Shown here piece after piece: positions 1 through 64,000 of a DNA stretch of 64,000 nt. Where the stretch lies: assembly GCA_021773095.1 (NCBI GenBank), contig JAJFKR010000041.1:1-64000 (forward strand), written 5' to 3'. The stretch is from Woeseiaceae bacterium. Its GTDB lineage: Bacteria; Pseudomonadota; Gammaproteobacteria; Steroidobacterales; Woeseiaceae. The position numbers were made by a program, and so were the translations under genes. Every line of letters starts with the position of its first letter. The stretch's first letter is position 1. The notes under the pieces are model-generated. The model worked only from the letters and a program-made list of their open reading frames with translations. It was not told the origin of the DNA and made no database searches.

Positions 1-58
1 AATGATGCCGGGCAACAAGATTATTCCGGCTAGCATGAAGGCAATACTGAAAAGCTAA
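1..58 (+). CDS. 3' end of an unidentified gene (partial)
   Basis: A frame open from the window edge ends at a TAA at 56-58 and reads as the short tail ...PASMKAILKS. Sixteen bases later an ATG follows behind an AAAGGGAC-like ribosome binding site, so this looks like the last codons of an upstream gene in an operon. Too little is visible to name it. Its last 29 bases lie inside the 107-bp tandem duplication and are copied at 137-165. Confidence 0.4.
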   Translation, partial: MMPGNKIIPASMKAILKS

Positions 59-248
59 AAAGGGACATCCAATAATGAGCAACGTTCGGAAATTGATCGT
101 CAAGTTGACTCTGAAAAACTTCTACAGCGCGGACTCCTAGCATGAAGGCAATACTGAAAAGCTAAAAAGGGACATCCAATAATGAGCAACGTTCGGAAAT
201 TGATCGTCAAGTTGACTCTGAAAAACTTCTACAGCGCGGACTCCTAGC
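30..248 (+). repeat. 107-bp tandem direct duplication (two copies)
   Basis: Bases 30-141 recur without a mismatch at 137-248, an offset of 107. Both outer edges and the internal junction share the pentamer CTAGC, so the event looks like a tandem duplication at a 5-bp microhomology. Each copy carries the tail codons MKAILKS-stop, a ribosome binding site and a new ATG (75 and 182) that opens a 21-codon frame starting MSNVRKLIVKLTLKNFYSAD. Because 107 is not a multiple of three, the duplication breaks any through-reading frame. Confidence 0.9.
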
Positions 249-383
249 GGTGGATTCGCCTATCCGGCGATTGATGAAGACTGGGCCTGCAGAACGTGTC
301 ACAACGCGTCGTCCACGGGCGCGCTTTTTGCACTTCCTGACGCGTTCATCGACAGTTTCGTATTTCACAACAACCTTCCCTAG
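222..383 (+). pseudogene. C-terminal remnant of a c-type cytochrome
   Basis: The frame from 222 to the TAG at 381-383 encodes 53 residues with one haem-binding motif, CRTCH, inside ...DEDWACRTCHNASSTG and ending ...FVFHNNLP. No start codon precedes it in frame; a TGA sits at 219-221. The ATG of the second repeat copy (182) reads a different frame that stops at 245-247. A frameshift or small deletion could have separated that start from the haem-bearing part. The gene is followed at once by a strong terminator, so its 3' end is original. It is called a pseudogene because neither start nor export signal can be joined to the haem motif. Confidence 0.6.
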
Positions 384-408
384 ACCGTACTCCTAGGCGA
401 AAGGTATG

Positions 409-436
409 GGCCCCCGGCTACCTCGGGGGCCTTTTT
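409..436 (+). terminator. Rho-independent terminator, target of the intron
   Basis: An 8-bp perfect stem GGCCCCCG (409-416) pairs with CGGGGGCC (424-431) around a 7-base loop, followed by five T (432-436). It lies 26 bases after the cytochrome remnant. The group II intron begins four bases after the T run, which is the standard insertion context of group IIC introns. Confidence 0.9.
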
Positions 437-979
437 GTGGTGCGCCCGGCAGGGCGCACTCACTTGGAGGTGAAAGTCCTCTATCAGCCCGACAGGGGGA
501 ATGATTAGCCGGACGGCAAGGGTGTCCACCGTGAGGTGGAATCTGAAGGAAGCCGCAGGCAAAGCGCTGGCCTGACGAACAGAAATCGCATAGAAGGCGG
601 CCGTGTTGGATGAGAAGTCCATTATCTTCAAAGTCCGGTACCTGTACGGAAAGTACGGTCGTAGATGCGGCAGGCATAAGCGTGACGGTGAGTGCGCATT
701 ACCCGGGGAGGTCTGTCGGCCTGCCATTGTGCTACTGGCATCGAGAGGTGTCGGGATGGGTCGGCAGAAGTCAGCCGAGGGCATAGTAGGTGCATCGACC
801 GCACTGAAGGCCCGAACGTGAAGTAAGGAGAGGTTGCTGTATTTTCGTGTGTGAAGGAGAAACAGAAGATCAGTTTGAAATAGCTGACGCCGGCGTTGAG
901 GGTAGCGGACAGTATCCGCGAGAGCAGACGGTGGGTGTTTCAAGCGCCACGGCTAAAGACAGAGCACAGCCTTGAGGGG

Positions 980-2308
980 ATGATGATGGAACTGATGGAA
1001 GCGGTGGTCGAACGCGAGAACCTGAAGCGTGCGTATGCACGCGTGATGCGCAACAAGGGCGCGGCAGGCATCGATGCGATGCCGGTTGCTGAGCTTGGCG
1101 CGCATCTTAAAGTTCACTGGCCGCGCATCAAAGAGGAACTGCTGGCCGGAGGGTATCAGCCCCAGGCGGTACGTGAGGTGTCGATCCCGAAGCCCAATGG
1201 CAAGGGAGAACGCATCCTGGGTATCCCGACGGTGACAGATCGTCTGATCCAGCAGGCATTGCATCAGGTATTGAGTCCGATCTTCGATGTGGACTTTTCA
1301 GAACACAGTTACGGCTTCCGGCCGGGACGTCACGCGCGTCAGGCGGTGCAACAAGCCCGCCAGTACGTGAGTGAGGGGCGACGCTGGGTGGTCGATCTGG
1401 ATCTGGAGAACTTCTTCGACCGTGTCAATCACGACATTCTAATGTCGCGGGTGGCGCGCAAGGTTGACGATCGACGGGTACTGGGACTGATCCGACGCCA
1501 CTTGCAGGCGGGCCTGTTCGAAGGTGGAGTGACGACGGTACGCACGCAGGGAACGCCGCAAGGCGGTCCACTGTCACCGTTACTGTCGAACATTTTGCTG
1601 GACGAACTGGATCAGGAACTGGAACGCCGGGGCCACGCATTTTGTCGCTATGCCGACGATGTGCAGATTTATGTTCACACCGAACGCAGCGGTGCGCGTG
1701 TGATGGCCTCGGTGACCCGGTTTCTGGAAACCCGGCTGAAGCTGCGGGTGAACGCGGCCAAAAGTGTGGTTGCTCGACCGTGGCGGCGGAGCTTTCTGGG
1801 TTATACGATGACGTTTCACAAAGTACCGCGGCTGAAAATACCCACCGCTGGTGTGAAGCGTTTCCGGGCAAACCTGAAGGCGATCTTCCGGCGTGGCCGG
1901 GGACGCAACCTGAGTAGGGTAATTGCGGAGCTCATGCCGATCCTTCGGGGTTGGATGAACTACTTCCGCGATATCGATGTCAGGAACGTTCTCGAAACGC
2001 TGGACGGCTGGTTGCGGCGCAAGCTGCGCTGTCTGCTGTGGCGGCAATGGAAACGATCCGCTACCCGCGCTCGCCATCTGATGCGACAGGGATTATCCGA
2101 GGTGCGTGCGTGGACATCGGCCACTAACGGGCGCGGCCCGTGGTGGAATGCCGGGGCCTCGCACATGAACCGGAGCTACCCGAAATACTACTTTGATAAA
2201 CTTGGTCTGGTGTCGCTGCTCGATCAGTATCATCATCTCAATCTTTCTTCACGAACCGCCGTGGTACGGAACCGTTTGCCCGGTGGTGTGGGAGGACGGC
2301 GGGGGTGA
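980..2308 (+). CDS. ltrA: Group II intron reverse transcriptase/maturase
   Basis: This intron-encoded protein (about 442 residues from the ATG at 980) has RT fingers/palm motifs beginning at NKGAAGIDAM, the PQGGPLSPLLSN motif, and the catalytic YADD at about residues 224-227. A basic maturase/X region follows (RGWMNYFRD...). No HNH endonuclease domain follows, as expected for class C introns, which insert by reverse splicing next to terminators. A longer frame back to a TTG at 896 exists, but the run of ATG codons at 980-988 behind GAGGGG fits the family start better. It acts in splicing and target-primed reverse transcription of its own intron. Confidence 0.93.
   Translation: MMMELMEAVVERENLKRAYARVMRNKGAAGIDAMPVAELGAHLKVHWPRIKEELLAGGYQPQAVREVSIPKPNGKGERILGIPTVTDRLIQQALHQVLSPIFDVDFSEHSYGFRPGRHARQAVQQARQYVSEGRRWVVDLDLENFFDRVNHDILMSRVARKVDDRRVLGLIRRHLQAGLFEGGVTTVRTQGTPQGGPLSPLLSNILLDELDQELERRGHAFCRYADDVQIYVHTERSGARVMASVTRFLETRLKLRVNAAKSVVARPWRRSFLGYTMTFHKVPRLKIPTAGVKRFRANLKAIFRRGRGRNLSRVIAELMPILRGWMNYFRDIDVRNVLETLDGWLRRKLRCLLWRQWKRSATRARHLMRQGLSEVRAWTSATNGRGPWWNAGASHMNRSYPKYYFDKLGLVSLLDQYHHLNLSSRTAVVRNRLPGGVGGRRG
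2255..2287 (+). ncRNA. Group II intron domain V catalytic hairpin
   Basis: A 33-base hairpin, ACCGCC at 2255-2260 pairing with GGTGGT at 2282-2287 with inner pairs around CGGA, matches the domain V shape of class C introns. It carries a CGC-type catalytic triad rather than AGC. Domain VI follows as GGCGGGG/CCCCGCC near 2298-2315. Confidence 0.75.
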
Positions 2309-2367
2309 CCCCGCCTCCTACCCGATTTCGGGCTATCTGGCAGAACCTGGAGGTAGCGACCTACACG

Positions 2368-2889
2368 CTAGAGATAAGGTGCTTCGTCGAGGTCGAGCTC
2401 GGCCTCGGCGTTAGCGTCCGAGGGCAACCTGGACATTGCCTCCCGCAGCATCTCGACGTGTTCGGTCTCCTCGTCCCGAAGCTCGGTGAATAATTTCCGT
2501 ACGTCGGGATCCGTGATGCCGGGCAGGGCCATGTCGTAGAAATCGAAGGCCTTCTTCTCAGCAGCAAGCCCAACCTCGAATGCCTGCAAAGTAGACATAC
2601 CGCGGCGCGGCGCCCCCATATCCGGGGCCTCGACGTCGTACAGGTCGTCCAGTGTGAGCCGCGCGGGGGCATCACCGAACAGGGTCTTGCGCCGGGCCTC
2701 CAGCTCCTGGCCGTGCTTGGCCTCATTCTCTGCCATAGAGGCGAAGAAGGCCCCGGCATCGTAGCCGCCGCTGCGGCCGATTTGGGAGGCGAACATTTGG
2801 TAGCGGTGGCAGGCTTCTAACTCGATCAGCTTCGCGAGGTCGAGGGCGTCCATCAGGCTGAGCTCGGACAGGTCAAGACGAGTGGACAT
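2368..2889 (-). CDS. Ferritin-like (rubrerythrin-type) protein
   Basis: The 173-residue protein has the spaced carboxylate/histidine pattern of a ferritin-like four-helix bundle: E28 with H32 near the start, ENEAKHGQE in the middle, and EETEHVEML near residue 145. A di-iron site is therefore likely, with a role in iron, peroxide or oxygen handling. The ATG at 2889 has GGAG upstream. It lies 95 bases downstream of the minus-strand operon that begins with padB and may be its last gene or have its own promoter. No rubredoxin domain is present, so the name rubrerythrin is only approximate. Confidence 0.7.
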   Translation of the reverse strand: MSTRLDLSELSLMDALDLAKLIELEACHRYQMFASQIGRSGGYDAGAFFASMAENEAKHGQELEARRKTLFGDAPARLTLDDLYDVEAPDMGAPRRGMSTLQAFEVGLAAEKKAFDFYDMALPGITDPDVRKLFTELRDEETEHVEMLREAMSRLPSDANAEAELDLDEAPYL

Positions 2890-2916
2890 TGAATCGGCTC
2901 CTGGTCTGGTTTTGAT

Positions 2917-2926
2917 GTTTCGAAAC
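2917..2926. promoter_or_regulatory. 10-bp palindrome GTTTCGAAAC upstream of the ferritin-like gene
   Basis: A perfect 10-bp palindrome lies 28 bases before the ferritin-like start codon. It could be an operator. No partner copy was seen nearby, so this is weak. Confidence 0.25.
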
Positions 2927-2983
2927 GTATCGTACGACGGTGCAATAATAGCATTGCCGCGTGTATTCCAGTCGTGTGGGTTA

Positions 2984-4303
2984 TTATTTTATCGGATGCT
3001 GCAGCAAGTGACGTTGACCGAGATGCAGGACGTGAACAAGCGAACTTCCCAAACTAAACCCTGTTGCAGTAATCGCTAAACCGGTCAGGCGTGCGAGGAT
3101 ATCCGACTGGGTGACGATGGTGGCGGCACCCAGCACAAGTGAAGCCAGATGGATTGCAAACCCAGTTTTGATCCGTCCTTGCGAAAGCAGGCCGCGGATG
3201 GACGGCACGCGCATTTTGCCGATCAGGGGGGTAAGTCGATGAAACCAGACCAGGAAAGGCATGATGCGCGTCAACATACCGTGCAGGATCATTCCAGCCC
3301 AGCCCCAGATTGCGAGCCAGCCGAATAGAATCTGCCAGCGGTAATCGTCCGCAAGACTGGCCATGGCCGCCAGCGGGACAAGTAACAACGCGACACTCAG
3401 ACCGGCTCTCCAATACAAAAGCGATGCATCAGTTCGTCTGCGCTTACGCTGATGAATGCTGTGCAAGGTTAGCAGCGGGTGGAAAAACCAGACCGCCAAC
3501 GCAGCGGGTAGCGCTGCCACGGCCGCCAATCGCGTCGGTGACAGAGCAACATCATTATTGGGCTGCATCGCAAAGGCAGCGAATGGCAGAATGAGACCGG
3601 CGACCAGTGCGCCAAGCATCGCTTGCCTGCTTCGCTTTGCAGGCGATGGTGCAAGATAAAACATTGGAACTACCTGCCAGGATATCGAGACGATGAGTCC
3701 ACCCACCCAACCCAGCAGCGCCACGGTGAGATGGACCTGGGTCAGGAGGAAGCGGTTATCCGGAAACCCCGATTCGGCATAGCCACGAGCCACGAGCAAA
3801 CCCATTGCAGCGAGTACGGCCAGGGACGCCACCGCAAGCCGCATGCCCAGAGTGGTTTCGTCGCGCGTGACAGAACTGGCAAGGCTCCAGCCGACCGGTA
3901 ACAGGAAACCGAGGAGCGCCATTGCGAGGCTGTAACCCGCCAGGGTCATGGCAAAGGCCGGCCCGCCGAGGAGGCGCCAGACAAAGCACACAAGACCCGT
4001 GAGCAGCAGGACATGAACGCCATGAGCGACTCGAATCGCCGCCACCGGTGTTCCCGCAACTACCGGTGTCATCTGGTAAAGCGCCCCAACCATGCCCATC
4101 AGGAGTACGCCGATGGTGCCAACGTGTGTCAACGCGATGACCTGTGGATTCCAAGGATGACTCAGGGATGCTACACCGGCGTGCATCAGGATTGCGCCCG
4201 CCAGCAACAGGCTCAACGGCACCATCAGGAAAAAGCTCGCCGGTACTAATAGGTGTGGCGCTTGCTCGAGACTCAATCCTGCATTGGGCATTCCACCATT
4301 CAC
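2984..4303 (-). CDS. Polytopic membrane protein, oxidase-subunit-I/NnrS-like
   Basis: The 439-residue protein is almost entirely hydrophobic helices, about 12 in number, with histidines near helix ends (for example LTHVGTIGVLL and the GVHVLLL helix). This pattern recalls haem-copper oxidase subunit I relatives or NnrS-like proteins that occur beside DUF2249 and hemerythrin genes in nitrogen-oxide-respiring bacteria. The exact family was not recognised. Its ATG overlaps the stop of the DUF2249 gene by 4 bases, so the two are translationally coupled. A role in respiratory redox or nitric oxide tolerance is inference from context. Confidence 0.6.
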   Translation of the reverse strand: MNGGMPNAGLSLEQAPHLLVPASFFLMVPLSLLLAGAILMHAGVASLSHPWNPQVIALTHVGTIGVLLMGMVGALYQMTPVVAGTPVAAIRVAHGVHVLLLTGLVCFVWRLLGGPAFAMTLAGYSLAMALLGFLLPVGWSLASSVTRDETTLGMRLAVASLAVLAAMGLLVARGYAESGFPDNRFLLTQVHLTVALLGWVGGLIVSISWQVVPMFYLAPSPAKRSRQAMLGALVAGLILPFAAFAMQPNNDVALSPTRLAAVAALPAALAVWFFHPLLTLHSIHQRKRRRTDASLLYWRAGLSVALLLVPLAAMASLADDYRWQILFGWLAIWGWAGMILHGMLTRIMPFLVWFHRLTPLIGKMRVPSIRGLLSQGRIKTGFAIHLASLVLGAATIVTQSDILARLTGLAITATGFSLGSSLVHVLHLGQRHLLQHPIK

Positions 4304-4785
4304 GGTGCTGCCCTCACAGCCAGCAATGCACTCCGGTCCACTTCTTCATGCACCCACCAGCGAAGGTTTCGTTCCCGGAGCAGAGGGAAAAGCGGGTGCG
4401 GAACGTGTGGCAGTCTGGCGAAATAGGTTTTGTCCCCATCGAGTCGCGATGCAGCCAGCAGTATCTGATGCATGGGTTCGGGTGCTTCGTATCCTCGCAA
4501 ATCCACGATGTCAGGCGCAGCGGTGCCCAATATCTCGATGTCCCAGATATTTTCCTGCTCCTGGCGCGACTTGATTTGGTAACCGTGCTCCGTGAGTTGC
4601 GCGATTAGCACGTCCGGCCGACTCCCGGCGAGCAGTTTGAGCACGCCGTCGTGCGGCAGGCATTCCAGAGTTTGGAAGACAGCATCCAAAAGCTTCTCGC
4701 CGACGGACTCCTCGGGGCGGATGTCGAGGAAATCCAGGGGTTTTGTTGCTAGTAAATTGCCAGCTTTTGCTTTAGTTCGGTCCAT
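4300..4785 (-). CDS. DUF2249 domain protein
   Basis: The 161-residue protein carries two DUF2249-like halves: LDIRPEE... at residues 20-85 with ...GYQIKSRQEQENIWDIEI, and IVDLRGYEAPEPMHQIL at about 93-155. The family is small, cytoplasmic and functionally unclear, and is often found with hemerythrins, NnrS-like membrane proteins and denitrification genes. The start overlaps the end of the hemerythrin gene by 37 bases, so a later non-ATG start is possible. It is coupled to the membrane-protein gene downstream. Confidence 0.75.
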   Translation of the reverse strand: MDRTKAKAGNLLATKPLDFLDIRPEESVGEKLLDAVFQTLECLPHDGVLKLLAGSRPDVLIAQLTEHGYQIKSRQEQENIWDIEILGTAAPDIVDLRGYEAPEPMHQILLAASRLDGDKTYFARLPHVPHPLFPLLRERNLRWWVHEEVDRSALLAVRAAP

Positions 4786-5204
4786 TCTTCGCCCAGCACA
4801 TCTTCGGCCATTGGATAGAGCATGCCTTCTTCCTTGATATTGTGCTGTTGTGTCAGCATGTGCAGGGTATCACCCAGATCGAGTGCTTCTTCGGTATCAC
4901 CCGCACCGATAGCAACAGCGATCTGATCAAGAAGCGCCCGAATCTGTTGGTGTTCCTCGCGCATTACGACAGTGGGACCGCTCTGGCCCATGCCACTCCT
5001 TGCTTCGAAGGCGGGAAAAAGCACCTCTTCCTCCATGTCCAGGTGCCTGCGAGTGCTTTGGTCGAAGTCCTGCCATGCCGTCCCGAGCGAGGCACTATCA
5101 CCACTGTCGAGGAGTGCTTCGATCCGTACCCATTTGCTATCGCAATTATGATGATCGCCGCTGAAAAAGTCGCTTAAACCACTTTCACTATGTTGGGATG
5201 CCAT
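4749..5204 (-). CDS. Hemerythrin HHE-domain protein
   Basis: The 151-residue protein shows the HHE cation-binding pattern: GDHHNCD near residue 17, RRHLDMEEEVLFPAFE near 52, MREEHQQIRALLDQ near 82 and LTQQHNIKEEGMLYP near 115. These would bind a di-iron centre that can take oxygen or nitric oxide. It sits 17 bases after the thioesterase gene in the padBCD transcript. An oxygen-sensing or NO-handling role protecting the iron-sulphur and molybdenum enzymes encoded upstream is inference. Confidence 0.88.
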   Translation of the reverse strand: MASQHSESGLSDFFSGDHHNCDSKWVRIEALLDSGDSASLGTAWQDFDQSTRRHLDMEEEVLFPAFEARSGMGQSGPTVVMREEHQQIRALLDQIAVAIGAGDTEEALDLGDTLHMLTQQHNIKEEGMLYPMAEDVLGEEWTELKQKLAIY

Positions 5205-5221
5205 CGTTATTTCCTGGTGGA

Positions 5222-5629
5222 CTAAGCCGAGTCGGCTGCCTCGATCTTACTCTTGAGGCGTGCAATCGTCTTGTCGATATCGACGATGAAGCGGCTGTGT
5301 TTGCCGTGGCAGATTTGCTCAACGGCATCGCGGGCATTGAATTCGAGTTTAACCGCACGGCCATCAATCGATTCCACGGTGACAGTTAACTCGACCCACA
5401 TACCCAAAGGTGTCGCGGCGAGATGAGACACGTCAATGTGGGTGCCCACGGAGTCCTGACCTTCGTCGATATGCTCAAGCAGTAAATCTCTGCAAGTCAT
5501 CTCAACATCGTACAAAAGATTCGGCGTGGCGTAGACCCTGACCTCATCGCCCATGAAACCGATCGTGCGCGAGTCATCCACGGTGATGCGTGCAGTGGTG
5601 GTCAGCCCGGCTTTCAGACTCTCTCTCAT
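5222..5629 (-). CDS. FlK-like hot-dog thioesterase
   Basis: A 135-residue single hot-dog protein resembling fluoroacetyl-CoA thioesterase: MRESLKAGLT at the start, IGFMGDEVRVYATPNLLYDV with the active-site region around residues 25-45, and DSVGTHIDVSHLAATPLG. The start at 5629 is chosen over an upstream extension because AGGAGACC lies directly before it and the extension overlaps padD. It follows padD by 23 bases in the same transcript. A CoA-thioester hydrolase here could hydrolyse a phenylglyoxylyl-CoA intermediate or rescue a dead-end thioester. That substrate is inference. Confidence 0.78.
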   Translation of the reverse strand: MRESLKAGLTTTARITVDDSRTIGFMGDEVRVYATPNLLYDVEMTCRDLLLEHIDEGQDSVGTHIDVSHLAATPLGMWVELTVTVESIDGRAVKLEFNARDAVEQICHGKHSRFIVDIDKTIARLKSKIEAADSA

Positions 5630-5652
5630 TTTGGTCTCCTCCCGATTGTTAT

Positions 5653-6561
5653 TTACGCGCCAGCGGACGAGCTTCGGCGACCACGTACTGGCGGTTTCGG
5701 GATCGCGGTTTTTGGTATGTATGCGGCCTTGGTTACCAGCACTATCTTGAGCAACCAACCCCCCAGTGTGGCGGTAACTCCGGCCAGTGCGGAAAATGTC
5801 GTGGCCATGCCCGGCCAACTATAAGCGAGAAAAATCAATACCACGGGCAATGCATGCCCCGTAATGAGAAATCCGTTGCGCATGGCGCTCAAAGCCGACA
5901 TTGCCGATTCAGGCGCACCGGAGCGGCCCAGTGCGGCAATATAGGCACGCCACACCACGGCGCGGGCGATGACCAACACCATTAATGTAACCATCATGGC
6001 CGGCGCCACGAATCCCAGGATTGCGCCCAACAGTAAGTAGATACCAAAGCCTTCGGTAAGCCCGCTCAAACCGACGAGCGCCATTGCTCTGGGTTCACGC
6101 CAGGCTGGAAGGCTGCGTGCGGAATTCAGAATGCGCAACTGGCAATAGAGAAAAGCCAGCGCCAGAATGGCGGCGAGTACTGCGGGAACGGCAGGCGACG
6201 ATGAAGTTGTCGGCAGCAAGACGTCTGCGTCAATGAAAACCGAGACTGCACCCAACGCAAACAGCGGCAACGCGACGATGCCCTCGCGCGTCATCCATGA
6301 AGTTTGTGGCCGGAAGAAAAGGTAGAGCGCGCGCCAGGGCTTGCCAGTTTCAAGCCAGACCATGAACAGACCGACGGCAACAAACAACAGCCCGATTAAC
6401 GCCACCGGGAAATACGGCAGTCCGGCGAACAAACCCAGTGTCGCCCATACAAGAAGACTGCTGCCGGTACCACCGCCAATAAAATTACAGGCGGCGCGGA
6501 TATCCCAAAATCGCTGCAGGCGAGATGTTGCACCCCAACTCACGGCGGACCTCCGTCCCAT
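5653..6561 (-). CDS. padD: Phenylacetyl-CoA oxidoreductase membrane subunit PadD
   Basis: The 302-residue protein has about eight hydrophobic helices and the DmsC-type signature FFRPQTSWMTREG near residue 85, so it is the membrane anchor of a molybdopterin oxidoreductase of the DMSO-reductase class. Gene order padB-padC-padD and the PadEGHI operon on the other side point to phenylacetyl-CoA:acceptor oxidoreductase rather than a DMSO, thiosulphate or polysulphide reductase. The anchor would pass electrons to quinone. Its ATG overlaps padC by 22 bases. Confidence 0.78.
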   Translation of the reverse strand: MGRRSAVSWGATSRLQRFWDIRAACNFIGGGTGSSLLVWATLGLFAGLPYFPVALIGLLFVAVGLFMVWLETGKPWRALYLFFRPQTSWMTREGIVALPLFALGAVSVFIDADVLLPTTSSSPAVPAVLAAILALAFLYCQLRILNSARSLPAWREPRAMALVGLSGLTEGFGIYLLLGAILGFVAPAMMVTLMVLVIARAVVWRAYIAALGRSGAPESAMSALSAMRNGFLITGHALPVVLIFLAYSWPGMATTFSALAGVTATLGGWLLKIVLVTKAAYIPKTAIPKPPVRGRRSSSAGA

Positions 6562-7193
6562 ATGTAGTAGAAGCCCGGCTCTGTCCCCTCGTCTTCCTTC
6601 TGCCGGAAGTGTTCGGTGTCGCGCAAGAGTTTGGTAACGTTACTCTCTGGGTCATCGATATCGCCGAAGGTCATTGCACCGGATATACAGGAATTGACAC
6701 ATTGTGGCGTCGCCTCAGGATCTTTGCCCGGCGTCAGTCCAGCGGCGATTCCAGCGTCGATAAGATCAACACAGAAATTACATTTGCTCGCAACGCCAAC
6801 GAGGTCGGGATTGATGTTGACAGCTTCGTCTACGGTCGGACTGGCGCCGTACGCAAAGCGTTCATCATCGACTATGTAGCGGGCACCGTACGGGCAGGCT
6901 ACGGCGCAACTCGCACAACCGATGCAGACATCGTAGTCGATGCTGACGATGCCGTCATCACGCTGTTGCGTGGCACCGGAAGGGCAGACATCCAGACAAG
7001 GTGGTTTGCTGCAATGCTGGCAACCGGTAGGGAAGAACACGCGCTTTACATTCGGATACTCGCCGACTTCTATGTCCAGGACGCGTCGCCATTGCGCACC
7101 GGGGGGCGTGCCATTGGCCAACTTGCAGGCGGCGGTGCAGGTCTGGCAGCCGACACATCGTCGCAGGTCGGCGACCATCACATAGCGCGTCAT
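6540..7193 (-). CDS. padC: Phenylacetyl-CoA oxidoreductase Fe-S subunit PadC
   Basis: A 217-residue four-cluster ferredoxin-like subunit. Cysteine motifs occur in order: CVGCQTCTAAC (about 13-23), CQHCSKPPCLDVC, CIGCASCAVACPYGAR and KCNFCVD...CVNSC. This is the electron-transfer subunit between the molybdenum subunit and the membrane anchor, on the cytoplasmic side since no signal peptide is present. Its ATG overlaps the padB stop by 4 bases. The family covers many substrates; the phenylacetyl-CoA assignment depends on PadB and context. Confidence 0.85.
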   Translation of the reverse strand: MTRYVMVADLRRCVGCQTCTAACKLANGTPPGAQWRRVLDIEVGEYPNVKRVFFPTGCQHCSKPPCLDVCPSGATQQRDDGIVSIDYDVCIGCASCAVACPYGARYIVDDERFAYGASPTVDEAVNINPDLVGVASKCNFCVDLIDAGIAAGLTPGKDPEATPQCVNSCISGAMTFGDIDDPESNVTKLLRDTEHFRQKEDEGTEPGFYYIWDGGPP

Positions 7194-9922
7194 GCAGCAT
7201 CCCCTAACACAGTTATGGACACGCGCACCAGGTCTGCCCCGGAGCCGGTGGAATCGGTGAGGTCGAGAGACATCGGAGCCAGGCTATTGAGGCTCGGGAA
7301 CTTCAGGTCCTTCGCAAAGGGCGTGGCCCAGTGACCGAATTGGCCGGGCACGACCAGTGTGTCCGGCCGCACGCCTTCTGAAATCGCCACTCGTCCCCGG
7401 GTCTTAGCAATTGGCGAACTTAGTTCCACCCAGTCATCTTCCCTGAGTCCCAGCTTGCGGGCGGTTATGGCGCCAATCAGAATTCGACCATGTCCGCGGA
7501 CGTTCTGGCTCACCTCGTCCATGAGCTGAATCGAAACATTGTTACCGGCCGCGTATTGCATGCTTTTGGTAGTGATGAGCCAGAACGGGAACTCCTGCGG
7601 GTCGATCCCCATATTCGTGACGGCTCGATCCCAGGTGTCCAGGACATCACACCAGTCGGGCAACGGCGCATATTCCTTGAGCTGCTCGTCCCACCAGTGA
7701 ACACCGTTTTCGTGCAGGCGATTCGACAACTCCTGACCGACGCGAAACAGACGCTCCTGGTAGGGTAGTTCGAAACGCAGCCCCTGTTCCACCATCGTGG
7801 GATACAAATACCAGTCAACTTGTTTGAATGGCACGACGAAAAACCCGTGTTCCTCAAACCAGTCGAGTCCGTGAACCTTTTCGCCATTCGAGTACCTGGC
7901 AGTCGCAGCCTTGCACGCTCGATCCCAAATCTCGTCGACCTCGTAGGCCGTATCCGGATCAAGTGAAAAATCGTAGCCTTTTCCCTTGAGCGCCATGCCG
8001 CCTGCGCCTCGGTCGATAGCGCCGTTATAGCCTTCCAGCAACCCTGTACGACGAGCGAGTTCGGTAGCGATCCAGGTGAAGTCGCGGGCTTCACCGCGAG
8101 GTGTCACAGCTGGCTGACGCAGCACCACGCCCTGATGTTTCCAGAGCTGCTCTACGAATTTGGTACCACCCATACGGATGAGCTGCGTACTTTCAAGGTC
8201 AGTCGCGTCCGGCAGCAGAATGTCCGCCATGTGGTTGGTTTCGTCGGGCGTGTAAGCAAATGCGACGATGAACGGCATTTGCGCCACGCTTTCGGCCAGC
8301 TCTTCGGAGTCAAAAAAGGAGATGGATGGATTGCTGCGATAGACAAACCATAAGTCCGGATAGGTCGGTGCTGGCCAGTTTTCCGGGGGATGGCGTGTAA
8401 ACATCCAGGCCAGGTGAGTCGGACCCAGAGCCTGGGCCCAGCCCGAATTGCCGAGAATCGGGACAAGGGTGGCATGGGCGTTCCTGCCAGTCGGAGTGGC
8501 GGCCCAGTTTTCCTTGTCGGTCGGGTTGAGCGGAGTCGCCATAAAGCCGTCATCGCCCGGCGTGACACTTTTCAGCCGATTTGATTGTGGCCGGTTCAAC
8601 CGGGTAGACGTTCCGATGGTGCCGCCGGGGACTTCCAGCGCACCAACCAGCATCGCCAGCACCGTGCGTGCCCAGACGCAATCGTACGCACCCCACCCGT
8701 TGTTGACTGTCTTGCCCAGCGTCACGGCCACCGGCCGGAACGGCAGGACCTTACCGTCGATCTCGATGGTTTCACCAATACAGGCATGTTCCAGGTACTC
8801 GCCGGCAATACGACGGATGGTCTCCGCGGGCACGTCGGAAATGGCGCTCGCCCATTCCGGTGTGTACGGCGCCAGCTGCGTAACCATCTTGGACATAGCT
8901 GTTTCGCCATCGACATTCGCATAAGTTGCAACATCGTCGTCGGCTCCAACATCGATTGCGTGCGCAACCGGGAAACGTCCTTCGAGTGCGAGTTGTGCTC
9001 CGGGCGTGTCGAATGGGACGGCACATTCCGAACCGAGATCCCAGACCAGCGGCTTCCTCGTTTGCGGATCGCGTAAGTAGAGTCCCCGCGGCCCGACCAG
9101 GTAAGGCGATGCGGTACGATCGCGCAGAAACGGCAGGTCGAGCATCTCGCGACCCTGTTCATGGAGCATGGTGTGCAGCATTGCAAACATGAAAGCGTTA
9201 TCGGTCTTCGGCTTGATGGGCACCCACTCGGACGAAGCAGCCGCAGTGACCGACATATGCGGCTCGATCTCGACTCGCTTCAAGCCGCGGACTCTGGCGT
9301 CGGCGTGTCGCGTAACGGCGCAGGTACCGCCGGTTGCTTCCACGTTGGCGCCAAAGGACACGATGTAACGGGTATGGGGAGTGTCGGAGCAAACGATGAA
9401 AGCGCGATGCCAGTATTCGCCATAAAGGTGTTCGGCATGGACGCATTTGACGCCCTGTCCCGAACCAAAGCTAAAGTCTATCGGTCCCCACGCAGACAGG
9501 AACGCAGGGAAGGTGCCCATATAACTCACCGGCGTTCCGCCCATGCCAAACGTGGCAGCCACCCGCGGCAGCCCGGCATCGTCAAGCAGACCTTTGTCCC
9601 GAATTTTCGAGAGTCTGTCGCAGATGGTGTCAAGCGCCTCGTCCCATGAAATGGGCACGAAACCGGGATCTTCGTTTTGTCCCTTGTTGGGATTGGTGCG
9701 CTTCATCGGCGTGAGCACACGGTTGGGGTTATAGGTTTTTTGCACCGCACCATAAGCTTTGACGCAGCATTTGCCGTTGGCAGGGTGAATACCCTCGGCA
9801 TCAAAATTCGGCATGATTTCGCAGGCAACGCCGTCCTTTACCTTCACTTTCATCAGGCACGGGCCTGCGACGCAGTTATAGCAATACGACGGGACTGTCT
9901 TTATGTGCTGATTTTCTTTCAC
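7190..9922 (-). CDS. padB: Phenylacetyl-CoA:acceptor oxidoreductase catalytic subunit PadB
   Basis: A 910-residue molybdopterin (bis-MGD) oxidoreductase of the DMSO-reductase family. The N-terminus binds one 4Fe-4S cluster (CYNCVAGPC near residue 14, then GKCC near 50). There is no Tat signal, so catalysis is cytoplasmic, as needed for a CoA substrate. Known PadB oxidises the alpha carbon of phenylacetyl-CoA to phenylglyoxylate with water as oxygen source. The identification rests on this architecture, the PadC/PadD partners, the adjacent phenylglyoxylate dehydrogenase operon and a PaaK-type ligase in the same island. Another arylacetyl-CoA substrate cannot be excluded. Confidence 0.8.
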   Translation of the reverse strand: MKENQHIKTVPSYCYNCVAGPCLMKVKVKDGVACEIMPNFDAEGIHPANGKCCVKAYGAVQKTYNPNRVLTPMKRTNPNKGQNEDPGFVPISWDEALDTICDRLSKIRDKGLLDDAGLPRVAATFGMGGTPVSYMGTFPAFLSAWGPIDFSFGSGQGVKCVHAEHLYGEYWHRAFIVCSDTPHTRYIVSFGANVEATGGTCAVTRHADARVRGLKRVEIEPHMSVTAAASSEWVPIKPKTDNAFMFAMLHTMLHEQGREMLDLPFLRDRTASPYLVGPRGLYLRDPQTRKPLVWDLGSECAVPFDTPGAQLALEGRFPVAHAIDVGADDDVATYANVDGETAMSKMVTQLAPYTPEWASAISDVPAETIRRIAGEYLEHACIGETIEIDGKVLPFRPVAVTLGKTVNNGWGAYDCVWARTVLAMLVGALEVPGGTIGTSTRLNRPQSNRLKSVTPGDDGFMATPLNPTDKENWAATPTGRNAHATLVPILGNSGWAQALGPTHLAWMFTRHPPENWPAPTYPDLWFVYRSNPSISFFDSEELAESVAQMPFIVAFAYTPDETNHMADILLPDATDLESTQLIRMGGTKFVEQLWKHQGVVLRQPAVTPRGEARDFTWIATELARRTGLLEGYNGAIDRGAGGMALKGKGYDFSLDPDTAYEVDEIWDRACKAATARYSNGEKVHGLDWFEEHGFFVVPFKQVDWYLYPTMVEQGLRFELPYQERLFRVGQELSNRLHENGVHWWDEQLKEYAPLPDWCDVLDTWDRAVTNMGIDPQEFPFWLITTKSMQYAAGNNVSIQLMDEVSQNVRGHGRILIGAITARKLGLREDDWVELSSPIAKTRGRVAISEGVRPDTLVVPGQFGHWATPFAKDLKFPSLNSLAPMSLDLTDSTGSGADLVRVSITVLGDAA

Positions 9923-10188
9923 GACTGCCCTGGATATCCTGACGCCCCTATCTTAAACTGCTCCCAGAAAAAAATGATACGTAAAAACACTTAAATCCGT
10001 ATAATATGTATCATAATATTGGCTCAAGAATCATATATGTGGCAATTACCCCATATTTGGTCAATATAGACTAGGTAAAAGCCCTAGTGGCGCGATCGAC
10101 CGTGTTCTGAAACTCTTGAGCCATCGTTTTGCGCGGCGATAGCATTGACTGCTTTGTGGTCTTGCTGACCCGCTTTGTGACGGGAACT
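9923..10188. promoter_or_regulatory. Divergent padB/padE control region with nested inverted repeats
   Basis: This 266-bp gap separates the two divergent pad operons. It contains ATGATAC (9974-9980) mirrored by GTATCAT (10008-10014), a perfect TATAAT at 10000-10005 on the plus strand, a 9-bp inverted pair GGCTCAAGA (10021-10029) and TCTTGAGCC (10114-10122), and inside it a hairpin ACTAGG (10070-10075)/CCTAGT (10083-10088). The decamer ATACGTAAAA at 9977-9986 recurs upstream of the TonB receptor at 23960. Regulator identity is unknown; the AraC protein at 14441 is a candidate. Confidence 0.55.
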
Positions 10189-10764
10189 ATGCTAGAAATC
10201 ATTATTCAGGGACGTGGCGGGCAGGGTGCGCAGACTGCCGGCAATTTGTTGGCGAAGTCTTTCTTCAAGGAAGGCAAACAGGTGCAGAGTTTCGCCAGCT
10301 ACGGCGGCGCACGTCGTGGAACTCCGGTGACTTCAATGATTCGCGTCGATGATAAGCCAGTGCGGCTGCGTTGCGAGATCGAACGAGCAGATGCAATCCT
10401 CTGTTTTGATCAGAGCCTGCTGGAAGCGGGCCTGCTGCAGCGGGCGACCCGGGATACGCTGATCATGGTCAACGCTGCGGGGTCGCCGGAAGAGCCCTCG
10501 AGCCTGGGCGGCTACCGGGTTTTTCACATTGATGCGTTCAGTATTTCGCGGCAGTACGAGCTCGGTCGAATCGTCAATTCCGTGTTGCTCGGTGCATTCT
10601 GTTGTCTTCTCGGGGAGCCGGCTGTGGACGTCATGAGTGCAACGATTTTCGAATCGGCACCCGTGAAACCAGACGAGAATGTCGCCGCTTGTCGGGCCGG
10701 CTTCGAATTGGCCGCACGCCAATTTGCCCGGAGCGAGTCCACCCGGGAGGCGGGAGTGAAATGA
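10189..10764 (+). CDS. padE: Phenylglyoxylate dehydrogenase gamma subunit PadE
   Basis: A 191-residue gamma domain of a 2-oxoacid oxidoreductase: MLEIIIQGRGGQGAQTAG at the start and the FASYGGARRGTPVTSMIR motif near residue 40 are diagnostic. The start at 10189 is chosen because the domain begins there; an upstream extension to 10129 has no support. In the phenylglyoxylate:NAD oxidoreductase of denitrifiers, this subunit joins the alpha and beta subunits for oxidative decarboxylation of phenylglyoxylate to benzoyl-CoA. Its stop overlaps the next start (ATGA). Confidence 0.82.
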   Translation: MLEIIIQGRGGQGAQTAGNLLAKSFFKEGKQVQSFASYGGARRGTPVTSMIRVDDKPVRLRCEIERADAILCFDQSLLEAGLLQRATRDTLIMVNAAGSPEEPSSLGGYRVFHIDAFSISRQYELGRIVNSVLLGAFCCLLGEPAVDVMSATIFESAPVKPDENVAACRAGFELAARQFARSESTREAGVK

Positions 10765-12407
10765 ACCAAGCGGTAAGAGCCATCTGGACCCATGAATCCA
10801 CTGAAGTCATCAAGACCGGCAGCTGGCGCCTGGCTCTGCCAGCCTACGTAAATCTGCCAGCGCCCTGCCACAAAGCCTGCCCGGTGGAGGGCAACATCGC
10901 AGTCTGGATTCAGTCTGTCGAGAACCAGGAATACCGGGACGCGTGGTTGACCCTGATTGAAAACAACCCGTTTCCGGCGGTCACAGGACGAATTTGCCAC
11001 CGGCCCTGCGAAGACTCCTGTAACCGTGGACAACTCGATGAGCCGATTGCTATCCGTTGCCTCGAGCGTTTCGTGGGCGATCTGGCAATCGACAACGGAT
11101 GGGCCTTCCCCGAGACAGCGGCCTCGAAGACGGAAACAATAGCGATCGTCGGGGGTGGCCCGGCGGGATTGGCGGCGGCCTTTCACCTGCGTCGGATGGG
11201 TTATGCAGTCACGCTGTTCGATGATCAGCAGCAGCTCGGTGGCGTGTTGCGCTATGGCATTCCGCCGTATCGGCTCCCCAAGGATATTCTTGACGCTGAA
11301 ATTCAACGGATCCTGGACCTCGGCATCGATGTCAGGACCAATACACGAATAAGCTCGCAGACTGACTTCGAGAATCTGCGTGCGGAGTTTGCGGCGGTCT
11401 TTATGGCCACCGGCGCCGCGGTTCCGAAACGACTGCCGCAACTCGATTACTCGCAGCCCTGGGTGATCGAGAGTGCAACTTACCTCGAGCAAACCAATAG
11501 CGGAGATCACGCTCAGTGCGGTGAGCGCATCGTCGTCATCGGTGGCGGCAGTGCGGCAATGGATGTCGCGCGAACCGCCCGACGCCAGGGCAAGGAAGTC
11601 GCGGTGATTTGCCTTGAAACTGAGACGGCAATGCCTGCGCAGAGAGATGAGGTCCTGGAGGCAATGGACGAGGGCGTCACACTGATCGACGGCGTCATGC
11701 TCCGGTCCGTCACTGACCGGGCACTAAAGGGCCTGGAACTCGCCTGCGTGAAGGTTGAATTCGAGGCCGGTGCGGAGCGCGGCGAGTTTAGCGTTAACTC
11801 CATCGCTGGCACAGAATTCACGATCGATGCAGACACCATCGTAGCGGCGATTGGTCAGGATCCGGACATCACAACATTGCAGGATTCGTTGGACGTCGAG
11901 GCCGGGCTGGTGCGCGTCGACGAGCAACAACAGACCAGTATTGCCGGGGTTTTCGCTGGCGGTGACCTGGTCACAATGCAACGCTTTGTCACGGTAGCCT
12001 TTGGCTTCGGCAAGCGGGCGGCGACTGAGATCGACCGGTATCTTCGCTCCAGTACATCGGCCTCGGATAGTACACCTGAGCAGGCGGTGTCGACCGACAT
12101 GATCAACACGCACTATCATCCGCAGGCTGCCAGGGCGAAGCAACAAATGGTGCCGGTGGCCGAGCGGCAGGTAAGCTTCGACGAGGTTGAGCTTGCCTTG
12201 CCCGGCGACGAGGCCCTTGCCGAATCGCAACGTTGTTTCAGCTGTGGCAATTGCACTTTCTGCGACAATTGCTTTGATTATTGCCCGGACATGGCCATCA
12301 AACGCGAAAACGGTGGCTACCGGGTCAACGACGACTACTGCAAAGGTTGCGGTCTGTGTGTCAGGGAATGCCCCACCGGCGCAATCGTCATGCGGCAGGA
12401 AAGATGA
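10761..12407 (+). CDS. padH: FAD/NAD(P) oxidoreductase fused to 2x[4Fe-4S] ferredoxin (PadH-PadF type)
   Basis: The 548-residue protein resembles the glutamate-synthase small-subunit family. N-terminal cysteines (CHKACPVEGN, CHRPCEDSC) hold Fe-S clusters. FAD binding follows at VGGGPAGLAAAFHLRRMG and NAD(P) binding at IGGGSAAMDVARTARRQG. The last 80 residues form a ferredoxin with CFSCGNCTFCDNCFDYCP and CKGCGLCVRECP. In the characterised five-subunit enzyme, the epsilon flavoprotein (PadH) and delta ferredoxin (PadF) are separate; here they appear joined. The protein would pass electrons from 2-oxoacid oxidation to NAD. It is coupled to its neighbours by ATGA overlaps on both sides. Confidence 0.82.
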   Translation: MNQAVRAIWTHESTEVIKTGSWRLALPAYVNLPAPCHKACPVEGNIAVWIQSVENQEYRDAWLTLIENNPFPAVTGRICHRPCEDSCNRGQLDEPIAIRCLERFVGDLAIDNGWAFPETAASKTETIAIVGGGPAGLAAAFHLRRMGYAVTLFDDQQQLGGVLRYGIPPYRLPKDILDAEIQRILDLGIDVRTNTRISSQTDFENLRAEFAAVFMATGAAVPKRLPQLDYSQPWVIESATYLEQTNSGDHAQCGERIVVIGGGSAAMDVARTARRQGKEVAVICLETETAMPAQRDEVLEAMDEGVTLIDGVMLRSVTDRALKGLELACVKVEFEAGAERGEFSVNSIAGTEFTIDADTIVAAIGQDPDITTLQDSLDVEAGLVRVDEQQQTSIAGVFAGGDLVTMQRFVTVAFGFGKRAATEIDRYLRSSTSASDSTPEQAVSTDMINTHYHPQAARAKQQMVPVAERQVSFDEVELALPGDEALAESQRCFSCGNCTFCDNCFDYCPDMAIKRENGGYRVNDDYCKGCGLCVRECPTGAIVMRQER

Positions 12408-13564
12408 AAGATACGTCCAGCACAAGAATGCTTTTGACTGGCAACCATGCGGTCGCCTGGGGCGCCCGACTGTCGCGACCGAATTTCATGGCCTGCTACC
12501 CCATCACGCCACAAACACCTATTCTTGAAAAGCTCATGGATTTCCAGATGAAGGGTGAGCTCGATGCTGAAATTCTGACACCGGAATCCGAACATTCGGC
12601 CATGGCGGCCTGCGTCAGTGCCTCGATGGCCGGTGTGCGGGTCTTTACGGCCACCTCCTGCCAGGGCCTGTTGCTCATGCATGAGAAGCTCCACTATGCG
12701 GCTGGCTTGAGGGCGCCGATCGTGATGTTCAATGTGAACCGCACAGTCGCCGCACCATGGGGTTTTTGGCCCGATCAAACCGATAGCGTGTCACAGCGGG
12801 ATACCGGTTGGATCCAGCTGTACTCGGAAAGTGGCCAGGAGTCACTCGATACGGTCATTCAGGCGTTCAAGATCGCGGAGCGGGTCTCGACGCCGGTGCT
12901 GATCAGCCACGATGCGTTCTACATTTCTCACGCGCTTGAGCCGGTCGAAGTGCCAGCGCAGGCAACAGTGGATCAATATCTGCCGCCGTACGAACCGGAA
13001 CTATTCCTCGACACCGAGCGTGGCGAGTCTGTTGGCAATGTGGTGAGCCCGGAAATGTTCTGCCAACATCGCAAGGACATGGGTCAGGCGATGCAGCTCG
13101 CGATCGCTGCCACTCAGGAAAGCGACGCAGAATGGGAGCGTCTTGTCGGTCGCGGCTACGGTGTCATCGAGACCTATCGCTGCGACGATGCCGAGCTGGT
13201 GATCGTGACGATGGGTAGTATGTGCGGGACCGTGCGTCATGCGGTGGATGAGATGCGTGCCAGCGGACGTCCGGTCGGGCTGCTAAAAGTGCGCCTGTTT
13301 CGTCCATTGCCAAGCGCAGCACTGCGTGATGCATTGGCGGGAGTTCCCGATGTTCTGGTCCTCGACCGCAATTTCTCACCCGGTACCGGTGGCGTCCTGC
13401 ATCAGGAACTAAAGAGCACTCTGTTTGGCATGCCCGAAGCACCGCGCGTGCACGGATACCTCGCAGGCGTCGGCGGTGTGAATATGTCGCCGGGAAAGAT
13501 TGAGGAGTTGGCCGACCGGGTATGTCAGGCCGAGCCGTCGATCCAGTCGGTATGGGCAGGCTGA
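12404..13564 (+). CDS. padG: Phenylglyoxylate dehydrogenase alpha subunit PadG
   Basis: A 386-residue alpha subunit of the 2-oxoacid:acceptor oxidoreductase superfamily. It starts with the pyrimidine-domain pattern GNHAVAWGARL...ACYPITPQTP and has TPESEHSAMAACVSASMAG and TATSCQGLLLMHE. The C-terminal domain begins near AELVIVTMGSMCGT. The ATG at 12404 overlaps the previous stop; a second ATG at 12428 lies at the domain edge and is a possible alternative. With PadI it binds thiamine diphosphate and decarboxylates the 2-oxoacid to an acyl-CoA. Confidence 0.82.
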   Translation: MKDTSSTRMLLTGNHAVAWGARLSRPNFMACYPITPQTPILEKLMDFQMKGELDAEILTPESEHSAMAACVSASMAGVRVFTATSCQGLLLMHEKLHYAAGLRAPIVMFNVNRTVAAPWGFWPDQTDSVSQRDTGWIQLYSESGQESLDTVIQAFKIAERVSTPVLISHDAFYISHALEPVEVPAQATVDQYLPPYEPELFLDTERGESVGNVVSPEMFCQHRKDMGQAMQLAIAATQESDAEWERLVGRGYGVIETYRCDDAELVIVTMGSMCGTVRHAVDEMRASGRPVGLLKVRLFRPLPSAALRDALAGVPDVLVLDRNFSPGTGGVLHQELKSTLFGMPEAPRVHGYLAGVGGVNMSPGKIEELADRVCQAEPSIQSVWAG

Positions 13565-13568
13565 CCTC

Positions 13569-14444
13569 ATGAAATCAACAGCAATCAAGGACCAGCAAAT
13601 GCTCCGTTCCGGGCACGCCGCGTGCCCAGGCTGTGTCCTGGCACTGTCTTTGCGTCATATTCTGAACACGCTGGGCCCGGAAACCATGGCCGTTGCGGCG
13701 CCGTCCTGTGCAGCGCTCATCTGTGGGGCGCAACCCTGCAGTTCCATGAAGATTCCGGTGTATCAGACCACACTCGAATCCAGCGCCGCCGCCGCCAGTG
13801 GACTCCGCCGCGCCCTCGATACCAAGGGCAAGCAAGACACGACGGTCGTCGTGATCGCCGGCGATGGTGGGACCTATGACATCGGTTTTCAGGCCCTGTC
13901 TTCGGCTGTAGAGCGTAACGAGGACATGATCTATTTCTGTTTCGACAACGAGGGTTACATGAATACCGGCGGGCAAAAGAGCTCGGCGACACCGCTGTAT
14001 GCGTCGACAGGTTCGACCCCGGCGGGAAAACTGTCCAAGAAGAAGAATCTTACTGAAATCATGGCCGCCCACGAAATCCCGTACGCGGCAACAGCCTCGG
14101 CGGCACACCTGGCCGATCTGGTCCGTAAAGTGGAGAAGGCGAAGGGAATCCGCGGAACCCGCATAATCACGGTGCTGATTCCTTGCCTCCCGGGCTGGGG
14201 TTTGCCCGATGATGAGGCGATTGCCACGGCCCGCCTGGCGGTAGACACCGGCGTGTTCCCACTCTACGAAGTGGAAGAGGGTCAGCGCTACACGCTGAAT
14301 CAAACCACCAGGACCCGGCCAGTGAAAGACTACCTGATGACGCAAAAGCGCTACCGTCACCTGAGCGCAGAGGATCGTGACGAAATCCAGCTTATGGTGG
14401 ACCGGAACTGGACACGGCTGGCAGAGAGATCCGCGACCAGCTAA
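13569..14444 (+). CDS. padI: Phenylglyoxylate dehydrogenase beta (TPP) subunit PadI
   Basis: The 291-residue beta subunit carries the thiamine diphosphate motif GDGGTYDIGFQAL followed by the metal-binding ...FDNEGYMNTGGQ, and the 4Fe-4S ligands in ACPGC and CAALICGAQPC. It begins 4 bases after the alpha subunit stop. The four genes 10189-14444 form a complete 2-oxoacid oxidoreductase with its own NAD-linked flavoprotein, which separates it from simple two-subunit enzymes such as the one at the right edge of this window. Pyruvate or indolepyruvate remain possible substrates, but the padBCD neighbour favours phenylglyoxylate. Confidence 0.82.
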   Translation: MKSTAIKDQQMLRSGHAACPGCVLALSLRHILNTLGPETMAVAAPSCAALICGAQPCSSMKIPVYQTTLESSAAAASGLRRALDTKGKQDTTVVVIAGDGGTYDIGFQALSSAVERNEDMIYFCFDNEGYMNTGGQKSSATPLYASTGSTPAGKLSKKKNLTEIMAAHEIPYAATASAAHLADLVRKVEKAKGIRGTRIITVLIPCLPGWGLPDDEAIATARLAVDTGVFPLYEVEEGQRYTLNQTTRTRPVKDYLMTQKRYRHLSAEDRDEIQLMVDRNWTRLAERSATS

Positions 14445-15541
14445 CGGGAAACAAGCCAGGAATCTCTGCGAGTTTGACGATTTTGAACATATCCCTGCTC
14501 CTTTAGCGAGGCTCGGTACTTGCTCGGGGACGTATCGAACCAGCGGTAAAATGCACGCGTGAGACAAGCCGTTTCTGCGTAACCCAAGCGACGCGCGATG
14601 ACCCCGATCTGCAGAGTATTCTGAGCGATCAGGTACTTAGCATGCGACTTGGCTGCGTCATCGAAGAGCTGTTTGAAGGTCGTGCTCTCCAACCTGAGGC
14701 GCCGATGAAGTGTCGACTCGGAAATACCGAGTTGGGCGGCAATCGCTTTCGCCCGCATACCGCTGCCGAGTGCATCGGGCGTTAGTTGCGTATGGACCTG
14801 ATCGGCAAACGAGCCGCTAGTCTCGGCACGGTCCACCACATCCCGGACTTGTGCTTCGAGTATAGGGTACAAGTGCGGATCACCCGACTGGGGCTCCATA
14901 CTCAACTGATCCGCCCGGAAATGCATTCTGTTGAAGCGTCGCTGAAATAGTGTGGGGGCGTGGAAAATACGGTGGTAGGAGGCGTCGCACGCTTGCGATC
15001 GATCATGCTCGAATTCGACCATCGTCAATTTACAGGAATTCGCCGAAAACAGTTTCATCAGGTGCCAGACGTAGCCCATCGAGTACTCACTGTCCTGGCG
15101 TCGGGTCCTGATGCGATTGTCGAGAATCTCGTAATGTACGTACGCGTATTCACCGTCGAGACCGAGATAAAGTTCTGAGTTGTCCTGCACCGCGAGCAGG
15201 TAGTTGCCGAGATTTCTGATCGCCATCTCGAGGCTTGGCGAGCCAAGAAACATGTAGCCGATCGCACCGAGAGTTTCAGGGCCGGTCTGCTGCGAAATCT
15301 GCAACCCGAGGCAGGGACTGTGCAGTTTTTCGGCCAACCATTCGAACAGCGCGATGTACGGCCTGAACGGCACGCGTGCGATGTCGGGGCTCAGGTCTGC
15401 AAAGCCGAATCGCCGCAAGCCGTCGGCGACAATATCGTCGTTTACTGCCTCACACAGTGAGGTGACGAAATGGCGGGAGATCGTCGGTTCGGTACGTGTG
15501 TTTCGTTTTATGCCGGGCGTCATTTTGCCATGGAAGATCAA
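14441..15541 (-). CDS. AraC-family transcriptional regulator
   Basis: The 366-residue protein has an N-terminal arabinose-binding-like sensor domain as in OruR-type regulators and a C-terminal double helix-turn-helix (AAQLGISESTLHRRLR, then VIARRLGYAETACLTRAFYR and WFDTSPSKYR). An ATG at 15523 is an alternative start. The gene converges on padI (stops overlap by 4 bases) and diverges from the TonB receptor at 15629. It likely senses an aromatic acid or amine and activates one or both flanking operons; that is inference from position. Confidence 0.88.
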   Translation of the reverse strand: MIFHGKMTPGIKRNTRTEPTISRHFVTSLCEAVNDDIVADGLRRFGFADLSPDIARVPFRPYIALFEWLAEKLHSPCLGLQISQQTGPETLGAIGYMFLGSPSLEMAIRNLGNYLLAVQDNSELYLGLDGEYAYVHYEILDNRIRTRRQDSEYSMGYVWHLMKLFSANSCKLTMVEFEHDRSQACDASYHRIFHAPTLFQRRFNRMHFRADQLSMEPQSGDPHLYPILEAQVRDVVDRAETSGSFADQVHTQLTPDALGSGMRAKAIAAQLGISESTLHRRLRLESTTFKQLFDDAAKSHAKYLIAQNTLQIGVIARRLGYAETACLTRAFYRWFDTSPSKYRASLKEQGYVQNRQTRRDSWLVSR

Positions 15542-15628
15542 TACTACGAGTCATTTTATCAATATCTTACCTTAAAATTGGTAGATTCTGTAAAAGCCGT
15601 TGTGCAGCCAGCCTAGGGGGACTAAAAG

Positions 15629-17956
15629 ATGAAACCGACGAATAAATCAACGCAATTGAGAGCACTGGGATTTCTGCTTGCGATCTGCCTGCCCGCCAGC
15701 GCGTTTGCGCAGGTGCTCGACGAAGTCGTTGTAACGGCGCAGAAACGGGAGCAGAAGCTGCAGGACGTCAGCGTTTCTATCACAGCATTTGACGGCGATG
15801 CCCTGCGAGAATTGAACATGACCAACAGTGTCGATATCGCGGGCCAGACACCCGGACTCAATATTGGCACCCCTGTGGGAGAGGGCAACAATCCATCGAT
15901 TACGCTCCGCGGAGTCGGCTTGAACGACTTCAACGACAATAACGAAGGACCGATCGCAATCTACCGCGATGAGGTGTATCAGGCGGCAATGCCCGGTCTT
16001 ACGTTCCAGCTTTTTGACCTGGAGCGAGTCGAAGTTCTGCGTGGCCCGCAGGGCACGCTTTACGGTCGCAATGCAACCGGCGGACTGGTGCACTTTATTT
16101 CCAACAAGCCAACGGAAGAGTTCGAAGGTTATGTTGATTTGTCATTCGGCGATAACAGCCAGGTCAAGGCAGAAGCGGCCTTTGGTGGAGCGCTGAGTGA
16201 GTCCGTACAGGCACGATTATCGGTAGCGACGAATCAGTATGACGGTTACGTCGACAATCGGATAGGGCCCGACGGCAACGAAGGCGATAGCACCGCCTAT
16301 CGCCTGCAGGCAAATTTCAAGGTCACGGAATCGACGGATATTCTCGTCAACGTTCATGGCGGCAGGAACGATGCGATTGCTCCTTATTATCAGCACGAGA
16401 CCACGGACTTCGACGGCGATGGGGCGCCGGATCCCGTTGATTTGTACGGTTATTCTGATACCGATGGCGATGTCTGGGCGGGAGATTACGACCAGGTGGG
16501 AATTCTGGATATCGAGAATACCGGTGCTTCGGTCACGATCAAGTGGAGCGGAGACAGTTTCGATTTCACGTCGATTACAGCTGTGGAGGGTGTCGAAAAA
16601 CTGCATCAGGAAGACACGGATATGGGCCCGAGTCCCGGGGTATTGCCGACCTTCGGTGCAGATATTGATTCGTTTTCCCAGGAATTCAGGCTGTCGGGCA
16701 GAAATGATCGCATGCACTGGGTTGTCGGCGCGTATTTGTTCGATTCCGATGCCGCAAACACACTGGATCTGTCGGTGAATTACCCGGATGGATTCGTTGC
16801 GTTTCTCGATGCATTGCCAGAGGTGTTCGGCGGTTTCGAAGGTGGGCTTGCCGCAATGACCGGATATGCGCCAGGGCCGGATCCCGGTGCGTTGATTCCT
16901 TTTCTTACCTACGATGTAGATTATGAACAAGACACCGAATCGACGGGAATCTTCGGCCAGATTGACTACGATGTGTCCGACTCGTTGGGATTGACCTTCG
17001 GGCTGCGTTACACGACAGAAGAGCGCTCGTTCAATTACATCAACAACTTTGCCGATCGCGACGGTGACGGGGCGGTCAGTAACGCTGACGGTGTACTCAC
17101 CAACTTTCTGGAAGAGCTGAGCCTCATCGGTTTCTTTCCTCCCGAGGTGTTTGCATTTAGCGGTGATATCGATAACAACAATATGTCCGGGAAGCTCGGT
17201 GTCGAGTTCCGGCCCATGGACGACGTCATGATATTCGCCAACTACTCTCGTGGCTTCAAAAGTGGTGGATTCAACGGTGGATTCCTGGATCTGACCGACG
17301 GGATCGCGCCAGCAGACACGCCCTATGACGAAGAGGTCCTCAATTCTTTTGAGGTGGGCATCAAGTCAACGCTGGCCGAGGGCCGCGTGCGACTGAACGC
17401 AACGGCCTTCGTATACGATTACGAGGACTATCAGGCCCTGACGTTCTCCGGACTGAGCCAGTTCATCACCAACTCCGATGCGGATCTGTCGGGACTGGAT
17501 TTCGATCTCGTCTGGCAACCCAGTGACAACTTCGATTTTCTGATAGGTGCGAGCTTTCTCGATACAGAAGTCAAAGCAGTGGTCGTACAGGGAGTACCGG
17601 TATCCGGAACCGAGATGGTGCTCGCCCCGGAATTCTCGATAAACGGTCTCGGGCGATATTCAATACCGTTGTCTGACAGTTCGTGGGTCGCGCTGCAGCT
17701 CGACTTCAATCACCAGGGTGATCACTTCTTCGATATCACCAACAGCGCCGTCTCGCAGGAAGACGCCTACACGGTGCTGAACGCGCGAATTTCATACCAG
17801 GTCAACGAAAACCTGAACGTGGCCGCCTGGGTCAAGAACCTGACGGATGAAGAGTACCGCGTGTACACATTCGATTTCACCGGGATTGCCGGATTCAACC
17901 AGCAATTCTTTGCTCCGCCACAGTGGTTTGGCGTGAGTGTGCATTACGGTTTCTAG
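15629..17956 (+). CDS. TonB-dependent outer-membrane receptor
   Basis: A 775-residue receptor with an N-terminal signal peptide cut after AFAQ, a TonB box-like LDEVVVTAQKREQ, a plug domain (TLRGVGLNDF..., DLERVEVLRGPQGTLYGRN) and a beta barrel ending in an aromatic residue (...VHYGF). The start at 15629 has AGGGGGA upstream. The aldehyde dehydrogenase gene follows 9 bases after the stop, so it heads the amine dehydrogenase transcript. A substrate or cofactor imported through it cannot be told from sequence. Confidence 0.93.
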   Translation: MKPTNKSTQLRALGFLLAICLPASAFAQVLDEVVVTAQKREQKLQDVSVSITAFDGDALRELNMTNSVDIAGQTPGLNIGTPVGEGNNPSITLRGVGLNDFNDNNEGPIAIYRDEVYQAAMPGLTFQLFDLERVEVLRGPQGTLYGRNATGGLVHFISNKPTEEFEGYVDLSFGDNSQVKAEAAFGGALSESVQARLSVATNQYDGYVDNRIGPDGNEGDSTAYRLQANFKVTESTDILVNVHGGRNDAIAPYYQHETTDFDGDGAPDPVDLYGYSDTDGDVWAGDYDQVGILDIENTGASVTIKWSGDSFDFTSITAVEGVEKLHQEDTDMGPSPGVLPTFGADIDSFSQEFRLSGRNDRMHWVVGAYLFDSDAANTLDLSVNYPDGFVAFLDALPEVFGGFEGGLAAMTGYAPGPDPGALIPFLTYDVDYEQDTESTGIFGQIDYDVSDSLGLTFGLRYTTEERSFNYINNFADRDGDGAVSNADGVLTNFLEELSLIGFFPPEVFAFSGDIDNNNMSGKLGVEFRPMDDVMIFANYSRGFKSGGFNGGFLDLTDGIAPADTPYDEEVLNSFEVGIKSTLAEGRVRLNATAFVYDYEDYQALTFSGLSQFITNSDADLSGLDFDLVWQPSDNFDFLIGASFLDTEVKAVVVQGVPVSGTEMVLAPEFSINGLGRYSIPLSDSSWVALQLDFNHQGDHFFDITNSAVSQEDAYTVLNARISYQVNENLNVAAWVKNLTDEEYRVYTFDFTGIAGFNQQFFAPPQWFGVSVHYGF

Positions 17957-17965
17957 GGGCTTGCG

Positions 17966-19384
17966 ATGACCAGGAAATATGACATGACGATCGGCGGCGC
18001 AACGGTCGCCGCCGATACCTACATCGAGGTGCTGAACCCGGCGAACACGAAGGAAGTGGTGGGTGAGGCGCCAGTCGGTACCGCCAAACACCTTGATCAG
18101 GCGGTTGCGGCGGCATCACAGGCTTTCGATTCCTGGCGCCATTCGAGCGACGATGATCGAGTCAGTGCCTGCCAGGCGATCGCCAAAGTCTGTACCGACA
18201 ATGCCGACGAGCTCGCGGTTTTGCTGACCAGGGAGCAAGGCAAACCGCTCGGTGGTCTCGGCTCGAGATTCGAACTCGGTGGTTGCGCAGGCTGGGCCGG
18301 CTACACCGCATCATTGAGTATTCCAGACAAGGTACTGGAAGACAGCGACGCCCGGCATGTTGTGCAAACCCGGGTGCCACTTGGCGTCGTCGGTTCGATT
18401 ACGCCCTGGAACTGGCCATTGATGATCGCGATCTGGCATATCGTGCCGGGTATTCGTGCTGGTAATGCGGTTGTGATCAAGCCGTCTCCGTTCACGCCGC
18501 TCAGCACGCTGCGCATGATCGAGTTGATGAATGAGGTACTGCCCGCAGGTCTCGTGAATGTCATCTCGGGTGGTGATGAGCTGGGCGCAGAACTGACCGA
18601 CCACTCGGGCATCGACAAGATAGTTTTCACAGGATCGATCGCGACGGGCAAGAAGGTGATGGCAAGCGCGGCAACCCGCATTACGCCGGTAACTCTGGAG
18701 CTGGGCGGCAATGACGCTGGTATTTTGCTCCCTGGGGAAGATCCGTCGAAGTTCGCCGAAGGCCTGTTCTTCGGCTCGATGATCAACTCGGGCCAGACTT
18801 GCGGTGCATTGAAACGCCTGTACGTGCACGAGGACGATCTGGATGCGACGGTCGAGGCACTCGTCAGCTTCAGCGCTAACATCCCGATGGGTGATGGCAT
18901 GGACGAAAACAGCCTGCTGGGTCCACTGCAAAACGAACGCCAGTTCAAGCGAGTGATTGAACTTGTCGAGGATGCCAAGGCGGCCGGCGGCCTGTGTGTC
19001 ACAGGCGGCGAACCGTCAAATGGCCCGAACTACTTCTACCCGGTCACCTTTGTGACAGGTATTTCCGATGGTGTGCGGCTCGTCGACGAAGAGCAGTTCG
19101 GCCCCGTGCTACCAATCGTTACTTACACTGACATTGACGACGCTATTGATCGTGCCAACGGGCTGGAGTTTGGTCTCGATGCGTCGGTCTGGGGCTCCGA
19201 CGATGCAGAGACGGCTCGCATTGCCGCGCAGCTCGAGTCGGGTACCGTGTTTGTCAACAAGCATGCTGACATAGCGCCCAACGTACCGTTCGGTGGCATC
19301 AAATGTTCTGGATTAGGGGTCGAGTTTGCCGAAGAAGGACTGGCCGCTTACACGTCAATCAAGATCATTAACAAAGCGGCGTAA
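17966..19384 (+). CDS. Aldehyde dehydrogenase (arylacetaldehyde oxidation)
   Basis: A 472-residue NAD(P)-dependent aldehyde dehydrogenase. It shows the cofactor motif VFTGSIATGKKV, the general base in TLELGGNDAG and the catalytic cysteine in SGQTCGALKR near residue 276. Phenylacetaldehyde dehydrogenase is the natural partner of an aromatic amine dehydrogenase, whose heavy chain starts 4 bases downstream. It would turn phenylacetaldehyde or indoleacetaldehyde into the acid. The family is broad, so the substrate is inferred from operon context. Confidence 0.85.
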   Translation: MTRKYDMTIGGATVAADTYIEVLNPANTKEVVGEAPVGTAKHLDQAVAAASQAFDSWRHSSDDDRVSACQAIAKVCTDNADELAVLLTREQGKPLGGLGSRFELGGCAGWAGYTASLSIPDKVLEDSDARHVVQTRVPLGVVGSITPWNWPLMIAIWHIVPGIRAGNAVVIKPSPFTPLSTLRMIELMNEVLPAGLVNVISGGDELGAELTDHSGIDKIVFTGSIATGKKVMASAATRITPVTLELGGNDAGILLPGEDPSKFAEGLFFGSMINSGQTCGALKRLYVHEDDLDATVEALVSFSANIPMGDGMDENSLLGPLQNERQFKRVIELVEDAKAAGGLCVTGGEPSNGPNYFYPVTFVTGISDGVRLVDEEQFGPVLPIVTYTDIDDAIDRANGLEFGLDASVWGSDDAETARIAAQLESGTVFVNKHADIAPNVPFGGIKCSGLGVEFAEEGLAAYTSIKIINKAA

Positions 19385-19388
19385 TGAC

Positions 19389-20525
19389 ATGAGAAAATCA
19401 TTACTCGTTCTGCTCCTGGCTGCTGCACCCGCCCTCGGCGAGATTCAACCCGAACCGCTGGGCGTGATTCAGACACTGCCAGAGACCTACCCGCCACACT
19501 GGGTCATCGCTCAGGACAGTGCGTTTTTTCACATGAGCGACGGTAAGTTCATTGTGCTGGACGCAGACTCCGACGACGCAGCGAGCCGTTACAAAGGCAT
19601 GTTCAACGGCGCATTCATCCCGCAATTCTATTTGCCGGAAACGAAACCCGAAATGTACGTCATTGAGACGTTTCATTCGCGCGGCAATCGGGGTGAGCGA
19701 ACTGACGTTCTCACGATTTACGACAAGACGACGCTGGCACCCATTGATGAGGTGATCATTCCCGCGAAACGAGTCGCGGCGATACCGACTCATTACTATC
19801 TGCAGCTCGTGGATGATGAACGAATTGCACTGATCTACAACTTCACGCCAGGAACATCGGTGTCGGTAGTGGACCTGGAGTCGCGGGAGTTCCTCGGAGA
19901 AGTTCCTATCCCGGGTTGCGCGTTAGTATATCCCATGGCCGGCCGTGCGTTTGCATCCTTATGTGCCGATGGCTCCATGCTTGCGGTGCAACTTGATGAG
20001 AACGGGAAGCTGGCCGCGGCCGCGAGGACCGAGAAGTTCTTCGGCTCCGAGCGGGACCCGATGATGGAAAAGGCCGCGATCATCGACGGTGTCGCGTACT
20101 TTCCGACGTTTCTGGGTAATGTTTTTCCGGTCGATCTGAACGGATCGACACCGGGTGTTCAAGAGCCCTGGTCGCTGGTCGCTGACGTCGAAAGTGGTTG
20201 GCGTCCGGGCGGGATCGTGCTTGCCCAGGGTGATGCTAGTGGCCGGCTTTACGTCATGATGCATCCGGATGGCTACGATGGTTCGCACAAGCAACCTGGA
20301 ACTGAAATCTGGGTTTTCGACCCGAAGACGAAGCAGCGCATCGATCGTATTGAACTCAGAGTGCCTGCTATCACTATGGGCGTGACCCACGATCAGAACC
20401 CACTGCTGCTGACGACAAACGTCGATCTGGAGGTCGACGTATACAGCGCAGCCGACGGTGAGCACCTGCGAACGATTGGCAATTTCGGCCAGGACACGGT
20501 TTTCCTGTTCCACAGCGCCCGTTAA
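19389..20525 (+). CDS. aauB: Aromatic/methylamine dehydrogenase heavy chain
   Basis: The 378-residue protein has a signal peptide (MRKSLLVLLLAAAPALG) and a seven-bladed propeller type sequence with GVIQTLPETYPPHWVIAQD, matching the large subunit of tryptophan-tryptophylquinone amine dehydrogenases. The start at 19389 places the signal peptide first; the upstream extension overlaps the aldehyde dehydrogenase. It is periplasmic and pairs with the light chain encoded next. Substrate range (phenethylamine, tyramine, tryptamine versus methylamine) is not set by the sequence. The aromatic neighbours favour an aromatic amine. Confidence 0.88.
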   Translation: MRKSLLVLLLAAAPALGEIQPEPLGVIQTLPETYPPHWVIAQDSAFFHMSDGKFIVLDADSDDAASRYKGMFNGAFIPQFYLPETKPEMYVIETFHSRGNRGERTDVLTIYDKTTLAPIDEVIIPAKRVAAIPTHYYLQLVDDERIALIYNFTPGTSVSVVDLESREFLGEVPIPGCALVYPMAGRAFASLCADGSMLAVQLDENGKLAAAARTEKFFGSERDPMMEKAAIIDGVAYFPTFLGNVFPVDLNGSTPGVQEPWSLVADVESGWRPGGIVLAQGDASGRLYVMMHPDGYDGSHKQPGTEIWVFDPKTKQRIDRIELRVPAITMGVTHDQNPLLLTTNVDLEVDVYSAADGEHLRTIGNFGQDTVFLFHSAR

Positions 20526-20544
20526 AACGAATTGGATTATGCCT

Positions 20545-21063
20545 ATGAATTGGTTTGATGGAGTAACAGAGGATGCGGTGCGCGGTGTTGCTCAACGAAC
20601 TTCGCGACGTGGATTTCTCCGCAAACTGGCCGCGGCGTTTGCGGGCGGAGTGGTGGCGGTACCGTTACTGCCGGTCGCTCGTGGCGAGGACGATGCAAAC
20701 CCGCTTCCCGGGGAGACGGGCGATCCGAACAGCTGTGATTACTGGCGTTACTGTGCAGTCGACGGTTTTCTCTGCAGCTGTTGCGGAGGCTCGGCGAACA
20801 CCTGCCCACCGGGTACCGAGATGTCGCCGATCACCTGGATTGGAACCTGTGAAAACCCGGTCGACGGCAAGAACTACATCATTTCCTACAACGATTGTTG
20901 CGGCAAATCGTCCTGTGGCAATTGCCTGTGCCAGAGAAGCGAGGGCGATCGACCTGTTTACCAGCCGCGACTGGCAAATGACCTGAACTGGTGTCTGGGC
21001 ACAAAGAGCGTTGTTTACAATTGCTCCACAGCCATCGTTATCGGCACTGCGCTGGATCAATGA
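20545..21063 (+). CDS. aauA: Aromatic/methylamine dehydrogenase light chain (TTQ subunit)
   Basis: A 172-residue light chain with a Tat signal (RRGFLRK, residues 21-27). W98 (TWIGTC) and W149 (NDLNWC) are 51 residues apart, exactly as the two tryptophans that form the TTQ cofactor in methylamine dehydrogenase. D117 in NDCCG matches the catalytic aspartate. The mature part is very cysteine-rich, as needed for the six disulphides. An ATG at 20539 is an alternative start. The enzyme oxidises primary amines to aldehydes in the periplasm. The stop overlaps the next start (ATGA). Confidence 0.95.
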   Translation: MNWFDGVTEDAVRGVAQRTSRRGFLRKLAAAFAGGVVAVPLLPVARGEDDANPLPGETGDPNSCDYWRYCAVDGFLCSCCGGSANTCPPGTEMSPITWIGTCENPVDGKNYIISYNDCCGKSSCGNCLCQRSEGDRPVYQPRLANDLNWCLGTKSVVYNCSTAIVIGTALDQ

Positions 21064-21566
21064 AGGGTCTTGTTGCTATCGCGAGTTGTGCGTTTCTCCT
21101 GGCCGGTGGTTCGTTGTATGGCGACGACGACGTCGAGAAAGCCTCTAACGCCGATGCCTACGCGACCTGTGCGGCTTGCCACCTCGCTGACGGTACTGGC
21201 ATTCCAGGAGTGTTCCCGCCGATCAATAATCGTGTTGCGACCATTGCGGGCCTGGAAGGCGGTCGGGAATTTCTGATGATGTCCGTTACATTCGGCTTGA
21301 TGGGAACGATTGAAGTCGACGGCATCCAGTTCACGGGCATCATGGCGGGCAACAAGGGACTGATGTCGGCAGAAAATATTGCGGCAGCCCTCAATTACGT
21401 GATCTTCGAGCTTGTCGACGAGAAGAACAAGATCACTGACGTTGAGCCAATTGCGGCGGACGAGGTTGTGGCTCTCCAGTCAAGTGTGTCTGCGGGTGGC
21501 CCGGCGATAGCGACGGAGCTTCGTAAGCGACTGGTCGAAAGGCATGCTGAACAATGGCCAAGATGA
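21060..21566 (+). CDS. Monohaem c-type cytochrome, probable amine dehydrogenase acceptor
   Basis: A 168-residue exported cytochrome with a signal peptide and one haem site CAACH near residue 40 followed by LADGTGIPGVFPPINN, typical of class I cytochromes. The distal methionine may be in GIMAGNKGLM. It overlaps the light-chain stop by 4 bases and the next cytochrome by 13, so all four are coupled. Known TTQ enzymes give electrons to amicyanin or azurin. No cupredoxin gene is present, so this cytochrome is the likely acceptor. Confidence 0.85.
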   Translation: MKGLVAIASCAFLLAGGSLYGDDDVEKASNADAYATCAACHLADGTGIPGVFPPINNRVATIAGLEGGREFLMMSVTFGLMGTIEVDGIQFTGIMAGNKGLMSAENIAAALNYVIFELVDEKNKITDVEPIAADEVVALQSSVSAGGPAIATELRKRLVERHAEQWPR

Positions 21567-22006
21567 TCCGAATGATGCTGCTGCTTGGCTTGTTCTGCAT
21601 TGGGACGGCCAACGCGGATGATGACCGGGCACGATTCAACTACATGATCCATTGTCAGGGCTGCCACCTTCCCGACGCCTCCGGTTATCGCGACAAAGTA
21701 CCGCGCATGATCAATTTCCTCGGCTATTTTTTGCATTCCCGTGAAGGTCGCGAATTTATTATCCGTGTCCCGGGAGTTTCGATGGCGGCATTGCCTGACG
21801 ATGAGATTGCGGAGCTCATGAACTGGTTGATCAATGTCTACAGTGCTGAACAGCGCCCCGCTGAGTTTATCCCCTATACGCAGTCAGAAGTGAATGCATT
21901 GCGACAGTCACCTGAGGCCGATCCGCTGACGACGCGGATGAGAATTCTTCGGGCGATAGCCGCCGAACAGCCGAATTTGTTACAGGATCTGACAAACATC
22001 AACTAA
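21554..22006 (+). CDS. Small monohaem c-type cytochrome
   Basis: A 150-residue protein with a signal peptide (MIRMMLLLGLFCIGTANA) and one haem motif CQGCH followed by LPDASGYRDKVPRM. Methionines in GVSMAALPDDE could be the distal ligand. It overlaps the preceding cytochrome gene and precedes the DUF485 gene by 20 bases. It probably forms a second step in electron transfer from the amine dehydrogenase to the respiratory chain. It is not a MauG: only one haem site is present and it is far shorter. Confidence 0.85.
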   Translation: MAKMIRMMLLLGLFCIGTANADDDRARFNYMIHCQGCHLPDASGYRDKVPRMINFLGYFLHSREGREFIIRVPGVSMAALPDDEIAELMNWLINVYSAEQRPAEFIPYTQSEVNALRQSPEADPLTTRMRILRAIAAEQPNLLQDLTNIN

Positions 22007-22026
22007 CAATAATTACAGGGACACGT

Positions 22027-22320
22027 ATGGCAGATGCAGCAAGACTTCTCGAGGATCCGGAGTTTCGGAAATTCATGCGGCAAAGAAGCCGCTGGCGCTG
22101 GGGTTTGTCCGGTTTCCTGATTCTCACCTACATCGTCTATGCGATTGCAGGCATTTATTTTGGCGAAGCTTATGCCAGGCCGTTCTTCGGCACCTCGATC
22201 CCGATTGGTATGGCAGTTGGTGATCTGATCATTGTTTTTTCCATCGTGTTGTCACTTATCTACATCCGCATCGTCAATCGTCTGGAGGACGAGAGCGTGC
22301 GCGAGCAGGATAGCCAGTAA
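22027..22320 (+). CDS. DUF485 small membrane protein
   Basis: A 97-residue protein with two transmembrane helices (about 23-45 and 57-79) and a charged N-terminus LLEDPEFRKFMRQRSRWRW, characteristic of DUF485 (YjcH-like). Members are nearly always encoded just before an ActP-type solute:sodium symporter, as here, with TAATG start-stop overlap. It is thought to form part of, or support, that carrier. Confidence 0.9.
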   Translation: MADAARLLEDPEFRKFMRQRSRWRWGLSGFLILTYIVYAIAGIYFGEAYARPFFGTSIPIGMAVGDLIIVFSIVLSLIYIRIVNRLEDESVREQDSQ

Positions 22321-23876
22321 TGACAGATGCGGGCGGTAACCTGTCGGCGATTGCCGTATTCATCGCGTTCGTCACGCTCAGTCTGATTATCACCTGGTGG
22401 GCAGCAGGGCGCACTCATTCAGCGGGCCAATTCTATACAGCGGGTGGGCAGATCACGGGCTTTCAAAATGGCCTCGCGCTGGCCGGTGATTTCATGTCAG
22501 CCGCGAGCTTTCTCGGCCTGACAGGTCTCGCATTTATCGGCGGGGCCGATGTGATGCTGTTTACGGTGGCGATTACCGTCAGTTGGGCGTTCATCCTGTT
22601 TGCTTTTGCCGATCGCATGCGAAATCTTGGCCGCTATACCTTTGCGGACGTCGTAGCCTACCGACTGCAACCCGAACGCATGCGCTTGCTGGCTGCCACG
22701 GGCACGCTGATCGTAGCGATTCCCTATCTTATCGCGCAAATGGTCGGGGCAGGCTCGCTTATCGAGACACTGTTTGGCCTGCCGTACATGGCCGCTGTCC
22801 TGGTCGTTGGTTCGCTGATGACCATCTACGTCGTATTTGGGGGCATGCTGGCAACGACCTGGGTGCAGGTGACCAAAGCGGTGTTGCTGCTCGGCGGCGG
22901 CACGGTGCTGTTGCTGCTGGTGCTGGCGCAATTCGGATTCGATTTCAATGCTCTGTTTGATCGGGCCGCAGAGGTGCATCCGCGCAAGACAGACATTTTC
23001 AAACCCGGTGGCCTCTATGATGATCCGATCAGCATCCTGTCGCTCGCGCTGGCTTTCATCTGCGGAACAGCCGGACTGCCACACGTGCTGATGCGCTTTT
23101 TCACCGTGCCCGACGCGAAACAGGCGCGGCGCTCGATCGGCTATGCCATCGTCTTCATCGGGTATTTCCAGGTGGCCATCGTAATCATTGGTATCGCGGC
23201 GATCAGCCTGCTGAGCGGGCATGCTGAACACGTTGACGACTCCGGCCGAATTGCCGGTGGCGCAAACATGGTTGCTATCTATCTTTCACGCCTGGTCGGT
23301 GGCGAAGTGTTTTTCGGCTTGATCGCCGCCGTTGCATTCGCAACGATCCTGGCTGTCGTTGCAGGGATTCTGTTATCCGCGTCAGCGGCAGTGGCGCACG
23401 ATTTTTACAGCAATGTAATCCGCCGTGGTGAGATATCCGATCGGGCCGAGGTCAGGGTCTCGCGATGGGCAACCGTCGTCATCGGAGCGGTCGCGATCAG
23501 CCTGAGCGTATTGTTCAAGAATGTGAATGTTGCCGTATTGTCGACGATCGCCCTTGCCGTTGCCGCCAGTGTCAATTTTCCGGCGATCTTTCTGGCGCTG
23601 TTCTGGAAGAATCTGACGACAAACGGTGCCGTTGCCGGCGGGCTGACCGGACTTGTCGTCGTCGTTGTTTTGGTCGTGCTCGGGCCGACCGTCTGGGTCG
23701 CCGTGCTGGGGAACGAGACTCCGATATTTCCCTATGCCTACCCGACCCTGTTTTCTGTCGCAGCTGCATTTGCGGTAACGATCGTCGTATCGCTGGCTGA
23801 CCGGAGCCCGCGCGCGGCGTTGGAACGCGCCGGATATCCAGCCCAGCTCGTTCGTAGCGAAATTGGCAAGCGTTGA
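22320..23876 (+). CDS. ActP-type solute:sodium symporter
   Basis: The 518-residue carrier has about 13 transmembrane helices and SSS family hallmarks near the N-terminus (FYTAGGQITGFQNGLALAGDFMSAASFLG) and DPISILSLALAFICGTAGLPHVLMRFF. The closest known group is ActP, which takes up acetate and other short or aromatic monocarboxylates. In this transcript it may bring phenylacetate or indoleacetate into the cell. Its start overlaps the DUF485 stop by one base. Confidence 0.9.
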   Translation: MTDAGGNLSAIAVFIAFVTLSLIITWWAAGRTHSAGQFYTAGGQITGFQNGLALAGDFMSAASFLGLTGLAFIGGADVMLFTVAITVSWAFILFAFADRMRNLGRYTFADVVAYRLQPERMRLLAATGTLIVAIPYLIAQMVGAGSLIETLFGLPYMAAVLVVGSLMTIYVVFGGMLATTWVQVTKAVLLLGGGTVLLLLVLAQFGFDFNALFDRAAEVHPRKTDIFKPGGLYDDPISILSLALAFICGTAGLPHVLMRFFTVPDAKQARRSIGYAIVFIGYFQVAIVIIGIAAISLLSGHAEHVDDSGRIAGGANMVAIYLSRLVGGEVFFGLIAAVAFATILAVVAGILLSASAAVAHDFYSNVIRRGEISDRAEVRVSRWATVVIGAVAISLSVLFKNVNVAVLSTIALAVAASVNFPAIFLALFWKNLTTNGAVAGGLTGLVVVVVLVVLGPTVWVAVLGNETPIFPYAYPTLFSVAAAFAVTIVVSLADRSPRAALERAGYPAQLVRSEIGKR

Positions 23877-23896
23877 AATGAAATAATTTTTGGCAA

Positions 23897-23943
23897 CTAA
23901 ATCATCGGTGTTTTCTATGATTTAGGTAATACGTAAAATTACC
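23897..23943. promoter_or_regulatory. Two adjacent inverted repeats between symporter and TonB receptor
   Basis: CTAAATCAT (23897-23905) is mirrored by ATGATTTAG (23917-23925), a perfect 9-bp stem. Directly after it GGTAAT (23925-23930) is mirrored by ATTACC (23938-23943). The first could end the symporter transcript, though no T run follows. The second contains ATACGTAAAA (23929-23938), the same decamer as in the padB/padE control region, and lies 17 bases before the receptor start. Confidence 0.5.
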
Positions 23944-23959
23944 CAATTGGGGGGAGTAC

Positions 23960-26479
23960 ATGATGAAGATAATCACGAGAGGTAAAATAGCGGTCCATTT
24001 CGGTGCGTTGACAGTGGCGCTCACAGTCGGGAGTTCGGCTCTCGCGCAGTTGGATGAGATTGTCGTCACTGCACAGAAGCGCGAGCAAAGTCTGCAAGAA
24101 ATTCCGATGGCCATTACGGCCATTTCGGGACGACAGATCATTGAAGATGGCATTCAGGACCTGAATGATATTCAAGGGCGCACGCCAGGCCTTGTTGTAG
24201 CGAACTTCAGTGTCGGCCAGCCCGAGATTGCGATTCGCGGGATCGGTACCAAGGAAGACGGCGCAGCGGCCGGTGATTCCACCGTTATATCCGTTGACGG
24301 TATCTACGTTGCTGCCCGCACCGCGCAAGTTTTCGACATCTTCGATCTCGAACGGGTCGAGGTGCTGCGCGGTCCGCAGGGTACGCTGTACGGCAAAAAC
24401 TCGATCGGCGGCTCGATCAATTTCATCACCAGGAAGCCGACGCAGAAAAGGAGCATTCGCTTTCGCCAGACGGTTGCGGAATTTGACACCTACGATACGG
24501 GTGGCCTGATCAGCGGCGGTCTCGGTGACACGCTTGCCGGCAAGATCTCGTTTAGCCGCCGCAAGAGCGATGGCTACCTCGAGCACATTCCCTCCGGCAG
24601 GGACGATCTCGGCTTTACCGATACGCTTGCCTATCGCGCACAGCTGGTCTGGAATCCGAGTGATACGGTTGAAGCAATATTCACGCTGGACGGCGCCGAT
24701 GACGAGCTCGGTGACACCAATCGCGAGCCGTTTGGAGTCGCTACAAGAGCGGTGACGCCAGCGTGGGGCAGCGGCGCATCGGATGGCAATCTGGACGACT
24801 ACAACAACCCTCTCGCCGTTAATGCGGCCATGGGTGCAATGTTTGGTGTCGATGCATCCGATCCTCACAATTACTTCAATGATGACCAGGGCTGGACCCT
24901 GCGGGACGTATTCGGGTTAAGTGCCAAGATCAATTGGGACCTCAACAACGATCTCCGTTTGACGTCAATCACGTCGTTTCGCCAGAACGATTTCGACTGG
25001 CTCGAAGACTCGGAAGGACTACCGGCTGCAAATCAAAATGACGCCCAACTCGGCATCAACGATGCATTGCTGATGCCCGACCAGGGATTTCGCCGCGACG
25101 TATCGGATAGCGCGATCGAAGACAACGAGCAGTTCACACAGGAATTCCGCCTGTCGAAGTCTGGCGATAACAATGACTGGCTCGTTGGTCTGTTCTTCAG
25201 CCAGGAAGATTTCGAACGCACCGAGACATTTTATTGGTTCAATTTCATGAACATCGGCGATTGGCGGGACTGGAGTCCCGGACCGGCATTGACGCCAAAT
25301 TTCCTGGGCAACGTGGCCGTTGCGCCAGTTAATGTCTCGGACCAGGCTAATGACAGCACGAGCTGGGCCATTTACGGTCAGTCGACCTGGGCGCTGAATG
25401 ACCGGATGAATGTAACGGCAGGCTTGCGTTACTCGACCGAAGAAAAGGAATACACCGTCTCCGGACAGGCATTTCTGGATCTGTTTGGCGACGCGGCGGG
25501 TACGCTTGCCGCAACCGGTATTCCGAGCATCGACGTTCTTAACAGAACCGCGATTGCGGTCACCGTCCAGCAGTTCGACGAGCTGACAGCCAAGGATGAC
25601 TGGGATAACGTATCGGGCCACCTGGCATTCGACTGGCAGCTTAACGACGACGTCATGTTATTCGGCACATTATCAACGGGCTTCAAGAGCGGGGGGTTCA
25701 CGGGCTCACCGTCGGCAGCATCACGAGCAGGAGTCTCGTTCGAACCGGAGGAAGCGCTCAATATCGAGGTCGGTACCAAAGCCTACTTCCTCGATCGGCG
25801 CCTGCGCCTGAATGCCAGCGCCTTCATTACTGATTATGATGATCTGCAGGTGACGTTCTTTACCGTGCCTCTGGGCAGTGCGGCCGCGTTTGGTGAGTTC
25901 TTCACCGAGAATGCGTCGTCCGCCGAGATCACGGGTCTCGAGTTGGAGCTCCTGGCCATGCCGAGCGACAATCTTGAGATTGGTGGGTCGGTTGCGATCC
26001 TCAATACCGAGTACCAGGATTTTCTGACCAAGACGATCGTGGATCCTGCCCGTTGCGGTGGTAGTGATGCCGTCCCGGTTGACCCGAACGATCCTGCACA
26101 GGGTTGCCAGCTCGACTTCTCGGGCAACAACTTGCGGCAGGCGCCGGAGTTCTCCGCCAATCTGTTTGCGCGCTACGAGTGGGAGCTCGGTTCCGGCGCG
26201 TCGATTGCGGCCAAGGTCGACTATCGCTACCAGGACAAGAGTTTCTACGACCCGGATGAGAGTCCGCTGACTTTGATTCCGAGTTACTCGCTGATTAACG
26301 CTCGAGTTGCCTACACGAGTAAATCGGGTGCCTGGGAGATTGCGGCCTGGGCGAAGAACCTGGGTGACGAGGAGTACGTGCGGCACATTTTCTCGCAACG
26401 AGGCGGCACAGTCACATTCGCCAATTACGGTGCGCCACGCCAGGTTGGTCTTACGTTTACCTATAGTTACGACGAGTAG
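23960..26479 (+). CDS. TonB-dependent outer-membrane receptor
   Basis: The 839-residue receptor has a signal peptide cut near SALAQ, the TonB box LDEIVVTAQKREQS, a plug (RGRTPGLVVANF, DLERVEVLRGPQGTLYGKN) and a beta barrel ending ...FTYSYDE. GGGGGGAG lies just upstream of the ATG. The PaaK-type ligase gene follows 13 bases after the stop, so the two are likely co-transcribed. It is related to, but clearly different from, the receptor at 15629. The ligand is unknown. Confidence 0.93.
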   Translation: MMKIITRGKIAVHFGALTVALTVGSSALAQLDEIVVTAQKREQSLQEIPMAITAISGRQIIEDGIQDLNDIQGRTPGLVVANFSVGQPEIAIRGIGTKEDGAAAGDSTVISVDGIYVAARTAQVFDIFDLERVEVLRGPQGTLYGKNSIGGSINFITRKPTQKRSIRFRQTVAEFDTYDTGGLISGGLGDTLAGKISFSRRKSDGYLEHIPSGRDDLGFTDTLAYRAQLVWNPSDTVEAIFTLDGADDELGDTNREPFGVATRAVTPAWGSGASDGNLDDYNNPLAVNAAMGAMFGVDASDPHNYFNDDQGWTLRDVFGLSAKINWDLNNDLRLTSITSFRQNDFDWLEDSEGLPAANQNDAQLGINDALLMPDQGFRRDVSDSAIEDNEQFTQEFRLSKSGDNNDWLVGLFFSQEDFERTETFYWFNFMNIGDWRDWSPGPALTPNFLGNVAVAPVNVSDQANDSTSWAIYGQSTWALNDRMNVTAGLRYSTEEKEYTVSGQAFLDLFGDAAGTLAATGIPSIDVLNRTAIAVTVQQFDELTAKDDWDNVSGHLAFDWQLNDDVMLFGTLSTGFKSGGFTGSPSAASRAGVSFEPEEALNIEVGTKAYFLDRRLRLNASAFITDYDDLQVTFFTVPLGSAAAFGEFFTENASSAEITGLELELLAMPSDNLEIGGSVAILNTEYQDFLTKTIVDPARCGGSDAVPVDPNDPAQGCQLDFSGNNLRQAPEFSANLFARYEWELGSGASIAAKVDYRYQDKSFYDPDESPLTLIPSYSLINARVAYTSKSGAWEIAAWAKNLGDEEYVRHIFSQRGGTVTFANYGAPRQVGLTFTYSYDE

Positions 26480-26492
26480 GTGGGACCGGGCA

Positions 26493-27794
26493 ATGGTTAA
26501 TCGTGTGCCGAATCCGGATGAGCTGGAGCCCATCGAAACAGCAAGTGTCGATGAGCTCAGATCATTGCAGCTCGAAAGGCTGCAGTGGTCGGTCGGGCAC
26601 AGCTTTGACAATGTTGAGCCGTACCGTATGAAATGCGAGGCGGCCGGCGTAGCGCCGGCCGACCTCAAATCACTCGATGACCTCAAGCTGTTTCCTTTTA
26701 CCGTAAAGGATGATCTGCGGCAGGCTTACCCATACGGCATGTTCGCAGTGCCACAAAGAGACGTTGTTCGGATCCATGCTTCGAGTGGCACAACGGGCCA
26801 GCCAACCGTCGTCGGCTACACGAAAAATGACATCGACATGTGGGCAACCGTCGTTGCCCGCTCGATACGTGCCGGCGGAGGTGGTCCGGATGACGTGATA
26901 CACGTCGCCTACGGTTACGGTCTTTTTACAGGCGGACTTGGAGCCCATTATGGCGCGGAGAAGCTCGGCGCAATGGTCATCCCGATGTCGGGCGGCCAGA
27001 CACCGAAACAGGTGCAGCTCATCCGGGATTTCGAGCCGGACATCATTATGGTGACGCCTTCGTATATGCTCAACATTGCCGACGAGTTTGAGCGTCAGGG
27101 CCTGGATCCGACCCGCTCGTCACTCAAGGTCGGTATTTTTGGCGCGGAACCCTGGGGTGATTCCATGCGCAAGGAGATTGAGAAGCGCTGCGGGCTCGAA
27201 GCGGTCGATATCTACGGAATTTCGGAGGTCATCGGCCCGGGCGTCGCCAGTGAGTGCATCGAGACCAAGGATGGGCCGGTGATCTGGGAGGATCACTTCT
27301 ATCCGGAGATTGTCGATCCCGAGACAGGCGAACCCGTGCCCGACGGCGAGATGGGCGAACTCGTGTTCACCTCACTGACCAAGGAAGCCCTGCCGATCAT
27401 TCGCTACCGAACGCGTGACCTGACGAGACTTTTGCCCGGCACGGCCAGGAGCATGCGTCGCATGGACAAGATCACGGGCCGCTCGGACGACATGCTGATC
27501 ATCCGCGGCGTGAATGTGTTCCCGACACAGATCGAAGAGCGTGTCCTCGCGGTAGAAGCCCTTGCGCCTCACTACCAGATCAGGGTTTCTCGCGATGGCC
27601 AGCTCGACGTCATCACCGTGCAGGTGGAAAAAACTGCCGGGGCGGCAGATGTCGATTCGGTCGCAATCGGCAGCGAATTGAAAAAGGGTATCAAGGACTA
27701 TGTCGGAGTAAGCGCTAACATCGAAGTATGTGAACGAGGCAGCGTCGCACGCTCCGAAGGCAAGGCCGTGCGCGTGATCGACGAGCGCCAATAG
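26493..27794 (+). CDS. paaK: Phenylacetate-CoA ligase (PaaK family)
   Basis: A 433-residue AMP-forming ligase with the ATP loop SSGTTGQPTVVGYTKND near residue 94, IFGAEPWGDSMR, YGISEVIGPGVASEC and the C-terminal hinge ITGRSDDMLIIRGVNVFPTQIE. This size and pattern are those of PaaK, which makes phenylacetyl-CoA. The start at 26493 removes an upstream overlap with the TonB receptor. It would feed PadBCD. Indoleacetate is a possible second substrate, since indoleacetate-CoA ligases of denitrifiers are known. Confidence 0.9.
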   Translation: MVNRVPNPDELEPIETASVDELRSLQLERLQWSVGHSFDNVEPYRMKCEAAGVAPADLKSLDDLKLFPFTVKDDLRQAYPYGMFAVPQRDVVRIHASSGTTGQPTVVGYTKNDIDMWATVVARSIRAGGGGPDDVIHVAYGYGLFTGGLGAHYGAEKLGAMVIPMSGGQTPKQVQLIRDFEPDIIMVTPSYMLNIADEFERQGLDPTRSSLKVGIFGAEPWGDSMRKEIEKRCGLEAVDIYGISEVIGPGVASECIETKDGPVIWEDHFYPEIVDPETGEPVPDGEMGELVFTSLTKEALPIIRYRTRDLTRLLPGTARSMRRMDKITGRSDDMLIIRGVNVFPTQIEERVLAVEALAPHYQIRVSRDGQLDVITVQVEKTAGAADVDSVAIGSELKKGIKDYVGVSANIEVCERGSVARSEGKAVRVIDERQ

Positions 27795-27823
27795 TCGTAT
27801 TCCCGGAGGCGCTTTCTAAAGAA

Positions 27824-27841
27824 TATTTTATACTTAAAATA
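27824..27841. promoter_or_regulatory. AT-rich inverted repeat upstream of the SDR operon
   Basis: TATTTTA (27824-27830) and TAAAATA (27835-27841) form a perfect 7-bp inverted repeat with a 4-base spacer in the 110-bp gap before the gene at 27905. The decamer ATACTTAAAA (27830-27839) recurs inverted in the MarR/thioesterase gap at 31519-31528. The site is a candidate operator for the MarR regulator at 31026. Confidence 0.5.
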
Positions 27842-27904
27842 AATATGTTAATCTTAGCCTAATCAAGATGATGCGCTGTTTGTGTGGCGGATCGAGGCAA
27901 CCTG

Positions 27905-28660
27905 ATGAGCAATTTAGCGGAGCAGCACGCGTTAGTGACCGGCGGTGGCAGCGGAATCGGTGCCGCAATCGCTGCTTCACTGGCAGAGATCGGTGTGACG
28001 GTCACGCTGCTCGGTCGCAATGTCGAGCGGCTTGCCCTTAAAGCCGCCGAACTCGGCGTGAGTCATCAGGTGGCGGACGTGACGCAGCGCCGGCAACTCG
28101 GCAAGGCGTTTTCTGCGGCGGAGCAGGAACACGGCGCGATCACAATACTCATCAACAACGCCGGTGAGGCTGATGCAATCGCGTTTGCGAAAATGGATGA
28201 CGATCACTGGGATCGTATGCTTGCAGTCAATCTGAGCGGTGTTTATAACTGCACAAAGGCTGCCATCGGGCCGATGCTTGCGGCGGGTTACGGTCGTGTT
28301 ATCAACATCGCGAGTACTGCCGCATTAACCGGGTACGCGTATGTATCGGCCTATTGTGCCGCCAAGCACGGCGTGCTCGGACTGACGCGCGCGCTGGCGC
28401 TTGAGTATGCGCGCCAAGGCATAACGGTCAATGCCGTCTGCCCCGGCTACACAGACACCGACATCGTTCGGCAGGCCATAAACAACATTGTGGCATCGAC
28501 CGGTCGAAGTGAGGATGAGGCCCTGAACGAGCTCGTCAGGGGTAATCCGCAAGGCCGTCTGATTCATCCCGAGGAAGTCGCCGAGACCGTGCTTTGGCTG
28601 TGTGGTCAGAATTCGATTACCGGCCAGGCGATCGCTGTCGCCGGTGGCGAAACCATGTGA
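27905..28660 (+). CDS. SDR-family 3-hydroxyacyl-CoA-type dehydrogenase
   Basis: A 251-residue short-chain dehydrogenase with the cofactor motif [12 protein letters not shown] near residue 14, the NNAG motif, and catalytic S-Y-K in [20 protein letters not shown] near residues 140-158. The ATG at 27905, behind GAGG, is preferred over a GTG at 27884. It opens the operon that includes the 2-aminobenzoyl-CoA monooxygenase/reductase. It likely acts in the beta-oxidation-like steps after ring attack. Confidence 0.85.
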
Positions 28661-28667
28661 GGCAACG

Positions 28668-29474
28668 ATGCAAGACAAATCACCCCAACATTTTCTCTGG
28701 CAGCTCGATGATAACGGTGTGGCTACGGTTACGCTCAATCGTCCCGAACGTAAGAACCCTCTGACCTTTGAGTCCTACGCCGAACTCAGGGATACGTTTC
28801 GTTCGCTCGATCACAATTACGATGTCAAAGCCGTTGTCATAACAGGCGCTGGTGAGAACTTTTGTTCGGGCGGTGACGTGCACGAGATCATCGGTCCGTT
28901 GACGGAGATGGATATGACGGGTCTCCTGAAATTCACACGCATGACAGGCGATCTCGTCAAGGCAATCCGCTATTGCCCGCAACCCGTCATCAGTGCGATC
29001 GACGGCATTTGTGCCGGTGCCGGTGCCGCCATCGCGATGGCTTGCGACCTGCGCTACGCTACGCCGCGTGCGAAGACGGCTTTTCTATTCACACGCGTCG
29101 GTCTTGCCGGCGCCGACATGGGAGCCTGTGCCATCCTGCCGCGTATTATCGGCCAGGGCCGCGCCTCGGAGCTGCTGTTCACAGGGCGCTCGATGAGTGC
29201 AGAGGAAGGTGAACGATGGGGGTTTTTCAATGGCCTCTATGAGCCGGATCAACTGCTTGACTCTGTCATCGATGCGGCAGCAAGGCTGGCGGCCGGACCG
29301 AACTTTGCGCATGGCGTTACCAAGACCCAGCTGAACCTCGAATGGGACATGTCGCTGGACGCGGCGATCGAGGCCGAAGCACAGGCGCAGGCGATTTGTA
29401 TGCAGACCAGCGACTTCAAACGTGCGTACGACGCGTTTATCAACAAGCAAAAACCAGCATTCGAAGGTGATTGA
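28668..29474 (+). CDS. Enoyl-CoA hydratase/isomerase family protein
   Basis: A 268-residue crotonase-fold protein. The oxyanion-hole elements are [14 protein letters not shown] near residue 63 and [24 protein letters not shown] near 104, with [22 protein letters not shown]. It sits 7 bases after the SDR gene. In 2-aminobenzoyl-CoA catabolic clusters such hydratases act on the non-aromatic CoA thioester formed by the monooxygenase/reductase. The exact reaction is not determined by sequence. Confidence 0.88.
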
Positions 29475-29477
29475 TCG

Positions 29478-30620
29478 ATGACCGATTCAAGCTACCTCAA
29501 CTGGCCATTCCTTGAAGACCGGCACCGCGATCTGAAGCGCGAGCTGGACGCCTGGTGCAGGCAGTATGACTTCAGGCACGACGATGATGTTGATGAGGCC
29601 TGCCGTGCGCTGGTCGCTGACCTGGGCAAGGCCGGTATTCTCAGGAACTGTGTTCCCGAACTCGACGTCAGAAGCCTTGCCCTGTGCCGCGAGACATTGG
29701 CCTATCACTCAGGCCTTGCCGATTTCGCGTTTGCAATGCAAGGGCTGGGGAGTGGCGCGATCTCGCTGTTCGGCTCACAAGCTCAACGGGAGCAGTATCT
29801 ACCAGCTGTTGCCTGCGGTAAATCGATATCCGCCTTTGCGTTATCCGAGGCGGAAGCCGGCTCCGACGTTGCAGCGATTGCCACAAGTGCGGACAAGACC
29901 AATGGTGGCTACCTGATCAATGGGGAGAAAACCTGGATTTCCAATGGTGGAATCGCGGACTTCTACTGTGTGTTTGCGCGCACCGGTGAAGCGCCCGGGG
30001 TACGCGGGATCAGCGCATTCATCGTCGAGGCTTCGAACCCGGGCCTTAAGGTCGCACAGCGAATCGAGACGATTGCACCTCATCCGCTGGCGACCTTGTC
30101 CTTCAAGGACTGCAAGGTGGCAACCCATGACCGAATCGGTGTTGCAGGTCGCGGATTCCAGGTCGCTATGGCAACGCTGGACATTTTCCGCACGACAGTC
30201 GGAGCCGCCGCGCTTGGATTTGCGCGTCGCGCGCTGGACGAATCTCTGCAGCACACAAGTACAAGACATTTGTTTGGCGCGCCGCTGAGCGCGTTGCAAA
30301 TGACAGAGGAGGCGATCGCGGAGATGGCAATGGAAATCGATGCGAGCGCATTGCTCGTGTACCGGTCTGCGTGGGCAAAAGACTGTGGCCAGGATCGTGT
30401 TACCCGTGAAGCTGCGATGGCCAAACTCTATGCCACCGAAGCGGCACAACGAGCCATCGATCGTGCCGTGCAACTTTTCGGCGGCAGGGGCGTGACCAAA
30501 GGCAATATCGCCGAAAGCCTCTATCGGGAAATTCGTGCACTCAGAATTTACGAAGGTGCGAGCGAAGTACAGAAAGTCATTATCGCGCGCGAGGCTTACC
30601 GCGCGAGTCGATCGCCGTGA
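29478..30620 (+). CDS. Acyl-CoA dehydrogenase
   Basis: A 380-residue flavoprotein with [15 protein letters not shown] and [10 protein letters not shown] in the substrate/FAD region, and the catalytic glutamate in the usual place, E359 of [10 protein letters not shown]. It starts 3 bases after the hydratase stop. Its role would be dehydrogenation of a CoA-bound intermediate after dearomatisation of 2-aminobenzoyl-CoA. It differs from the dehydrogenase at 53257, which lacks this glutamate. Confidence 0.9.
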
Positions 30621-30630
30621 AGGAGCACCG

Positions 30631-31020
30631 ATGAAGCACCTGTTACCGAAAGGATGGGCCCGGCCCAGCGGTTATTCGAATGGCGTTCAGGCAGAGGGGT
30701 CGCAGGTATTCGTCGCCGGTATGGTTGGTTGGGATGAAGAGCGCCGGTTCGCAGATGGTTTTGTCGCGCAATTTGAAAAGGTACTTGAAAATACGCTTAC
30801 CGTACTCGCCGAAGCGGGCGCCGGACCCGAACATATGGTGCGCATGACATGGTACGTAAAAGACATCGATAATTACCGGGATAACCTCGCCGAAATCGGC
30901 CGCGTGTATCTAAAGATCGTGGGCAAGAATTTTCCGGCCATGGCTGTTGTAGGTGTTGAGGGTCTTGTGGCGCGAGAGGCACTGGTCGAGATCGAAACGA
31001 CGGCCGTTATCCCTGCATAG
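30631..31020 (+). CDS. RidA-family enamine/imine deaminase
   Basis: The 129-residue protein matches RidA/YjgF: GYSNGVQAEGSQVFVAGMVGWD near the start, NTLTVLAEAGAGPEHMVRMTWYV in the middle, and FPAMAVVGVEGLVAREALVEIE at the end. AGGAG precedes the ATG at 30631. RidA proteins hydrolyse enamines and imines to release ammonia. In an aminobenzoyl-CoA pathway, an enamine forms after ring reduction, so loss of the amino group is a sensible role. That assignment is inference. Confidence 0.9.
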   Translation: MKHLLPKGWARPSGYSNGVQAEGSQVFVAGMVGWDEERRFADGFVAQFEKVLENTLTVLAEAGAGPEHMVRMTWYVKDIDNYRDNLAEIGRVYLKIVGKNFPAMAVVGVEGLVAREALVEIETTAVIPA

Positions 31021-31025
31021 GCGGG

Positions 31026-31490
31026 TCAGTCGGTTACGGAATGTCGCGTCTTGAGCAACAACGTCTGGAGTTTGGTCATATCATCCAGAGACAGGTCGGC
31101 AAACAGATCCTCGAGCCAGCGCGCGTGATGCCGCGCCATCTTGTTGAATTCCGTGCGGCCCGTAGAGGTCAGTTCGATGTACTGAATACGCCTGTCGTGT
31201 TCGGCACGATTTCGCGCGACGAGACCGCTTTTTTCCAGTCGGTCGATAACGCCCGTGACGTTTCCGTTTGACACCATCAACCCATGCGACAACTGCGACA
31301 TCGTCAGCGGTTCGCCCGCTCGCTGCAGTTCGGACAGCACATCGAACTGCGGTAGAGTGACAGAAAAGTTGCTGCGAAACAGCGACTTCAGGCGCTGCTC
31401 GACAAGCGTTTCACAGGATAGCAATCGCAGCCAGGTGCGGATGGCTTCCTTGCTGCGTCGGTTTGATCGTGTTTTTTCTTTTCGATTCAT
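31026..31490 (-). CDS. MarR-family regulator
   Basis: A 154-residue winged-helix protein: TLPQFDVLSELQRAGEPLTMSQLSHGLMVSNGNVTGVIDRLEKSGLVARN and the wing DRRIQYIELT identify MarR. It lies antisense within a block of otherwise plus-strand genes and diverges from the thioesterase gene. A perfect 17-bp palindromic site lies in the gap. It likely represses this aminobenzoyl-CoA gene set and releases on binding an aryl-CoA, as known for MarR proteins in such pathways. Confidence 0.9.
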   Translation of the reverse strand: MNRKEKTRSNRRSKEAIRTWLRLLSCETLVEQRLKSLFRSNFSVTLPQFDVLSELQRAGEPLTMSQLSHGLMVSNGNVTGVIDRLEKSGLVARNRAEHDRRIQYIELTSTGRTEFNKMARHHARWLEDLFADLSLDDMTKLQTLLLKTRHSVTD

Positions 31491-31494
31491 AAAG

Positions 31495-31533
31495 CCATAA
31501 AAGATTTATGGTTCGATCTTTTAAGTATATAAT
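31495..31533. promoter_or_regulatory. MarR operator and promoter in the divergent gap
   Basis: CCATAAA (31495-31501) and TTTATGG (31505-31511) form a perfect 7-bp inverted repeat with a 3-base spacer, five bases before the marR start codon. A perfect TATAAT on the plus strand (31528-31533) would drive the thioesterase operon. The repeat covers the expected -35 region. The decamer TTTTAAGTAT (31519-31528) is the reverse complement of one at 27830. Confidence 0.6.
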
Positions 31534-31560
31534 AATTTTTCTGCAGATGCTGACTGAATT

Positions 31561-32292
31561 ATGATCGACGTAACCAGCACAATTCGTTTCTCGCATGTCG
31601 ACGCCGCGGGCATCATTTTTTTTCCGCGCTACTTTGAAATGCTGCTGCGCAACTTTGCGGGCTCGCCTTTGGCACACCCTCCATTCACAATGCGAACTGA
31701 ATTCCGGCGGCCGAATCGACTGGGCGACAAGCTTACAATCTCAGCAAGGCAGGTTGGCGACGAATGGTCTTACTCGGGGGAACTGGATGGCATTGAGCAT
31801 TTTAGTGTCGTCAACTTGCCGGACGATGTCCCGAATGCAATGCCGGCCGTTGAGCAGAAGTCGCGGCCGGGATTTCGGACTGAGCCGGAGGTTGTCGGAT
31901 CCTGGACGGCAGATCCGGAAGGCGTCTTGCATCTGTCCCGCTATTTCGAGCTTGTCAGCGATACCGTTGAGATGTGGATGGAGTCGGCACTCGGAGTGAC
32001 GTTTCATACCTTACATATTAAGGAGGGCTTTGGTATTCCAACGGCCAGAATGACGGTGCAGTTGCGTGAGTTACCACGCGTCACCGATGAAATCTGTATG
32101 ACGATGCAAGCTGTCGCCGTTGGTCGCAAGTCACTGACGTTGCGCAGCCGTTTGTTGCGCGGCGAGGAATGCCTCGTGGACAACGAACAGGTCGTCGTAT
32201 TCGTTGCGATGCAGCCGAACGGCTACAGCAGTATTGTGATACCTGACGATATTCGCGCACGCCTTCAGGAACAGGTCGATGCGGCGGCCTGA
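31561..32292 (+). CDS. Double hot-dog acyl-CoA thioesterase (4HBT-like)
   Basis: The 243-residue protein begins with STIRFSHVDAAGIIFFPRYFEM, the 4-hydroxybenzoyl-CoA thioesterase signature with its aspartate at residue 13. A second hot-dog half begins at about residue 120 (GVLHLSRYFELVSDTVEMWME). It may release an aryl-CoA when the lower pathway stalls. It precedes the monooxygenase/reductase gene by 51 bases. Confidence 0.82.
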   Translation: MIDVTSTIRFSHVDAAGIIFFPRYFEMLLRNFAGSPLAHPPFTMRTEFRRPNRLGDKLTISARQVGDEWSYSGELDGIEHFSVVNLPDDVPNAMPAVEQKSRPGFRTEPEVVGSWTADPEGVLHLSRYFELVSDTVEMWMESALGVTFHTLHIKEGFGIPTARMTVQLRELPRVTDEICMTMQAVAVGRKSLTLRSRLLRGEECLVDNEQVVVFVAMQPNGYSSIVIPDDIRARLQEQVDAAA

Positions 32293-32343
32293 GCAGCCAA
32301 TCAAGTCCAGGCCCGCACCTTGAGCAACCATCAAGGAAAGAAA

Positions 32344-34725
32344 ATGGCCAAAAGTCTGAAAATTATCTGTCTCGGGGGTGGACCGGCATCGCTGTACTTC
32401 TCGATTCTGATGAAGAAACGCAACCCCGGGCATGACATCACAGTCATTGAGCGCGGTGACCGGAACTCGACCTGGGGCTTTGGCGTTGTTTTCTCAGATG
32501 AGACGCTGCAGGGTTTCATGGAGGCCGACGCTCCGAGTTACCAGCGCATCGTAGAGCAATTTGCCTATTGGGACGGCATCGATACGAGCATCCACGGCAG
32601 GACCATCAAGTCGCAGGGGCACGGTTTCTGTGGCATGTCACGACTCAAACTACTGAACATTTTTCATGATCGTTGCGACGAGCTTGGCGTCAACATCAGG
32701 TTCAATACCGACATTACTGACGTCGATCAACTCGATATCGAGAATCACGACCTCGTTGTTGCCGGCGATGGAATAACGTCGATATTGCGTGACAAATACC
32801 AGGACGAGTTCGGCACGACGATGGACTGGCGCGTCAACAAGTTCTGCTGGCTGGCAACCACAAAACCGCTCGATGACTTCAATTTCTATTTTCACAAGAA
32901 TGAGCACGGCTGGTGGTGGGCCCACGCCTATCGATATGAAGAAGGCAATACGACCTGGATCGTTGAGACGAGCGAGGAAACGTGGGACGCCGCGGCTATG
33001 GGGTCCATGAGCGAGGCAGAGACCAGGGCCTTCTGCGAAGAGCTGTTCACCGAGGACCTCGATGGCCATCCGCTAATAACAAATCGTTCGCTCTGGCGCA
33101 GCTTCCCGGTGGTCCGAAATGAGCGTCTCTATCACAACAACATCGTACTGATGGGCGATGCCGTGCGTTCGGCTCACTTCAGTATCGGCTCAGGCACCAA
33201 GCTCGCAATGGAAGATGCAATCGCGCTTGCAGGTTATTGCGATGAGACAGGCGATGATGTGGCCAAAGCACTCGAGATGTACCAGAGCATTCGCAAGGAT
33301 GAAGCGGACCGGCTGCAGCGGACCGCCGTCGTTTCGCTGAGCTGGTTCGAACATATCGATCGCTATGCGGCCGTACAGGACCCCGAACAATTCACGTTCA
33401 ACATGATGTGCCGTGCCAAGCGTGTGACCTACGAAAACCTCAAACTGCGTGATCCCGAGTTCATTGCAGGTATCGACAAGTGGTTCGCCGGGCACGCCAA
33501 AGCTGCGACGGGATTTGATGATATCGATACCGAGAATCCCACGGTGCCTGTATTCCAGCCGTTCAAAATCGGTGACATGCGTGTTGAGAATCGCTTCCAG
33601 CTGTCGGCGATGTGCCAGTACTGCGCAGAGGACGGCAATCCGACCGACTGGCACCTGATGCACTATGGTGAGCGTGCTGTCGGCGGCACCGGACTCCTGA
33701 ATACTGAAATGATTTGCATATCAGAACAAGCCAGGATAACGCCCGGGTGTGCCGGTATCTGGAACGATGAGCAGACTGACAGGTGGTCGCGCATCGTGGA
33801 CTTCGTGCATGCCAACAGCAAGGCGAAGATCTGTGCGCAAATTGGCCATTCGGGCCGCAAAGGCGCGACCTGTGTGCCCTGGGACGGCGGTATGGATGAA
33901 CCGCTGGCCGATGATTCCTGGGAGATCATTGCACCTTCACCACTGCCGTATCTCGAACACGGCGTCGTGCCCCGTGAGATGACGATGGACGACATGAACA
34001 AGGTCGTCGCCGATTTCGTCAAGGCAGCACAAAACGCAAGCCGCGCCGGATTTGACATGCTCGAGTTGCACCTCGCGCACGGTTACCTGCTGTCGAGCTT
34101 TATCAGTCCTTATACGAATCGACGCACGGACGAATTCGGCGGTGAAATCGAGGAGCGCATGCTATTCCCGCTGCGTGTTGTCAAAGCGGTTCGTGAAGTC
34201 TGGCCCGTTGGCAAGCCCATGGGCGCGCGAATCTCGGCGACAGACTGGGTAACTGGCGGCCTGGGTGAAGAGGAAATGCTAGCTGTCGCGAGGATGCTTA
34301 AAGAAGCTGGACTCGATGTGATCAACGTGTCGACCGGACAAGTGGCCAAAGAAGAGGAGCCGATTTATGGCCGCATGTTCCAGGCACCGTTTGCCGATCA
34401 AATTCGCAATGAGGTCGGCATTGCGACGATTGTTGCTGGCAACAACACGACGGCGGATCAGGCAAATACACTGATCGCCGCCGGTCGTACCGATATCGTC
34501 GCGTTCGGCCGGCCGATAATGAATCAGCCGCACTTTGTCCTGATGGCGGCAGCGCGATACGGCCATGTGGGCCAGTACTGGCCGCCCCAGTATGAATCAG
34601 GAAAGTTTCTCGCCGAAGTTCTTGCCAGCAAAGAAAACGAGGAGATGCTTGATCTGCGAACGGCAGCCAAGCCACCGCATCCCGGCGAGGCGCTGGCAAT
34701 GACAGGCAGACGACGCACATGCTAG
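32344..34725 (+). CDS. 2-Aminobenzoyl-CoA monooxygenase/reductase (flavin monooxygenase-OYE fusion)
   Basis: A 793-residue two-domain flavoenzyme. Residues 1-390 form a class A flavin monooxygenase: CLGGGPASLYFSILMKKR, then GDAVRSAHFSIGSGTKLAMEDA. Residues about 400-780 form an old-yellow-enzyme barrel: FQPFKIGDMRVENRFQLSAM, HGYLLSSFISPYTNRRTDEF and ATIVAGNNT. This fusion is known for 2-aminobenzoyl-CoA monooxygenase/reductase and salicylyl-CoA 5-hydroxylase. RidA and the indoleacetate-type operon favour 2-aminobenzoyl-CoA. The ATG at 32344 follows AAGGAAAG. Its last 7 bases overlap the mauE start. Confidence 0.9.
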   Translation: MAKSLKIICLGGGPASLYFSILMKKRNPGHDITVIERGDRNSTWGFGVVFSDETLQGFMEADAPSYQRIVEQFAYWDGIDTSIHGRTIKSQGHGFCGMSRLKLLNIFHDRCDELGVNIRFNTDITDVDQLDIENHDLVVAGDGITSILRDKYQDEFGTTMDWRVNKFCWLATTKPLDDFNFYFHKNEHGWWWAHAYRYEEGNTTWIVETSEETWDAAAMGSMSEAETRAFCEELFTEDLDGHPLITNRSLWRSFPVVRNERLYHNNIVLMGDAVRSAHFSIGSGTKLAMEDAIALAGYCDETGDDVAKALEMYQSIRKDEADRLQRTAVVSLSWFEHIDRYAAVQDPEQFTFNMMCRAKRVTYENLKLRDPEFIAGIDKWFAGHAKAATGFDDIDTENPTVPVFQPFKIGDMRVENRFQLSAMCQYCAEDGNPTDWHLMHYGERAVGGTGLLNTEMICISEQARITPGCAGIWNDEQTDRWSRIVDFVHANSKAKICAQIGHSGRKGATCVPWDGGMDEPLADDSWEIIAPSPLPYLEHGVVPREMTMDDMNKVVADFVKAAQNASRAGFDMLELHLAHGYLLSSFISPYTNRRTDEFGGEIEERMLFPLRVVKAVREVWPVGKPMGARISATDWVTGGLGEEEMLAVARMLKEAGLDVINVSTGQVAKEEEPIYGRMFQAPFADQIRNEVGIATIVAGNNTTADQANTLIAAGRTDIVAFGRPIMNQPHFVLMAAARYGHVGQYWPPQYESGKFLAEVLASKENEEMLDLRTAAKPPHPGEALAMTGRRRTC

Positions 34726-35255
34726 AGACCCTTGTTACCGATTCCGGCTTCGTACTAAGTATTCGTTGGCTGCTTGCAGTCGTGTTTTTTGTCGCATTCT
34801 TCCACAAGCTTATGGCACCCGCGTCTTTCGTCACGACGCTTTCGGCTTATCGCCTGTTACCCGACGGCGTCGCACCGATTGCCGCCTATGCATTGATTGT
34901 TGTCGAACTGCTGACGGCTTGCGCATTACTATTGAATAGCGTTTTCGGTAGTATCAGCGCGGTTGCTTTGTTGGCGATTTATGCTCTGGCAATTCTCGTA
35001 AATCTTCTGCGTGGCCGGCGGGATATAGACTGTGGATGCTCCGGACCGTACGTAAGGCAAACGCTTTCTGCCTGGCTGATCGCACGCAACATTGGGCTCA
35101 TCGCGGTGGCCTTGTTGACGATGCTGCCGGCCAGCGAGCCACGCGCCCTCGTTGCCCTGGACTGGTTTACGTCACTGGCCGGTGCTGCGAGTTTTGGACT
35201 AATTTATTTCACCGTGAACCATCTCTCCTCGGTAAACGCGCGTTACGGTCGTTGA
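34719..35255 (+). CDS. mauE: MauE-type amine dehydrogenase maturation membrane protein
   Basis: The 178-residue protein has four to five transmembrane helices, FHKLMAPASFVTTLSAYRLLP after the first helix, and the conserved RRDIDCGCSGP loop with two cysteines. This is the MauE/DoxX-like pattern. MauE with MauD is needed for disulphide formation and stability of the TTQ light chain. Its ATG overlaps the monooxygenase/reductase stop by 7 bases, so it is translated with the aminobenzoyl-CoA genes, about 14 kb from the amine dehydrogenase structural genes. Confidence 0.88.
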   Translation: MLETLVTDSGFVLSIRWLLAVVFFVAFFHKLMAPASFVTTLSAYRLLPDGVAPIAAYALIVVELLTACALLLNSVFGSISAVALLAIYALAILVNLLRGRRDIDCGCSGPYVRQTLSAWLIARNIGLIAVALLTMLPASEPRALVALDWFTSLAGAASFGLIYFTVNHLSSVNARYGR

Positions 35256-35276
35256 CTACAATCGAAGAATCCTCTT

Positions 35277-35876
35277 ATGAATATTGCTCTGCTTGTCTCA
35301 AACATCGTCTTATGGATCCTCGTTGCCGGTCTCGCGCTGACCGTGCTTGCATTGGCCCGGCAAATCGGAATTCTGCATGAGCGCATCGCGCCGGCTGGCG
35401 CACTGATGATAAGAGGCGGGCCGAAAGTCGGCGAGCAGGCGCCGGTTCTCGAGGTGACCGATCTCCACGGTCAGGACCTGTGGGTCGGAAAACCGTGCGA
35501 CGATGCGAGAAGCACCCTCGTGTTTTTTCTTTCACCCACGTGCCCGGTCTGCAAAACCTTGTTGCCCGTGCTCAAATCGTCGAAAAAATCCGAGCGCGAT
35601 TGGCTGGACGTCATACTCGCAAGCGATGGTGATGTTGCCGGCCAGCAAGCGTTTGTCGATGAATATGAGCTCGGCGGCTTCACCTATGTATTGTCGACCA
35701 ACCTTGGTATGACCTACCAGGTTGGCAAACTGCCGTTCGCCGTGCTGGTCGATCACGATGGCGTCATTCGCGCCAAGGGTCTGGTCAATTCCCGCGAGCA
35801 CCTCGAAAGTCTGTTCGAGGCCAAGGAGCGGGGCGTAGCGTCCGTCCAGGAATATGTGGCGGGTAAAAGCCAGTAA
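35277..35876 (+). CDS. mauD: MauD-type thiol-disulphide maturation protein
   Basis: The 199-residue protein has an N-terminal membrane anchor (about 5-27), then GGPKVGEQAPVLEVTDLHG and the redox motif FFLSPTCPVCKTLLPVL in a thioredoxin fold. The order anchor, GxxxP loop and CPxC is that of MauD. It is likely periplasmic and oxidises or isomerises cysteines of the light chain. It follows mauE by 21 bases. No other substrate for such a specialised protein is encoded nearby. Confidence 0.9.
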   Translation: MNIALLVSNIVLWILVAGLALTVLALARQIGILHERIAPAGALMIRGGPKVGEQAPVLEVTDLHGQDLWVGKPCDDARSTLVFFLSPTCPVCKTLLPVLKSSKKSERDWLDVILASDGDVAGQQAFVDEYELGGFTYVLSTNLGMTYQVGKLPFAVLVDHDGVIRAKGLVNSREHLESLFEAKERGVASVQEYVAGKSQ

Positions 35877-35926
35877 GTGCACGAGCGTCATAACTACAGT
35901 CAGGACAACTGACCAGGGGACATCAA

Positions 35927-36889
35927 ATGAGTAAAGCATTCGCGTCGCAAGCTGATCTTGAGGAAAAAGAGGTCAGCTTCACAAAGTTGTCGCAACATGC
36001 GTATGCCTATACGGCGGAAGGGGATCCGAATACGGGTGTTGTGATCGGTGACGATGCCGTCATGGTTATTGACACCCAGGCAACGCCTGCCATGGCGCAG
36101 GATGTTATCGAAAAGATCCGCAGTGTTTCCGACAAACCCATCCAATATGTCGTGCTGTCGCACTACCATGCAGTGCGCGTGCTTGGCGCGTCTGCCTATT
36201 CACCGATGCACATCATTTCGAGCCAGGACACCTGTGATCTGATCGTTGAACGCGGTGAGCAGGACTACAAATCCGAGTTTGAGCGGTTTCCGCGTCTGTT
36301 CCAGGATGTCGATTCGATTCCCGGACTTACCTGGCCGACGCTCACCTTCAAAGGCGAGATGACGCTTTGGCTCGGACAGCTCGAAGTGAAAATTCTTCAG
36401 CTCGGTCGTGGCCACACCAAGGGCGATACGGTGGTCTGGTTGCCACAGGACAAGGTCCTGTTCAGTGGGGACCTCGTCGAGTATGGCGCCACCCCCTATA
36501 CTGGTGACGCCTATTTACGCGACTGGCCGCAGACATTGCGCAACGTGGCTGCACTGGAGCCGCGGGCACTGGTACCGGGCCGCGGCAACGCCCTGTGTTC
36601 ACCCGATGCCGTGACTGCCGCCATCGACGGGACACGTGCATTTCTGGAGGCCATGTTCTCGGCTGTCTGTGAGGGCCGCAAGAACGGTGACGATCTAAAT
36701 ACGATCTACAGAGACACTCACGCGCAACTGAAACCCGATTTTGGGGAATGGGTCATCTTTGACCATTGCCTGCCATTCGACGTGACTCGTGCATTCGATG
36801 AGGCAGACGGGATTACAGACCCACGTATCTGGACGGCCGAGCGTGATGCACAGATGTGGGATGACCTCGAAGGCAGTTTGTCAGACTGA
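35927..36889 (+). CDS. MBL-fold hydrolase with a degenerate metal site
   Basis: The 320-residue metallo-beta-lactamase-fold protein keeps SHYH of the first motif, GRGHTKGDTVVWLP and FSGDLVEYG, but the usual DH after HxHx is missing (SHYHAVRVLGA) and the late PGHG motif reads PGRGN. One metal site may remain and the second looks lost. Such proteins recur with flavin monooxygenase and DUF2783 genes in aromatic clusters. The function was not recognised; lactone or thioester hydrolysis is possible. Confidence 0.75.
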   Translation: MSKAFASQADLEEKEVSFTKLSQHAYAYTAEGDPNTGVVIGDDAVMVIDTQATPAMAQDVIEKIRSVSDKPIQYVVLSHYHAVRVLGASAYSPMHIISSQDTCDLIVERGEQDYKSEFERFPRLFQDVDSIPGLTWPTLTFKGEMTLWLGQLEVKILQLGRGHTKGDTVVWLPQDKVLFSGDLVEYGATPYTGDAYLRDWPQTLRNVAALEPRALVPGRGNALCSPDAVTAAIDGTRAFLEAMFSAVCEGRKNGDDLNTIYRDTHAQLKPDFGEWVIFDHCLPFDVTRAFDEADGITDPRIWTAERDAQMWDDLEGSLSD

Positions 36890-36901
36890 CGGAGCAAATC
36901 C

Positions 36902-38593
36902 TTGCCGGAAAAGTACTCAGACATTGGCCAGGCGAGGGGCGCAGGACGCGAGTCCCGGAGGACCTTTGCATTCGTGCGACCACCTCAACTCGGCTCCTCG
37001 AAAGTTGCTCACTATCCTGTTGTCATTGCAGGCGGCGGGCCGATCGGTTTGGCGACAGCGGCGTTTCTCGGCAAGGCGGGCATAAAGTCCGTCGTCCTTG
37101 AGAAACACAACTCGGTCAGTGACGGCTCGCGGGCAATCTGCTGGGCGAAACGTACTCTCGAAATTTTGGACAGGCTTGGCATCGGTGATCATTTGCTTGA
37201 CAAGGGCGTGACCTGGAACACCGGCAAAGTCTATTTTCGTGATAGCCGGGATCCTGTGTATGCATTTGATTTACTGGCGGACAAGGAGCAAAAATATCCT
37301 GCATTTGTGAATTTGCAGCAGTACTTCGTTGAGGAGTACTTGCTGGAGCTGCTGGCCGAGCAGGAGTTCTCCGAGGTGCGATGGCAGCAGGAGCTCGTTG
37401 CTCTGGAAAGCAGTGACAGTGAGGTCGTCGTCACGGTCGACACACCCGATGGTCGGTACCGGCTGAGTTGTGATTACCTGATCGCTGCCGACGGGCACCG
37501 TAGCCCGGTGCGAGCCATGATGGGCCTGGATTTCGAGGGCCGGGTCTTTGAGGACAACTTCCTGATCGCCGATGTGCGAATGAAAGCCGGCTTTCCGGTT
37601 GAGCGCCGTTTCTGGTTCGACCCGCCGTTCAATCGCGGACAGACGGCTCTGCTGCACAAACAAGCGGCCGACGTTTGGCGAATCGACTTCCAGCTGGGCA
37701 GGGATATTGATCGAGATACCGTACTGGATGAGAAGAATGTCGATGCCAAGATCCGGGCATTTCTTGGTCCGGATGTGGATTTCGACTATGAGTGGGTGAG
37801 CCTGTACACATTTCATTGTCGTCGCATGAAACAGTTCGTCCACGACCGCGTCATATTTGTGGGAGACTCGGCACATCTCGTCTCACCATTCGGTGCGCGT
37901 GGAGCGAACGGCGGGCTTCAGGATGTCGACAATCTCGTCTGGAAACTGGATCTGTTGATGCAGAAGCTCGCGCCTGCCGACATTCTTAAGAGCTACGATG
38001 AAGAACGCATCTACGGCGCTGATGAAAACATTATGAATTCGACCAGAAGCACTGATTTCATTTCACCGAAGAGTGAGATCAGCAAAGCCTTCCGCGATGC
38101 GGCGCTGGAGCTTGCCCGGGATTACCCTTTCGCGCGTGCCATTGTGAATTCGGGACGGCTGTCTGTACCGTGTGTGCTCGATGAATCCCGGCTGATGACA
38201 GCCGACGAAGACGACTTCACGGATACGATGCGCCCGGGTTCTCCGTGCATGGATGCACCGCTTAGCTGCGGCGGGGAGCCGGCATGGCTGCTCGAACATT
38301 TGGGTGAGCGTTTTGTGGGGCTTTACTTCAGCGACAGCGAAACGCCCATACCTGACGCGGCTCGGGGGCTCGAACTTGGCGGCATTCCTGTCGATACCGT
38401 TACGGTTGCAGCATCTGGCCAGGATGACGGTGAGATGTGCGACGAAAATGGCAACGCGTACTTACACTACGATGCAAGCCCTGGCACTTACTACCTGATT
38501 CGTCCTGACCAGCATGTGGCGGGTCGTTGGCGACAATTTGACGCAAGTCGTGTCGCCGATGCACTCGCACGCGCTACGTGCCAGACGACCTGA
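36902..38593 (+). CDS. FAD-dependent aromatic monooxygenase (MhpA-like)
   Basis: The 563-residue class A flavin monooxygenase has the FAD motif IAGGGPIGLATAAFLGKAG near residue 42, the YLIAADGHRSPVR motif near 195, and FVGDSAHLVSPFGARGANGG near 320. A C-terminal thioredoxin-like tail follows, as in phenol and 3-hydroxyphenylpropionate hydroxylases. The start is a TTG at 36902 behind GGAG; no in-frame ATG gives the full domain. It likely hydroxylates a phenolic acid or CoA-pathway intermediate. The substrate is unknown. Confidence 0.82.
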   Translation: MPEKYSDIGQARGAGRESRRTFAFVRPPQLGSSKVAHYPVVIAGGGPIGLATAAFLGKAGIKSVVLEKHNSVSDGSRAICWAKRTLEILDRLGIGDHLLDKGVTWNTGKVYFRDSRDPVYAFDLLADKEQKYPAFVNLQQYFVEEYLLELLAEQEFSEVRWQQELVALESSDSEVVVTVDTPDGRYRLSCDYLIAADGHRSPVRAMMGLDFEGRVFEDNFLIADVRMKAGFPVERRFWFDPPFNRGQTALLHKQAADVWRIDFQLGRDIDRDTVLDEKNVDAKIRAFLGPDVDFDYEWVSLYTFHCRRMKQFVHDRVIFVGDSAHLVSPFGARGANGGLQDVDNLVWKLDLLMQKLAPADILKSYDEERIYGADENIMNSTRSTDFISPKSEISKAFRDAALELARDYPFARAIVNSGRLSVPCVLDESRLMTADEDDFTDTMRPGSPCMDAPLSCGGEPAWLLEHLGERFVGLYFSDSETPIPDAARGLELGGIPVDTVTVAASGQDDGEMCDENGNAYLHYDASPGTYYLIRPDQHVAGRWRQFDASRVADALARATCQTT

Positions 38594-38602
38594 GGCCAAA
38601 TC

Positions 38603-38806
38603 ATGCACAGAGAACTGAGAATCGACGATCCGGATGCATTTTACGAGCGCCTGATCGAACTGCATGCAAACCGCAGCGCTGCGGACAGCCAGCTCATCAA
38701 TGCGAAGCTGATTCTGATGATGGCAAACGAGATCGGTGATCGGGGGGTCCTGGACGAGTTGCTGCGGGCACTGCAGGACGACTCATCTAAGGATGCGTCG
38801 GGGTGA
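38603..38806 (+). CDS. DUF2783 small protein
   Basis: A 67-residue soluble protein, ELRIDDPDAFYERLIELHAN..., matching the DUF2783 pattern. It lies 9 bases after the monooxygenase and is its usual companion in aromatic degradation clusters. No catalytic motif is visible. It may assist the monooxygenase. A weak hairpin CCCGC...GCGGG without a T run follows at about 38819-38836. Confidence 0.7.
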   Translation: MHRELRIDDPDAFYERLIELHANRSAADSQLINAKLILMMANEIGDRGVLDELLRALQDDSSKDASG

Positions 38807-38865
38807 GTAGCACAGGCCCGCCCTGCGTCAGCGGGTAAACAAAAACTCGAATGGAAGCATTGCCG

Positions 38866-40437
38866 TCAACTTCCTGTCGCATCACGAAGCTTGAAGCGCT
38901 GGATTTTCCCGGTCGCGGTTTTAGGTAGCTCCGTCACGAAATGAACGTATCGTGGGTACTTGTGCGGTGTAAGGCGTGACTTTACGAACTGCTGCAGCTC
39001 TTTTGCGAGATTATCTGAGGCCTCTTGTTTTTGATTCAAAATGATATAGGCATGTGACTTAATCAAGTCCTCATCATCAGGCTTGCCCACAACAGCGCAT
39101 TCAAAAACAGCATCGTGCGACATTAGTGTCGATTCAACTTCGATCGGTGACACATATTGACCACTGACCTTTATCATGTCGTCGCCGCGTCCTACATAGA
39201 TGTAATAACCTTGCTCATTACGAAAAAATTTATCACCGGTTTTCGTCCACTCACCCAGAAATGTACTGCGGCTCTTTTCTCGATTGGTCCAATACATCAA
39301 CGCTGCACTGGGTCCTCGTACAAACAGGTCGCCAACCTCACTATGTGGTACGGGCCGGCCTTCTGTATCTCGAATTTCGACATCATAGCCAGTGACCGGT
39401 TTGCCAGTTGTTCCGTAGCGAACATCGTCATGTCTGTTGGATATATAGACATGCAGCATTTCCGTAGAGCCGATACCGTCCAGGATGTGGCATTGAAAAT
39501 GATCTGTAAAACGGGTCCCCAGATTTTCAGGTAGTGACTCGCCGGCAGAAATACAGGCACGAAGACTTACTTCTGACTCGGAAGGCAGCTGTGGCGAGGC
39601 AAGCATGGCCGCAAAAACTGTCGGGGCAGCAAAAAACAGGGTGGGTTTATTAGTAGTCAGCCGCTTGAAAATCGCTTCAGCGGTAGGTCTTTCAGACATT
39701 AGTACAACAGTCGCACCGACGCTTAGAGGGAAAGTCAGGCTATTACCCAAACCGTAAGCAAAAAATAATTTAGCAGCCGAAAAGATAATGTCTGTCTCTT
39801 CAATCTGTAAGGTTTGCTTGCCGCACAATTCTGCCGTCCAATATAGATTGGCGTGTGTATGCACCGTGCCTTTTGGGCGTCCCGTCGAGCCAGATGAATA
39901 GAGCCAGAAGGCGATATCATCGCGGTGGACACTGGCTGCTCCATTTTGTTCTGCATGATTTTCGAGCAGCGACAAAAATGAAACAGTGTTTGGCGTTGCA
40001 GCATCACTGTCTCCGGAGACAACCACGGGTATATTGCTGTCTGGTTTCTCTGAATTTGTGTGCAGGACTTTTTCAATTTTAGGATAAAGTACATCAGAGA
40101 CGAATATTGCGCGTGCATGACAATGGTCGAGCATGTACGCATAGTCTGATGTTTGAAGAAGTGTATTGACGGCTACCGGAATTACGCCCGCATAGAGGCA
40201 ACCCAAAAAGGCGGCCGGCATATCGACTGTATCGAGCATTACCAACAACACTCGTTGTTCCGGTTGTATTCCCAGTGACTGAAGTGCGCTCGCGAAACGG
40301 CGTATATTTGAAGTCAGTTCTGCATAAGTAATTTGCCGAGAATCGTCGATGTATGCGACTTTGTCGGGACGCGACACATTCGAGTCAATGATATGTTGTG
40401 CGAAATTGAAAGACTCTTTGGGTGTTTGTGTCTTCAT
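38866..40437 (-). CDS. Benzoate/2-aminobenzoate-CoA ligase
   Basis: A 523-residue AMP-forming ligase with YSSGSTGRPKGTVHTHANLYW near residue 190, DGIGSTEMLHVYISNR near 325 and GRGDDMIKVSGQYVSPIEVE near 425. This is the benzoate-CoA ligase pattern. It is convergent with the DUF2783 gene and in line with boxB. The gene is visibly A/T-richer than its neighbours: the row 39001-39060 has only 21 G/C of 60, against 34 of 60 in a boxB row. Recent transfer is likely. Benzoate and 2-aminobenzoate both fit the neighbours. Confidence 0.85.
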   Translation of the reverse strand: MKTQTPKESFNFAQHIIDSNVSRPDKVAYIDDSRQITYAELTSNIRRFASALQSLGIQPEQRVLLVMLDTVDMPAAFLGCLYAGVIPVAVNTLLQTSDYAYMLDHCHARAIFVSDVLYPKIEKVLHTNSEKPDSNIPVVVSGDSDAATPNTVSFLSLLENHAEQNGAASVHRDDIAFWLYSSGSTGRPKGTVHTHANLYWTAELCGKQTLQIEETDIIFSAAKLFFAYGLGNSLTFPLSVGATVVLMSERPTAEAIFKRLTTNKPTLFFAAPTVFAAMLASPQLPSESEVSLRACISAGESLPENLGTRFTDHFQCHILDGIGSTEMLHVYISNRHDDVRYGTTGKPVTGYDVEIRDTEGRPVPHSEVGDLFVRGPSAALMYWTNREKSRSTFLGEWTKTGDKFFRNEQGYYIYVGRGDDMIKVSGQYVSPIEVESTLMSHDAVFECAVVGKPDDEDLIKSHAYIILNQKQEASDNLAKELQQFVKSRLTPHKYPRYVHFVTELPKTATGKIQRFKLRDATGS

Positions 40438-40483
40438 CGGCCTGTATTTTCAGTAATTGAAAAGAACCTGCATCATTGTTGGC

Positions 40484-41923
40484 TCATGCACAAAGTTTGA
40501 CATACTCGAAATCTCCGGCCTTGCCGTTGATGCCTGCCCGTGGCGCTGCGATCCAGCTTGCGTACTTTCCTGGGCTCGCTTCCGGCTGCATCAGTGCCAG
40601 GATGTAATCGAGATCAGTCTCGGACGCGAGCCACTCATGCCGCCGCGCATTCCATTCGGTTTCGGACACAATCTTTCCGCCGGTCGTCACGTGCACATCC
40701 GAAAACTCGCCTACAGCACGATTGAACCCACGATGTGGCAATGACAAAGAGTAATCGAGATTGTGCGTCTTCAGGACACGGTTCCAGCGCATCATTACTT
40801 TCTCGCAATCCAAGATGTAATCGTCACAGAGTCTTGCGTTGATGGCATTCAGGGCTGGAATATCGACTATCTGCACTGCGCCATCGACAACTTGCGCCAC
40901 TGGATAGGTGTCACTCTCCAACTGGTGGTCATCATCTATCCTTAACTCACGAAATCGGCCCTTTAATCCCGCGTTGAATGAATTTGCCGCGTTGGTTGAG
41001 ATTTCTGCGCCAAACAGATCCAGCGTTACCGAGTAATGGAAATTGATTTTCTTTTGTATCGTTGCAAGGTCGATAACGCCATATTTGCGCACCGCATGCT
41101 TGTCTGCGGGATCGGTAATGCCGTGCTCATTCATGACCTCACAAACGCGCTGAATGACGCGCTCGACGCCCGTCCTGCCGACAAACATGTGGTGTCCTTC
41201 CTCAGTCAACATGAAGCGGGTCGTTCTCGCGAGTGGATCAAAGCCGGATGTGGCAAGCGATTCGAGCTGCATTTTGCCGTCGCGATCAGTGAATGTCGTG
41301 AACATAAAAAACGACAACCAATCCGGCGTCGCTTCATTAAATGCACCCAGAATTCGCGGCTTGTCGGCATCGCCGGATGTCCGCTTGAGCAGTTCCTCAG
41401 CTTCCTCCCTGCCGTCACGACCGAAGTATTTTTGCAGCAGGTAGACCATCGCCCAGAGATGACGCCCTTCTTCGACGTTTACCTGGAATAAATTGCGCAT
41501 GTCATACAATGACGGCGCGGTCTGTCCGAGAAAGCGCTGTTGCTCAACGGAGGCGGGTTCGGTATCTCCCTGAATGACAATGAGCTTGCGGAGCATGGAG
41601 CGATATTCTCCGGGAACGTCCTGCCACACCGGCTCGCCCTTGTGCTGGCCAAACGCAATGGTTCTGCCTTCTTCCTGTGGCGCTAACAGGATGCCCCAAC
41701 GATACTCCGGCATCTTCACGTAACCGAACTTGGCCCAACCTTCGGAATCGACGCCAACCGCAGTACGGAGATAGGTTTCATGGTTCTGAGATCCGACCGG
41801 CCCCATGTTCTTCCACCAGTCAATGTACTTTGGGTACCAGGCCTCCAGTGCGCGCCTGAGTCGTTCGTCCGACGCCAGGTCAACGTTGTTCGGGATCAGT
41901 GACGTGTAGTCAACGTCTGTCAT
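40484..41923 (-). CDS. boxB: Benzoyl-CoA 2,3-epoxidase BoxB
   Basis: The 479-residue protein is the oxygenase component of the aerobic benzoyl-CoA pathway. It carries di-iron ligands of the ferritin-like oxygenase fold in RNLFQVNVEEGRHLWAMVYLL near residue 140 and in MLTEEGHHMFVG near 240, and starts MTDVDYTSLIPNNVDL. It forms 2,3-epoxybenzoyl-CoA with oxygen and reducing equivalents. boxC lies directly upstream with 2 bases between. The usual reductase gene boxA is not in the window. Confidence 0.95.
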   Translation of the reverse strand: MTDVDYTSLIPNNVDLASDERLRRALEAWYPKYIDWWKNMGPVGSQNHETYLRTAVGVDSEGWAKFGYVKMPEYRWGILLAPQEEGRTIAFGQHKGEPVWQDVPGEYRSMLRKLIVIQGDTEPASVEQQRFLGQTAPSLYDMRNLFQVNVEEGRHLWAMVYLLQKYFGRDGREEAEELLKRTSGDADKPRILGAFNEATPDWLSFFMFTTFTDRDGKMQLESLATSGFDPLARTTRFMLTEEGHHMFVGRTGVERVIQRVCEVMNEHGITDPADKHAVRKYGVIDLATIQKKINFHYSVTLDLFGAEISTNAANSFNAGLKGRFRELRIDDDHQLESDTYPVAQVVDGAVQIVDIPALNAINARLCDDYILDCEKVMMRWNRVLKTHNLDYSLSLPHRGFNRAVGEFSDVHVTTGGKIVSETEWNARRHEWLASETDLDYILALMQPEASPGKYASWIAAPRAGINGKAGDFEYVKLCA

Positions 41924-41925
41924 GC

Positions 41926-43608
41926 CTAAATTCTCCCGCGGTCATACCTGGCCCGCTTACCGGTGCCATAAAGTTTTAAGGCGCCCGACTCTCCCGCAGC
42001 ATTCGGCCGTTGAAATATCCAGTTTTGCCAGGCAGTCAGGCGACCGAATATCTTGGTCTCCATGGTCTCCGGGCCGGCAAAGCGCAGGTTCGCTTCCATG
42101 CCGGTTAGTGCATCGGGCGAAAAGCTCGCGCGCTCCTCCAGCAACAATCGAATTTCCTCTTGCCAGTCGATGTCATCCGGAGCGAAAGTGACCAGACCAG
42201 CATGCAGCGCCGCCAGCGCGTCAAGGTTCTGGCCTATCAGCGTCTGCGCTTTTTCAAGACCTGCGCTATCACCGAGAAAACGAGACTCGAGGCGTGTCAG
42301 TCCGTTTGACATGCGCAACGCGCCAAAACTGATTTCAGATAAGCGAATATTTGCTGCAGGCAGGGCATCAAGCTGGCCATTCAGCATATAACTACGATCA
42401 ACGGCGAATAGCAGTTCTGCCAGAATACCGACGAAACAGCTACCCGGCTCCACGAAAGCAAAAGTCGTTCTCGATGTGAGGTCCAGCCGTTTATAGGTTC
42501 TCTGCATGTACAGCAGGATTTCCCGAACGAGCCAGTCGCTGCGGTTCTGCTCAAGCAGCCTGTCGTAAGCGGCGATTCGGGCGCCGTCTCCCGAGGTCTT
42601 GATGATCAACGTGCCCAGCGTCGGTTCGTTGAAGCGAAGATGCAGCAACGCGTCATCCATTGCCCTGATGACAGCGAGCGGCCAAAAACCTGCGCCTTGA
42701 TTGTGGACTTCATCCAACCCGGCAGGCACAGCATCAACGGGGCCCTGAATATCCAGCGTTGCGCTTCGAGCTTCGCGATCGAGTGACACAGTGACGAACG
42801 GGTAGCGTATCTCGTTTTCCGATTCGCTCCGCTCGAGGCGGGCAAGTTGAATGCCCGTTCTGCCCTCCGGGCGATCCGATTCAGCAGCAAGTTCGAGCGC
42901 TTTTTCGGCGACTCGTTCGTCGAACTTCGAGCGCGGCACTATTTCGTCGATCAGGCGCCAGTCAACTGCACGCTGACCTTTCACGCCTTCTTCGACTGTA
43001 CAGAATACGTCGGCCAGATCTCGCCGGACTTTGCGTTTATCGGCCAGTCGTGTGAGTCCACCGGTCCCTGGCAGTACGGCAAGTAACGGGATTTCCGGCA
43101 GGGAGACAGCGGCATTGCCATCATCGACAAGCATCAGGTATTCAGTAGCAAGGGCAAGTTCGTAACCTCCGCCCGCCGCCGTGCCGTTCATTGCTGCCAG
43201 ATAGATTTGTCCGGAGTGCTTGCTTGCATCTTCAATGGAATTACGCGTCTCATTGGTGAATTTACAAAAATTGACCTTGTGAGCGTGGCTCGAGCTACCG
43301 AGCATGCGGATGTTGGCCCCGGCACAAAACATGCTGTCGATTCCGGATGTCATCACCACGCTTCGCACTTCCGGATGCTCGAAGCGTAGCCGCTGTACCG
43401 CGTCATACAGCTCAATATCCACGCCGATATCGTAGGAATTTTGTTTCAGCTCATAGCCTTCAGCAAACGGACTGCCCGCATCGACGGCCATGATGAGCCT
43501 GGCCACCGGCCCCTCAATGGATATTGACCAGTGCCTGTATCGTGCCGGCGCGGTGCGAAAATCGAGTTTTCCGACAGTGTTGCCCATACTTTTGGAATCG
43601 ATAGGCAT
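41926..43608 (-). CDS. boxC: 2,3-Epoxybenzoyl-CoA dihydrolase BoxC
   Basis: A 560-residue crotonase-family protein of the long BoxC type. The first crotonase half has MFCAGANIRMLG and AAMNGTAAGGGYELALATEYLML; the second half spans about 280-540. BoxC opens the epoxide ring of benzoyl-CoA hydrolytically, giving 3,4-dehydroadipyl-CoA semialdehyde and formate. It heads the minus-strand boxCB pair, divergent from a ferredoxin gene. The ring-cleavage aldehyde dehydrogenase (BoxD) is not seen here. Confidence 0.95.
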   Translation of the reverse strand: MPIDSKSMGNTVGKLDFRTAPARYRHWSISIEGPVARLIMAVDAGSPFAEGYELKQNSYDIGVDIELYDAVQRLRFEHPEVRSVVMTSGIDSMFCAGANIRMLGSSSHAHKVNFCKFTNETRNSIEDASKHSGQIYLAAMNGTAAGGGYELALATEYLMLVDDGNAAVSLPEIPLLAVLPGTGGLTRLADKRKVRRDLADVFCTVEEGVKGQRAVDWRLIDEIVPRSKFDERVAEKALELAAESDRPEGRTGIQLARLERSESENEIRYPFVTVSLDREARSATLDIQGPVDAVPAGLDEVHNQGAGFWPLAVIRAMDDALLHLRFNEPTLGTLIIKTSGDGARIAAYDRLLEQNRSDWLVREILLYMQRTYKRLDLTSRTTFAFVEPGSCFVGILAELLFAVDRSYMLNGQLDALPAANIRLSEISFGALRMSNGLTRLESRFLGDSAGLEKAQTLIGQNLDALAALHAGLVTFAPDDIDWQEEIRLLLEERASFSPDALTGMEANLRFAGPETMETKIFGRLTAWQNWIFQRPNAAGESGALKLYGTGKRARYDRGRI

Positions 43609-43644
43609 TATAAGTCCATTTCGCGTTATTATTTTATTAGTTTA

Positions 43645-43658
43645 TGCATTATAATACA
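43645..43658. promoter_or_regulatory. Shared promoter/operator between boxC and the ferredoxin gene
   Basis: The 113-bp divergent gap holds the palindrome ATTATAAT (43648-43655), which gives a perfect TATAAT on each strand. It sits within TGCA-N6-TACA (43645-43658), a near match to the spaced TGCA boxes reported for BoxR/BzdR-type regulators. A BoxR-like gene lies at 61552. Promoter assignment is from sequence pattern only. Confidence 0.4.
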
Positions 43659-43721
43659 TTTACGGCGCACAGCGAGCAAGAAATAAAGAAGAATATGACG
43701 GCTGTGCCGGATACGGACTAA

Positions 43722-44042
43722 ATGGCAAAAATAACCTACATCGAATTCGATGGAACCACTCATGAAGTGAACGTCGCAACAGGGACGAGTGTTATGGCAG
43801 GGGCCATCGATAACAACATTCCGGGCATTGAAGCGGAATGCGGTGGTGCTTGCAGCTGTGCCACTTGTCATGTCTATGTAGACCCGGCATGGGCCAAAGC
43901 TAGCGGGGAACCCGCACATATTGAGGATGGCATGCTTGAGTGCGCCATGGATCGGCAGGAGACAAGCCGCCTGAGTTGCCAGATTCAGGTCAACGACGAG
44001 CTTGATGGGTTTGTCGTGCGACTACCTGAGTTTCAAATCTAG
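43722..44042 (+). CDS. Adrenodoxin-type 2Fe-2S ferredoxin
   Basis: A 106-residue ferredoxin with cluster ligands C40, C46, C49 and C86 in the C-x5-C-x2-C...C order of vertebrate/bacterial oxygenase ferredoxins. It diverges from boxC. Since no boxA reductase gene is present, it may carry electrons to BoxB or to another oxygenase in the island. Its own reductase is not encoded adjacent. Confidence 0.92.
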   Translation: MAKITYIEFDGTTHEVNVATGTSVMAGAIDNNIPGIEAECGGACSCATCHVYVDPAWAKASGEPAHIEDGMLECAMDRQETSRLSCQIQVNDELDGFVVRLPEFQI

Positions 44043-44080
44043 GGAAGCTCTGAACGTCTTATAAGCACAGTTAGAAAATG

Positions 44081-44332
44081 TTAGCCGCCGGCTATCGGAG
44101 GGAAAAAAATTACTTCATCATCATCTTTTACGGGGTGATCGCGCTCTACGTATTCTTGATTCACTGCTACTTTGACAACTTCAATAAATTCGAATGCACG
44201 TTCATGTTGTTGCCCGCGGCGCGATAGCCATTCGAGCAGCATACCGACATTCGCCACGTTGGCAGGAAGGGTGACAACTTCCTCGTCAATCCCGACCTCA
44301 TCTTTAATCCACGCAGTATAGGTAATCTTCAT
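44081..44332 (-). CDS. MoaD/ThiS-family sulphur carrier
   Basis: An 83-residue ubiquitin-fold protein ending in the essential Gly-Gly (...FFPPIAGG). This fits MoaD, the small subunit of molybdopterin synthase. It is the last gene of a minus-strand operon that includes a three-subunit molybdenum hydroxylase, 18 bases after the HCDH-ECH gene. A dedicated sulphur carrier for cofactor supply is plausible; ThiS or another sulphur-transfer role is not excluded. Confidence 0.82.
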   Translation of the reverse strand: MKITYTAWIKDEVGIDEEVVTLPANVANVGMLLEWLSRRGQQHERAFEFIEVVKVAVNQEYVERDHPVKDDDEVIFFPPIAGG

Positions 44333-44350
44333 TTGTACCCGCGTCCTGGT

Positions 44351-46363
44351 TTATCCAGTTTTGCCGAAATCAGGTTGGCGGCGTTGCTGGAAGGACTCGA
44401 TTCCTTCCCGGGCCGCTGCAGTGCATGCGCTCTTGCCGAAGGCAAGATATCCAACTTCCAGTGCCGCCTCCAACGAGGGCGACAGTGCAGCTTCCGTGAC
44501 GGCGTTCTCTGTGATGCTTATGACTGTCGAACTGAGGACTTGACCGTCGGTCGTCATGGGTTGCATCGGCTTAAAAGAGGGAATCGTCACTGACTCATCT
44601 GCGATCTTTACGGTGCGGCCCTGCATTGAATCGACCTTTTGGACTGCCCGTGTTATCAAATCCGCATAGTCGTCTGCCAGTTCATCGATGATATTCAGCT
44701 TACTGGCCGTTTCTGCATCAAGCTTTCTCCCTGATCGCAACATGTCGTGGAATGTCAGTGCAGCATCGGGCCAGCGCCGATAAGGTATTACCATACCGCC
44801 GATGCCCGGAACTATGCCCAGGGTTATCTCGGGGAGCTGCAGCCACGCCGCATGAACAGCGACAATGCCATGGCAACGGAATGCCAGCTCGAGACCACCA
44901 CCCAGCGCCATACCGTTCACTGCCGCAACGACCGGTTTCGTCATGCCATCGATGTGCCGTAGCAGACGGGAGGAATCGCGTGCGTACTGGGCGGCCGCAT
45001 CGGCATCACCCAGGTATTCGGGAAAACGGCCGATGTCCGCACCGGCACAAAATGCCCGGTTGCCGTAGCCGGTCAATACAAAGCCTTTTACTTGCGGGTC
45101 ATCTTCGTATCGCCGGATGACGCTGAATATTTCATCGTTCAGTTCATCATCCAGAGCATTGAGTGCCTCCGGCCTGCGAATGGTGATCACCTTAACGCCG
45201 TCCACGTCATCAACGAGCAGGTACTGATGAAAATCGTAATAGCGGGCGATATCCTGTCCGGGTAACGGCATGCCCGGCCGTTCATTCTGCAATCGCTGCA
45301 TAATTCGGGTCACTTCGGCTTCACCCAGTTCGCGCATGAGTTTCAATGGGCCCTTTCTGAAGGCGAAGGCCAGGCGGCAGCCTAATTCAAGATCGGCTGA
45401 AGTACCGATGGATCGGTCAACGATGTCCACTGTTTGGGAGAAAACAATCCCGAGCAGGCGATCGCGAATACGGTCCGCCTTTTCCGGGGGGACCGCTATC
45501 GGCTCACCGCGGGGCACAGTATTCCAGGTTTTGACTGAGCCAAAATAGGGGGCAGGCCGGTAATGATCACCTTCTTCATTCGCCTGCATTGTGTTGACCT
45601 CGGGAATGATTTCGTTGCCGTTGGCGAAGTTGAGTACGTCAAACGGACCGGCATGGACGTAGTCCAGAGCAATGCTGTCGATCTCGCGCGCCGATGCGTC
45701 TGTTATCAGATAAGCGGCTTCGTTACACCAGTTGTCGAAAATGCGGTCCAGCATGAAGCAGACAACATCAGTCGTGACCATGGGCACTTTACCCGTAGCA
45801 CAGAAAAACCAGCGTAAGTATTCAAGGGCTGCGGCGCTGCCGCCTGGCCAGTCGACAACCTCCACTACCGGGTTGCTGAAGGCGGGGGCAAAAAAGTGTG
45901 TGACAGTGCACCTCTCCGGATGCCGAAGCTCTGAGAAGAGCCATGCGGCCGGAATTGCACTGGTATTGGAGCTTATGAGGGCATCCTTGCTCACGACGGA
46001 TTCGACCTGGGCAAAAATCTTGTGTTTGAGATCCAGGTTCTCTGTTGCAGCCTCGATGACCCAGTCACAATCCGCGAGCATCGAGTAATCCGTACTCACT
46101 GTGAGGTTTTGCATGACTCCTGCTGCCTGTTGCGCTGTCAGCTTGCCACGTTTCACACCCTTGTCTGCATAAGCCTCGATACGTCGGATTGCCTTGTCCA
46201 GCTGATCGTCCACTATATCGATCAGGACCAGCGACAAACCCGGAATTGCACTTTTCAAGTAATAAGCAATGTCCGGTCCAATGGTGCCGGCACCGATAAC
46301 GCCGATCTTGTCGGGCAGTGGTTTCGAGGGTGCGCCGATCAGTGGGTTGTTGCAGTCATTCAT
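44351..46363 (-). CDS. 3-Hydroxyacyl-CoA dehydrogenase/enoyl-CoA hydratase fusion
   Basis: The 670-residue protein has the dehydrogenase first ([17 protein letters not shown] near residue 22, [15 protein letters not shown] near 166) and the crotonase domain second ([14 protein letters not shown] near 430, [20 protein letters not shown] near 475). This is the reverse of FadB and matches the order in archaeal and some beta-oxidation fusions. It would hydrate and oxidise 2-aminocinnamoyl-CoA to the 3-oxo compound for thiolysis to 2-aminobenzoyl-CoA. It overlaps the CoA-transferase stop by 4 bases. Confidence 0.88.
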
Positions 46364-47556
46364 GTCGAAATAACACCTGCGTTTTCTAGCTCTGTCAGTT
46401 GTTGCGTCCCGAACCCGGCTTCGGCAAGAATGCTGTGCGTATGCTCGCCGTATTTTGGTGGGAAGGAGAGTCGGGTTGTCGCACCCGCGTCATCCACCGG
46501 CATGGGTTGCATATGAACAAGCTTGCCGTCGGGTGTCTGGGTTGTAGTGAGTTTGTCACGTAATGCCTTGAGGTCACGAACTTCCGATACTGTGTTGATG
46601 ACGGCATGTGCGATCGTGGCTTGTTCAAAAAAACGGACTAGTTCTGCGGTGTTGGTCCTGGCGGTAACAGCACCGATATCCTGATAGATCTGCTGTAGCT
46701 CCTGCATCCGGCCTTTGTTGGTAGCGCGTTGTTCTGCTGCGATTCGCCGGAAGGCCGGGATCTCAGTCAGGCGCTGCCATTGCAGGTCATTACCGATTGC
46801 CACATAAATATAACCATCCTTTGTCTTATAGACATTGGAGGGTACGAATTTGCGATGTTCGTTCCCGGCACGGGTAATCTCTGATGGGTCGCAATCAAAA
46901 TCAATCAATGGCAGTGTTGTGATCAGCCAGGACGCGGCAATCTGCAGCATCGATACGTGGATCGCCTTGCCGGCACCACTGTCCGAGCGTTGCAGGAGGG
47001 CAAGGCATACGCCAGCGAAAACCTCATCACCGGCTTTCAGATCAATGACCGGCACTCCGGTCAGGGTGGGCATGCCATCTTTGTCACCCGTGAGTTCCAT
47101 AAAACCTGACATGGCCTGTATGGCCGGATCATAGCCGGGGACATTTGGATAGTCGGGCCCCATGGCTGATATTCCGGCCCAGATAATATCGGGTTTGATT
47201 GACTTCAGCGTGTCGTAGTCGATTCCCAGGGGTTGATAGCGGCCCGGCATCGTGTTGCAGCAAAAAACATCGACATCCAGTTCGCGAATGATTTGGTGGA
47301 GCGCGGCCTGTCCCTGTGGCTCTTTCAGGTTCAGGGTGATGCACTCTTTGCCGGCATTTGGCGCAATGAAATAACTGTGCCGATCTTCATCAACGACCTT
47401 GCTGCCAATGTACCGGTTGGGATCGCCCGGGAGGCCCTTGCCGCTGGGAGTAGCCTCGATCCGGATTACGCGCCAGCCCAGCTGGGCAAAGCGTACTGTT
47501 GCAGATGGCAGCGACAGTGCCTGCTCCATCGACAATACTGTGAATTTCTTCGTCAA
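46360..47556 (-). CDS. iaaL: Family III CoA-transferase (arylsuccinyl-CoA transferase, IaaL-like)
   Basis: A 398-residue CaiB/BaiF protein with [20 protein letters not shown] at the start, the probable catalytic aspartate in [19 protein letters not shown] near residue 143, and the [17 protein letters not shown] motif. In the known indoleacetate pathway, a phenylsuccinyl-CoA transferase activates (2-aminophenyl)succinate. The mutase, dehydrogenase and hydantoinase-type genes beside it match that pathway. The assignment to IaaL is by context, so confidence in the symbol is lower than in the family. Confidence 0.78.
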
Positions 47557-49910
47557 CTGACTGCAGCAGTGGCCATCGAGTCTGACGAACTGACGTCAGC
47601 TTGCTGTGCCAGTATGAGTGCCCGGACCACTTTTTCGGGCGACAGTGGTGTACTCAGAATGCGAACTCCCGTCGCATTGTAAAAAGCGTTGGCAATTGCC
47701 GGTGCGATGACAATGGTTGGCAACTCAGCAGCTCCTTTGGCGCCGTAAGGTCCTTCGGCACAGCCATCTTCGATGAAGTGCAAATCAAGCTCGGGCATTT
47801 CCGGTGCGGTAATGACCTTGTAATCCCGGAAGCACGGGTTCTTCAACATACCGTCTTCGAGTTGCATGTCTTCAGTGAGCGCGTAGCCCAGACCTATGGC
47901 GATACCGCCCTCAGTCTGTCCTTCGAGGCCTGCACGACTGATTACCCTGCCGACATCCTGTGCGGATGTAATTTTGTCGACTTTGATTTCACCGGTCCAG
48001 GTATCGACGGTAATTTCGGCGATGTGAACCGCATGGGAATAGGCTGCCGACATATTCGATATGTGGTCCGCCCCTTCCGGTTCGCTGTTGGGTTCATAAT
48101 AGTCTGTCACCATGACCAGTTCAGGCTCCGGCTGGAAATGCATCTGGCGCAGCAATTTTTCCAGTTTGATTACGATCGAGCCTTCTTTGTCCCGCACGAC
48201 AAAACCGTCACGAAGATCAAGTTCATCTGCCGAAATCTCAGCAAACGTCGATGCAGCATTCAGAATCTGCTGCCTGGCTTTCACTGCTGCGCGACGGGCG
48301 CCTTCGCCGGCGATGAATGTCGTGCGTGATGCGTGCACACCGACGTCCCAGGGGGCCAGGTCTGAGTCGTTGTTCATGAGCGTGACATGCTCAACCGGTA
48401 TACCCAGCTCTTCAGCAACGATCAGGCTGATGACAGTATCGATGCCCTGGCCGATTTCGGATGCGCCGGTGATCAGAGTCGCGCGTGCATAGTCATCGAC
48501 TTTCAGCATCGTCCCGCAGCCGTCCGACTTGTGGATCTTGGCACCGCCGGCGTTATGGATTGACGAAGCGATGCCAATACCCTTTTTGTAACGGCTGTCT
48601 GAGTTTCGCAAAAGCCCGTATTCTTTTTGTCGGGTGACGAAATCAGTGGCATCGGCTGCTGTCGTGAGACATTTGTCCAGTGCACATTCCCGGAGAAAGG
48701 CTTGCTGCGGTGTGCGCTCACCGGGTTTCTGAGCATTCATCAGACGAAATTCTATCGGATCCATGTCCAGTTGCTCGGCCAGCATGTCTATCTGCTGGGC
48801 TGTGGCAAAAGTTGTCTGGACGTTGCCGTAGCCGCGGAACGATCCTGCGTAGGGATTGTTGGTGTAGATCGCCTGGGCGTTGTACGCGATAACCGGGACC
48901 CGGTAGTGACCGGAAACGGTTCGCATCATGACCACAGGAATGGTCGGCCCCCACGATGTGTACGCGCCGTTATCAAGCAGCACATCGGCACTGCGAAACG
49001 TCAGCGTGCCATCTTTTTTGCAACCGGTGCGCATATGGATGACGGCGGGTTGGCGAGTGGGGGCGCTCTTGAATTCTTCTTCACGCGTATACAGGACTTT
49101 CACGGGGCGGCCGGTCTTTTTTGCCAGAAGTGCCGCGATGGGTTCGTATGGATACACGTCCAGTTTGGAGCCAAACGCACCACCAACCGGTGGCTGTATC
49201 ACCCTGATATCGCCAGGGTGCATGCCGAGAGCAGGTGCTAAATCCATTTTGTAGTTGTAGGGGTACTGTGTTTGCGAATAGATGGTCAGTTTGCCGTTGT
49301 TGTCGAAATCGGCAATTGCACAAGACGTTCCCATACAGCAATGTGTGACGTGATGAACCTTGAAGACATTATCAACGATAATGTCCGACTCGGCTTCAGC
49401 TGCCGTCAGGTCCCCATGTTCAAATGCAAAATGCAGACTTTTGTTTCCGGGGAAATCACCCCGGATCAAAGGCGCATCTTCCCTGCGACCGTCTTCCGGC
49501 GAAAACACACCAGGCAAGTCTTTGTATTCGACCTTTATCAGACCCAGTGCCTGACTGGCTATCTCTTCGGTTTCTGCGGCTACCGCCGCGACCTCGTCAT
49601 GTTCGCAACGAACCGTTTCTTTCAGGGCGACATTGTCGCGCACAAAACCGAATTTAAGACCCGCAACATCCTTGCCGGTCAAGACGCCGTGAACTCCCGG
49701 CAGTTGTTCTGCCGCCGTTGTATCGATGCTTACGATCTGTGCGTGCGGCCGGCCGGCGTGCAGTATCTTGCCGTACAACATCTGCGGTAGTACAAGATCG
49801 TTTATGTAGCGCGTCTTGCCCGTGGACTTGTCGGCAGCATCCGGCTTTCTTACGCGCTGTCCGATCAGCGTCGTTTTTTCGATGTGTGTGGCGATCGTCT
49901 TCTTGTTCAT
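47553..49910 (-). CDS. Molybdenum hydroxylase large (Mo) subunit, xanthine dehydrogenase family
   Basis: A 785-residue large subunit with [21 protein letters not shown] at the start, the [22 protein letters not shown] motif, [17 protein letters not shown], and the catalytic glutamate in [12 protein letters not shown] near residue 740. The ATG at 49910 is taken; an upstream TTG at 49940 would overlap the 2Fe-2S gene. In the iaa-type pathway such an enzyme would hydroxylate the indole ring at C2 to give oxindole-acetate. Other N-heterocycle or aryl-CoA substrates are possible. Confidence 0.85.
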
Positions 49911-49920
49911 GGTCTGTGTT

Positions 49921-50397
49921 TTACTCGCGGGATTCGACAACGGAAGTTATTGCGTCCAGCACCTTGGTATAACCGGTGCAACGGCAGATATTCCCCTCAA
50001 GCCCGCGGCGTATCCGGGCCCGATCCAAATCGGGATTGTTTTCTACGAGGTAATCCGCCTGCATGATCATGCCCGGTATGCAAAAACCGCATTGAATGGC
50101 GCCGTGATCAACAAAAGCCTGTTGCAAGGGATGTAGTGTTTCTCCGCTTTTCAGTCCTTCGATAGTCACGACTTCACGTCCGTCGCAATCTACGGCATAC
50201 ATCAGACAGCTGTTAATGGTTTTGCCATCCAGCCTGATCGTACAGGCGCCGCATTCACCTTCACCGCAGGCATATTTCGTTCCTGTCAGATCGAGTTCAT
50301 CACGTAACATCGTCAGGGTGTTCATCGTCACGGGCACGGTTACCGTGACTGGCTGCCCATTCAGCTTAAAGTTAATTTGTGTTTTCAAGGACATCAT
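49921..50397 (-). CDS. Molybdenum hydroxylase 2x[2Fe-2S] subunit
   Basis: A 158-residue subunit with the plant-type cluster motif YACGEGECGACTIRLDG...NSC near residue 42 and the second cluster motif IQCGFCIPGMIM...GNICRCTGYT. It connects the molybdenum site with FAD. Its start (ATG ATG at 50392-50397) lies inside the end of the FAD-subunit gene, a 26-base overlap. It is cytoplasmic, without export signal. Confidence 0.93.
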   Translation of the reverse strand: MMSLKTQINFKLNGQPVTVTVPVTMNTLTMLRDELDLTGTKYACGEGECGACTIRLDGKTINSCLMYAVDCDGREVVTIEGLKSGETLHPLQQAFVDHGAIQCGFCIPGMIMQADYLVENNPDLDRARIRRGLEGNICRCTGYTKVLDAITSVVESRE

Positions 50398-51244
50398 TCA
50401 GTACTTCTTTGGTTAATACACGAACAAGGTGATCGCGATACCAGGAGCTGGCACGAACATCATCAATCGGGGTGGCGTCTTCACCGGCACTCACACTGGC
50501 GGCCCTAATATTGTCAGCATTCAGGGGCAGTCCTTCCAGCGTGGTCTCGACGCGACGGGCACGTATCGGTGTCGGAGCTACCGCTCCCATGGCCGCCCGA
50601 ACATCACTGAACACACCATCTTCCAGCACGCCGCCGATGCCGATGGAAACGGTTGCTATCTCCAGGGCGGGACGCGGCCCGGGCTTGCAAAAGTGAGCGA
50701 CGAAACCGGGTGGAGGCTTGTCGAAGAGGACCGCCGCAAACAACTCGTTGTTCTGCCTGACAGTCTTGCCGGGCGCCTTGAAGAATTCGTGCAGGGAAAT
50801 GAGCCGGGTCTGGATGGCGCCATCCTGCCAGCTGGCCAGTTCGACAACAGCATTCAACAGCAACAACGGGATGATCATATCCCCGGCGGGGGATGCATTA
50901 CAGATATTGCCACCGATCGAAGCGGCGTTACGGAGCTGGTCACTGGCAAACTGGTCGGCCGCTGCAACGAGTACCGGGGCGACTTCATCAAGCAGTTGAC
51001 TCGTCAGTATTTCGGACACGGTCGTTAGTGCCCCGATCCTGCAGGTGTCGCCTGTTAATGTAATTTCCGCAAGGCCTTCAATACGTCGAATATTCATCAG
51101 GGTGCTGGCGTATTCTCTCTGCCCGGCCTCCATTTGCGGCATCAGGTCAGTGCCGCCACACAGGACCGTCACATCACCGTCCGCCAACGCCCTGACGGCG
51201 TCATCCAGGCTGCAGGGTGAGAGGTAGTTTGTAATTTCCGACAT
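50372..51244 (-). CDS. Molybdenum hydroxylase FAD-binding subunit
   Basis: The 290-residue FAD subunit (CoxM type) has LCGGTDLMPQMEAGQ near residue 29 and ASIGGNICNASPAGDMIIPLLLL near 109. It lacks the inserted four-cysteine loop that binds the extra 4Fe-4S cluster in 4-hydroxybenzoyl-CoA reductase, so it is a hydroxylase-type rather than a reductive enzyme. It follows the mutase gene by 13 bases. Confidence 0.9.
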   Translation of the reverse strand: MSEITNYLSPCSLDDAVRALADGDVTVLCGGTDLMPQMEAGQREYASTLMNIRRIEGLAEITLTGDTCRIGALTTVSEILTSQLLDEVAPVLVAAADQFASDQLRNAASIGGNICNASPAGDMIIPLLLLNAVVELASWQDGAIQTRLISLHEFFKAPGKTVRQNNELFAAVLFDKPPPGFVAHFCKPGPRPALEIATVSIGIGGVLEDGVFSDVRAAMGAVAPTPIRARRVETTLEGLPLNADNIRAASVSAGEDATPIDDVRASSWYRDHLVRVLTKEVLNDVLENTN

Positions 51245-51257
51245 CGTGTAGTCTCAA

Positions 51258-52871
51258 TCAGAAGCGGATCGGTTCCTGGTAGTGTCCGAATACTTCAGTC
51301 AGTTTGTTAGTGATTTCGCCAACCGTGGCATAGGCTTTGACAGCCTCCATGATGGCCGGCATGACATTTGTCCCTGATTCCGCGTCGTCTTTAATTTTCG
51401 CCAGCGCTCGGTCCACTTCTGCCTGGTCGCGATTAGCCTTAATCGCATTCGTGGCATCGATCTGCTTCTGCGCCGCTACCTCGTCGTAGGGATGGTATTG
51501 TGGTTCGTGCTCCTCTTTCTCGTCCATCTCGTAGCAATTCACGCCTACCTTGTGGATTTCTCCTGACAATATCTTTCTCTGTGTGTCGTAGGCACCAGCA
51601 GACACTCTGGATTGGATGACGCCTTCAGACACCTGTTTGACAATGCCGCCCTGGGCATCAACCTCGGCCATGATTTGCTCCATCCGCTCTCGCATCTGGT
51701 TGGTCAGGGTCTCGACGTAATAGGAGCCGGCCAGCGGGTCGACCGTGTCGCACAGGCCCGACTCTTCGGCAAGAAGTTGCATGGTCCTCAAGGACAGGCG
51801 TTGCGCAAACTCGGAAGGGATGGTGTAGGCCTCGTCGTAGCAGCACAAAGCCATTGTCTGGGCACCGCCAAGCGCGCCGATCAGTGCGTAGTAGGCGCCG
51901 CGCATAATGTTGACCTCGGGTTGTTCGGCATACAGTCCGTTGCCGCCGCCGCCGGCGATCATGCGTAACCACATTGAACGAGGATTTTTCGCGCCGTACT
52001 CTTCTTTCATGATTTTGGCCCAGAGGCCACGGCCCGCTCTGAACTTCGCAACCTGTTCGAAGATATTGCCGTAGATATTGAAGTTAAAAGACAAGCGTCC
52101 GGCAAATTCGTCGATATCCAGTCCGCGTTCCAGTGCGCCGTCTGTGTACGCTTTCGCAATACAAAAAGCGTAGGCCATCTCTTCCGCCGGATCGGCACCT
52201 GATTCACGGATGTGGTAACCACACACACTCACCGGAGTGTACTTGGGCGCGTGGTTTGCACAGTATTCGATCGTATCGCAGACGAGTTTCACGGAGGGTT
52301 CCACTGGAAAAATCCAGGTACCCCGACCGATAAATTCCTTCAATATGTCGTTCTGCGCGGTGCCCCTCAGTTTGCTGATGTCGTAACCGCTTTTTTCGGC
52401 CATCGCCAGATACATGGCGATAAGGACAGCTGCCGCGCCGTTGATGGTAAGCGATACCGTAATCTCTTCGAGATCGATGCCATCAAAAGCAATTTCGAAG
52501 TCCTGCAACGTATCCACCGCCATGCCAACCCGGCCAATCTCACCAACCGCCATCGGATCATCGGTATCCAGTCCGATCTGCGTCGGCAGGTCGAAGGCGA
52601 CGTTCAGCCCGGTCTGCCCGTTGGCTATAAGATATTTGAAGCGTTCGTTGGTCTTCTTCGCATTGGCAAACCCTGTGTACTGACGCATGGTCCAGGGACG
52701 CTTACGGTACATTTCCGGGTGAATGCCGCGCGTGAACGGATACTCCCCCGGATTACCCACCATCTCGATGCCGCCGGAATTATCCACATCTTCTGCTGTG
52801 TAAAGAGTCTTAACTTCTATCCCGGACTCGTTAATGACTGGTTTTGATCCAGAGTCACGCTCGGTGGTCAT
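51258..52871 (-). CDS. B12-dependent acyl-CoA mutase large subunit (arylsuccinyl-CoA mutase-like)
   Basis: A 537-residue methylmalonyl-CoA-mutase-family catalytic subunit without a B12 domain: YPFTRGIHPEMYRKRPWTMR near residue 45, NDILKEFIGRGTWIFP near 175 and CGYHIRESGADPAEE near 210. The start at 52871 overlaps the B12 subunit stop (ATGA); a longer frame exists but runs through that gene. Residues in the first motif differ from methylmalonyl-CoA mutase (RGPYATMY type). In the iaa pathway the IaaGH mutase turns (2-aminophenyl)succinyl-CoA into (2-aminobenzyl)malonyl-CoA. Isobutyryl- or 2-hydroxyisobutyryl-CoA mutase are alternatives. Confidence 0.85.
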   Translation of the reverse strand: MTTERDSGSKPVINESGIEVKTLYTAEDVDNSGGIEMVGNPGEYPFTRGIHPEMYRKRPWTMRQYTGFANAKKTNERFKYLIANGQTGLNVAFDLPTQIGLDTDDPMAVGEIGRVGMAVDTLQDFEIAFDGIDLEEITVSLTINGAAAVLIAMYLAMAEKSGYDISKLRGTAQNDILKEFIGRGTWIFPVEPSVKLVCDTIEYCANHAPKYTPVSVCGYHIRESGADPAEEMAYAFCIAKAYTDGALERGLDIDEFAGRLSFNFNIYGNIFEQVAKFRAGRGLWAKIMKEEYGAKNPRSMWLRMIAGGGGNGLYAEQPEVNIMRGAYYALIGALGGAQTMALCCYDEAYTIPSEFAQRLSLRTMQLLAEESGLCDTVDPLAGSYYVETLTNQMRERMEQIMAEVDAQGGIVKQVSEGVIQSRVSAGAYDTQRKILSGEIHKVGVNCYEMDEKEEHEPQYHPYDEVAAQKQIDATNAIKANRDQAEVDRALAKIKDDAESGTNVMPAIMEAVKAYATVGEITNKLTEVFGHYQEPIRF

Positions 52872-53260
52872 GTCACGTTCTCTTTGATGAAGTGGGTAAT
52901 TTCTTCGAATTGCGATCCTGTGGGGAAGATCCCATGCAGGCCAATCTTCTGTAGCTCGGCAGCATCCCGCTTGGGAATATTGCCGCCAATGATCCAAAGC
53001 TTGCCCGTCAGCCTGTTTTCTTCCAAGAGTTCCCTGAGGCGCCTGCAAAACTGCATGTGTGACCCGGCCATGCTCGATAGTCCGATCACGTCGACATCTT
53101 CCTCCAGCGCTATCCTGGCGACCGCTTCCGGAGATTGGCGCAGGCCCGAATAAATGACCTCGAATCCGGCATCCATCAGTGCCCGAACGACAACCTTTGC
53201 CCCCTGGTCGTGGCCATCCAGGCCCGGCTTTGCGACCAGTACTCTGATCCTGGATTTCAC
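52868..53260 (-). CDS. B12-binding small subunit of acyl-CoA mutase
   Basis: The 130-residue protein has the base-off cobalamin motif KPGLDGHDQGAKVV (D15, H17, G20), then VIGLSSMAGSHMQF and LWIIGGNIPKRD. The start is a GTG at 53260 whose last bases overlap the TGA of the dehydrogenase gene; longer frames run into that gene. It works with the catalytic subunit encoded directly downstream. Separate B12 subunits are typical of HcmB/IcmB-type enzymes. Confidence 0.92.
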   Translation of the reverse strand: MKSRIRVLVAKPGLDGHDQGAKVVVRALMDAGFEVIYSGLRQSPEAVARIALEEDVDVIGLSSMAGSHMQFCRRLRELLEENRLTGKLWIIGGNIPKRDAAELQKIGLHGIFPTGSQFEEITHFIKENVT

Positions 53261-54390
53261 GACAAAAGTCCCTTGGCAATGACAAGTTTCAGTATCTCGC
53301 TGGTACCGCCGCCGATCAGCGTGAAGCGGATGTCGCGGAGATATCGCTGCACCGGGTATTCCATGGCAAACCCGTAGGACGCAAACACTCTGGCCGCCTG
53401 GTCGCAAACAGTCAGTGCGGTTTCGCTGGCAAACAACTTGCACATTGCGGATTGCTGAAGATGTGGCTTGCCGTTGTCTGCCAGCCAGGCCGTGTAATGT
53501 ACAAAGTGCTCTGCCACTTCGAGTTCCGTGGCCATTTCTGCGAGCTTCAGCTTAATGGCCTGAAAAGCGCCGATGGGTTTGCCGAACTGCTGGCGCTCGC
53601 CCGCATAACGCACCGCCTCTTGCAGTGCGGCCCTGGCACAACCGATCGCCAATGCAGCGGTGATGATGCGGACTTCACCCAACAACTCGCGAAGATGTGA
53701 CTCACCGTCACCCTCTTCCTTACTGAGACGGCAGTCATCCGGTACGAAGCAGCCGTCAAAAGCAAGCTCCGAGGTTGGGAAGGCACGCACGCCCATCTTG
53801 TCGATAGGTTTTCCCACATGAAGACCGTCATTACTTTTCTCAACGAGGAATATGGTCAGCTTCTTGTCTTCACCGGCTTTGGCAAAGACTGTAAAAAAAT
53901 CAGCCAGCGGAGCCTGGCTGATCCAGGTTTTTTGTCCATTCAAGACGTAGCCACCCTCAACCTTATCGGCCTGCGTACGCATTCCGTTGAGGTCACTGCC
54001 AGCATTCGGTTCGGTCATGCAGATGGCACCGATTTTCTCGCCGGCGATCGCCGGCAGCAGCAATCGTTCGTGAATATCCTCGTTTCCCAGCAGGTGCAGG
54101 AATTTCGTGCCCATCAGGGACTGCATGGAGGCGGCACCAGCCAGAGCCAGTGAACCGCGTGCCAGTTCGGTCAGGGCCAGGCAATAAGTGAGCAAATCAT
54201 GATTCGAGCCACCCGCATCTTCCGGGTAACGCATGCCGAAAAAGCCCAATTTGCCCACTTCCCGGAACAATGCGATCGGGAACTCATGTGTTTCATCAAA
54301 GGCGGCCGCTTGCGGGGCGATCTCTTCGTCGCTGAAGCGCGCGAAGGTATCGCGGATTAGAACCTGTTCGTCTGTTAGCTCGAAATCCAT
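53257..54390 (-). CDS. iaaF: Acyl-CoA dehydrogenase, benzylmalonyl-CoA dehydrogenase-like (IaaF)
   Basis: A 377-residue acyl-CoA dehydrogenase with ICMTEPNAGSDLNGM near residue 123 and WISQAPLADFF. The usual catalytic glutamate before GT is absent: RFTLIGGGTSEI places G361 there. A candidate base E239 (LLGEVRII) sits near the helix-G position used by isovaleryl-CoA dehydrogenase. In the iaa pathway, IaaF oxidatively decarboxylates (2-aminobenzyl)malonyl-CoA, where a base may be unnecessary because loss of CO2 provides the carbanion. The gene lies between the hydantoinase-type and B12 subunit genes. Confidence 0.78.
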   Translation of the reverse strand: MDFELTDEQVLIRDTFARFSDEEIAPQAAAFDETHEFPIALFREVGKLGFFGMRYPEDAGGSNHDLLTYCLALTELARGSLALAGAASMQSLMGTKFLHLLGNEDIHERLLLPAIAGEKIGAICMTEPNAGSDLNGMRTQADKVEGGYVLNGQKTWISQAPLADFFTVFAKAGEDKKLTIFLVEKSNDGLHVGKPIDKMGVRAFPTSELAFDGCFVPDDCRLSKEEGDGESHLRELLGEVRIITAALAIGCARAALQEAVRYAGERQQFGKPIGAFQAIKLKLAEMATELEVAEHFVHYTAWLADNGKPHLQQSAMCKLFASETALTVCDQAARVFASYGFAMEYPVQRYLRDIRFTLIGGGTSEILKLVIAKGLLS

Positions 54391-54395
54391 GGCAG

Positions 54396-56078
54396 TCAGC
54401 CTGACGGATCGTAGTTGTAGATAGATTTCGCAGCGTCTTTGGAAATAACACCATCGCGCACTTCCTGCCCGAGCGTGTCACGGTCCCGCTGTCGTGGATC
54501 ACCGTAACCACCACCACCACCGGCGATCTGATAATACACGGTGTTTCTGGGGACACCTGTTATCAGGTCTTTGTTGCGCGGAATGACCTCTTTACCGTCC
54601 GGGTAGGTCAGTTTGATCATATTCAGGCCCGCATCCTGCCCACCGAAAAGACCGAAAGCAGGTCGGAAATCACCATCACCGAATGTGACCAGTTGAGTAT
54701 CTTCCGAACCCAGCCGGTAAACGGTTTCCGTGCCGAGACCGCCGCGCCATCGTCCTGCTCCGGCGGAATCTGTCAGGAATTCGTGTTTGATCAGTGTGTG
54801 AGGTGTTTGTTGTTCGAACATTTCGTAATCCTGATCGAGCACGCCACCTGACGCGTCGATCATGCCGATATGGTCATAGCCATCCGTACCTTGCATGCCA
54901 CCCGATCCGCCCTTCAGGCCCATAAAGAAGATATCGACAAAGTCTTCACCTTTATCCGGGTCGGTGCCGGTTGTCAGTGAACTGAGCAGGTGATTCCAGC
55001 CCGCCGTAATCCGATCCGGTATGACGGGGCCGAGGGCGCGAATAATGGCGTCGGCATTGGGCGGGCAAAGGTGATTGCCAAAGGTAGTTGCCTTCGGATA
55101 GGACGCATTCAGAATTGTGCCCTCCGGAATAATAATGTCGATGGGTTGCACCATCCCTTCGTTGTGCGGGATATCGGGGTTAACCATTTGCAGAAACGTA
55201 AGAATGGTTGCGGACGCACTCGAGGTAAAAGTGCCGTTGACGAAACCGTTGGTCTGCTCATCGGTATCGCTGTAATCAAAGCTAATGTGCCGGTCTTCAA
55301 TCCTGATCCTGACCCGGATCGTAAACGTACTTCCCTCGTGGCGCCCGTCATAATAGACGAAGCCCTCACCTTCATATTCGCCATTGGGCATTTTGCTGAT
55401 TTCCGATTCCATCATCTTGCGCGTGGCATCGAATAACGCAACTTTGTGGGTTTCAAAGCTCTCGAACCCGTATTTCTCCAGTAGCTTCTGCATGCGGCGT
55501 TCGCCGACAGTGCAGGCACCCATCTGCGCGCGCATATCGTGTTGCACTATGTCAAAGCGAATGTTGGCGAAGATCAGATCCCACACATCTTTTCGCAGCT
55601 TGCCGCGATCGTAGACTTTTACCGGAGGAATCCGCAGGCCTTCCTGCCAGACTTCCACGGCATTGGGGTTGTAGCCGCCAGCCACAGCACCGCCGATGTC
55701 GGCCTGGTGGCCCTTCGCGGCCGACCAGGCAACCAGTTTGCCCGCGAAGAAAATAGGCTGAAAGACGGCGACATCATTGTTCTGGTTTCCCATGGAGAAA
55801 ACGTCGTTGTGAAAGATCACGTCGCCTTCATTGATATCGCCGTCGAAAAACTCAGTGATGTATTTGCAGACCGGCGCCAGGGAGAATGCGAGGATGGGAA
55901 GATTCTCCATCTGCTCAAGCATGTTGCCATCGGCATCATAAAGACCAGTGACGAAGTCCTTAGCCTCACAAAGAATCGGCGACCGTGCTGTCTGTTGAAT
56001 GGACATGCTCATTTCATCGGCGATGGACTTGAACGTGCGGGCATAGACCGACAGCAGGATAGGATCCACACTACTCAT
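54396..56078 (-). CDS. Hydantoinase B/oxoprolinase-type subunit (oxindole-acetate hydrolase candidate)
   Basis: The 560-residue protein is a HyuB-family subunit: VDPILLSVYARTFKSIADEM at the start, GDVIFHNDVFSMGNQNNDVA near residue 95, and a glycine-rich end GGGGGYGDPRQRD. HyuA/HyuB pairs hydrolyse cyclic amides with ATP. In the indoleacetate pathway a HyuAB-like enzyme is proposed to open the lactam ring of oxindole-3-acetate. Acetophenone carboxylase subunits are relatives, but the extra small subunits of that enzyme are missing here. It overlaps the HyuA stop by 4 bases. Confidence 0.87.
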   Translation of the reverse strand: MSSVDPILLSVYARTFKSIADEMSMSIQQTARSPILCEAKDFVTGLYDADGNMLEQMENLPILAFSLAPVCKYITEFFDGDINEGDVIFHNDVFSMGNQNNDVAVFQPIFFAGKLVAWSAAKGHQADIGGAVAGGYNPNAVEVWQEGLRIPPVKVYDRGKLRKDVWDLIFANIRFDIVQHDMRAQMGACTVGERRMQKLLEKYGFESFETHKVALFDATRKMMESEISKMPNGEYEGEGFVYYDGRHEGSTFTIRVRIRIEDRHISFDYSDTDEQTNGFVNGTFTSSASATILTFLQMVNPDIPHNEGMVQPIDIIIPEGTILNASYPKATTFGNHLCPPNADAIIRALGPVIPDRITAGWNHLLSSLTTGTDPDKGEDFVDIFFMGLKGGSGGMQGTDGYDHIGMIDASGGVLDQDYEMFEQQTPHTLIKHEFLTDSAGAGRWRGGLGTETVYRLGSEDTQLVTFGDGDFRPAFGLFGGQDAGLNMIKLTYPDGKEVIPRNKDLITGVPRNTVYYQIAGGGGGYGDPRQRDRDTLGQEVRDGVISKDAAKSIYNYDPSG

Positions 56079-58192
56079 GGCTGTACCCCCTTAAGGGCAT
56101 TGGCGACAAGATCTTCACGGCCCTTTTTATACAAGGCGAAGGAACCGAATTCATCCACCAGGCAATCGAAGGATTCGTCCACGAAAATAGCCGTCGTGAC
56201 CTGTTCAATTATTGCGGGACCAGCCACCTGGTTGCCGTAGCGCATTTTGTGACCATCATAAACCGGCACGGTCAAAAATGATTTTTCGGTAGGGATATAC
56301 GCCGGACGTTCACCTTTTAGCGCATTGGATGGGTCCATACCGGCAAACGGCTCTTTCCTGAACACAGGTTTTTCCGTGACCCCCAATGCCTGGACACGCA
56401 CATTGATGATTTCAATAGGAGCGGCCTGGTCTTTGAGCGAATAACCATACAGACGGTTGTGCTCGTCATGAAAAATATCAGCAATAGAATTCATATCCCG
56501 TGCCTCGAGTGCAGCCTGCGGTACTACAAATGAGACTTCGTGATACTGCTTCAGATAACGGCAATCCAGTTTGATCCGGTAGTCCTGTCGCTCTTCCGGT
56601 ATCTGCTCCTCTTCAAGCAAACGCTTGCCATCCTGAGTCATGCCAGCGGTCAGAGCATCGAGTTCGTGCCAATCGATATGCTCCAGATGGGTAACAAAAG
56701 TGCGCACGAAATCGTGTTGCATATTGGCCATCAGCATACCGACCGCACAAAGTATGGAAGATTCTCGCGGCACGATTTGAAAAGGGATTTCCAGTTCTTC
56801 ACAAATCGAGCAGGAGTGCAGAGGGCCTGCGCCACCAGCAACGACCAAAGGAAATTCTCGCGGATCGAAGCCGCGCTTGATGGTGATTTCCCTCACCCCC
56901 TGCGCCATGTTATTGCACGACACGCGGTACATGCCGGCTGCCGCTTCCTCTATATTCATATTAAGCGGCTTCGCAATATGTTCCTCGATGGCATGTCTTG
57001 CGGCATCCATATCGAGTTCCATTTTGCCTCCGGCAAAAAAGTCAGGGTTCAGATACCCGAGTACGAGGTTGGCATCGGTGCAGGTGGGTAACTCCCCGCC
57101 TTTTCGATAGCTCGCGGGCCCGGGATCGGCCCCCGCGCTTTGCGGTCCCATCCGCAACAAGCCACCGTCATCGATCCAGCCAATCGAGCCACCGCCGGCG
57201 CCAATAGTGTGAATTCCCAGCATAGGCAGGGCAATGCGATGACGGTCAATCGTACCTTCATTGACCACTACGGGAGTTCCGACGACGAGGGCGGCCTCGA
57301 AACTCGTGCCTCCCATATCGATCACGATGCAATTGTCCTGTTTGTGCGCGCGGGCATAAGACTGGCCGGCAGCAGGGCCGGCGGCCGGGCCTGAAAGAAG
57401 TGTCAATGCGGCACTTTCCCGAGCCACAACCGGCGACATCACGCCACCGTTTGATTGCATGATGAGAAGAATGCCGTCAAAGCCGATCCCGCCAAGCTTA
57501 TCGATTAGCTGATCGAGGTAATGGCTCAGAATGGGGCCGATATAGGTATTGAGAGCCGTCGTGCTGACGCGTTCGTAAAACCGGATTGAGGGAAGCAAGC
57601 TGCTCGATACTGTCAGGTAGGCATCTGGCAGGAGTTTTCGCACCAATTGTGCAGCGACCTGTTCGTGTTCATGATTTGCAAACGCATTCATGAAACAGAT
57701 GGCAACCGCTTCAACACCTTCTTTTTTGAATAATTCGATTGCTCCTTCTATTTCAGCCAGGGACAGGGGCGTGGTCTCCTTGCCGTTCCGATCGATACGG
57801 CCTTCAACTCCCTGGCGCAGGTAACGCGGCACCAGCGGTTTAACATTTGTGTAGCGGTTGTTGTATTGCTCTTCACGGATGCCGCGGCGCATCTCCAGGG
57901 CGTCGCGCATTCCCTTGGTGGTTAGCAGGCCCGCCCTGGCACCGGCGCGCGTTAGCGTGGCATTTGTAGTGACGGTAGTGCCGTGCACAATGGTTTCGAT
58001 AGTGCCAGCGAATTCCTCGACACTCATGGGTGGATCCAATGATGCCGCAATTTCGCTCAAGCCATTGATGACCGCAATCGAGGGATCGGCGGGTGTCGAT
58101 AATACCTTGAAGATCTCAGGGTCACGATCGTCCCAGGCAACCAGAAAATCAGTGAACGTTCCACCAACATCGATACCGATCTTCAATCCCAT
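56075..58192 (-). CDS. Hydantoinase A-type ATP-dependent subunit
   Basis: A 705-residue HyuA-family subunit with the ASKHA phosphate motif GIDVGGTFTDFLVAWDD at the N-terminus, VHGTTVTTNATLTRAGA near residue 88 and the second motif DMGGTSFEAALVVG near 295. It activates the lactam oxygen with ATP for its HyuB partner. It heads the eleven-gene minus-strand operon ending with moaD. The ATG at 58192 is 107 bases from the divergent MarR start. Confidence 0.88.
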   Translation of the reverse strand: MGLKIGIDVGGTFTDFLVAWDDRDPEIFKVLSTPADPSIAVINGLSEIAASLDPPMSVEEFAGTIETIVHGTTVTTNATLTRAGARAGLLTTKGMRDALEMRRGIREEQYNNRYTNVKPLVPRYLRQGVEGRIDRNGKETTPLSLAEIEGAIELFKKEGVEAVAICFMNAFANHEHEQVAAQLVRKLLPDAYLTVSSSLLPSIRFYERVSTTALNTYIGPILSHYLDQLIDKLGGIGFDGILLIMQSNGGVMSPVVARESAALTLLSGPAAGPAAGQSYARAHKQDNCIVIDMGGTSFEAALVVGTPVVVNEGTIDRHRIALPMLGIHTIGAGGGSIGWIDDGGLLRMGPQSAGADPGPASYRKGGELPTCTDANLVLGYLNPDFFAGGKMELDMDAARHAIEEHIAKPLNMNIEEAAAGMYRVSCNNMAQGVREITIKRGFDPREFPLVVAGGAGPLHSCSICEELEIPFQIVPRESSILCAVGMLMANMQHDFVRTFVTHLEHIDWHELDALTAGMTQDGKRLLEEEQIPEERQDYRIKLDCRYLKQYHEVSFVVPQAALEARDMNSIADIFHDEHNRLYGYSLKDQAAPIEIINVRVQALGVTEKPVFRKEPFAGMDPSNALKGERPAYIPTEKSFLTVPVYDGHKMRYGNQVAGPAIIEQVTTAIFVDESFDCLVDEFGSFALYKKGREDLVANALKGVQP

Positions 58193-58216
58193 TGCACTTC
58201 CACCTCACCGCGATCG

Positions 58217-58251
58217 TTGCACAAAATTATATGAATAATCATAATATGATT
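58217..58251. promoter_or_regulatory. Promoter with overlapping palindromic MarR operator
   Basis: On the plus strand TTGCAC (58217-58222), 17 bases, then CATAAT (58240-58245) fits a sigma-70 promoter for marR and the thiolase. The perfect 15-bp inverted repeat AATCATA-A-TATGATT (58237-58251) covers the -10. On the minus strand a perfect TATAAT (58231-58226) could serve the hydantoinase operon. One bound MarR dimer could shut both directions. Confidence 0.6.
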
Positions 58252-58299
58252 TTGAATAGTGTATACTCTCAAACGCCTGTATTCAATGAACACAACGCC

Positions 58300-58818
58300 A
58301 TGACGAGGTATTTTATCGACGACTATCTTGCGTACTTGCTCGCTCAGGCGAGTCAGGCCGTAAGCAACGAGTTTCGCTCCTGCCTGGCGGCAGCGGATGT
58401 ATCGGTCATCGAATGGAGAGTGCTCTCGACCTTGTCTGATCATCCGCAGATTTCGGTCGGGCAATTATCGGAAATCGTCATGTGCAAGCAGCCCACGCTG
58501 TCACGGGCGATCGATCGAATGGAAGCAAAAGGCTGGATTACTCGCTCACTGAGTCGCCAGGACAGGAGAATGATCGCTGTTACCATTGACAAGCCCGGGG
58601 TGCAGCTCACCAGACCCTTGCTGGTCAAGGCGAAGGAGTTGGAAGAATCCGAGCTAAAAGGGTTTAGCAAAAAAGAAATTCAAACCTTGAAAAAAATACT
58701 CCGGGACCTGGTTGATCATTGTTCAAACAGGAATGTGCAGGACAGCAGTAGTGAGGAGGATCAGGCGCTCACTCGAGTGGTTGCAAATTATCGATCGGCA
58801 ACGAAGCAGAGATCATAA
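58300..58818 (+). CDS. MarR-family regulator of the indoleacetate-type operon
   Basis: The 172-residue protein has the MarR winged helix: SVIEWRVLSTLSDHPQISVG, then LSEIVMCKQPTLSRAIDRME and the wing LSRQDRRMIAVTI. The ATG at 58300 is preferred since the domain starts there; frames extend to 58192. It is 2 bases from the thiolase gene and divergent from the hydantoinase operon. IaaR-type MarR repressors respond to pathway CoA thioesters in auxin degraders, a likely parallel here. Confidence 0.9.
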   Translation: MTRYFIDDYLAYLLAQASQAVSNEFRSCLAAADVSVIEWRVLSTLSDHPQISVGQLSEIVMCKQPTLSRAIDRMEAKGWITRSLSRQDRRMIAVTIDKPGVQLTRPLLVKAKELEESELKGFSKKEIQTLKKILRDLVDHCSNRNVQDSSSEEDQALTRVVANYRSATKQRS

Positions 58819-58820
58819 GC

Positions 58821-60026
58821 ATGGCGTTCAAAGCAGAAATTCCATATGGCAATTACTGGAGCACGCCATTTGCAAAATGGCAAGGAAGCCTGGCCAGCCT
58901 GCACAGCGTGAAATTTGCAGCTCACGTTGCTACTCACGAACTGGGAAAACGCGATATTCCCGTTGAAACATTTGACTTTGGCGTGCTCGGAATCACGACT
59001 CCACAGCAGCACTCGTTTTATGGTTCGCCCTGGCTAATGGGTATGTTAGGTGCTGGCAACGTTGGTGGGCCAACGGTCAGTCAGGCTTGCGCGACCAGCG
59101 TTCGTAGCATGCTTGCGGCCGTACAGGAGATCGAAACCGACATGGCCACCTGTGCATTGGCAATATGCTGTGACCGGACGTCGAACGGCCCACACATCTA
59201 TTATCCGGCCCCGAATGGCATCGGTGGCACTGGCGATTCGGAAAATTGCGTACTTGATAACATGATGACGGATCCATTGGGAAATCACTCAATGATTCAA
59301 ACCGCCGAAAACGTCGCCGCACGTTATCAATTATCAACCGAACAGCAGCATGAGCTGGTGTTGCGGCGTGAGGAGCAGTATCAGGACGCGCTGGCTGACC
59401 AATGCGCTTTCCAGAAAAGATACATGACACTCCCGTTCGATGTACCGAATGCAAAGTTTCGCAAAACAGTAGCGACACTGCATGGGGATGAAGGAATTGC
59501 CGCGTCCACAGCAGAAGGACTGGCGAATCTCAAGCCGGTACTGGACGGTGGAACAGTGACATACGGCGCCCAGACACACCCGGCTGATGGTAATGCAGGG
59601 ATGATTTTTGCAACGCCTGAAAAAGCGGCCGACCTAAGTACCGATCCGAAAATTGCGGTGCGCATTCTTGGCTTCGGACTTGCACGGGCCGAGCTCGCCT
59701 ACATGCCCGAGGCACCGGTCCCGGCAGCAGAGAAGGCGCTGCAGCAAGCAGCAATGACCATACAACAGGTGGATGCCGTCAAGACTCACAATCCATTCGT
59801 TGCCAATGACCTGGTATTCGCCAGGGCGACCGGAGCGGATGTAACGAAAATGAATAATTACGGTTGCTCACTGGTTTGGGGTCACCCGAATGCCCCGACG
59901 GGCCTGCGTTCCAGTATCGAGTTAATCGAGGAGTTGGTCGTGCGTGGCGGTGGCGTGGGATTGTTTACCGGCTGCGCTGCGGGGGACACGGCGATGGCCG
60001 TGTTACTCGAAGTGGGTGATCGCTGA
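58821..60026 (+). CDS. Thiolase-family protein with altered active site
   Basis: A 401-residue thiolase homologue. The nucleophile C90 is present (SQACATSV) and H355 lies in GHPNAPTG. The second catalytic cysteine position of the normal CxGGGxG motif reads FTGCAAGD, with phenylalanine at the usual place and C385 three residues on. THNPFVAND replaces the usual NEAF motif and resembles SCP2-like thiolases. It would cleave 3-oxo-3-(2-aminophenyl)propionyl-CoA to 2-aminobenzoyl-CoA and acetyl-CoA. It is co-transcribed with marR. Confidence 0.8.
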   Translation: MAFKAEIPYGNYWSTPFAKWQGSLASLHSVKFAAHVATHELGKRDIPVETFDFGVLGITTPQQHSFYGSPWLMGMLGAGNVGGPTVSQACATSVRSMLAAVQEIETDMATCALAICCDRTSNGPHIYYPAPNGIGGTGDSENCVLDNMMTDPLGNHSMIQTAENVAARYQLSTEQQHELVLRREEQYQDALADQCAFQKRYMTLPFDVPNAKFRKTVATLHGDEGIAASTAEGLANLKPVLDGGTVTYGAQTHPADGNAGMIFATPEKAADLSTDPKIAVRILGFGLARAELAYMPEAPVPAAEKALQQAAMTIQQVDAVKTHNPFVANDLVFARATGADVTKMNNYGCSLVWGHPNAPTGLRSSIELIEELVVRGGGVGLFTGCAAGDTAMAVLLEVGDR

Positions 60027-60038
60027 CAAACCGTCAGC
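60022..60038. terminator. Small hairpin between convergent genes
   Basis: GCTGAC (60022-60027) and GTCAGC (60033-60038) form a perfect 6-bp stem with a 5-base loop over the thiolase stop codon, facing the convergent ligase gene. No T run follows, so termination is only possible, not shown. Confidence 0.3.
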
Positions 60039-60049
60039 CAAGACTACTG

Positions 60050-61555
60050 CTACACCGTGTCGCGCAACATTTCCTTCACGACTTTGCCCATTGCATTACG
60101 CGGCAGCCGGTCCAAAAAAACGACTTCGCGTGGCATTGCGAATGGAGCGATACGCCCTTCGCAGAAATTAAGGATTCTTTCGGCATCCCGCACGTCACCT
60201 TTTGGCACGATGACCGCAACCACAACCTCGCCCCAGTAATCATCTGGCCGGCCTATTATCGCGACTTCGCTCAAGTCCGGACATTGGCTCAATACTTTCT
60301 CGATGACGGCCGGGTAGATATTCTCGCCACCCGAAATGATCATGTCCTTGATGCGTCCATCGACGTACAGGAAACCGTCGTGGTCGTAATGTGCGATATC
60401 CCCGGTGTGTAACCAACCGTCGGTCAATGCAGCGGCAGTTGCTGCAGGGTCGTTCCAGTATTCGCTCATGACATTGGGGCCACGGACGAGTATTTCGCCT
60501 TTTTCTCCAGACGCAACGTCGTGGCAATCTTCGTCCACGAGGCGAATATCGCAATGCATGGCGGGCTTACCCGTTGACGCGGGTCTTTTCATCGTCTCCC
60601 GGTATGGCATGTAGGCTGCGATGGGTGCCGTTTCAGTAGAGCCGTACACCTGGACAAGCGGTACGCCGCGCTCGCCCACCGTCCGAACCATATCTTCCGG
60701 CACGATCGTGGAGCCGACGCCGATCATGCGCAAGCGGCTGAAGTCGGCAGTTTCCCAACGCGTGTCGTCAGTCAGGTCGTGCACAATAGTGGGTACGACC
60801 AGTGTCAACGTGATGCCGTCATTTTCGACGGCATCGAAAAACAGCCCTGTCTCAAAGCGACGCAGAAGCACCACGGTTGCCCCGGCATGGAGTGCAGGCA
60901 GAGTCTGGATATTCAGTCCACCGACGTGAAACATGGGGAGTATCGTCAGTATGACGTCTGCACTGCTCAGATCATGCATATGGGCGGAATTCGCGGCGTT
61001 GCAGAGCAAGCCATTGTTGCTGAGCAGCGCCCCCTTTGGTTTTCCGGTGGTGCCTGAGGTGTAACACAGCAATACCGGGTCATCGGGGCCGCCAATATCG
61101 TCAGCATGGACCGTCGTGTCATCGCCTGACAGCAGTTTGTCGTAGGAAATCCAGCCGGACCGAGGCTCGCCATACGCTATTTTCTGAATCGGCCCGATAT
61201 CCTGGTCGATGTCTTCCAAATGTCCGACGAATTCAGGTTCGACGAACAGACATTGCGGCCTTGCATCATTGAGCATGGAAACATGCTCCGGGCCTGCGAG
61301 ACGCCAGTTCAGCGGTGCCAGTATCGCGCCGACGCGCGCACAGGCGAAAAGCAGCAGCAACATCTCCGGCGAATTGAGCCCAAGGTAGGCGATACGATCA
61401 CCGTGCGAAACGTCGAGTTCGCTAAGCAACGCATCAGCGAGCCGATTTGCCTTGCTCGCGACCTCGGCGTAGTTCAAGTTCTGACCTTCGCACCGGATGG
61501 CACATTTATCGGGCTGGGCATCCGCCTGATGCTGGATCCAGTGCGACAGGTTCAC
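60050..61555 (-). CDS. AMP-forming aryl/acyl-CoA ligase
   Basis: The 501-residue ligase has CYTSGTTGKPKGALLSNNGLL near residue 160, VYGSTETAPIAAYMP near 285, and YVDGRIKDMIISGGENIYP near 400. The start is a GTG at 61555 overlapping the regulator stop (GTGA). It may be the indoleacetate-CoA ligase (IaaB role) of the adjacent iaa-type cluster, or act on benzoate-like acids. Co-transcription with a BoxR-type regulator and a ferredoxin-linked oxidoreductase is unusual. Confidence 0.8.
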   Translation of the reverse strand: MNLSHWIQHQADAQPDKCAIRCEGQNLNYAEVASKANRLADALLSELDVSHGDRIAYLGLNSPEMLLLLFACARVGAILAPLNWRLAGPEHVSMLNDARPQCLFVEPEFVGHLEDIDQDIGPIQKIAYGEPRSGWISYDKLLSGDDTTVHADDIGGPDDPVLLCYTSGTTGKPKGALLSNNGLLCNAANSAHMHDLSSADVILTILPMFHVGGLNIQTLPALHAGATVVLLRRFETGLFFDAVENDGITLTLVVPTIVHDLTDDTRWETADFSRLRMIGVGSTIVPEDMVRTVGERGVPLVQVYGSTETAPIAAYMPYRETMKRPASTGKPAMHCDIRLVDEDCHDVASGEKGEILVRGPNVMSEYWNDPAATAAALTDGWLHTGDIAHYDHDGFLYVDGRIKDMIISGGENIYPAVIEKVLSQCPDLSEVAIIGRPDDYWGEVVVAVIVPKGDVRDAERILNFCEGRIAPFAMPREVVFLDRLPRNAMGKVVKEMLRDTV

Positions 61556-62457
61556 TCTTCGTCCACTACGACGATATCGACCAGTTCCTCGAAACACTGC
61601 TCGATATTCCGGTCGGTCGTGTTCAGCCGTGCGTGCGCCTTCTCGTAAAACGGCGTGCGCTCCTCGAGTATTCGCTTTAGATCATCCATGGCGTCTGCGT
61701 TCGCCTGCATGGGTCGCAAATCGCCCTGTTCGATCACTCGTCGCATGTGTTCATCGGGTGTGGCCTGGATCCAGATTACGAAACACGACGACAGAATGAT
61801 GTTCAGCATGCGTGGGTCCGAGACGATACCGCCACCGGTCTCGAGGACGCAAAACTCGTTGTTCGTCAGCGCTTCCTGCAGTGCCTGTTCCTCAAACCGC
61901 CGGTAGCCACTTCGCCCGGTGAGTGCAAGTATTTCGGGGACACTCATCCCGGCAAGTTCTTCGATTTGTGCGACCAGCTGGACGAACGGCAGCTCATGAT
62001 GTTCCGCCAGGCGCCGCCCCAACGTTGTTTTGCCGGCGCCGCGCATGCCGAGCAGTGCGATACGCCGATGTTTTCTATTGACTGCCGAAAAATGTTCGTA
62101 CAGCAGGTCAAGTGCCCGTTGCTGATCGCCCGGTGTCATGTGGCTTATAAAATCGTTGACCAGCGTCTGTTCCACGGTCTCGCTATTTTCGATTCTCACC
62201 AGTTGCGAAAGCGTCGTCTGCAGCGCGGTCGCAATCTTCAACAGCAAGCCGATGGAGATATTTCCCTGACCGCGTTCGAGTTGAGCCAGGTAGCGTTCGG
62301 AAACGGAGGAATCCTGAGCCAGCATCTTGCGGGTCATGCCGCGCTGCGCGCGCAGACCACGAACGCGATCGCCGACCAGGCGCAGGATATCGGGTTTGGG
62401 GTCAATCGGCGGTTGCGTGGTTCGTTGCCGCGATTTCACGTTTCGATTCGTGGTCAT
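61552..62457 (-). CDS. boxR: BoxR/BzdR-type regulator (HTH plus shikimate-kinase-like domain)
   Basis: The 301-residue protein has an N-terminal XRE helix-turn-helix (DRVRGLRAQRGMTRKMLAQD...SERYLAQLERGQGNIS) and a C-terminal shikimate-kinase-like domain with Walker A GMRGAGKTTLGRRLAEH near residue 140. This pairing is characteristic of BoxR and BzdR, which bind benzoyl-CoA in the kinase-like domain and derepress benzoate genes. The ATG at 62457 has GGGGAG upstream; an ATG at 62481 is an alternative. It probably controls boxCB at 40484-43608. Confidence 0.92.
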   Translation of the reverse strand: MTTNRNVKSRQRTTQPPIDPKPDILRLVGDRVRGLRAQRGMTRKMLAQDSSVSERYLAQLERGQGNISIGLLLKIATALQTTLSQLVRIENSETVEQTLVNDFISHMTPGDQQRALDLLYEHFSAVNRKHRRIALLGMRGAGKTTLGRRLAEHHELPFVQLVAQIEELAGMSVPEILALTGRSGYRRFEEQALQEALTNNEFCVLETGGGIVSDPRMLNIILSSCFVIWIQATPDEHMRRVIEQGDLRPMQANADAMDDLKRILEERTPFYEKAHARLNTTDRNIEQCFEELVDIVVVDEE

Positions 62458-62509
62458 AGTGCTCCCCGGGCTGGCAGCCATCTGCTGTCATCGCATACGC
62501 GATGGCTGA

Positions 62510-63346
62510 TCACAAGACTTTGAAAGCCTCTTTGAGTACGCTTGCATGAGCTTCTTGCCGGTGTGTCGAGGGTGGCGGCTGTCTGTGTTGGTTGTGATAC
62601 AAAACACCCGTGAAAAAACTATCGTCGGTTAACAAGCGGCGGGCAGCTCTGGCAGGGTCATCCGTTGGTTCCACGGGTGCCGGGTGAACCAGATTGCTCC
62701 AACCGCGCTGTTCCGGGCGGAAGGTAACACAAGGACTCAGGACTTGTACAAAGGCAAATCCCGGGTGGCGAATAGCTGCGGCGATGGTGTCAGCCGTGCC
62801 ATCCTGGTCGCCGCTGGAGCAGCGCGCAATAAAAGTCGCACCGGACGCCAGAGCGATCACGAGTGGCTGAAAAGGGTTGAGGCCGGTTCCGCCTGGCGTC
62901 AGTTTGCCTGCCTCCCAGTCCGGGTCGGTGGTCGGCGACGCCTGGCCTTTGGTCATCCCGTAGACCTGATTATCCATAACGACATAAGTCAGGTCCAGGT
63001 TACGGCGGCATGCGTGCAGGAAGTGGTTGCCGCCGATCGAGAAGCCGTCTCCGTCACCGGAGGCCACGAGCACGGTCATATCAGGTCGTGCAACCTTCAG
63101 GCCCGTGGCTACGGTGAGTGCACGCCCATGTACCGAGTGGAACCCATACACATTCAGATAAGCGGGAATGCGTGATGAGCAACCGATGCCGGAAACGACA
63201 GCTACCTCCTCACGCTTGAGGCTCAGTGCTGACAACGCCTTGGTAATGGAAGCCAGAACACTGAAGTCACCGCAACCGGGACACCAGACAGGCTTGATAT
63301 CCGACTTGTAGCACCGCGGCGTTAGTTTCTCTGTGTTGGCTGCCAT
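62510..63346 (-). CDS. korB: 2-Oxoacid:ferredoxin oxidoreductase beta subunit
   Basis: A 278-residue TPP-binding beta subunit: PVWCPGCGDFSVLASITKAL near residue 22, GDGDGFSIGGNHFLHACRRN and MDNQVYGMTKGQASPT. It matches KorB-type 2-oxoglutarate:ferredoxin oxidoreductase. The ATG at 63346 is one base from the alpha-subunit stop. It would supply low-potential electrons and succinyl-CoA. The substrate could also be another 2-oxoacid. Confidence 0.85.
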   Translation of the reverse strand: MAANTEKLTPRCYKSDIKPVWCPGCGDFSVLASITKALSALSLKREEVAVVSGIGCSSRIPAYLNVYGFHSVHGRALTVATGLKVARPDMTVLVASGDGDGFSIGGNHFLHACRRNLDLTYVVMDNQVYGMTKGQASPTTDPDWEAGKLTPGGTGLNPFQPLVIALASGATFIARCSSGDQDGTADTIAAAIRHPGFAFVQVLSPCVTFRPEQRGWSNLVHPAPVEPTDDPARAARRLLTDDSFFTGVLYHNQHRQPPPSTHRQEAHASVLKEAFKVL

Positions 63347-63347
63347 G

Positions 63348-64000
63348 TCAGTTCCACCCCGCAATCTGGTCATGGAGAGTCTGCGGTGAGATGGGTAGCG
63401 GCCCGGGTTCGCTTAGTGACCGGGTCTCACCCGGCAGGTCGTATCGGGCACGCAGGTAGTCGTGAAACTGGCCGGTCTGACTCTGTTCCACGACCAGTAT
63501 TCGCTTCACTCCCCGCAATGCCGCAGCCAGATCCTTGGGGCGATGGGGTGCCAGCAAACGAATCCCGATCAGTCGCAGCTTGTCCTGCCAATCGCTCATC
63601 TCCTCGACAGCTTCGCGGACCGTTCCATAGACCGAGCCCCAGGTAATAATTGCGGTCTCGCCGTGCCCGTCTATTTCGGCCCAGTGTCTGCCGTAGTCGA
63701 AATCAGTGATCTTGCGCAGCCGTTTTGAGAGCTGCATGACATGGTCGCTGGCGGTTGTGGAGGGATGTCCTTTTTCATTGTGTGCAAGCCCATCTGCTGT
63801 GTACTGGCCCCCAGGCGTACCTGGAATGCTCATCGGCGAAACGCCGGACTCTGTGTCCTCGTACCGCTGGTAGCTTTCATTCAGGGCTTCCGGGAGCTTG
63901 CGTTTGGTCGCGAACGCCACGTCGGGTACGGCATCGATGATGGTGCGCGTTTGCCCGAGGGACTGATCGGATAATACGATAGCCGGTGCCTGCAGCGTTT
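63348..64000 (-). CDS. korA: 2-Oxoacid:ferredoxin oxidoreductase alpha subunit (partial)
   Basis: The C-terminal part of an alpha subunit runs off the right edge; the frame is open to base 64000. Visible parts include PAIVLSDQSLGQTRT near the edge, MSIPGTPGGQYTADGLAHNE, and the C-terminal domain TAIITWGSVYGTVREAVEEM...RILVVEQSQTGQF. This is the KorA type. It is upstream of korB in the same transcript. Confidence 0.85.
   Translation of the reverse strand, partial: TLQAPAIVLSDQSLGQTRTIIDAVPDVAFATKRKLPEALNESYQRYEDTESGVSPMSIPGTPGGQYTADGLAHNEKGHPSTTASDHVMQLSKRLRKITDFDYGRHWAEIDGHGETAIITWGSVYGTVREAVEEMSDWQDKLRLIGIRLLAPHRPKDLAAALRGVKRILVVEQSQTGQFHDYLRARYDLPGETRSLSEPGPLPISPQTLHDQIAGWN

Follow-up and report, generated by a model that had tools for sequence, protein, structure and literature searches.

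Organization of the locus

The window (the whole stretch of DNA analyzed, positions 1 to 64,000 of contig JAJFKR010000041.1 from an uncultured Woeseiaceae bacterium) harbors, in the range 44081-60026, a cluster of catabolic genes that were identified with Pfam and NCBIfam profiles and by identity to loci of Aromatoleum evansii KB740 (Table 1). The profiles recover every gene listed in the initial annotation: a molybdenum hydroxylase, HyuA/HyuB, a family III CoA-transferase, a two-subunit B12 mutase, an acyl-CoA dehydrogenase, an HCDH-ECH fusion, a thiolase, MoaD and MarR. Together with a ligase, the first seven of these form the clustered set that defines an iaa-type operon.

Table 1. Features of the iaa-type operon and of the surrounding island.
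Feature	Position	Strand	Evidence
Aldehyde dehydrogenase	17966-19384	+	StyD-type models among best, under cut-offs
Aromatic amine dehydrogenase (AADH) alpha subunit	19326-20525	+	PF06433; PDB: AADH 194 bits, methylamine dehydrogenase 124
AADH beta (TTQ) subunit	20458-21063	+	PF02975; PDB: AADH 165 bits, methylamine dehydrogenase 149
Short-chain dehydrogenase (SDR), ACMR cassette	27884-28660	+	58% to both A. evansii cassettes
Enoyl-CoA hydratase (ECH), ACMR cassette	28602-29474	+	NF006107 482 bits (cut-off 330, passed); 60-64% to A. evansii
Acyl-CoA dehydrogenase, ACMR cassette	29478-30620	+	YEG motif; 58-59% to A. evansii
RidA-type imine/enamine deaminase	30631-31020	+	PF01042 70.5 bits (cut-off 27.3, passed)
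MarR regulator of ACMR cassette	31026-31490	-	46-47% to MarR in both A. evansii cassettes
4HBT-type thioesterase	31561-32292	+	PF13279
ACMR-like two-domain flavoenzyme	32344-34725	+	PF01494 (FAD monooxygenase), PF00724 (OYE reductase); 50-51% to both A. evansii copies
MauE	34719-35255	+	PF07291 96.5 bits; 7-base overlap with stop-codon end of ACMR-like gene
MauD	35277-35876	+	TIGR02661 218 bits (cut-off 188.6, passed)
MoaD, final operon gene	44081-44332	-	TIGR01682 73.9 bits (cut-off 66.15, passed)
HCDH-ECH fusion (3-hydroxyacyl-CoA dehydrogenase/enoyl-CoA hydratase)	44351-46363	-	PF02737, PF00378; 61% full length to A. evansii
Family III CoA-transferase (IaaL counterpart)	46360-47556	-	PF02515; 63% to A. 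evansii protein, matching operon position
Molybdenum hydroxylase Mo subunit, less common iaa type	47553-49940	-	MoCoBD_1/2
Molybdenum hydroxylase 2Fe-2S subunit	49921-50397	-	PF01799/PF00111; 61% to A. evansii
Molybdenum hydroxylase FAD subunit	50372-51244	-	XdhB-type model 210 bits (cut-off 310, not reached); 54% to A. evansii
Mutase large subunit (phenylsuccinyl-CoA/benzylmalonyl-CoA mutase counterpart)	51258-52871	-	PF01642 644 bits; iaa clade; 75% to A. evansii
B12-binding small subunit of mutase (IaaGH)	52868-53260	-	DGHDQG in translation; 68% to A. evansii
IaaF-type acyl-CoA dehydrogenase (decarboxylating benzylmalonyl-CoA dehydrogenase counterpart)	53257-54390	-	Acyl-CoA dehydrogenase domains; GGG; 73% to A. 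evansii
HyuB-like subunit of HyuAB lactamase	54396-56078	-	PF02538 480 bits; 77% to A. evansii
HyuA-like subunit, ATP-dependent lactamase (IaaCE large subunit counterpart)	56075-58192	-	PF01968/PF05378; 70% to A. evansii iaa locus
Candidate MarR operator, 7-bp arms, AATCATAATATGATT	58237-58251		Inverted repeat in divergent gap
MarR regulator, divergent from iaa operon	58300-58818	+	PF01047; ORF listed from TTG 58192
Thiolase	58821-60026	+	PF00108/PF02803; 68% to A. evansii iaa-locus thiolase
Indoleacetate-CoA ligase (IaaB) counterpart	60050-61597	-	AMP-binding; just beyond 44081-60026

Gene content and, largely, gene order are those of the iaa operons of A. evansii KB740 and A. aromaticum EbN1, and identity to the A. 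evansii proteins ranges from 54 to 77%. Combined with the mutase clade and the dehydrogenase motif described below, this strongly supports the assignment of 44081-60026 as an iaa-type indoleacetate operon with the A. evansii gene set, as the initial annotation had it. Other genomes repeat the set in nearly identical order and the mutase falls within their clade; hence, the grouping is not due to chance. In contrast to these two Aromatoleum operons, the ligase is here convergent with the thiolase, the thiolase follows the divergent marR, the HCDH-ECH and moaD genes close the operon at its 3' end and the Mo subunit is of a second type, with 76-79% identity to those of A. buckelii, Rubrivivax and other loci versus 54% to that of A. 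evansii. MoaD adjoins this second type of Mo subunit in five other loci. The ligase is the best of seven matches in the genome to its A. evansii iaa-locus counterpart (54%, 593 bits; runner-up 276 bits), and the HyuA-like protein scores 669 bits against the caprolactamase alpha model, under its cut-off of 1000.

The listed ORF 51258-53285 is too long for the mutase, since its first 138 codons run across a different frame, that of the B12-binding subunit; the true start is the ATG at 52871, which overlaps the small-subunit stop. The small subunit in turn has a GTG start overlapping the dehydrogenase stop, and carries a DGHDQG sequence that we take to be its B12-binding motif. For the iaa-side MarR, inspection makes the ATG at 58300 a more likely start than the TTG at 58192. 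Matches to its candidate operator, AATCATAATATGATT, are no more frequent within the window than expected by chance. A binding protein for indoleacetate, IaaM, and the regulators iaaQ/iaaR are named in PMC8360864; the regulator adjoining the present operon is a MarR protein. The island also contains pad-like and box genes.

Placement of the mutase and the dehydrogenase

Among single PDB entries, the mutase scores highest against 2-hydroxyisobutyryl-CoA mutase (HCM; 504 bits, versus 411 for MCM), and HCM is thus the closest solved structure, as would suit an operon for branched-chain or fuel-ether metabolism. Nevertheless, the tree (obtained with a quick method, without bootstrap) places the mutase inside a 57-row clade of iaa-operon mutases (SH-aLRT 100), whereas HCM chain 4r3u falls with three loci into a separate clade with a support of 100. 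At three positions that we presume to line the substrate pocket, the mutase presents Tyr65, Ala92 and Arg183, an MCM-like set that does not distinguish benzylmalonyl-CoA from methylmalonyl-CoA, and it differs at all three from HCM, which has Ile, Asp and Gln. The neighboring genes are, moreover, iaa genes. Tree and gene context together rule out a 2-hydroxyisobutyryl-CoA mutase, and the corresponding reading of the operon has a negligible probability. The dehydrogenase (53257-54390) has GGG in place of YEG, the published signature of IaaF (PMC8360864), and GGG also occurs in the close dehydrogenases of 52/52 further distinct loci; the nine remaining rows of the comparison, which have YEG or GEG, are other dehydrogenases. 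The indoleacetate assignment had been staked against a grouping with non-aryl counterparts; for the mutase the tree, and for the dehydrogenase the motif, came out in its favor.

An operon of like chemistry acting on another indole or aryl side-chain acid, such as indolepropionate or a halogenated indoleacetate, would be in keeping with the divergent Mo subunit, which would make the first attack on the ring and which resembles the second type much more closely than that of A. evansii. Against this, the remaining iaa proteins retain 54-77% identity to A. evansii and the second-type subunit of A. buckelii sits within an otherwise ordinary iaa operon, so that we regard a different substrate as quite improbable.

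The ACMR-like cassette and its association with iaa genes

The flavoenzyme encoded at 32344-34725 fuses an FAD monooxygenase domain to an OYE-type reductase domain, the architecture of ACMR, and is accompanied by the partners (SDR, ECH, acyl-CoA dehydrogenase, RidA and MarR) of the aerobic 2-aminobenzoate cassette of A. evansii, to which identity is about 50% for the flavoenzyme. It scores 1033.4 bits against NF006101, short of the cut-off of 1078 (A. evansii ACMR, 1386.5; another protein, from L097, 1163.2), and is for this reason termed only ACMR-like here. It lies on a long branch, and its nearest relative seen (71%) belongs to a genome without iaa mutase. The RidA protein is 52% identical to the one adjoining both A. 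evansii ACMR genes and points to a nitrogen-bearing ring product.

The initial annotation described the operon as joined to this oxygenase branch, a description that goes further than the layout allows: the ACMR-like gene lies on the opposite, + strand, MauE/MauD and box genes stand between it and the 3' end of the iaa operon, 9.4 kb away, and the two units have separate MarR regulators with unlike palindromes as candidate operators. Nor is the combination peculiar to this genome. Gene sets of this iaa kind are known, and the pairing with ACMR is already present in A. evansii, in which both iaa copies are adjoined by an ACMR cassette with SDR, ECH, dehydrogenase, RidA and MarR, with about 14 kb between the mutase of each copy and an ACMR gene. 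Distances between ACMR and mutase are about 10-17 kb in A. evansii (both copies) and other genomes, and in Paramagnetospirillum caucaseum and Phaeospirillum GS7 the ACMR gene is 1.85 kb from the iaa thiolase.

A full-length ACMR-like gene (E<=1e-200) is present in 27 of 33 hand-chosen iaa carriers, as compared with 16/369 genomes in a sample of the class, two of these 16 being themselves iaa carriers. Within the A. evansii family, 13 of the 17 genomes with iaa genes have ACMR versus 25 of the 133 others (Fisher p 3e-6, kinship ignored). The carrier and background sets differ in taxonomy, and scoring depth was uneven, with all first-look candidates per genome scored in the 33 carriers, at most two in the class sample and at most six in the A. 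evansii family; background ACMR counts may, consequently, be low.

Co-occurrence and physical linkage in other genomes thus support the feeding of the iaa product into the ACMR-like oxygenase. It may alternatively be argued that the cassette is an independent module for anthranilate or another aryl-CoA, sharing an island with iaa and drawing no carbon from indoleacetate. The other 14 ACMR-bearing genomes of the class sample have no iaa-type mutase, iaa and ACMR are separate units with separate regulators, and 95 plasmid records carry ACMR-like genes while none with a mutase at >=60% was found among plasmid records, a comparison that covers the plasmid records alone; of four annotated plasmid cassettes inspected, two have an AMP-binding protein beside them. 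The cassette is, hence, not specific to indoleacetate. The strong co-occurrence and repeated close linkage nonetheless speak against independence, and the present cassette has no adjoining ligase of the type found with the A. evansii cassette, the nearest ligases being PaaK and the box-side benzoate-CoA ligase. On balance, we deem an independent module unlikely, though far from negligible.

Proposed route and its two exits

From the established gene identities, clade and motif memberships, conserved gene set, co-occurrence and linkage, we infer all the substrates and reactions that follow, as well as the direction of flux and the MarR regulation of the iaa and ACMR units. By homology to Aromatoleum, the ligase would convert indoleacetate into indoleacetyl-CoA, the molybdenum hydroxylase would introduce oxygen from water at C2 and the HyuAB lactamase would open the pyrrole ring at the expense of ATP. 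The CoA-transferase would then shift CoA within (2-aminophenyl)succinyl-CoA, which the B12 mutase would rearrange to (2-aminobenzyl)malonyl-CoA, to be oxidized and decarboxylated by the GGG-type dehydrogenase; the HCDH-ECH fusion and the thiolase (58821-60026) would finally yield acetyl-CoA and 2-aminobenzoyl-CoA. It is probable that the operon converts indoleacetate into 2-aminobenzoyl-CoA independently of any oxygenase, the product having two exits on the same contig.

In the oxic exit, the ACMR-like flavoenzyme would dearomatize the ring of 2-aminobenzoyl-CoA, RidA would deaminate the resulting enamine, and the SDR, ECH and dehydrogenase would open and degrade the ring. In the anoxic one, the amino group would be removed reductively and/or benzoyl-CoA reductase (bcrCBAD) would act. 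The bcrC, bcrB, bcrA and bcrD genes, each passing its curated cut-off, lie just beyond the right end of the window, indicating that an anaerobic exit exists. Of the initial proposal that the product feeds the oxygenase at 32344, the connection itself draws support from co-occurrence and linkage elsewhere, while the oxygenase is not the sole exit and misses the NF006101 cut-off. PF06050 is found in 33/35 iaa-bearing genomes, but this domain is not specific to benzoyl-CoA reductase and also matches an E. coli control. In the genome, which is 89% complete, CcoN exceeds its cut-off, making aerobic respiration possible, and no narG does, leaving denitrification without support from this gene.

Work on auxin-degrading plant bacteria focuses on the iac and iad loci, both aerobic, which share the starting compound with iaa but rely on oxygen for the first steps on the indole ring (IacA, IadDE); neither IacA nor IadDE was recognized in a profile scan of window proteins. 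According to PMC9613470, iad ends in anthranilic acid, and MarR control is a further parallel of these loci with iaa; the paper sets the iaa route aside as anaerobic. Given that 27/33 hand-chosen iaa carriers possess a full-length gene for an oxygen-dependent exit, iaa may also contribute to the removal of auxin in habitats that are oxic or fluctuating, a claim that can be tested in cultured strains.

A putative aromatic amine dehydrogenase in the island

The amine and aldehyde dehydrogenase genes of the island are absent from the initial annotation. Among solved structures, AADH is the best match for both the alpha and beta subunits, ahead of methylamine dehydrogenase, and the alignment of the beta subunit retains the Trp and most Cys columns, specific Trp columns among them being presumably the TTQ-forming residues. 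As in AADH systems, MauE/MauD are present, but the structural genes here lie more than 13 kb from them, within an island of iaa, pad-like and box genes. What is new at this locus is the dehydrogenase itself, which may produce indoleacetate from aromatic amines: its presence with an aldehyde dehydrogenase, and that of MauE/MauD directly behind the ACMR-like gene, suggests an upper pathway from tryptamine to indoleacetate. Tentatively, and as a possibility that we hold to be somewhat short of even, the contig may be postulated to constitute a self-contained aromatic-amine island, in which tryptamine and phenethylamine would be converted by the amine and aldehyde dehydrogenases to indoleacetate and phenylacetate, processed by twin oxygen-independent upper pathways (iaa and pad-like) and degraded by twin lower pathways, oxic (ACMR, box) and anoxic (bcr), with MauE/MauD tying amine oxidation to 2-aminobenzoyl-CoA breakdown. 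If so, a single catabolic chain would both make and destroy auxin across the oxic-anoxic boundary.

Operon content and the two mutase subunits

Pfam and NCBIfam scans recovered in place every gene that the initial annotation had listed for an indoleacetate (iaa)-type operon. The published iaa route also needs a CoA ligase, activation to indoleacetyl-CoA being carried out by IaaB (PMC8360864), and the annotated range stops short of a ligase gene that completes the enzyme set. When the ligase of the iaa locus of Aromatoleum evansii KB740 is searched against the genome, this gene is the best of seven matches (54% identity, 593 bits; next, 276 bits). Identities to the first A. evansii copy are 68% for the thiolase, 54% for the ligase, 70% and 77% for HyuA and HyuB, 73% for the dehydrogenase, 68% for the B12 subunit, 75% for the mutase, 54%, 61% and 54% for the molybdenum hydroxylase FAD, FeS and Mo subunits, 63% for the CoA-transferase and 61%, over its full length, for the HCDH-ECH fusion. 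Gene set, ligase, mutase tree and a dehydrogenase motif all support the identification: the window carries a real iaa-type operon with a full enzyme set.

The mutase ORF as called has 675 residues, the first 138 codons of which lie outside the Pfam match. A fused B12 domain, as a long N-terminal extension, was discarded, this stretch being out-of-frame sequence over the small subunit, a B12-binding protein some 130 residues long that bears a DGHDQG motif. The large-subunit start overlaps the small-subunit stop, and the small-subunit start overlaps the dehydrogenase stop, so that the two subunits first proposed are borne out as overlapping ORFs in separate frames.

Mutase and dehydrogenase assignment

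Among solved structures, the mutase best matches 2-hydroxyisobutyryl-CoA mutase (HCM; 504 bits), followed by human methylmalonyl-CoA mutase (411 bits), which at first sight favors refutation of the iaa reading. An 85-row maximum-likelihood tree, however, places the window in a 57-row clade of iaa-operon mutases (support 100), with L065 as its outermost row, and HCM chain 4r3u in a separate clade with three loci (100); the tree was built by a quick method with SH-aLRT support only, leaving out seven refetched copies and loci with matches below 450 residues, and long branches on several outgroup rows make its deep branching unsure. Three pocket positions compared are Tyr65, Ala92 and Arg183 in the window, as in methylmalonyl-CoA mutases in structure alignments, against Ile, Asp and Gln in HCM. 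Among 88 rows (some genes counted twice), 81 carry Tyr/Ala/Arg, including rows at 44-50% identity outside the iaa clade, three Ile/Asp/Gln and four Phe/Ala/Gln. The pocket Arg holds a substrate carboxylate. The Tyr/Ala/Arg pattern speaks against HCM, without discriminating methylmalonyl- from benzylmalonyl-CoA. Tree and pocket residues together rule out the HCM reading, an example of the non-aryl groupings that the initial annotation had named as fatal to its own proposal.

IaaF oxidizes and decarboxylates benzylmalonyl-CoA, and GGG is described as replacing YEG in all members of its subclass (PMC8360864). The window dehydrogenase has GGG. In an alignment of 71 rows, made from the best match of each locus over 300 residues or more, this motif is found in 62: the window itself, 59 rows that represent 52 other distinct loci, and two refetched copies of the window. 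The remaining rows have YEG (six, among them the window's own ACMR-cassette dehydrogenase) or GEG (three).

Distribution of the iaa operon

A mutase scan with one genome per species yielded 91 relatives, the best 80 of which were kept, with gene order based on tblastn. Provided that the contig extends far enough, most loci at 58-84% identity show additional iaa genes; in L065, at 58%, these are limited to the small mutase subunit and a weakly matching transferase. A. evansii KB740, with two copies, belongs to this group, as do A. toluclasticum, A. buckelii, A. tolulyticum and others. It was in A. evansii KB740 and in A. aromaticum EbN1 that the iaa pathway leading to 2-aminobenzoyl-CoA was found (PMC9613470). 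Loci at 44-50% have no additional iaa genes apart from the small mutase subunit and some weak hits, as exemplified by L082, L086 and L087 (dehydrogenase 37-38%, Mo subunit 29-30%). Horizontal gain of the mutase is suggested by its presence (E ≤ 1e-180) in only one of 107 genomes sampled from the window's family, the window's own. Among 384 plasmid records matched by the mutase at E ≤ 1e-100, none reached 60% identity.

Two types of Mo subunit are apparent. In 47 rows with a long match (some refetched), 41 lie at 51-66% identity to the window and six at 76-79% (L021, L030, L037, L042, L044 and L063); L027 showed 78% in an earlier comparison. Five of the six have moaD directly after the Mo subunit, and the sequence of the sixth, L021, ends within the gene; no moaD match was obtained in the other 41 rows at E ≤ 1e-8, a threshold at which a diverged 83-residue protein could be missed. 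Since A. buckelii has the second type and A. anaerobium, which is sister to it among the mutases of the tree, the common one, Mo cassette and moaD appear to have been exchanged as a unit.

The ACMR-like cassette and its relationship to the iaa operon

The two-domain flavoenzyme gene of the window is of the 2-aminobenzoyl-CoA monooxygenase/reductase (ACMR) type. It scores 1033.4 with NF006101, whose title names salicylyl-CoA, and is here called ACMR-like because the cut-off of 1078 is not reached (A. evansii protein, 1386.5). Around it lie SDR, ECH, acyl-CoA dehydrogenase, RidA, MarR and thioesterase genes; both A. evansii ACMR genes likewise adjoin SDR, ECH, dehydrogenase, RidA and MarR. Four annotated plasmid cassettes were viewed: SDR, MarR, ECH and dehydrogenase are present in the Phyllobacterium, Thalassospira and Paracoccus ones, RidA and thioesterase in the Paracoccus and Roseivivax ones. 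RidA proteins act on imines and enamines. The ACMR product, 2-amino-5-oxocyclohex-1-ene-1-carbonyl-CoA (PMC4539516), is an enamine, and RidA in the cassette thus argues for a nitrogen-bearing substrate over salicylyl-CoA. Immediately after the ACMR-like gene come MauE, MauD and a protein of metallo-hydrolase fold, and an FAD-dependent aromatic hydroxylase ends the unit.

The initial annotation had coupled the iaa operon to this oxygenase. Full-length ACMR-like genes (E ≤ 1e-200) occur in 27 of 33 genomes holding the 34 loci hand-chosen from the 80 for several iaa genes; an in-frame stop interrupts the gene in two of these 27, one further genome has ACMR in two pieces and five have none. In the window's class sample, which differs from this set in taxonomy, ACMR was found in 16 of 369 genomes, two of them (G000 and G120) themselves iaa-positive. 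Among 150 genomes of the A. evansii family, 17 have the iaa mutase (E ≤ 1e-220), 38 ACMR and 13 both (Fisher p 3.3e-6, uncorrected for kinship), G504, an iaa genome with a frameshifted mutase, being scored negative. All first-look candidates were scored in the hand-chosen set, at most two per genome in the class sample and at most six in the A. evansii family, so background ACMR counts may be low. Mutase and ACMR lie 16.5 kb apart in the window. Spacings of the same order occur in P. caucaseum and Phaeospirillum GS7 (about 10 kb, with ACMR 1.85 kb from the iaa thiolase), G551 (12 kb), A. toluvorans and both A. evansii copies (about 14 kb) and BP5.bin88 (17 kb). Wider gaps separate the two genes in G602 (55 kb), A. 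buckelii and A. anaerobium (about 62 kb), G639 (105 kb), and G514 and G576 (more than 750 kb), and the remaining genomes have them on separate contigs. Given this spread, the two genes are commonly paired and often near each other, though not invariably.

The cassette might instead be an independent module of the same catabolic island that receives no carbon from indoleacetate. ACMR-like genes are present on 95 plasmid records, so the cassette also exists with no iaa operon nearby, and the closest ACMR relative seen (71%) is in G192, a genome without the iaa mutase. The window ACMR sits on a long branch beside those of five other iaa-positive genomes (95/98, unrooted), a placement that is no test of association because every non-plasmid relative came from an iaa-positive genome. 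In the window the two units occupy opposite strands, each has its own MarR protein, and their palindromes are unlike, which speaks against one operator common to both; the iaa palindrome shows no enrichment in the window. Against regulatory separation, the nearest matches of the iaa-side MarR in the mapped linkage loci lie near ACMR genes (A. evansii, 40%; A. toluvorans, 36%). The smaller number of candidates scored in the controls raised our estimate for an independent module, which we nevertheless regard as unlikely, and lowered that for the explanation we prefer and still hold to be quite probable: that the operon yields 2-aminobenzoyl-CoA, which exits both with oxygen, through ACMR, and without it. 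The coupling thus stands in its general form, on co-occurrence and linkage; it is not exclusive, nor is it a novelty of this genome. What makes the system of interest is the wide iaa-ACMR pairing and the amine link.

The single aerobic exit first proposed is better replaced by two, given the bcrCBAD genes on the contig, which extends beyond the window to 99,432 bases, and the anaerobic conversion of anthranilate through 2-aminobenzoyl-CoA to benzoyl-CoA in A. evansii (PMC4539516). The genes oah, bcrC, bcrB, bcrA and bcrD each exceed their curated cut-offs; next come a Mo subunit resembling that of 4-hydroxybenzoyl-CoA reductase, which scores below cut-off, and had. PF06050 occurs in 33 of 35 iaa-positive genomes, although this family is wider than benzoyl-CoA reductase and also matches the E. 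coli control. A cbb3 oxidase subunit encoded in the genome exceeds its cut-off; two CtaD-type subunits, scored as translated excerpts, stay below the cut-off; no narG over cut-off was found in the genome. A 2-oxoacid:ferredoxin oxidoreductase lies at the right edge of the window, and a BoxR-type regulator between it and the ligase.

A proposed amine dehydrogenase upper pathway

Both chains of a two-subunit amine dehydrogenase have aromatic amine dehydrogenases (AADH), not methylamine dehydrogenases, as best solved relatives. An aldehyde dehydrogenase lies upstream and two small proteins with one CXXCH each lie 3'; MauE overlaps the ACMR stop, with MauD next. Neither AADH subunits nor MauE or MauD matched (E ≤ 1e-10) in 141 loci totaling 1.87 Mb, many of them short. 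AADH oxidizes tryptamine and phenethylamine. Taken with PaaK and phenylacetyl-CoA/phenylglyoxylate oxidation-like (pad-like) genes in the window, this would most naturally mean that indoleacetate and phenylacetate are supplied from amines, and an oxygen-independent phenylacetate route beside an oxygen-dependent box route is possible. A benzoate-CoA ligase family protein, BoxB and BoxC are encoded together, and no boxA was recognized among the window ORFs scanned. A group II intron reverse transcriptase/maturase lies near the left contig end.

Coordinates of features in the window and its right-hand extension
Feature	Position	Remark
Group II intron protein	896-2308	over cut-off
pad-like genes	7190-14444	below cut-offs
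Amine dehydrogenase stretch	17966-22006	
Amine dehydrogenase subunits	19326-21063	
PaaK phenylacetate-CoA ligase	26307-27794	over cut-off
RidA	30631-31020	PF01042
Palindrome, ACMR unit	31495-31511	CCATAAAAGATTTATGG
ACMR-like gene	32344-34725 (+)	
MauE, MauD, metallo-hydrolase-fold protein	34719-36889	
FAD-dependent aromatic hydroxylase	36902-38593	PRK08132 type, over cut-off
Benzoate-CoA ligase family protein, BoxB, BoxC	38866-43608	all over curated cut-offs
iaa-type operon	44081-60026	
moaD	44081-44332	operon end
Mo subunit	47553-49940	
Mutase large-subunit start	52871	ATG
Mutase small-subunit start	53260	GTG
Palindrome, iaa unit	58237-58251	AATCATAATATGATT
CoA ligase	60050-61597	
BoxR-type regulator	61552-62481	HTH and shikimate-kinase-like domain, over cut-off
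oah, bcrCBAD	65281-71079	
oah to had	65281-78331	past the window's right end; 1281-14331 of locus L092, contig C36
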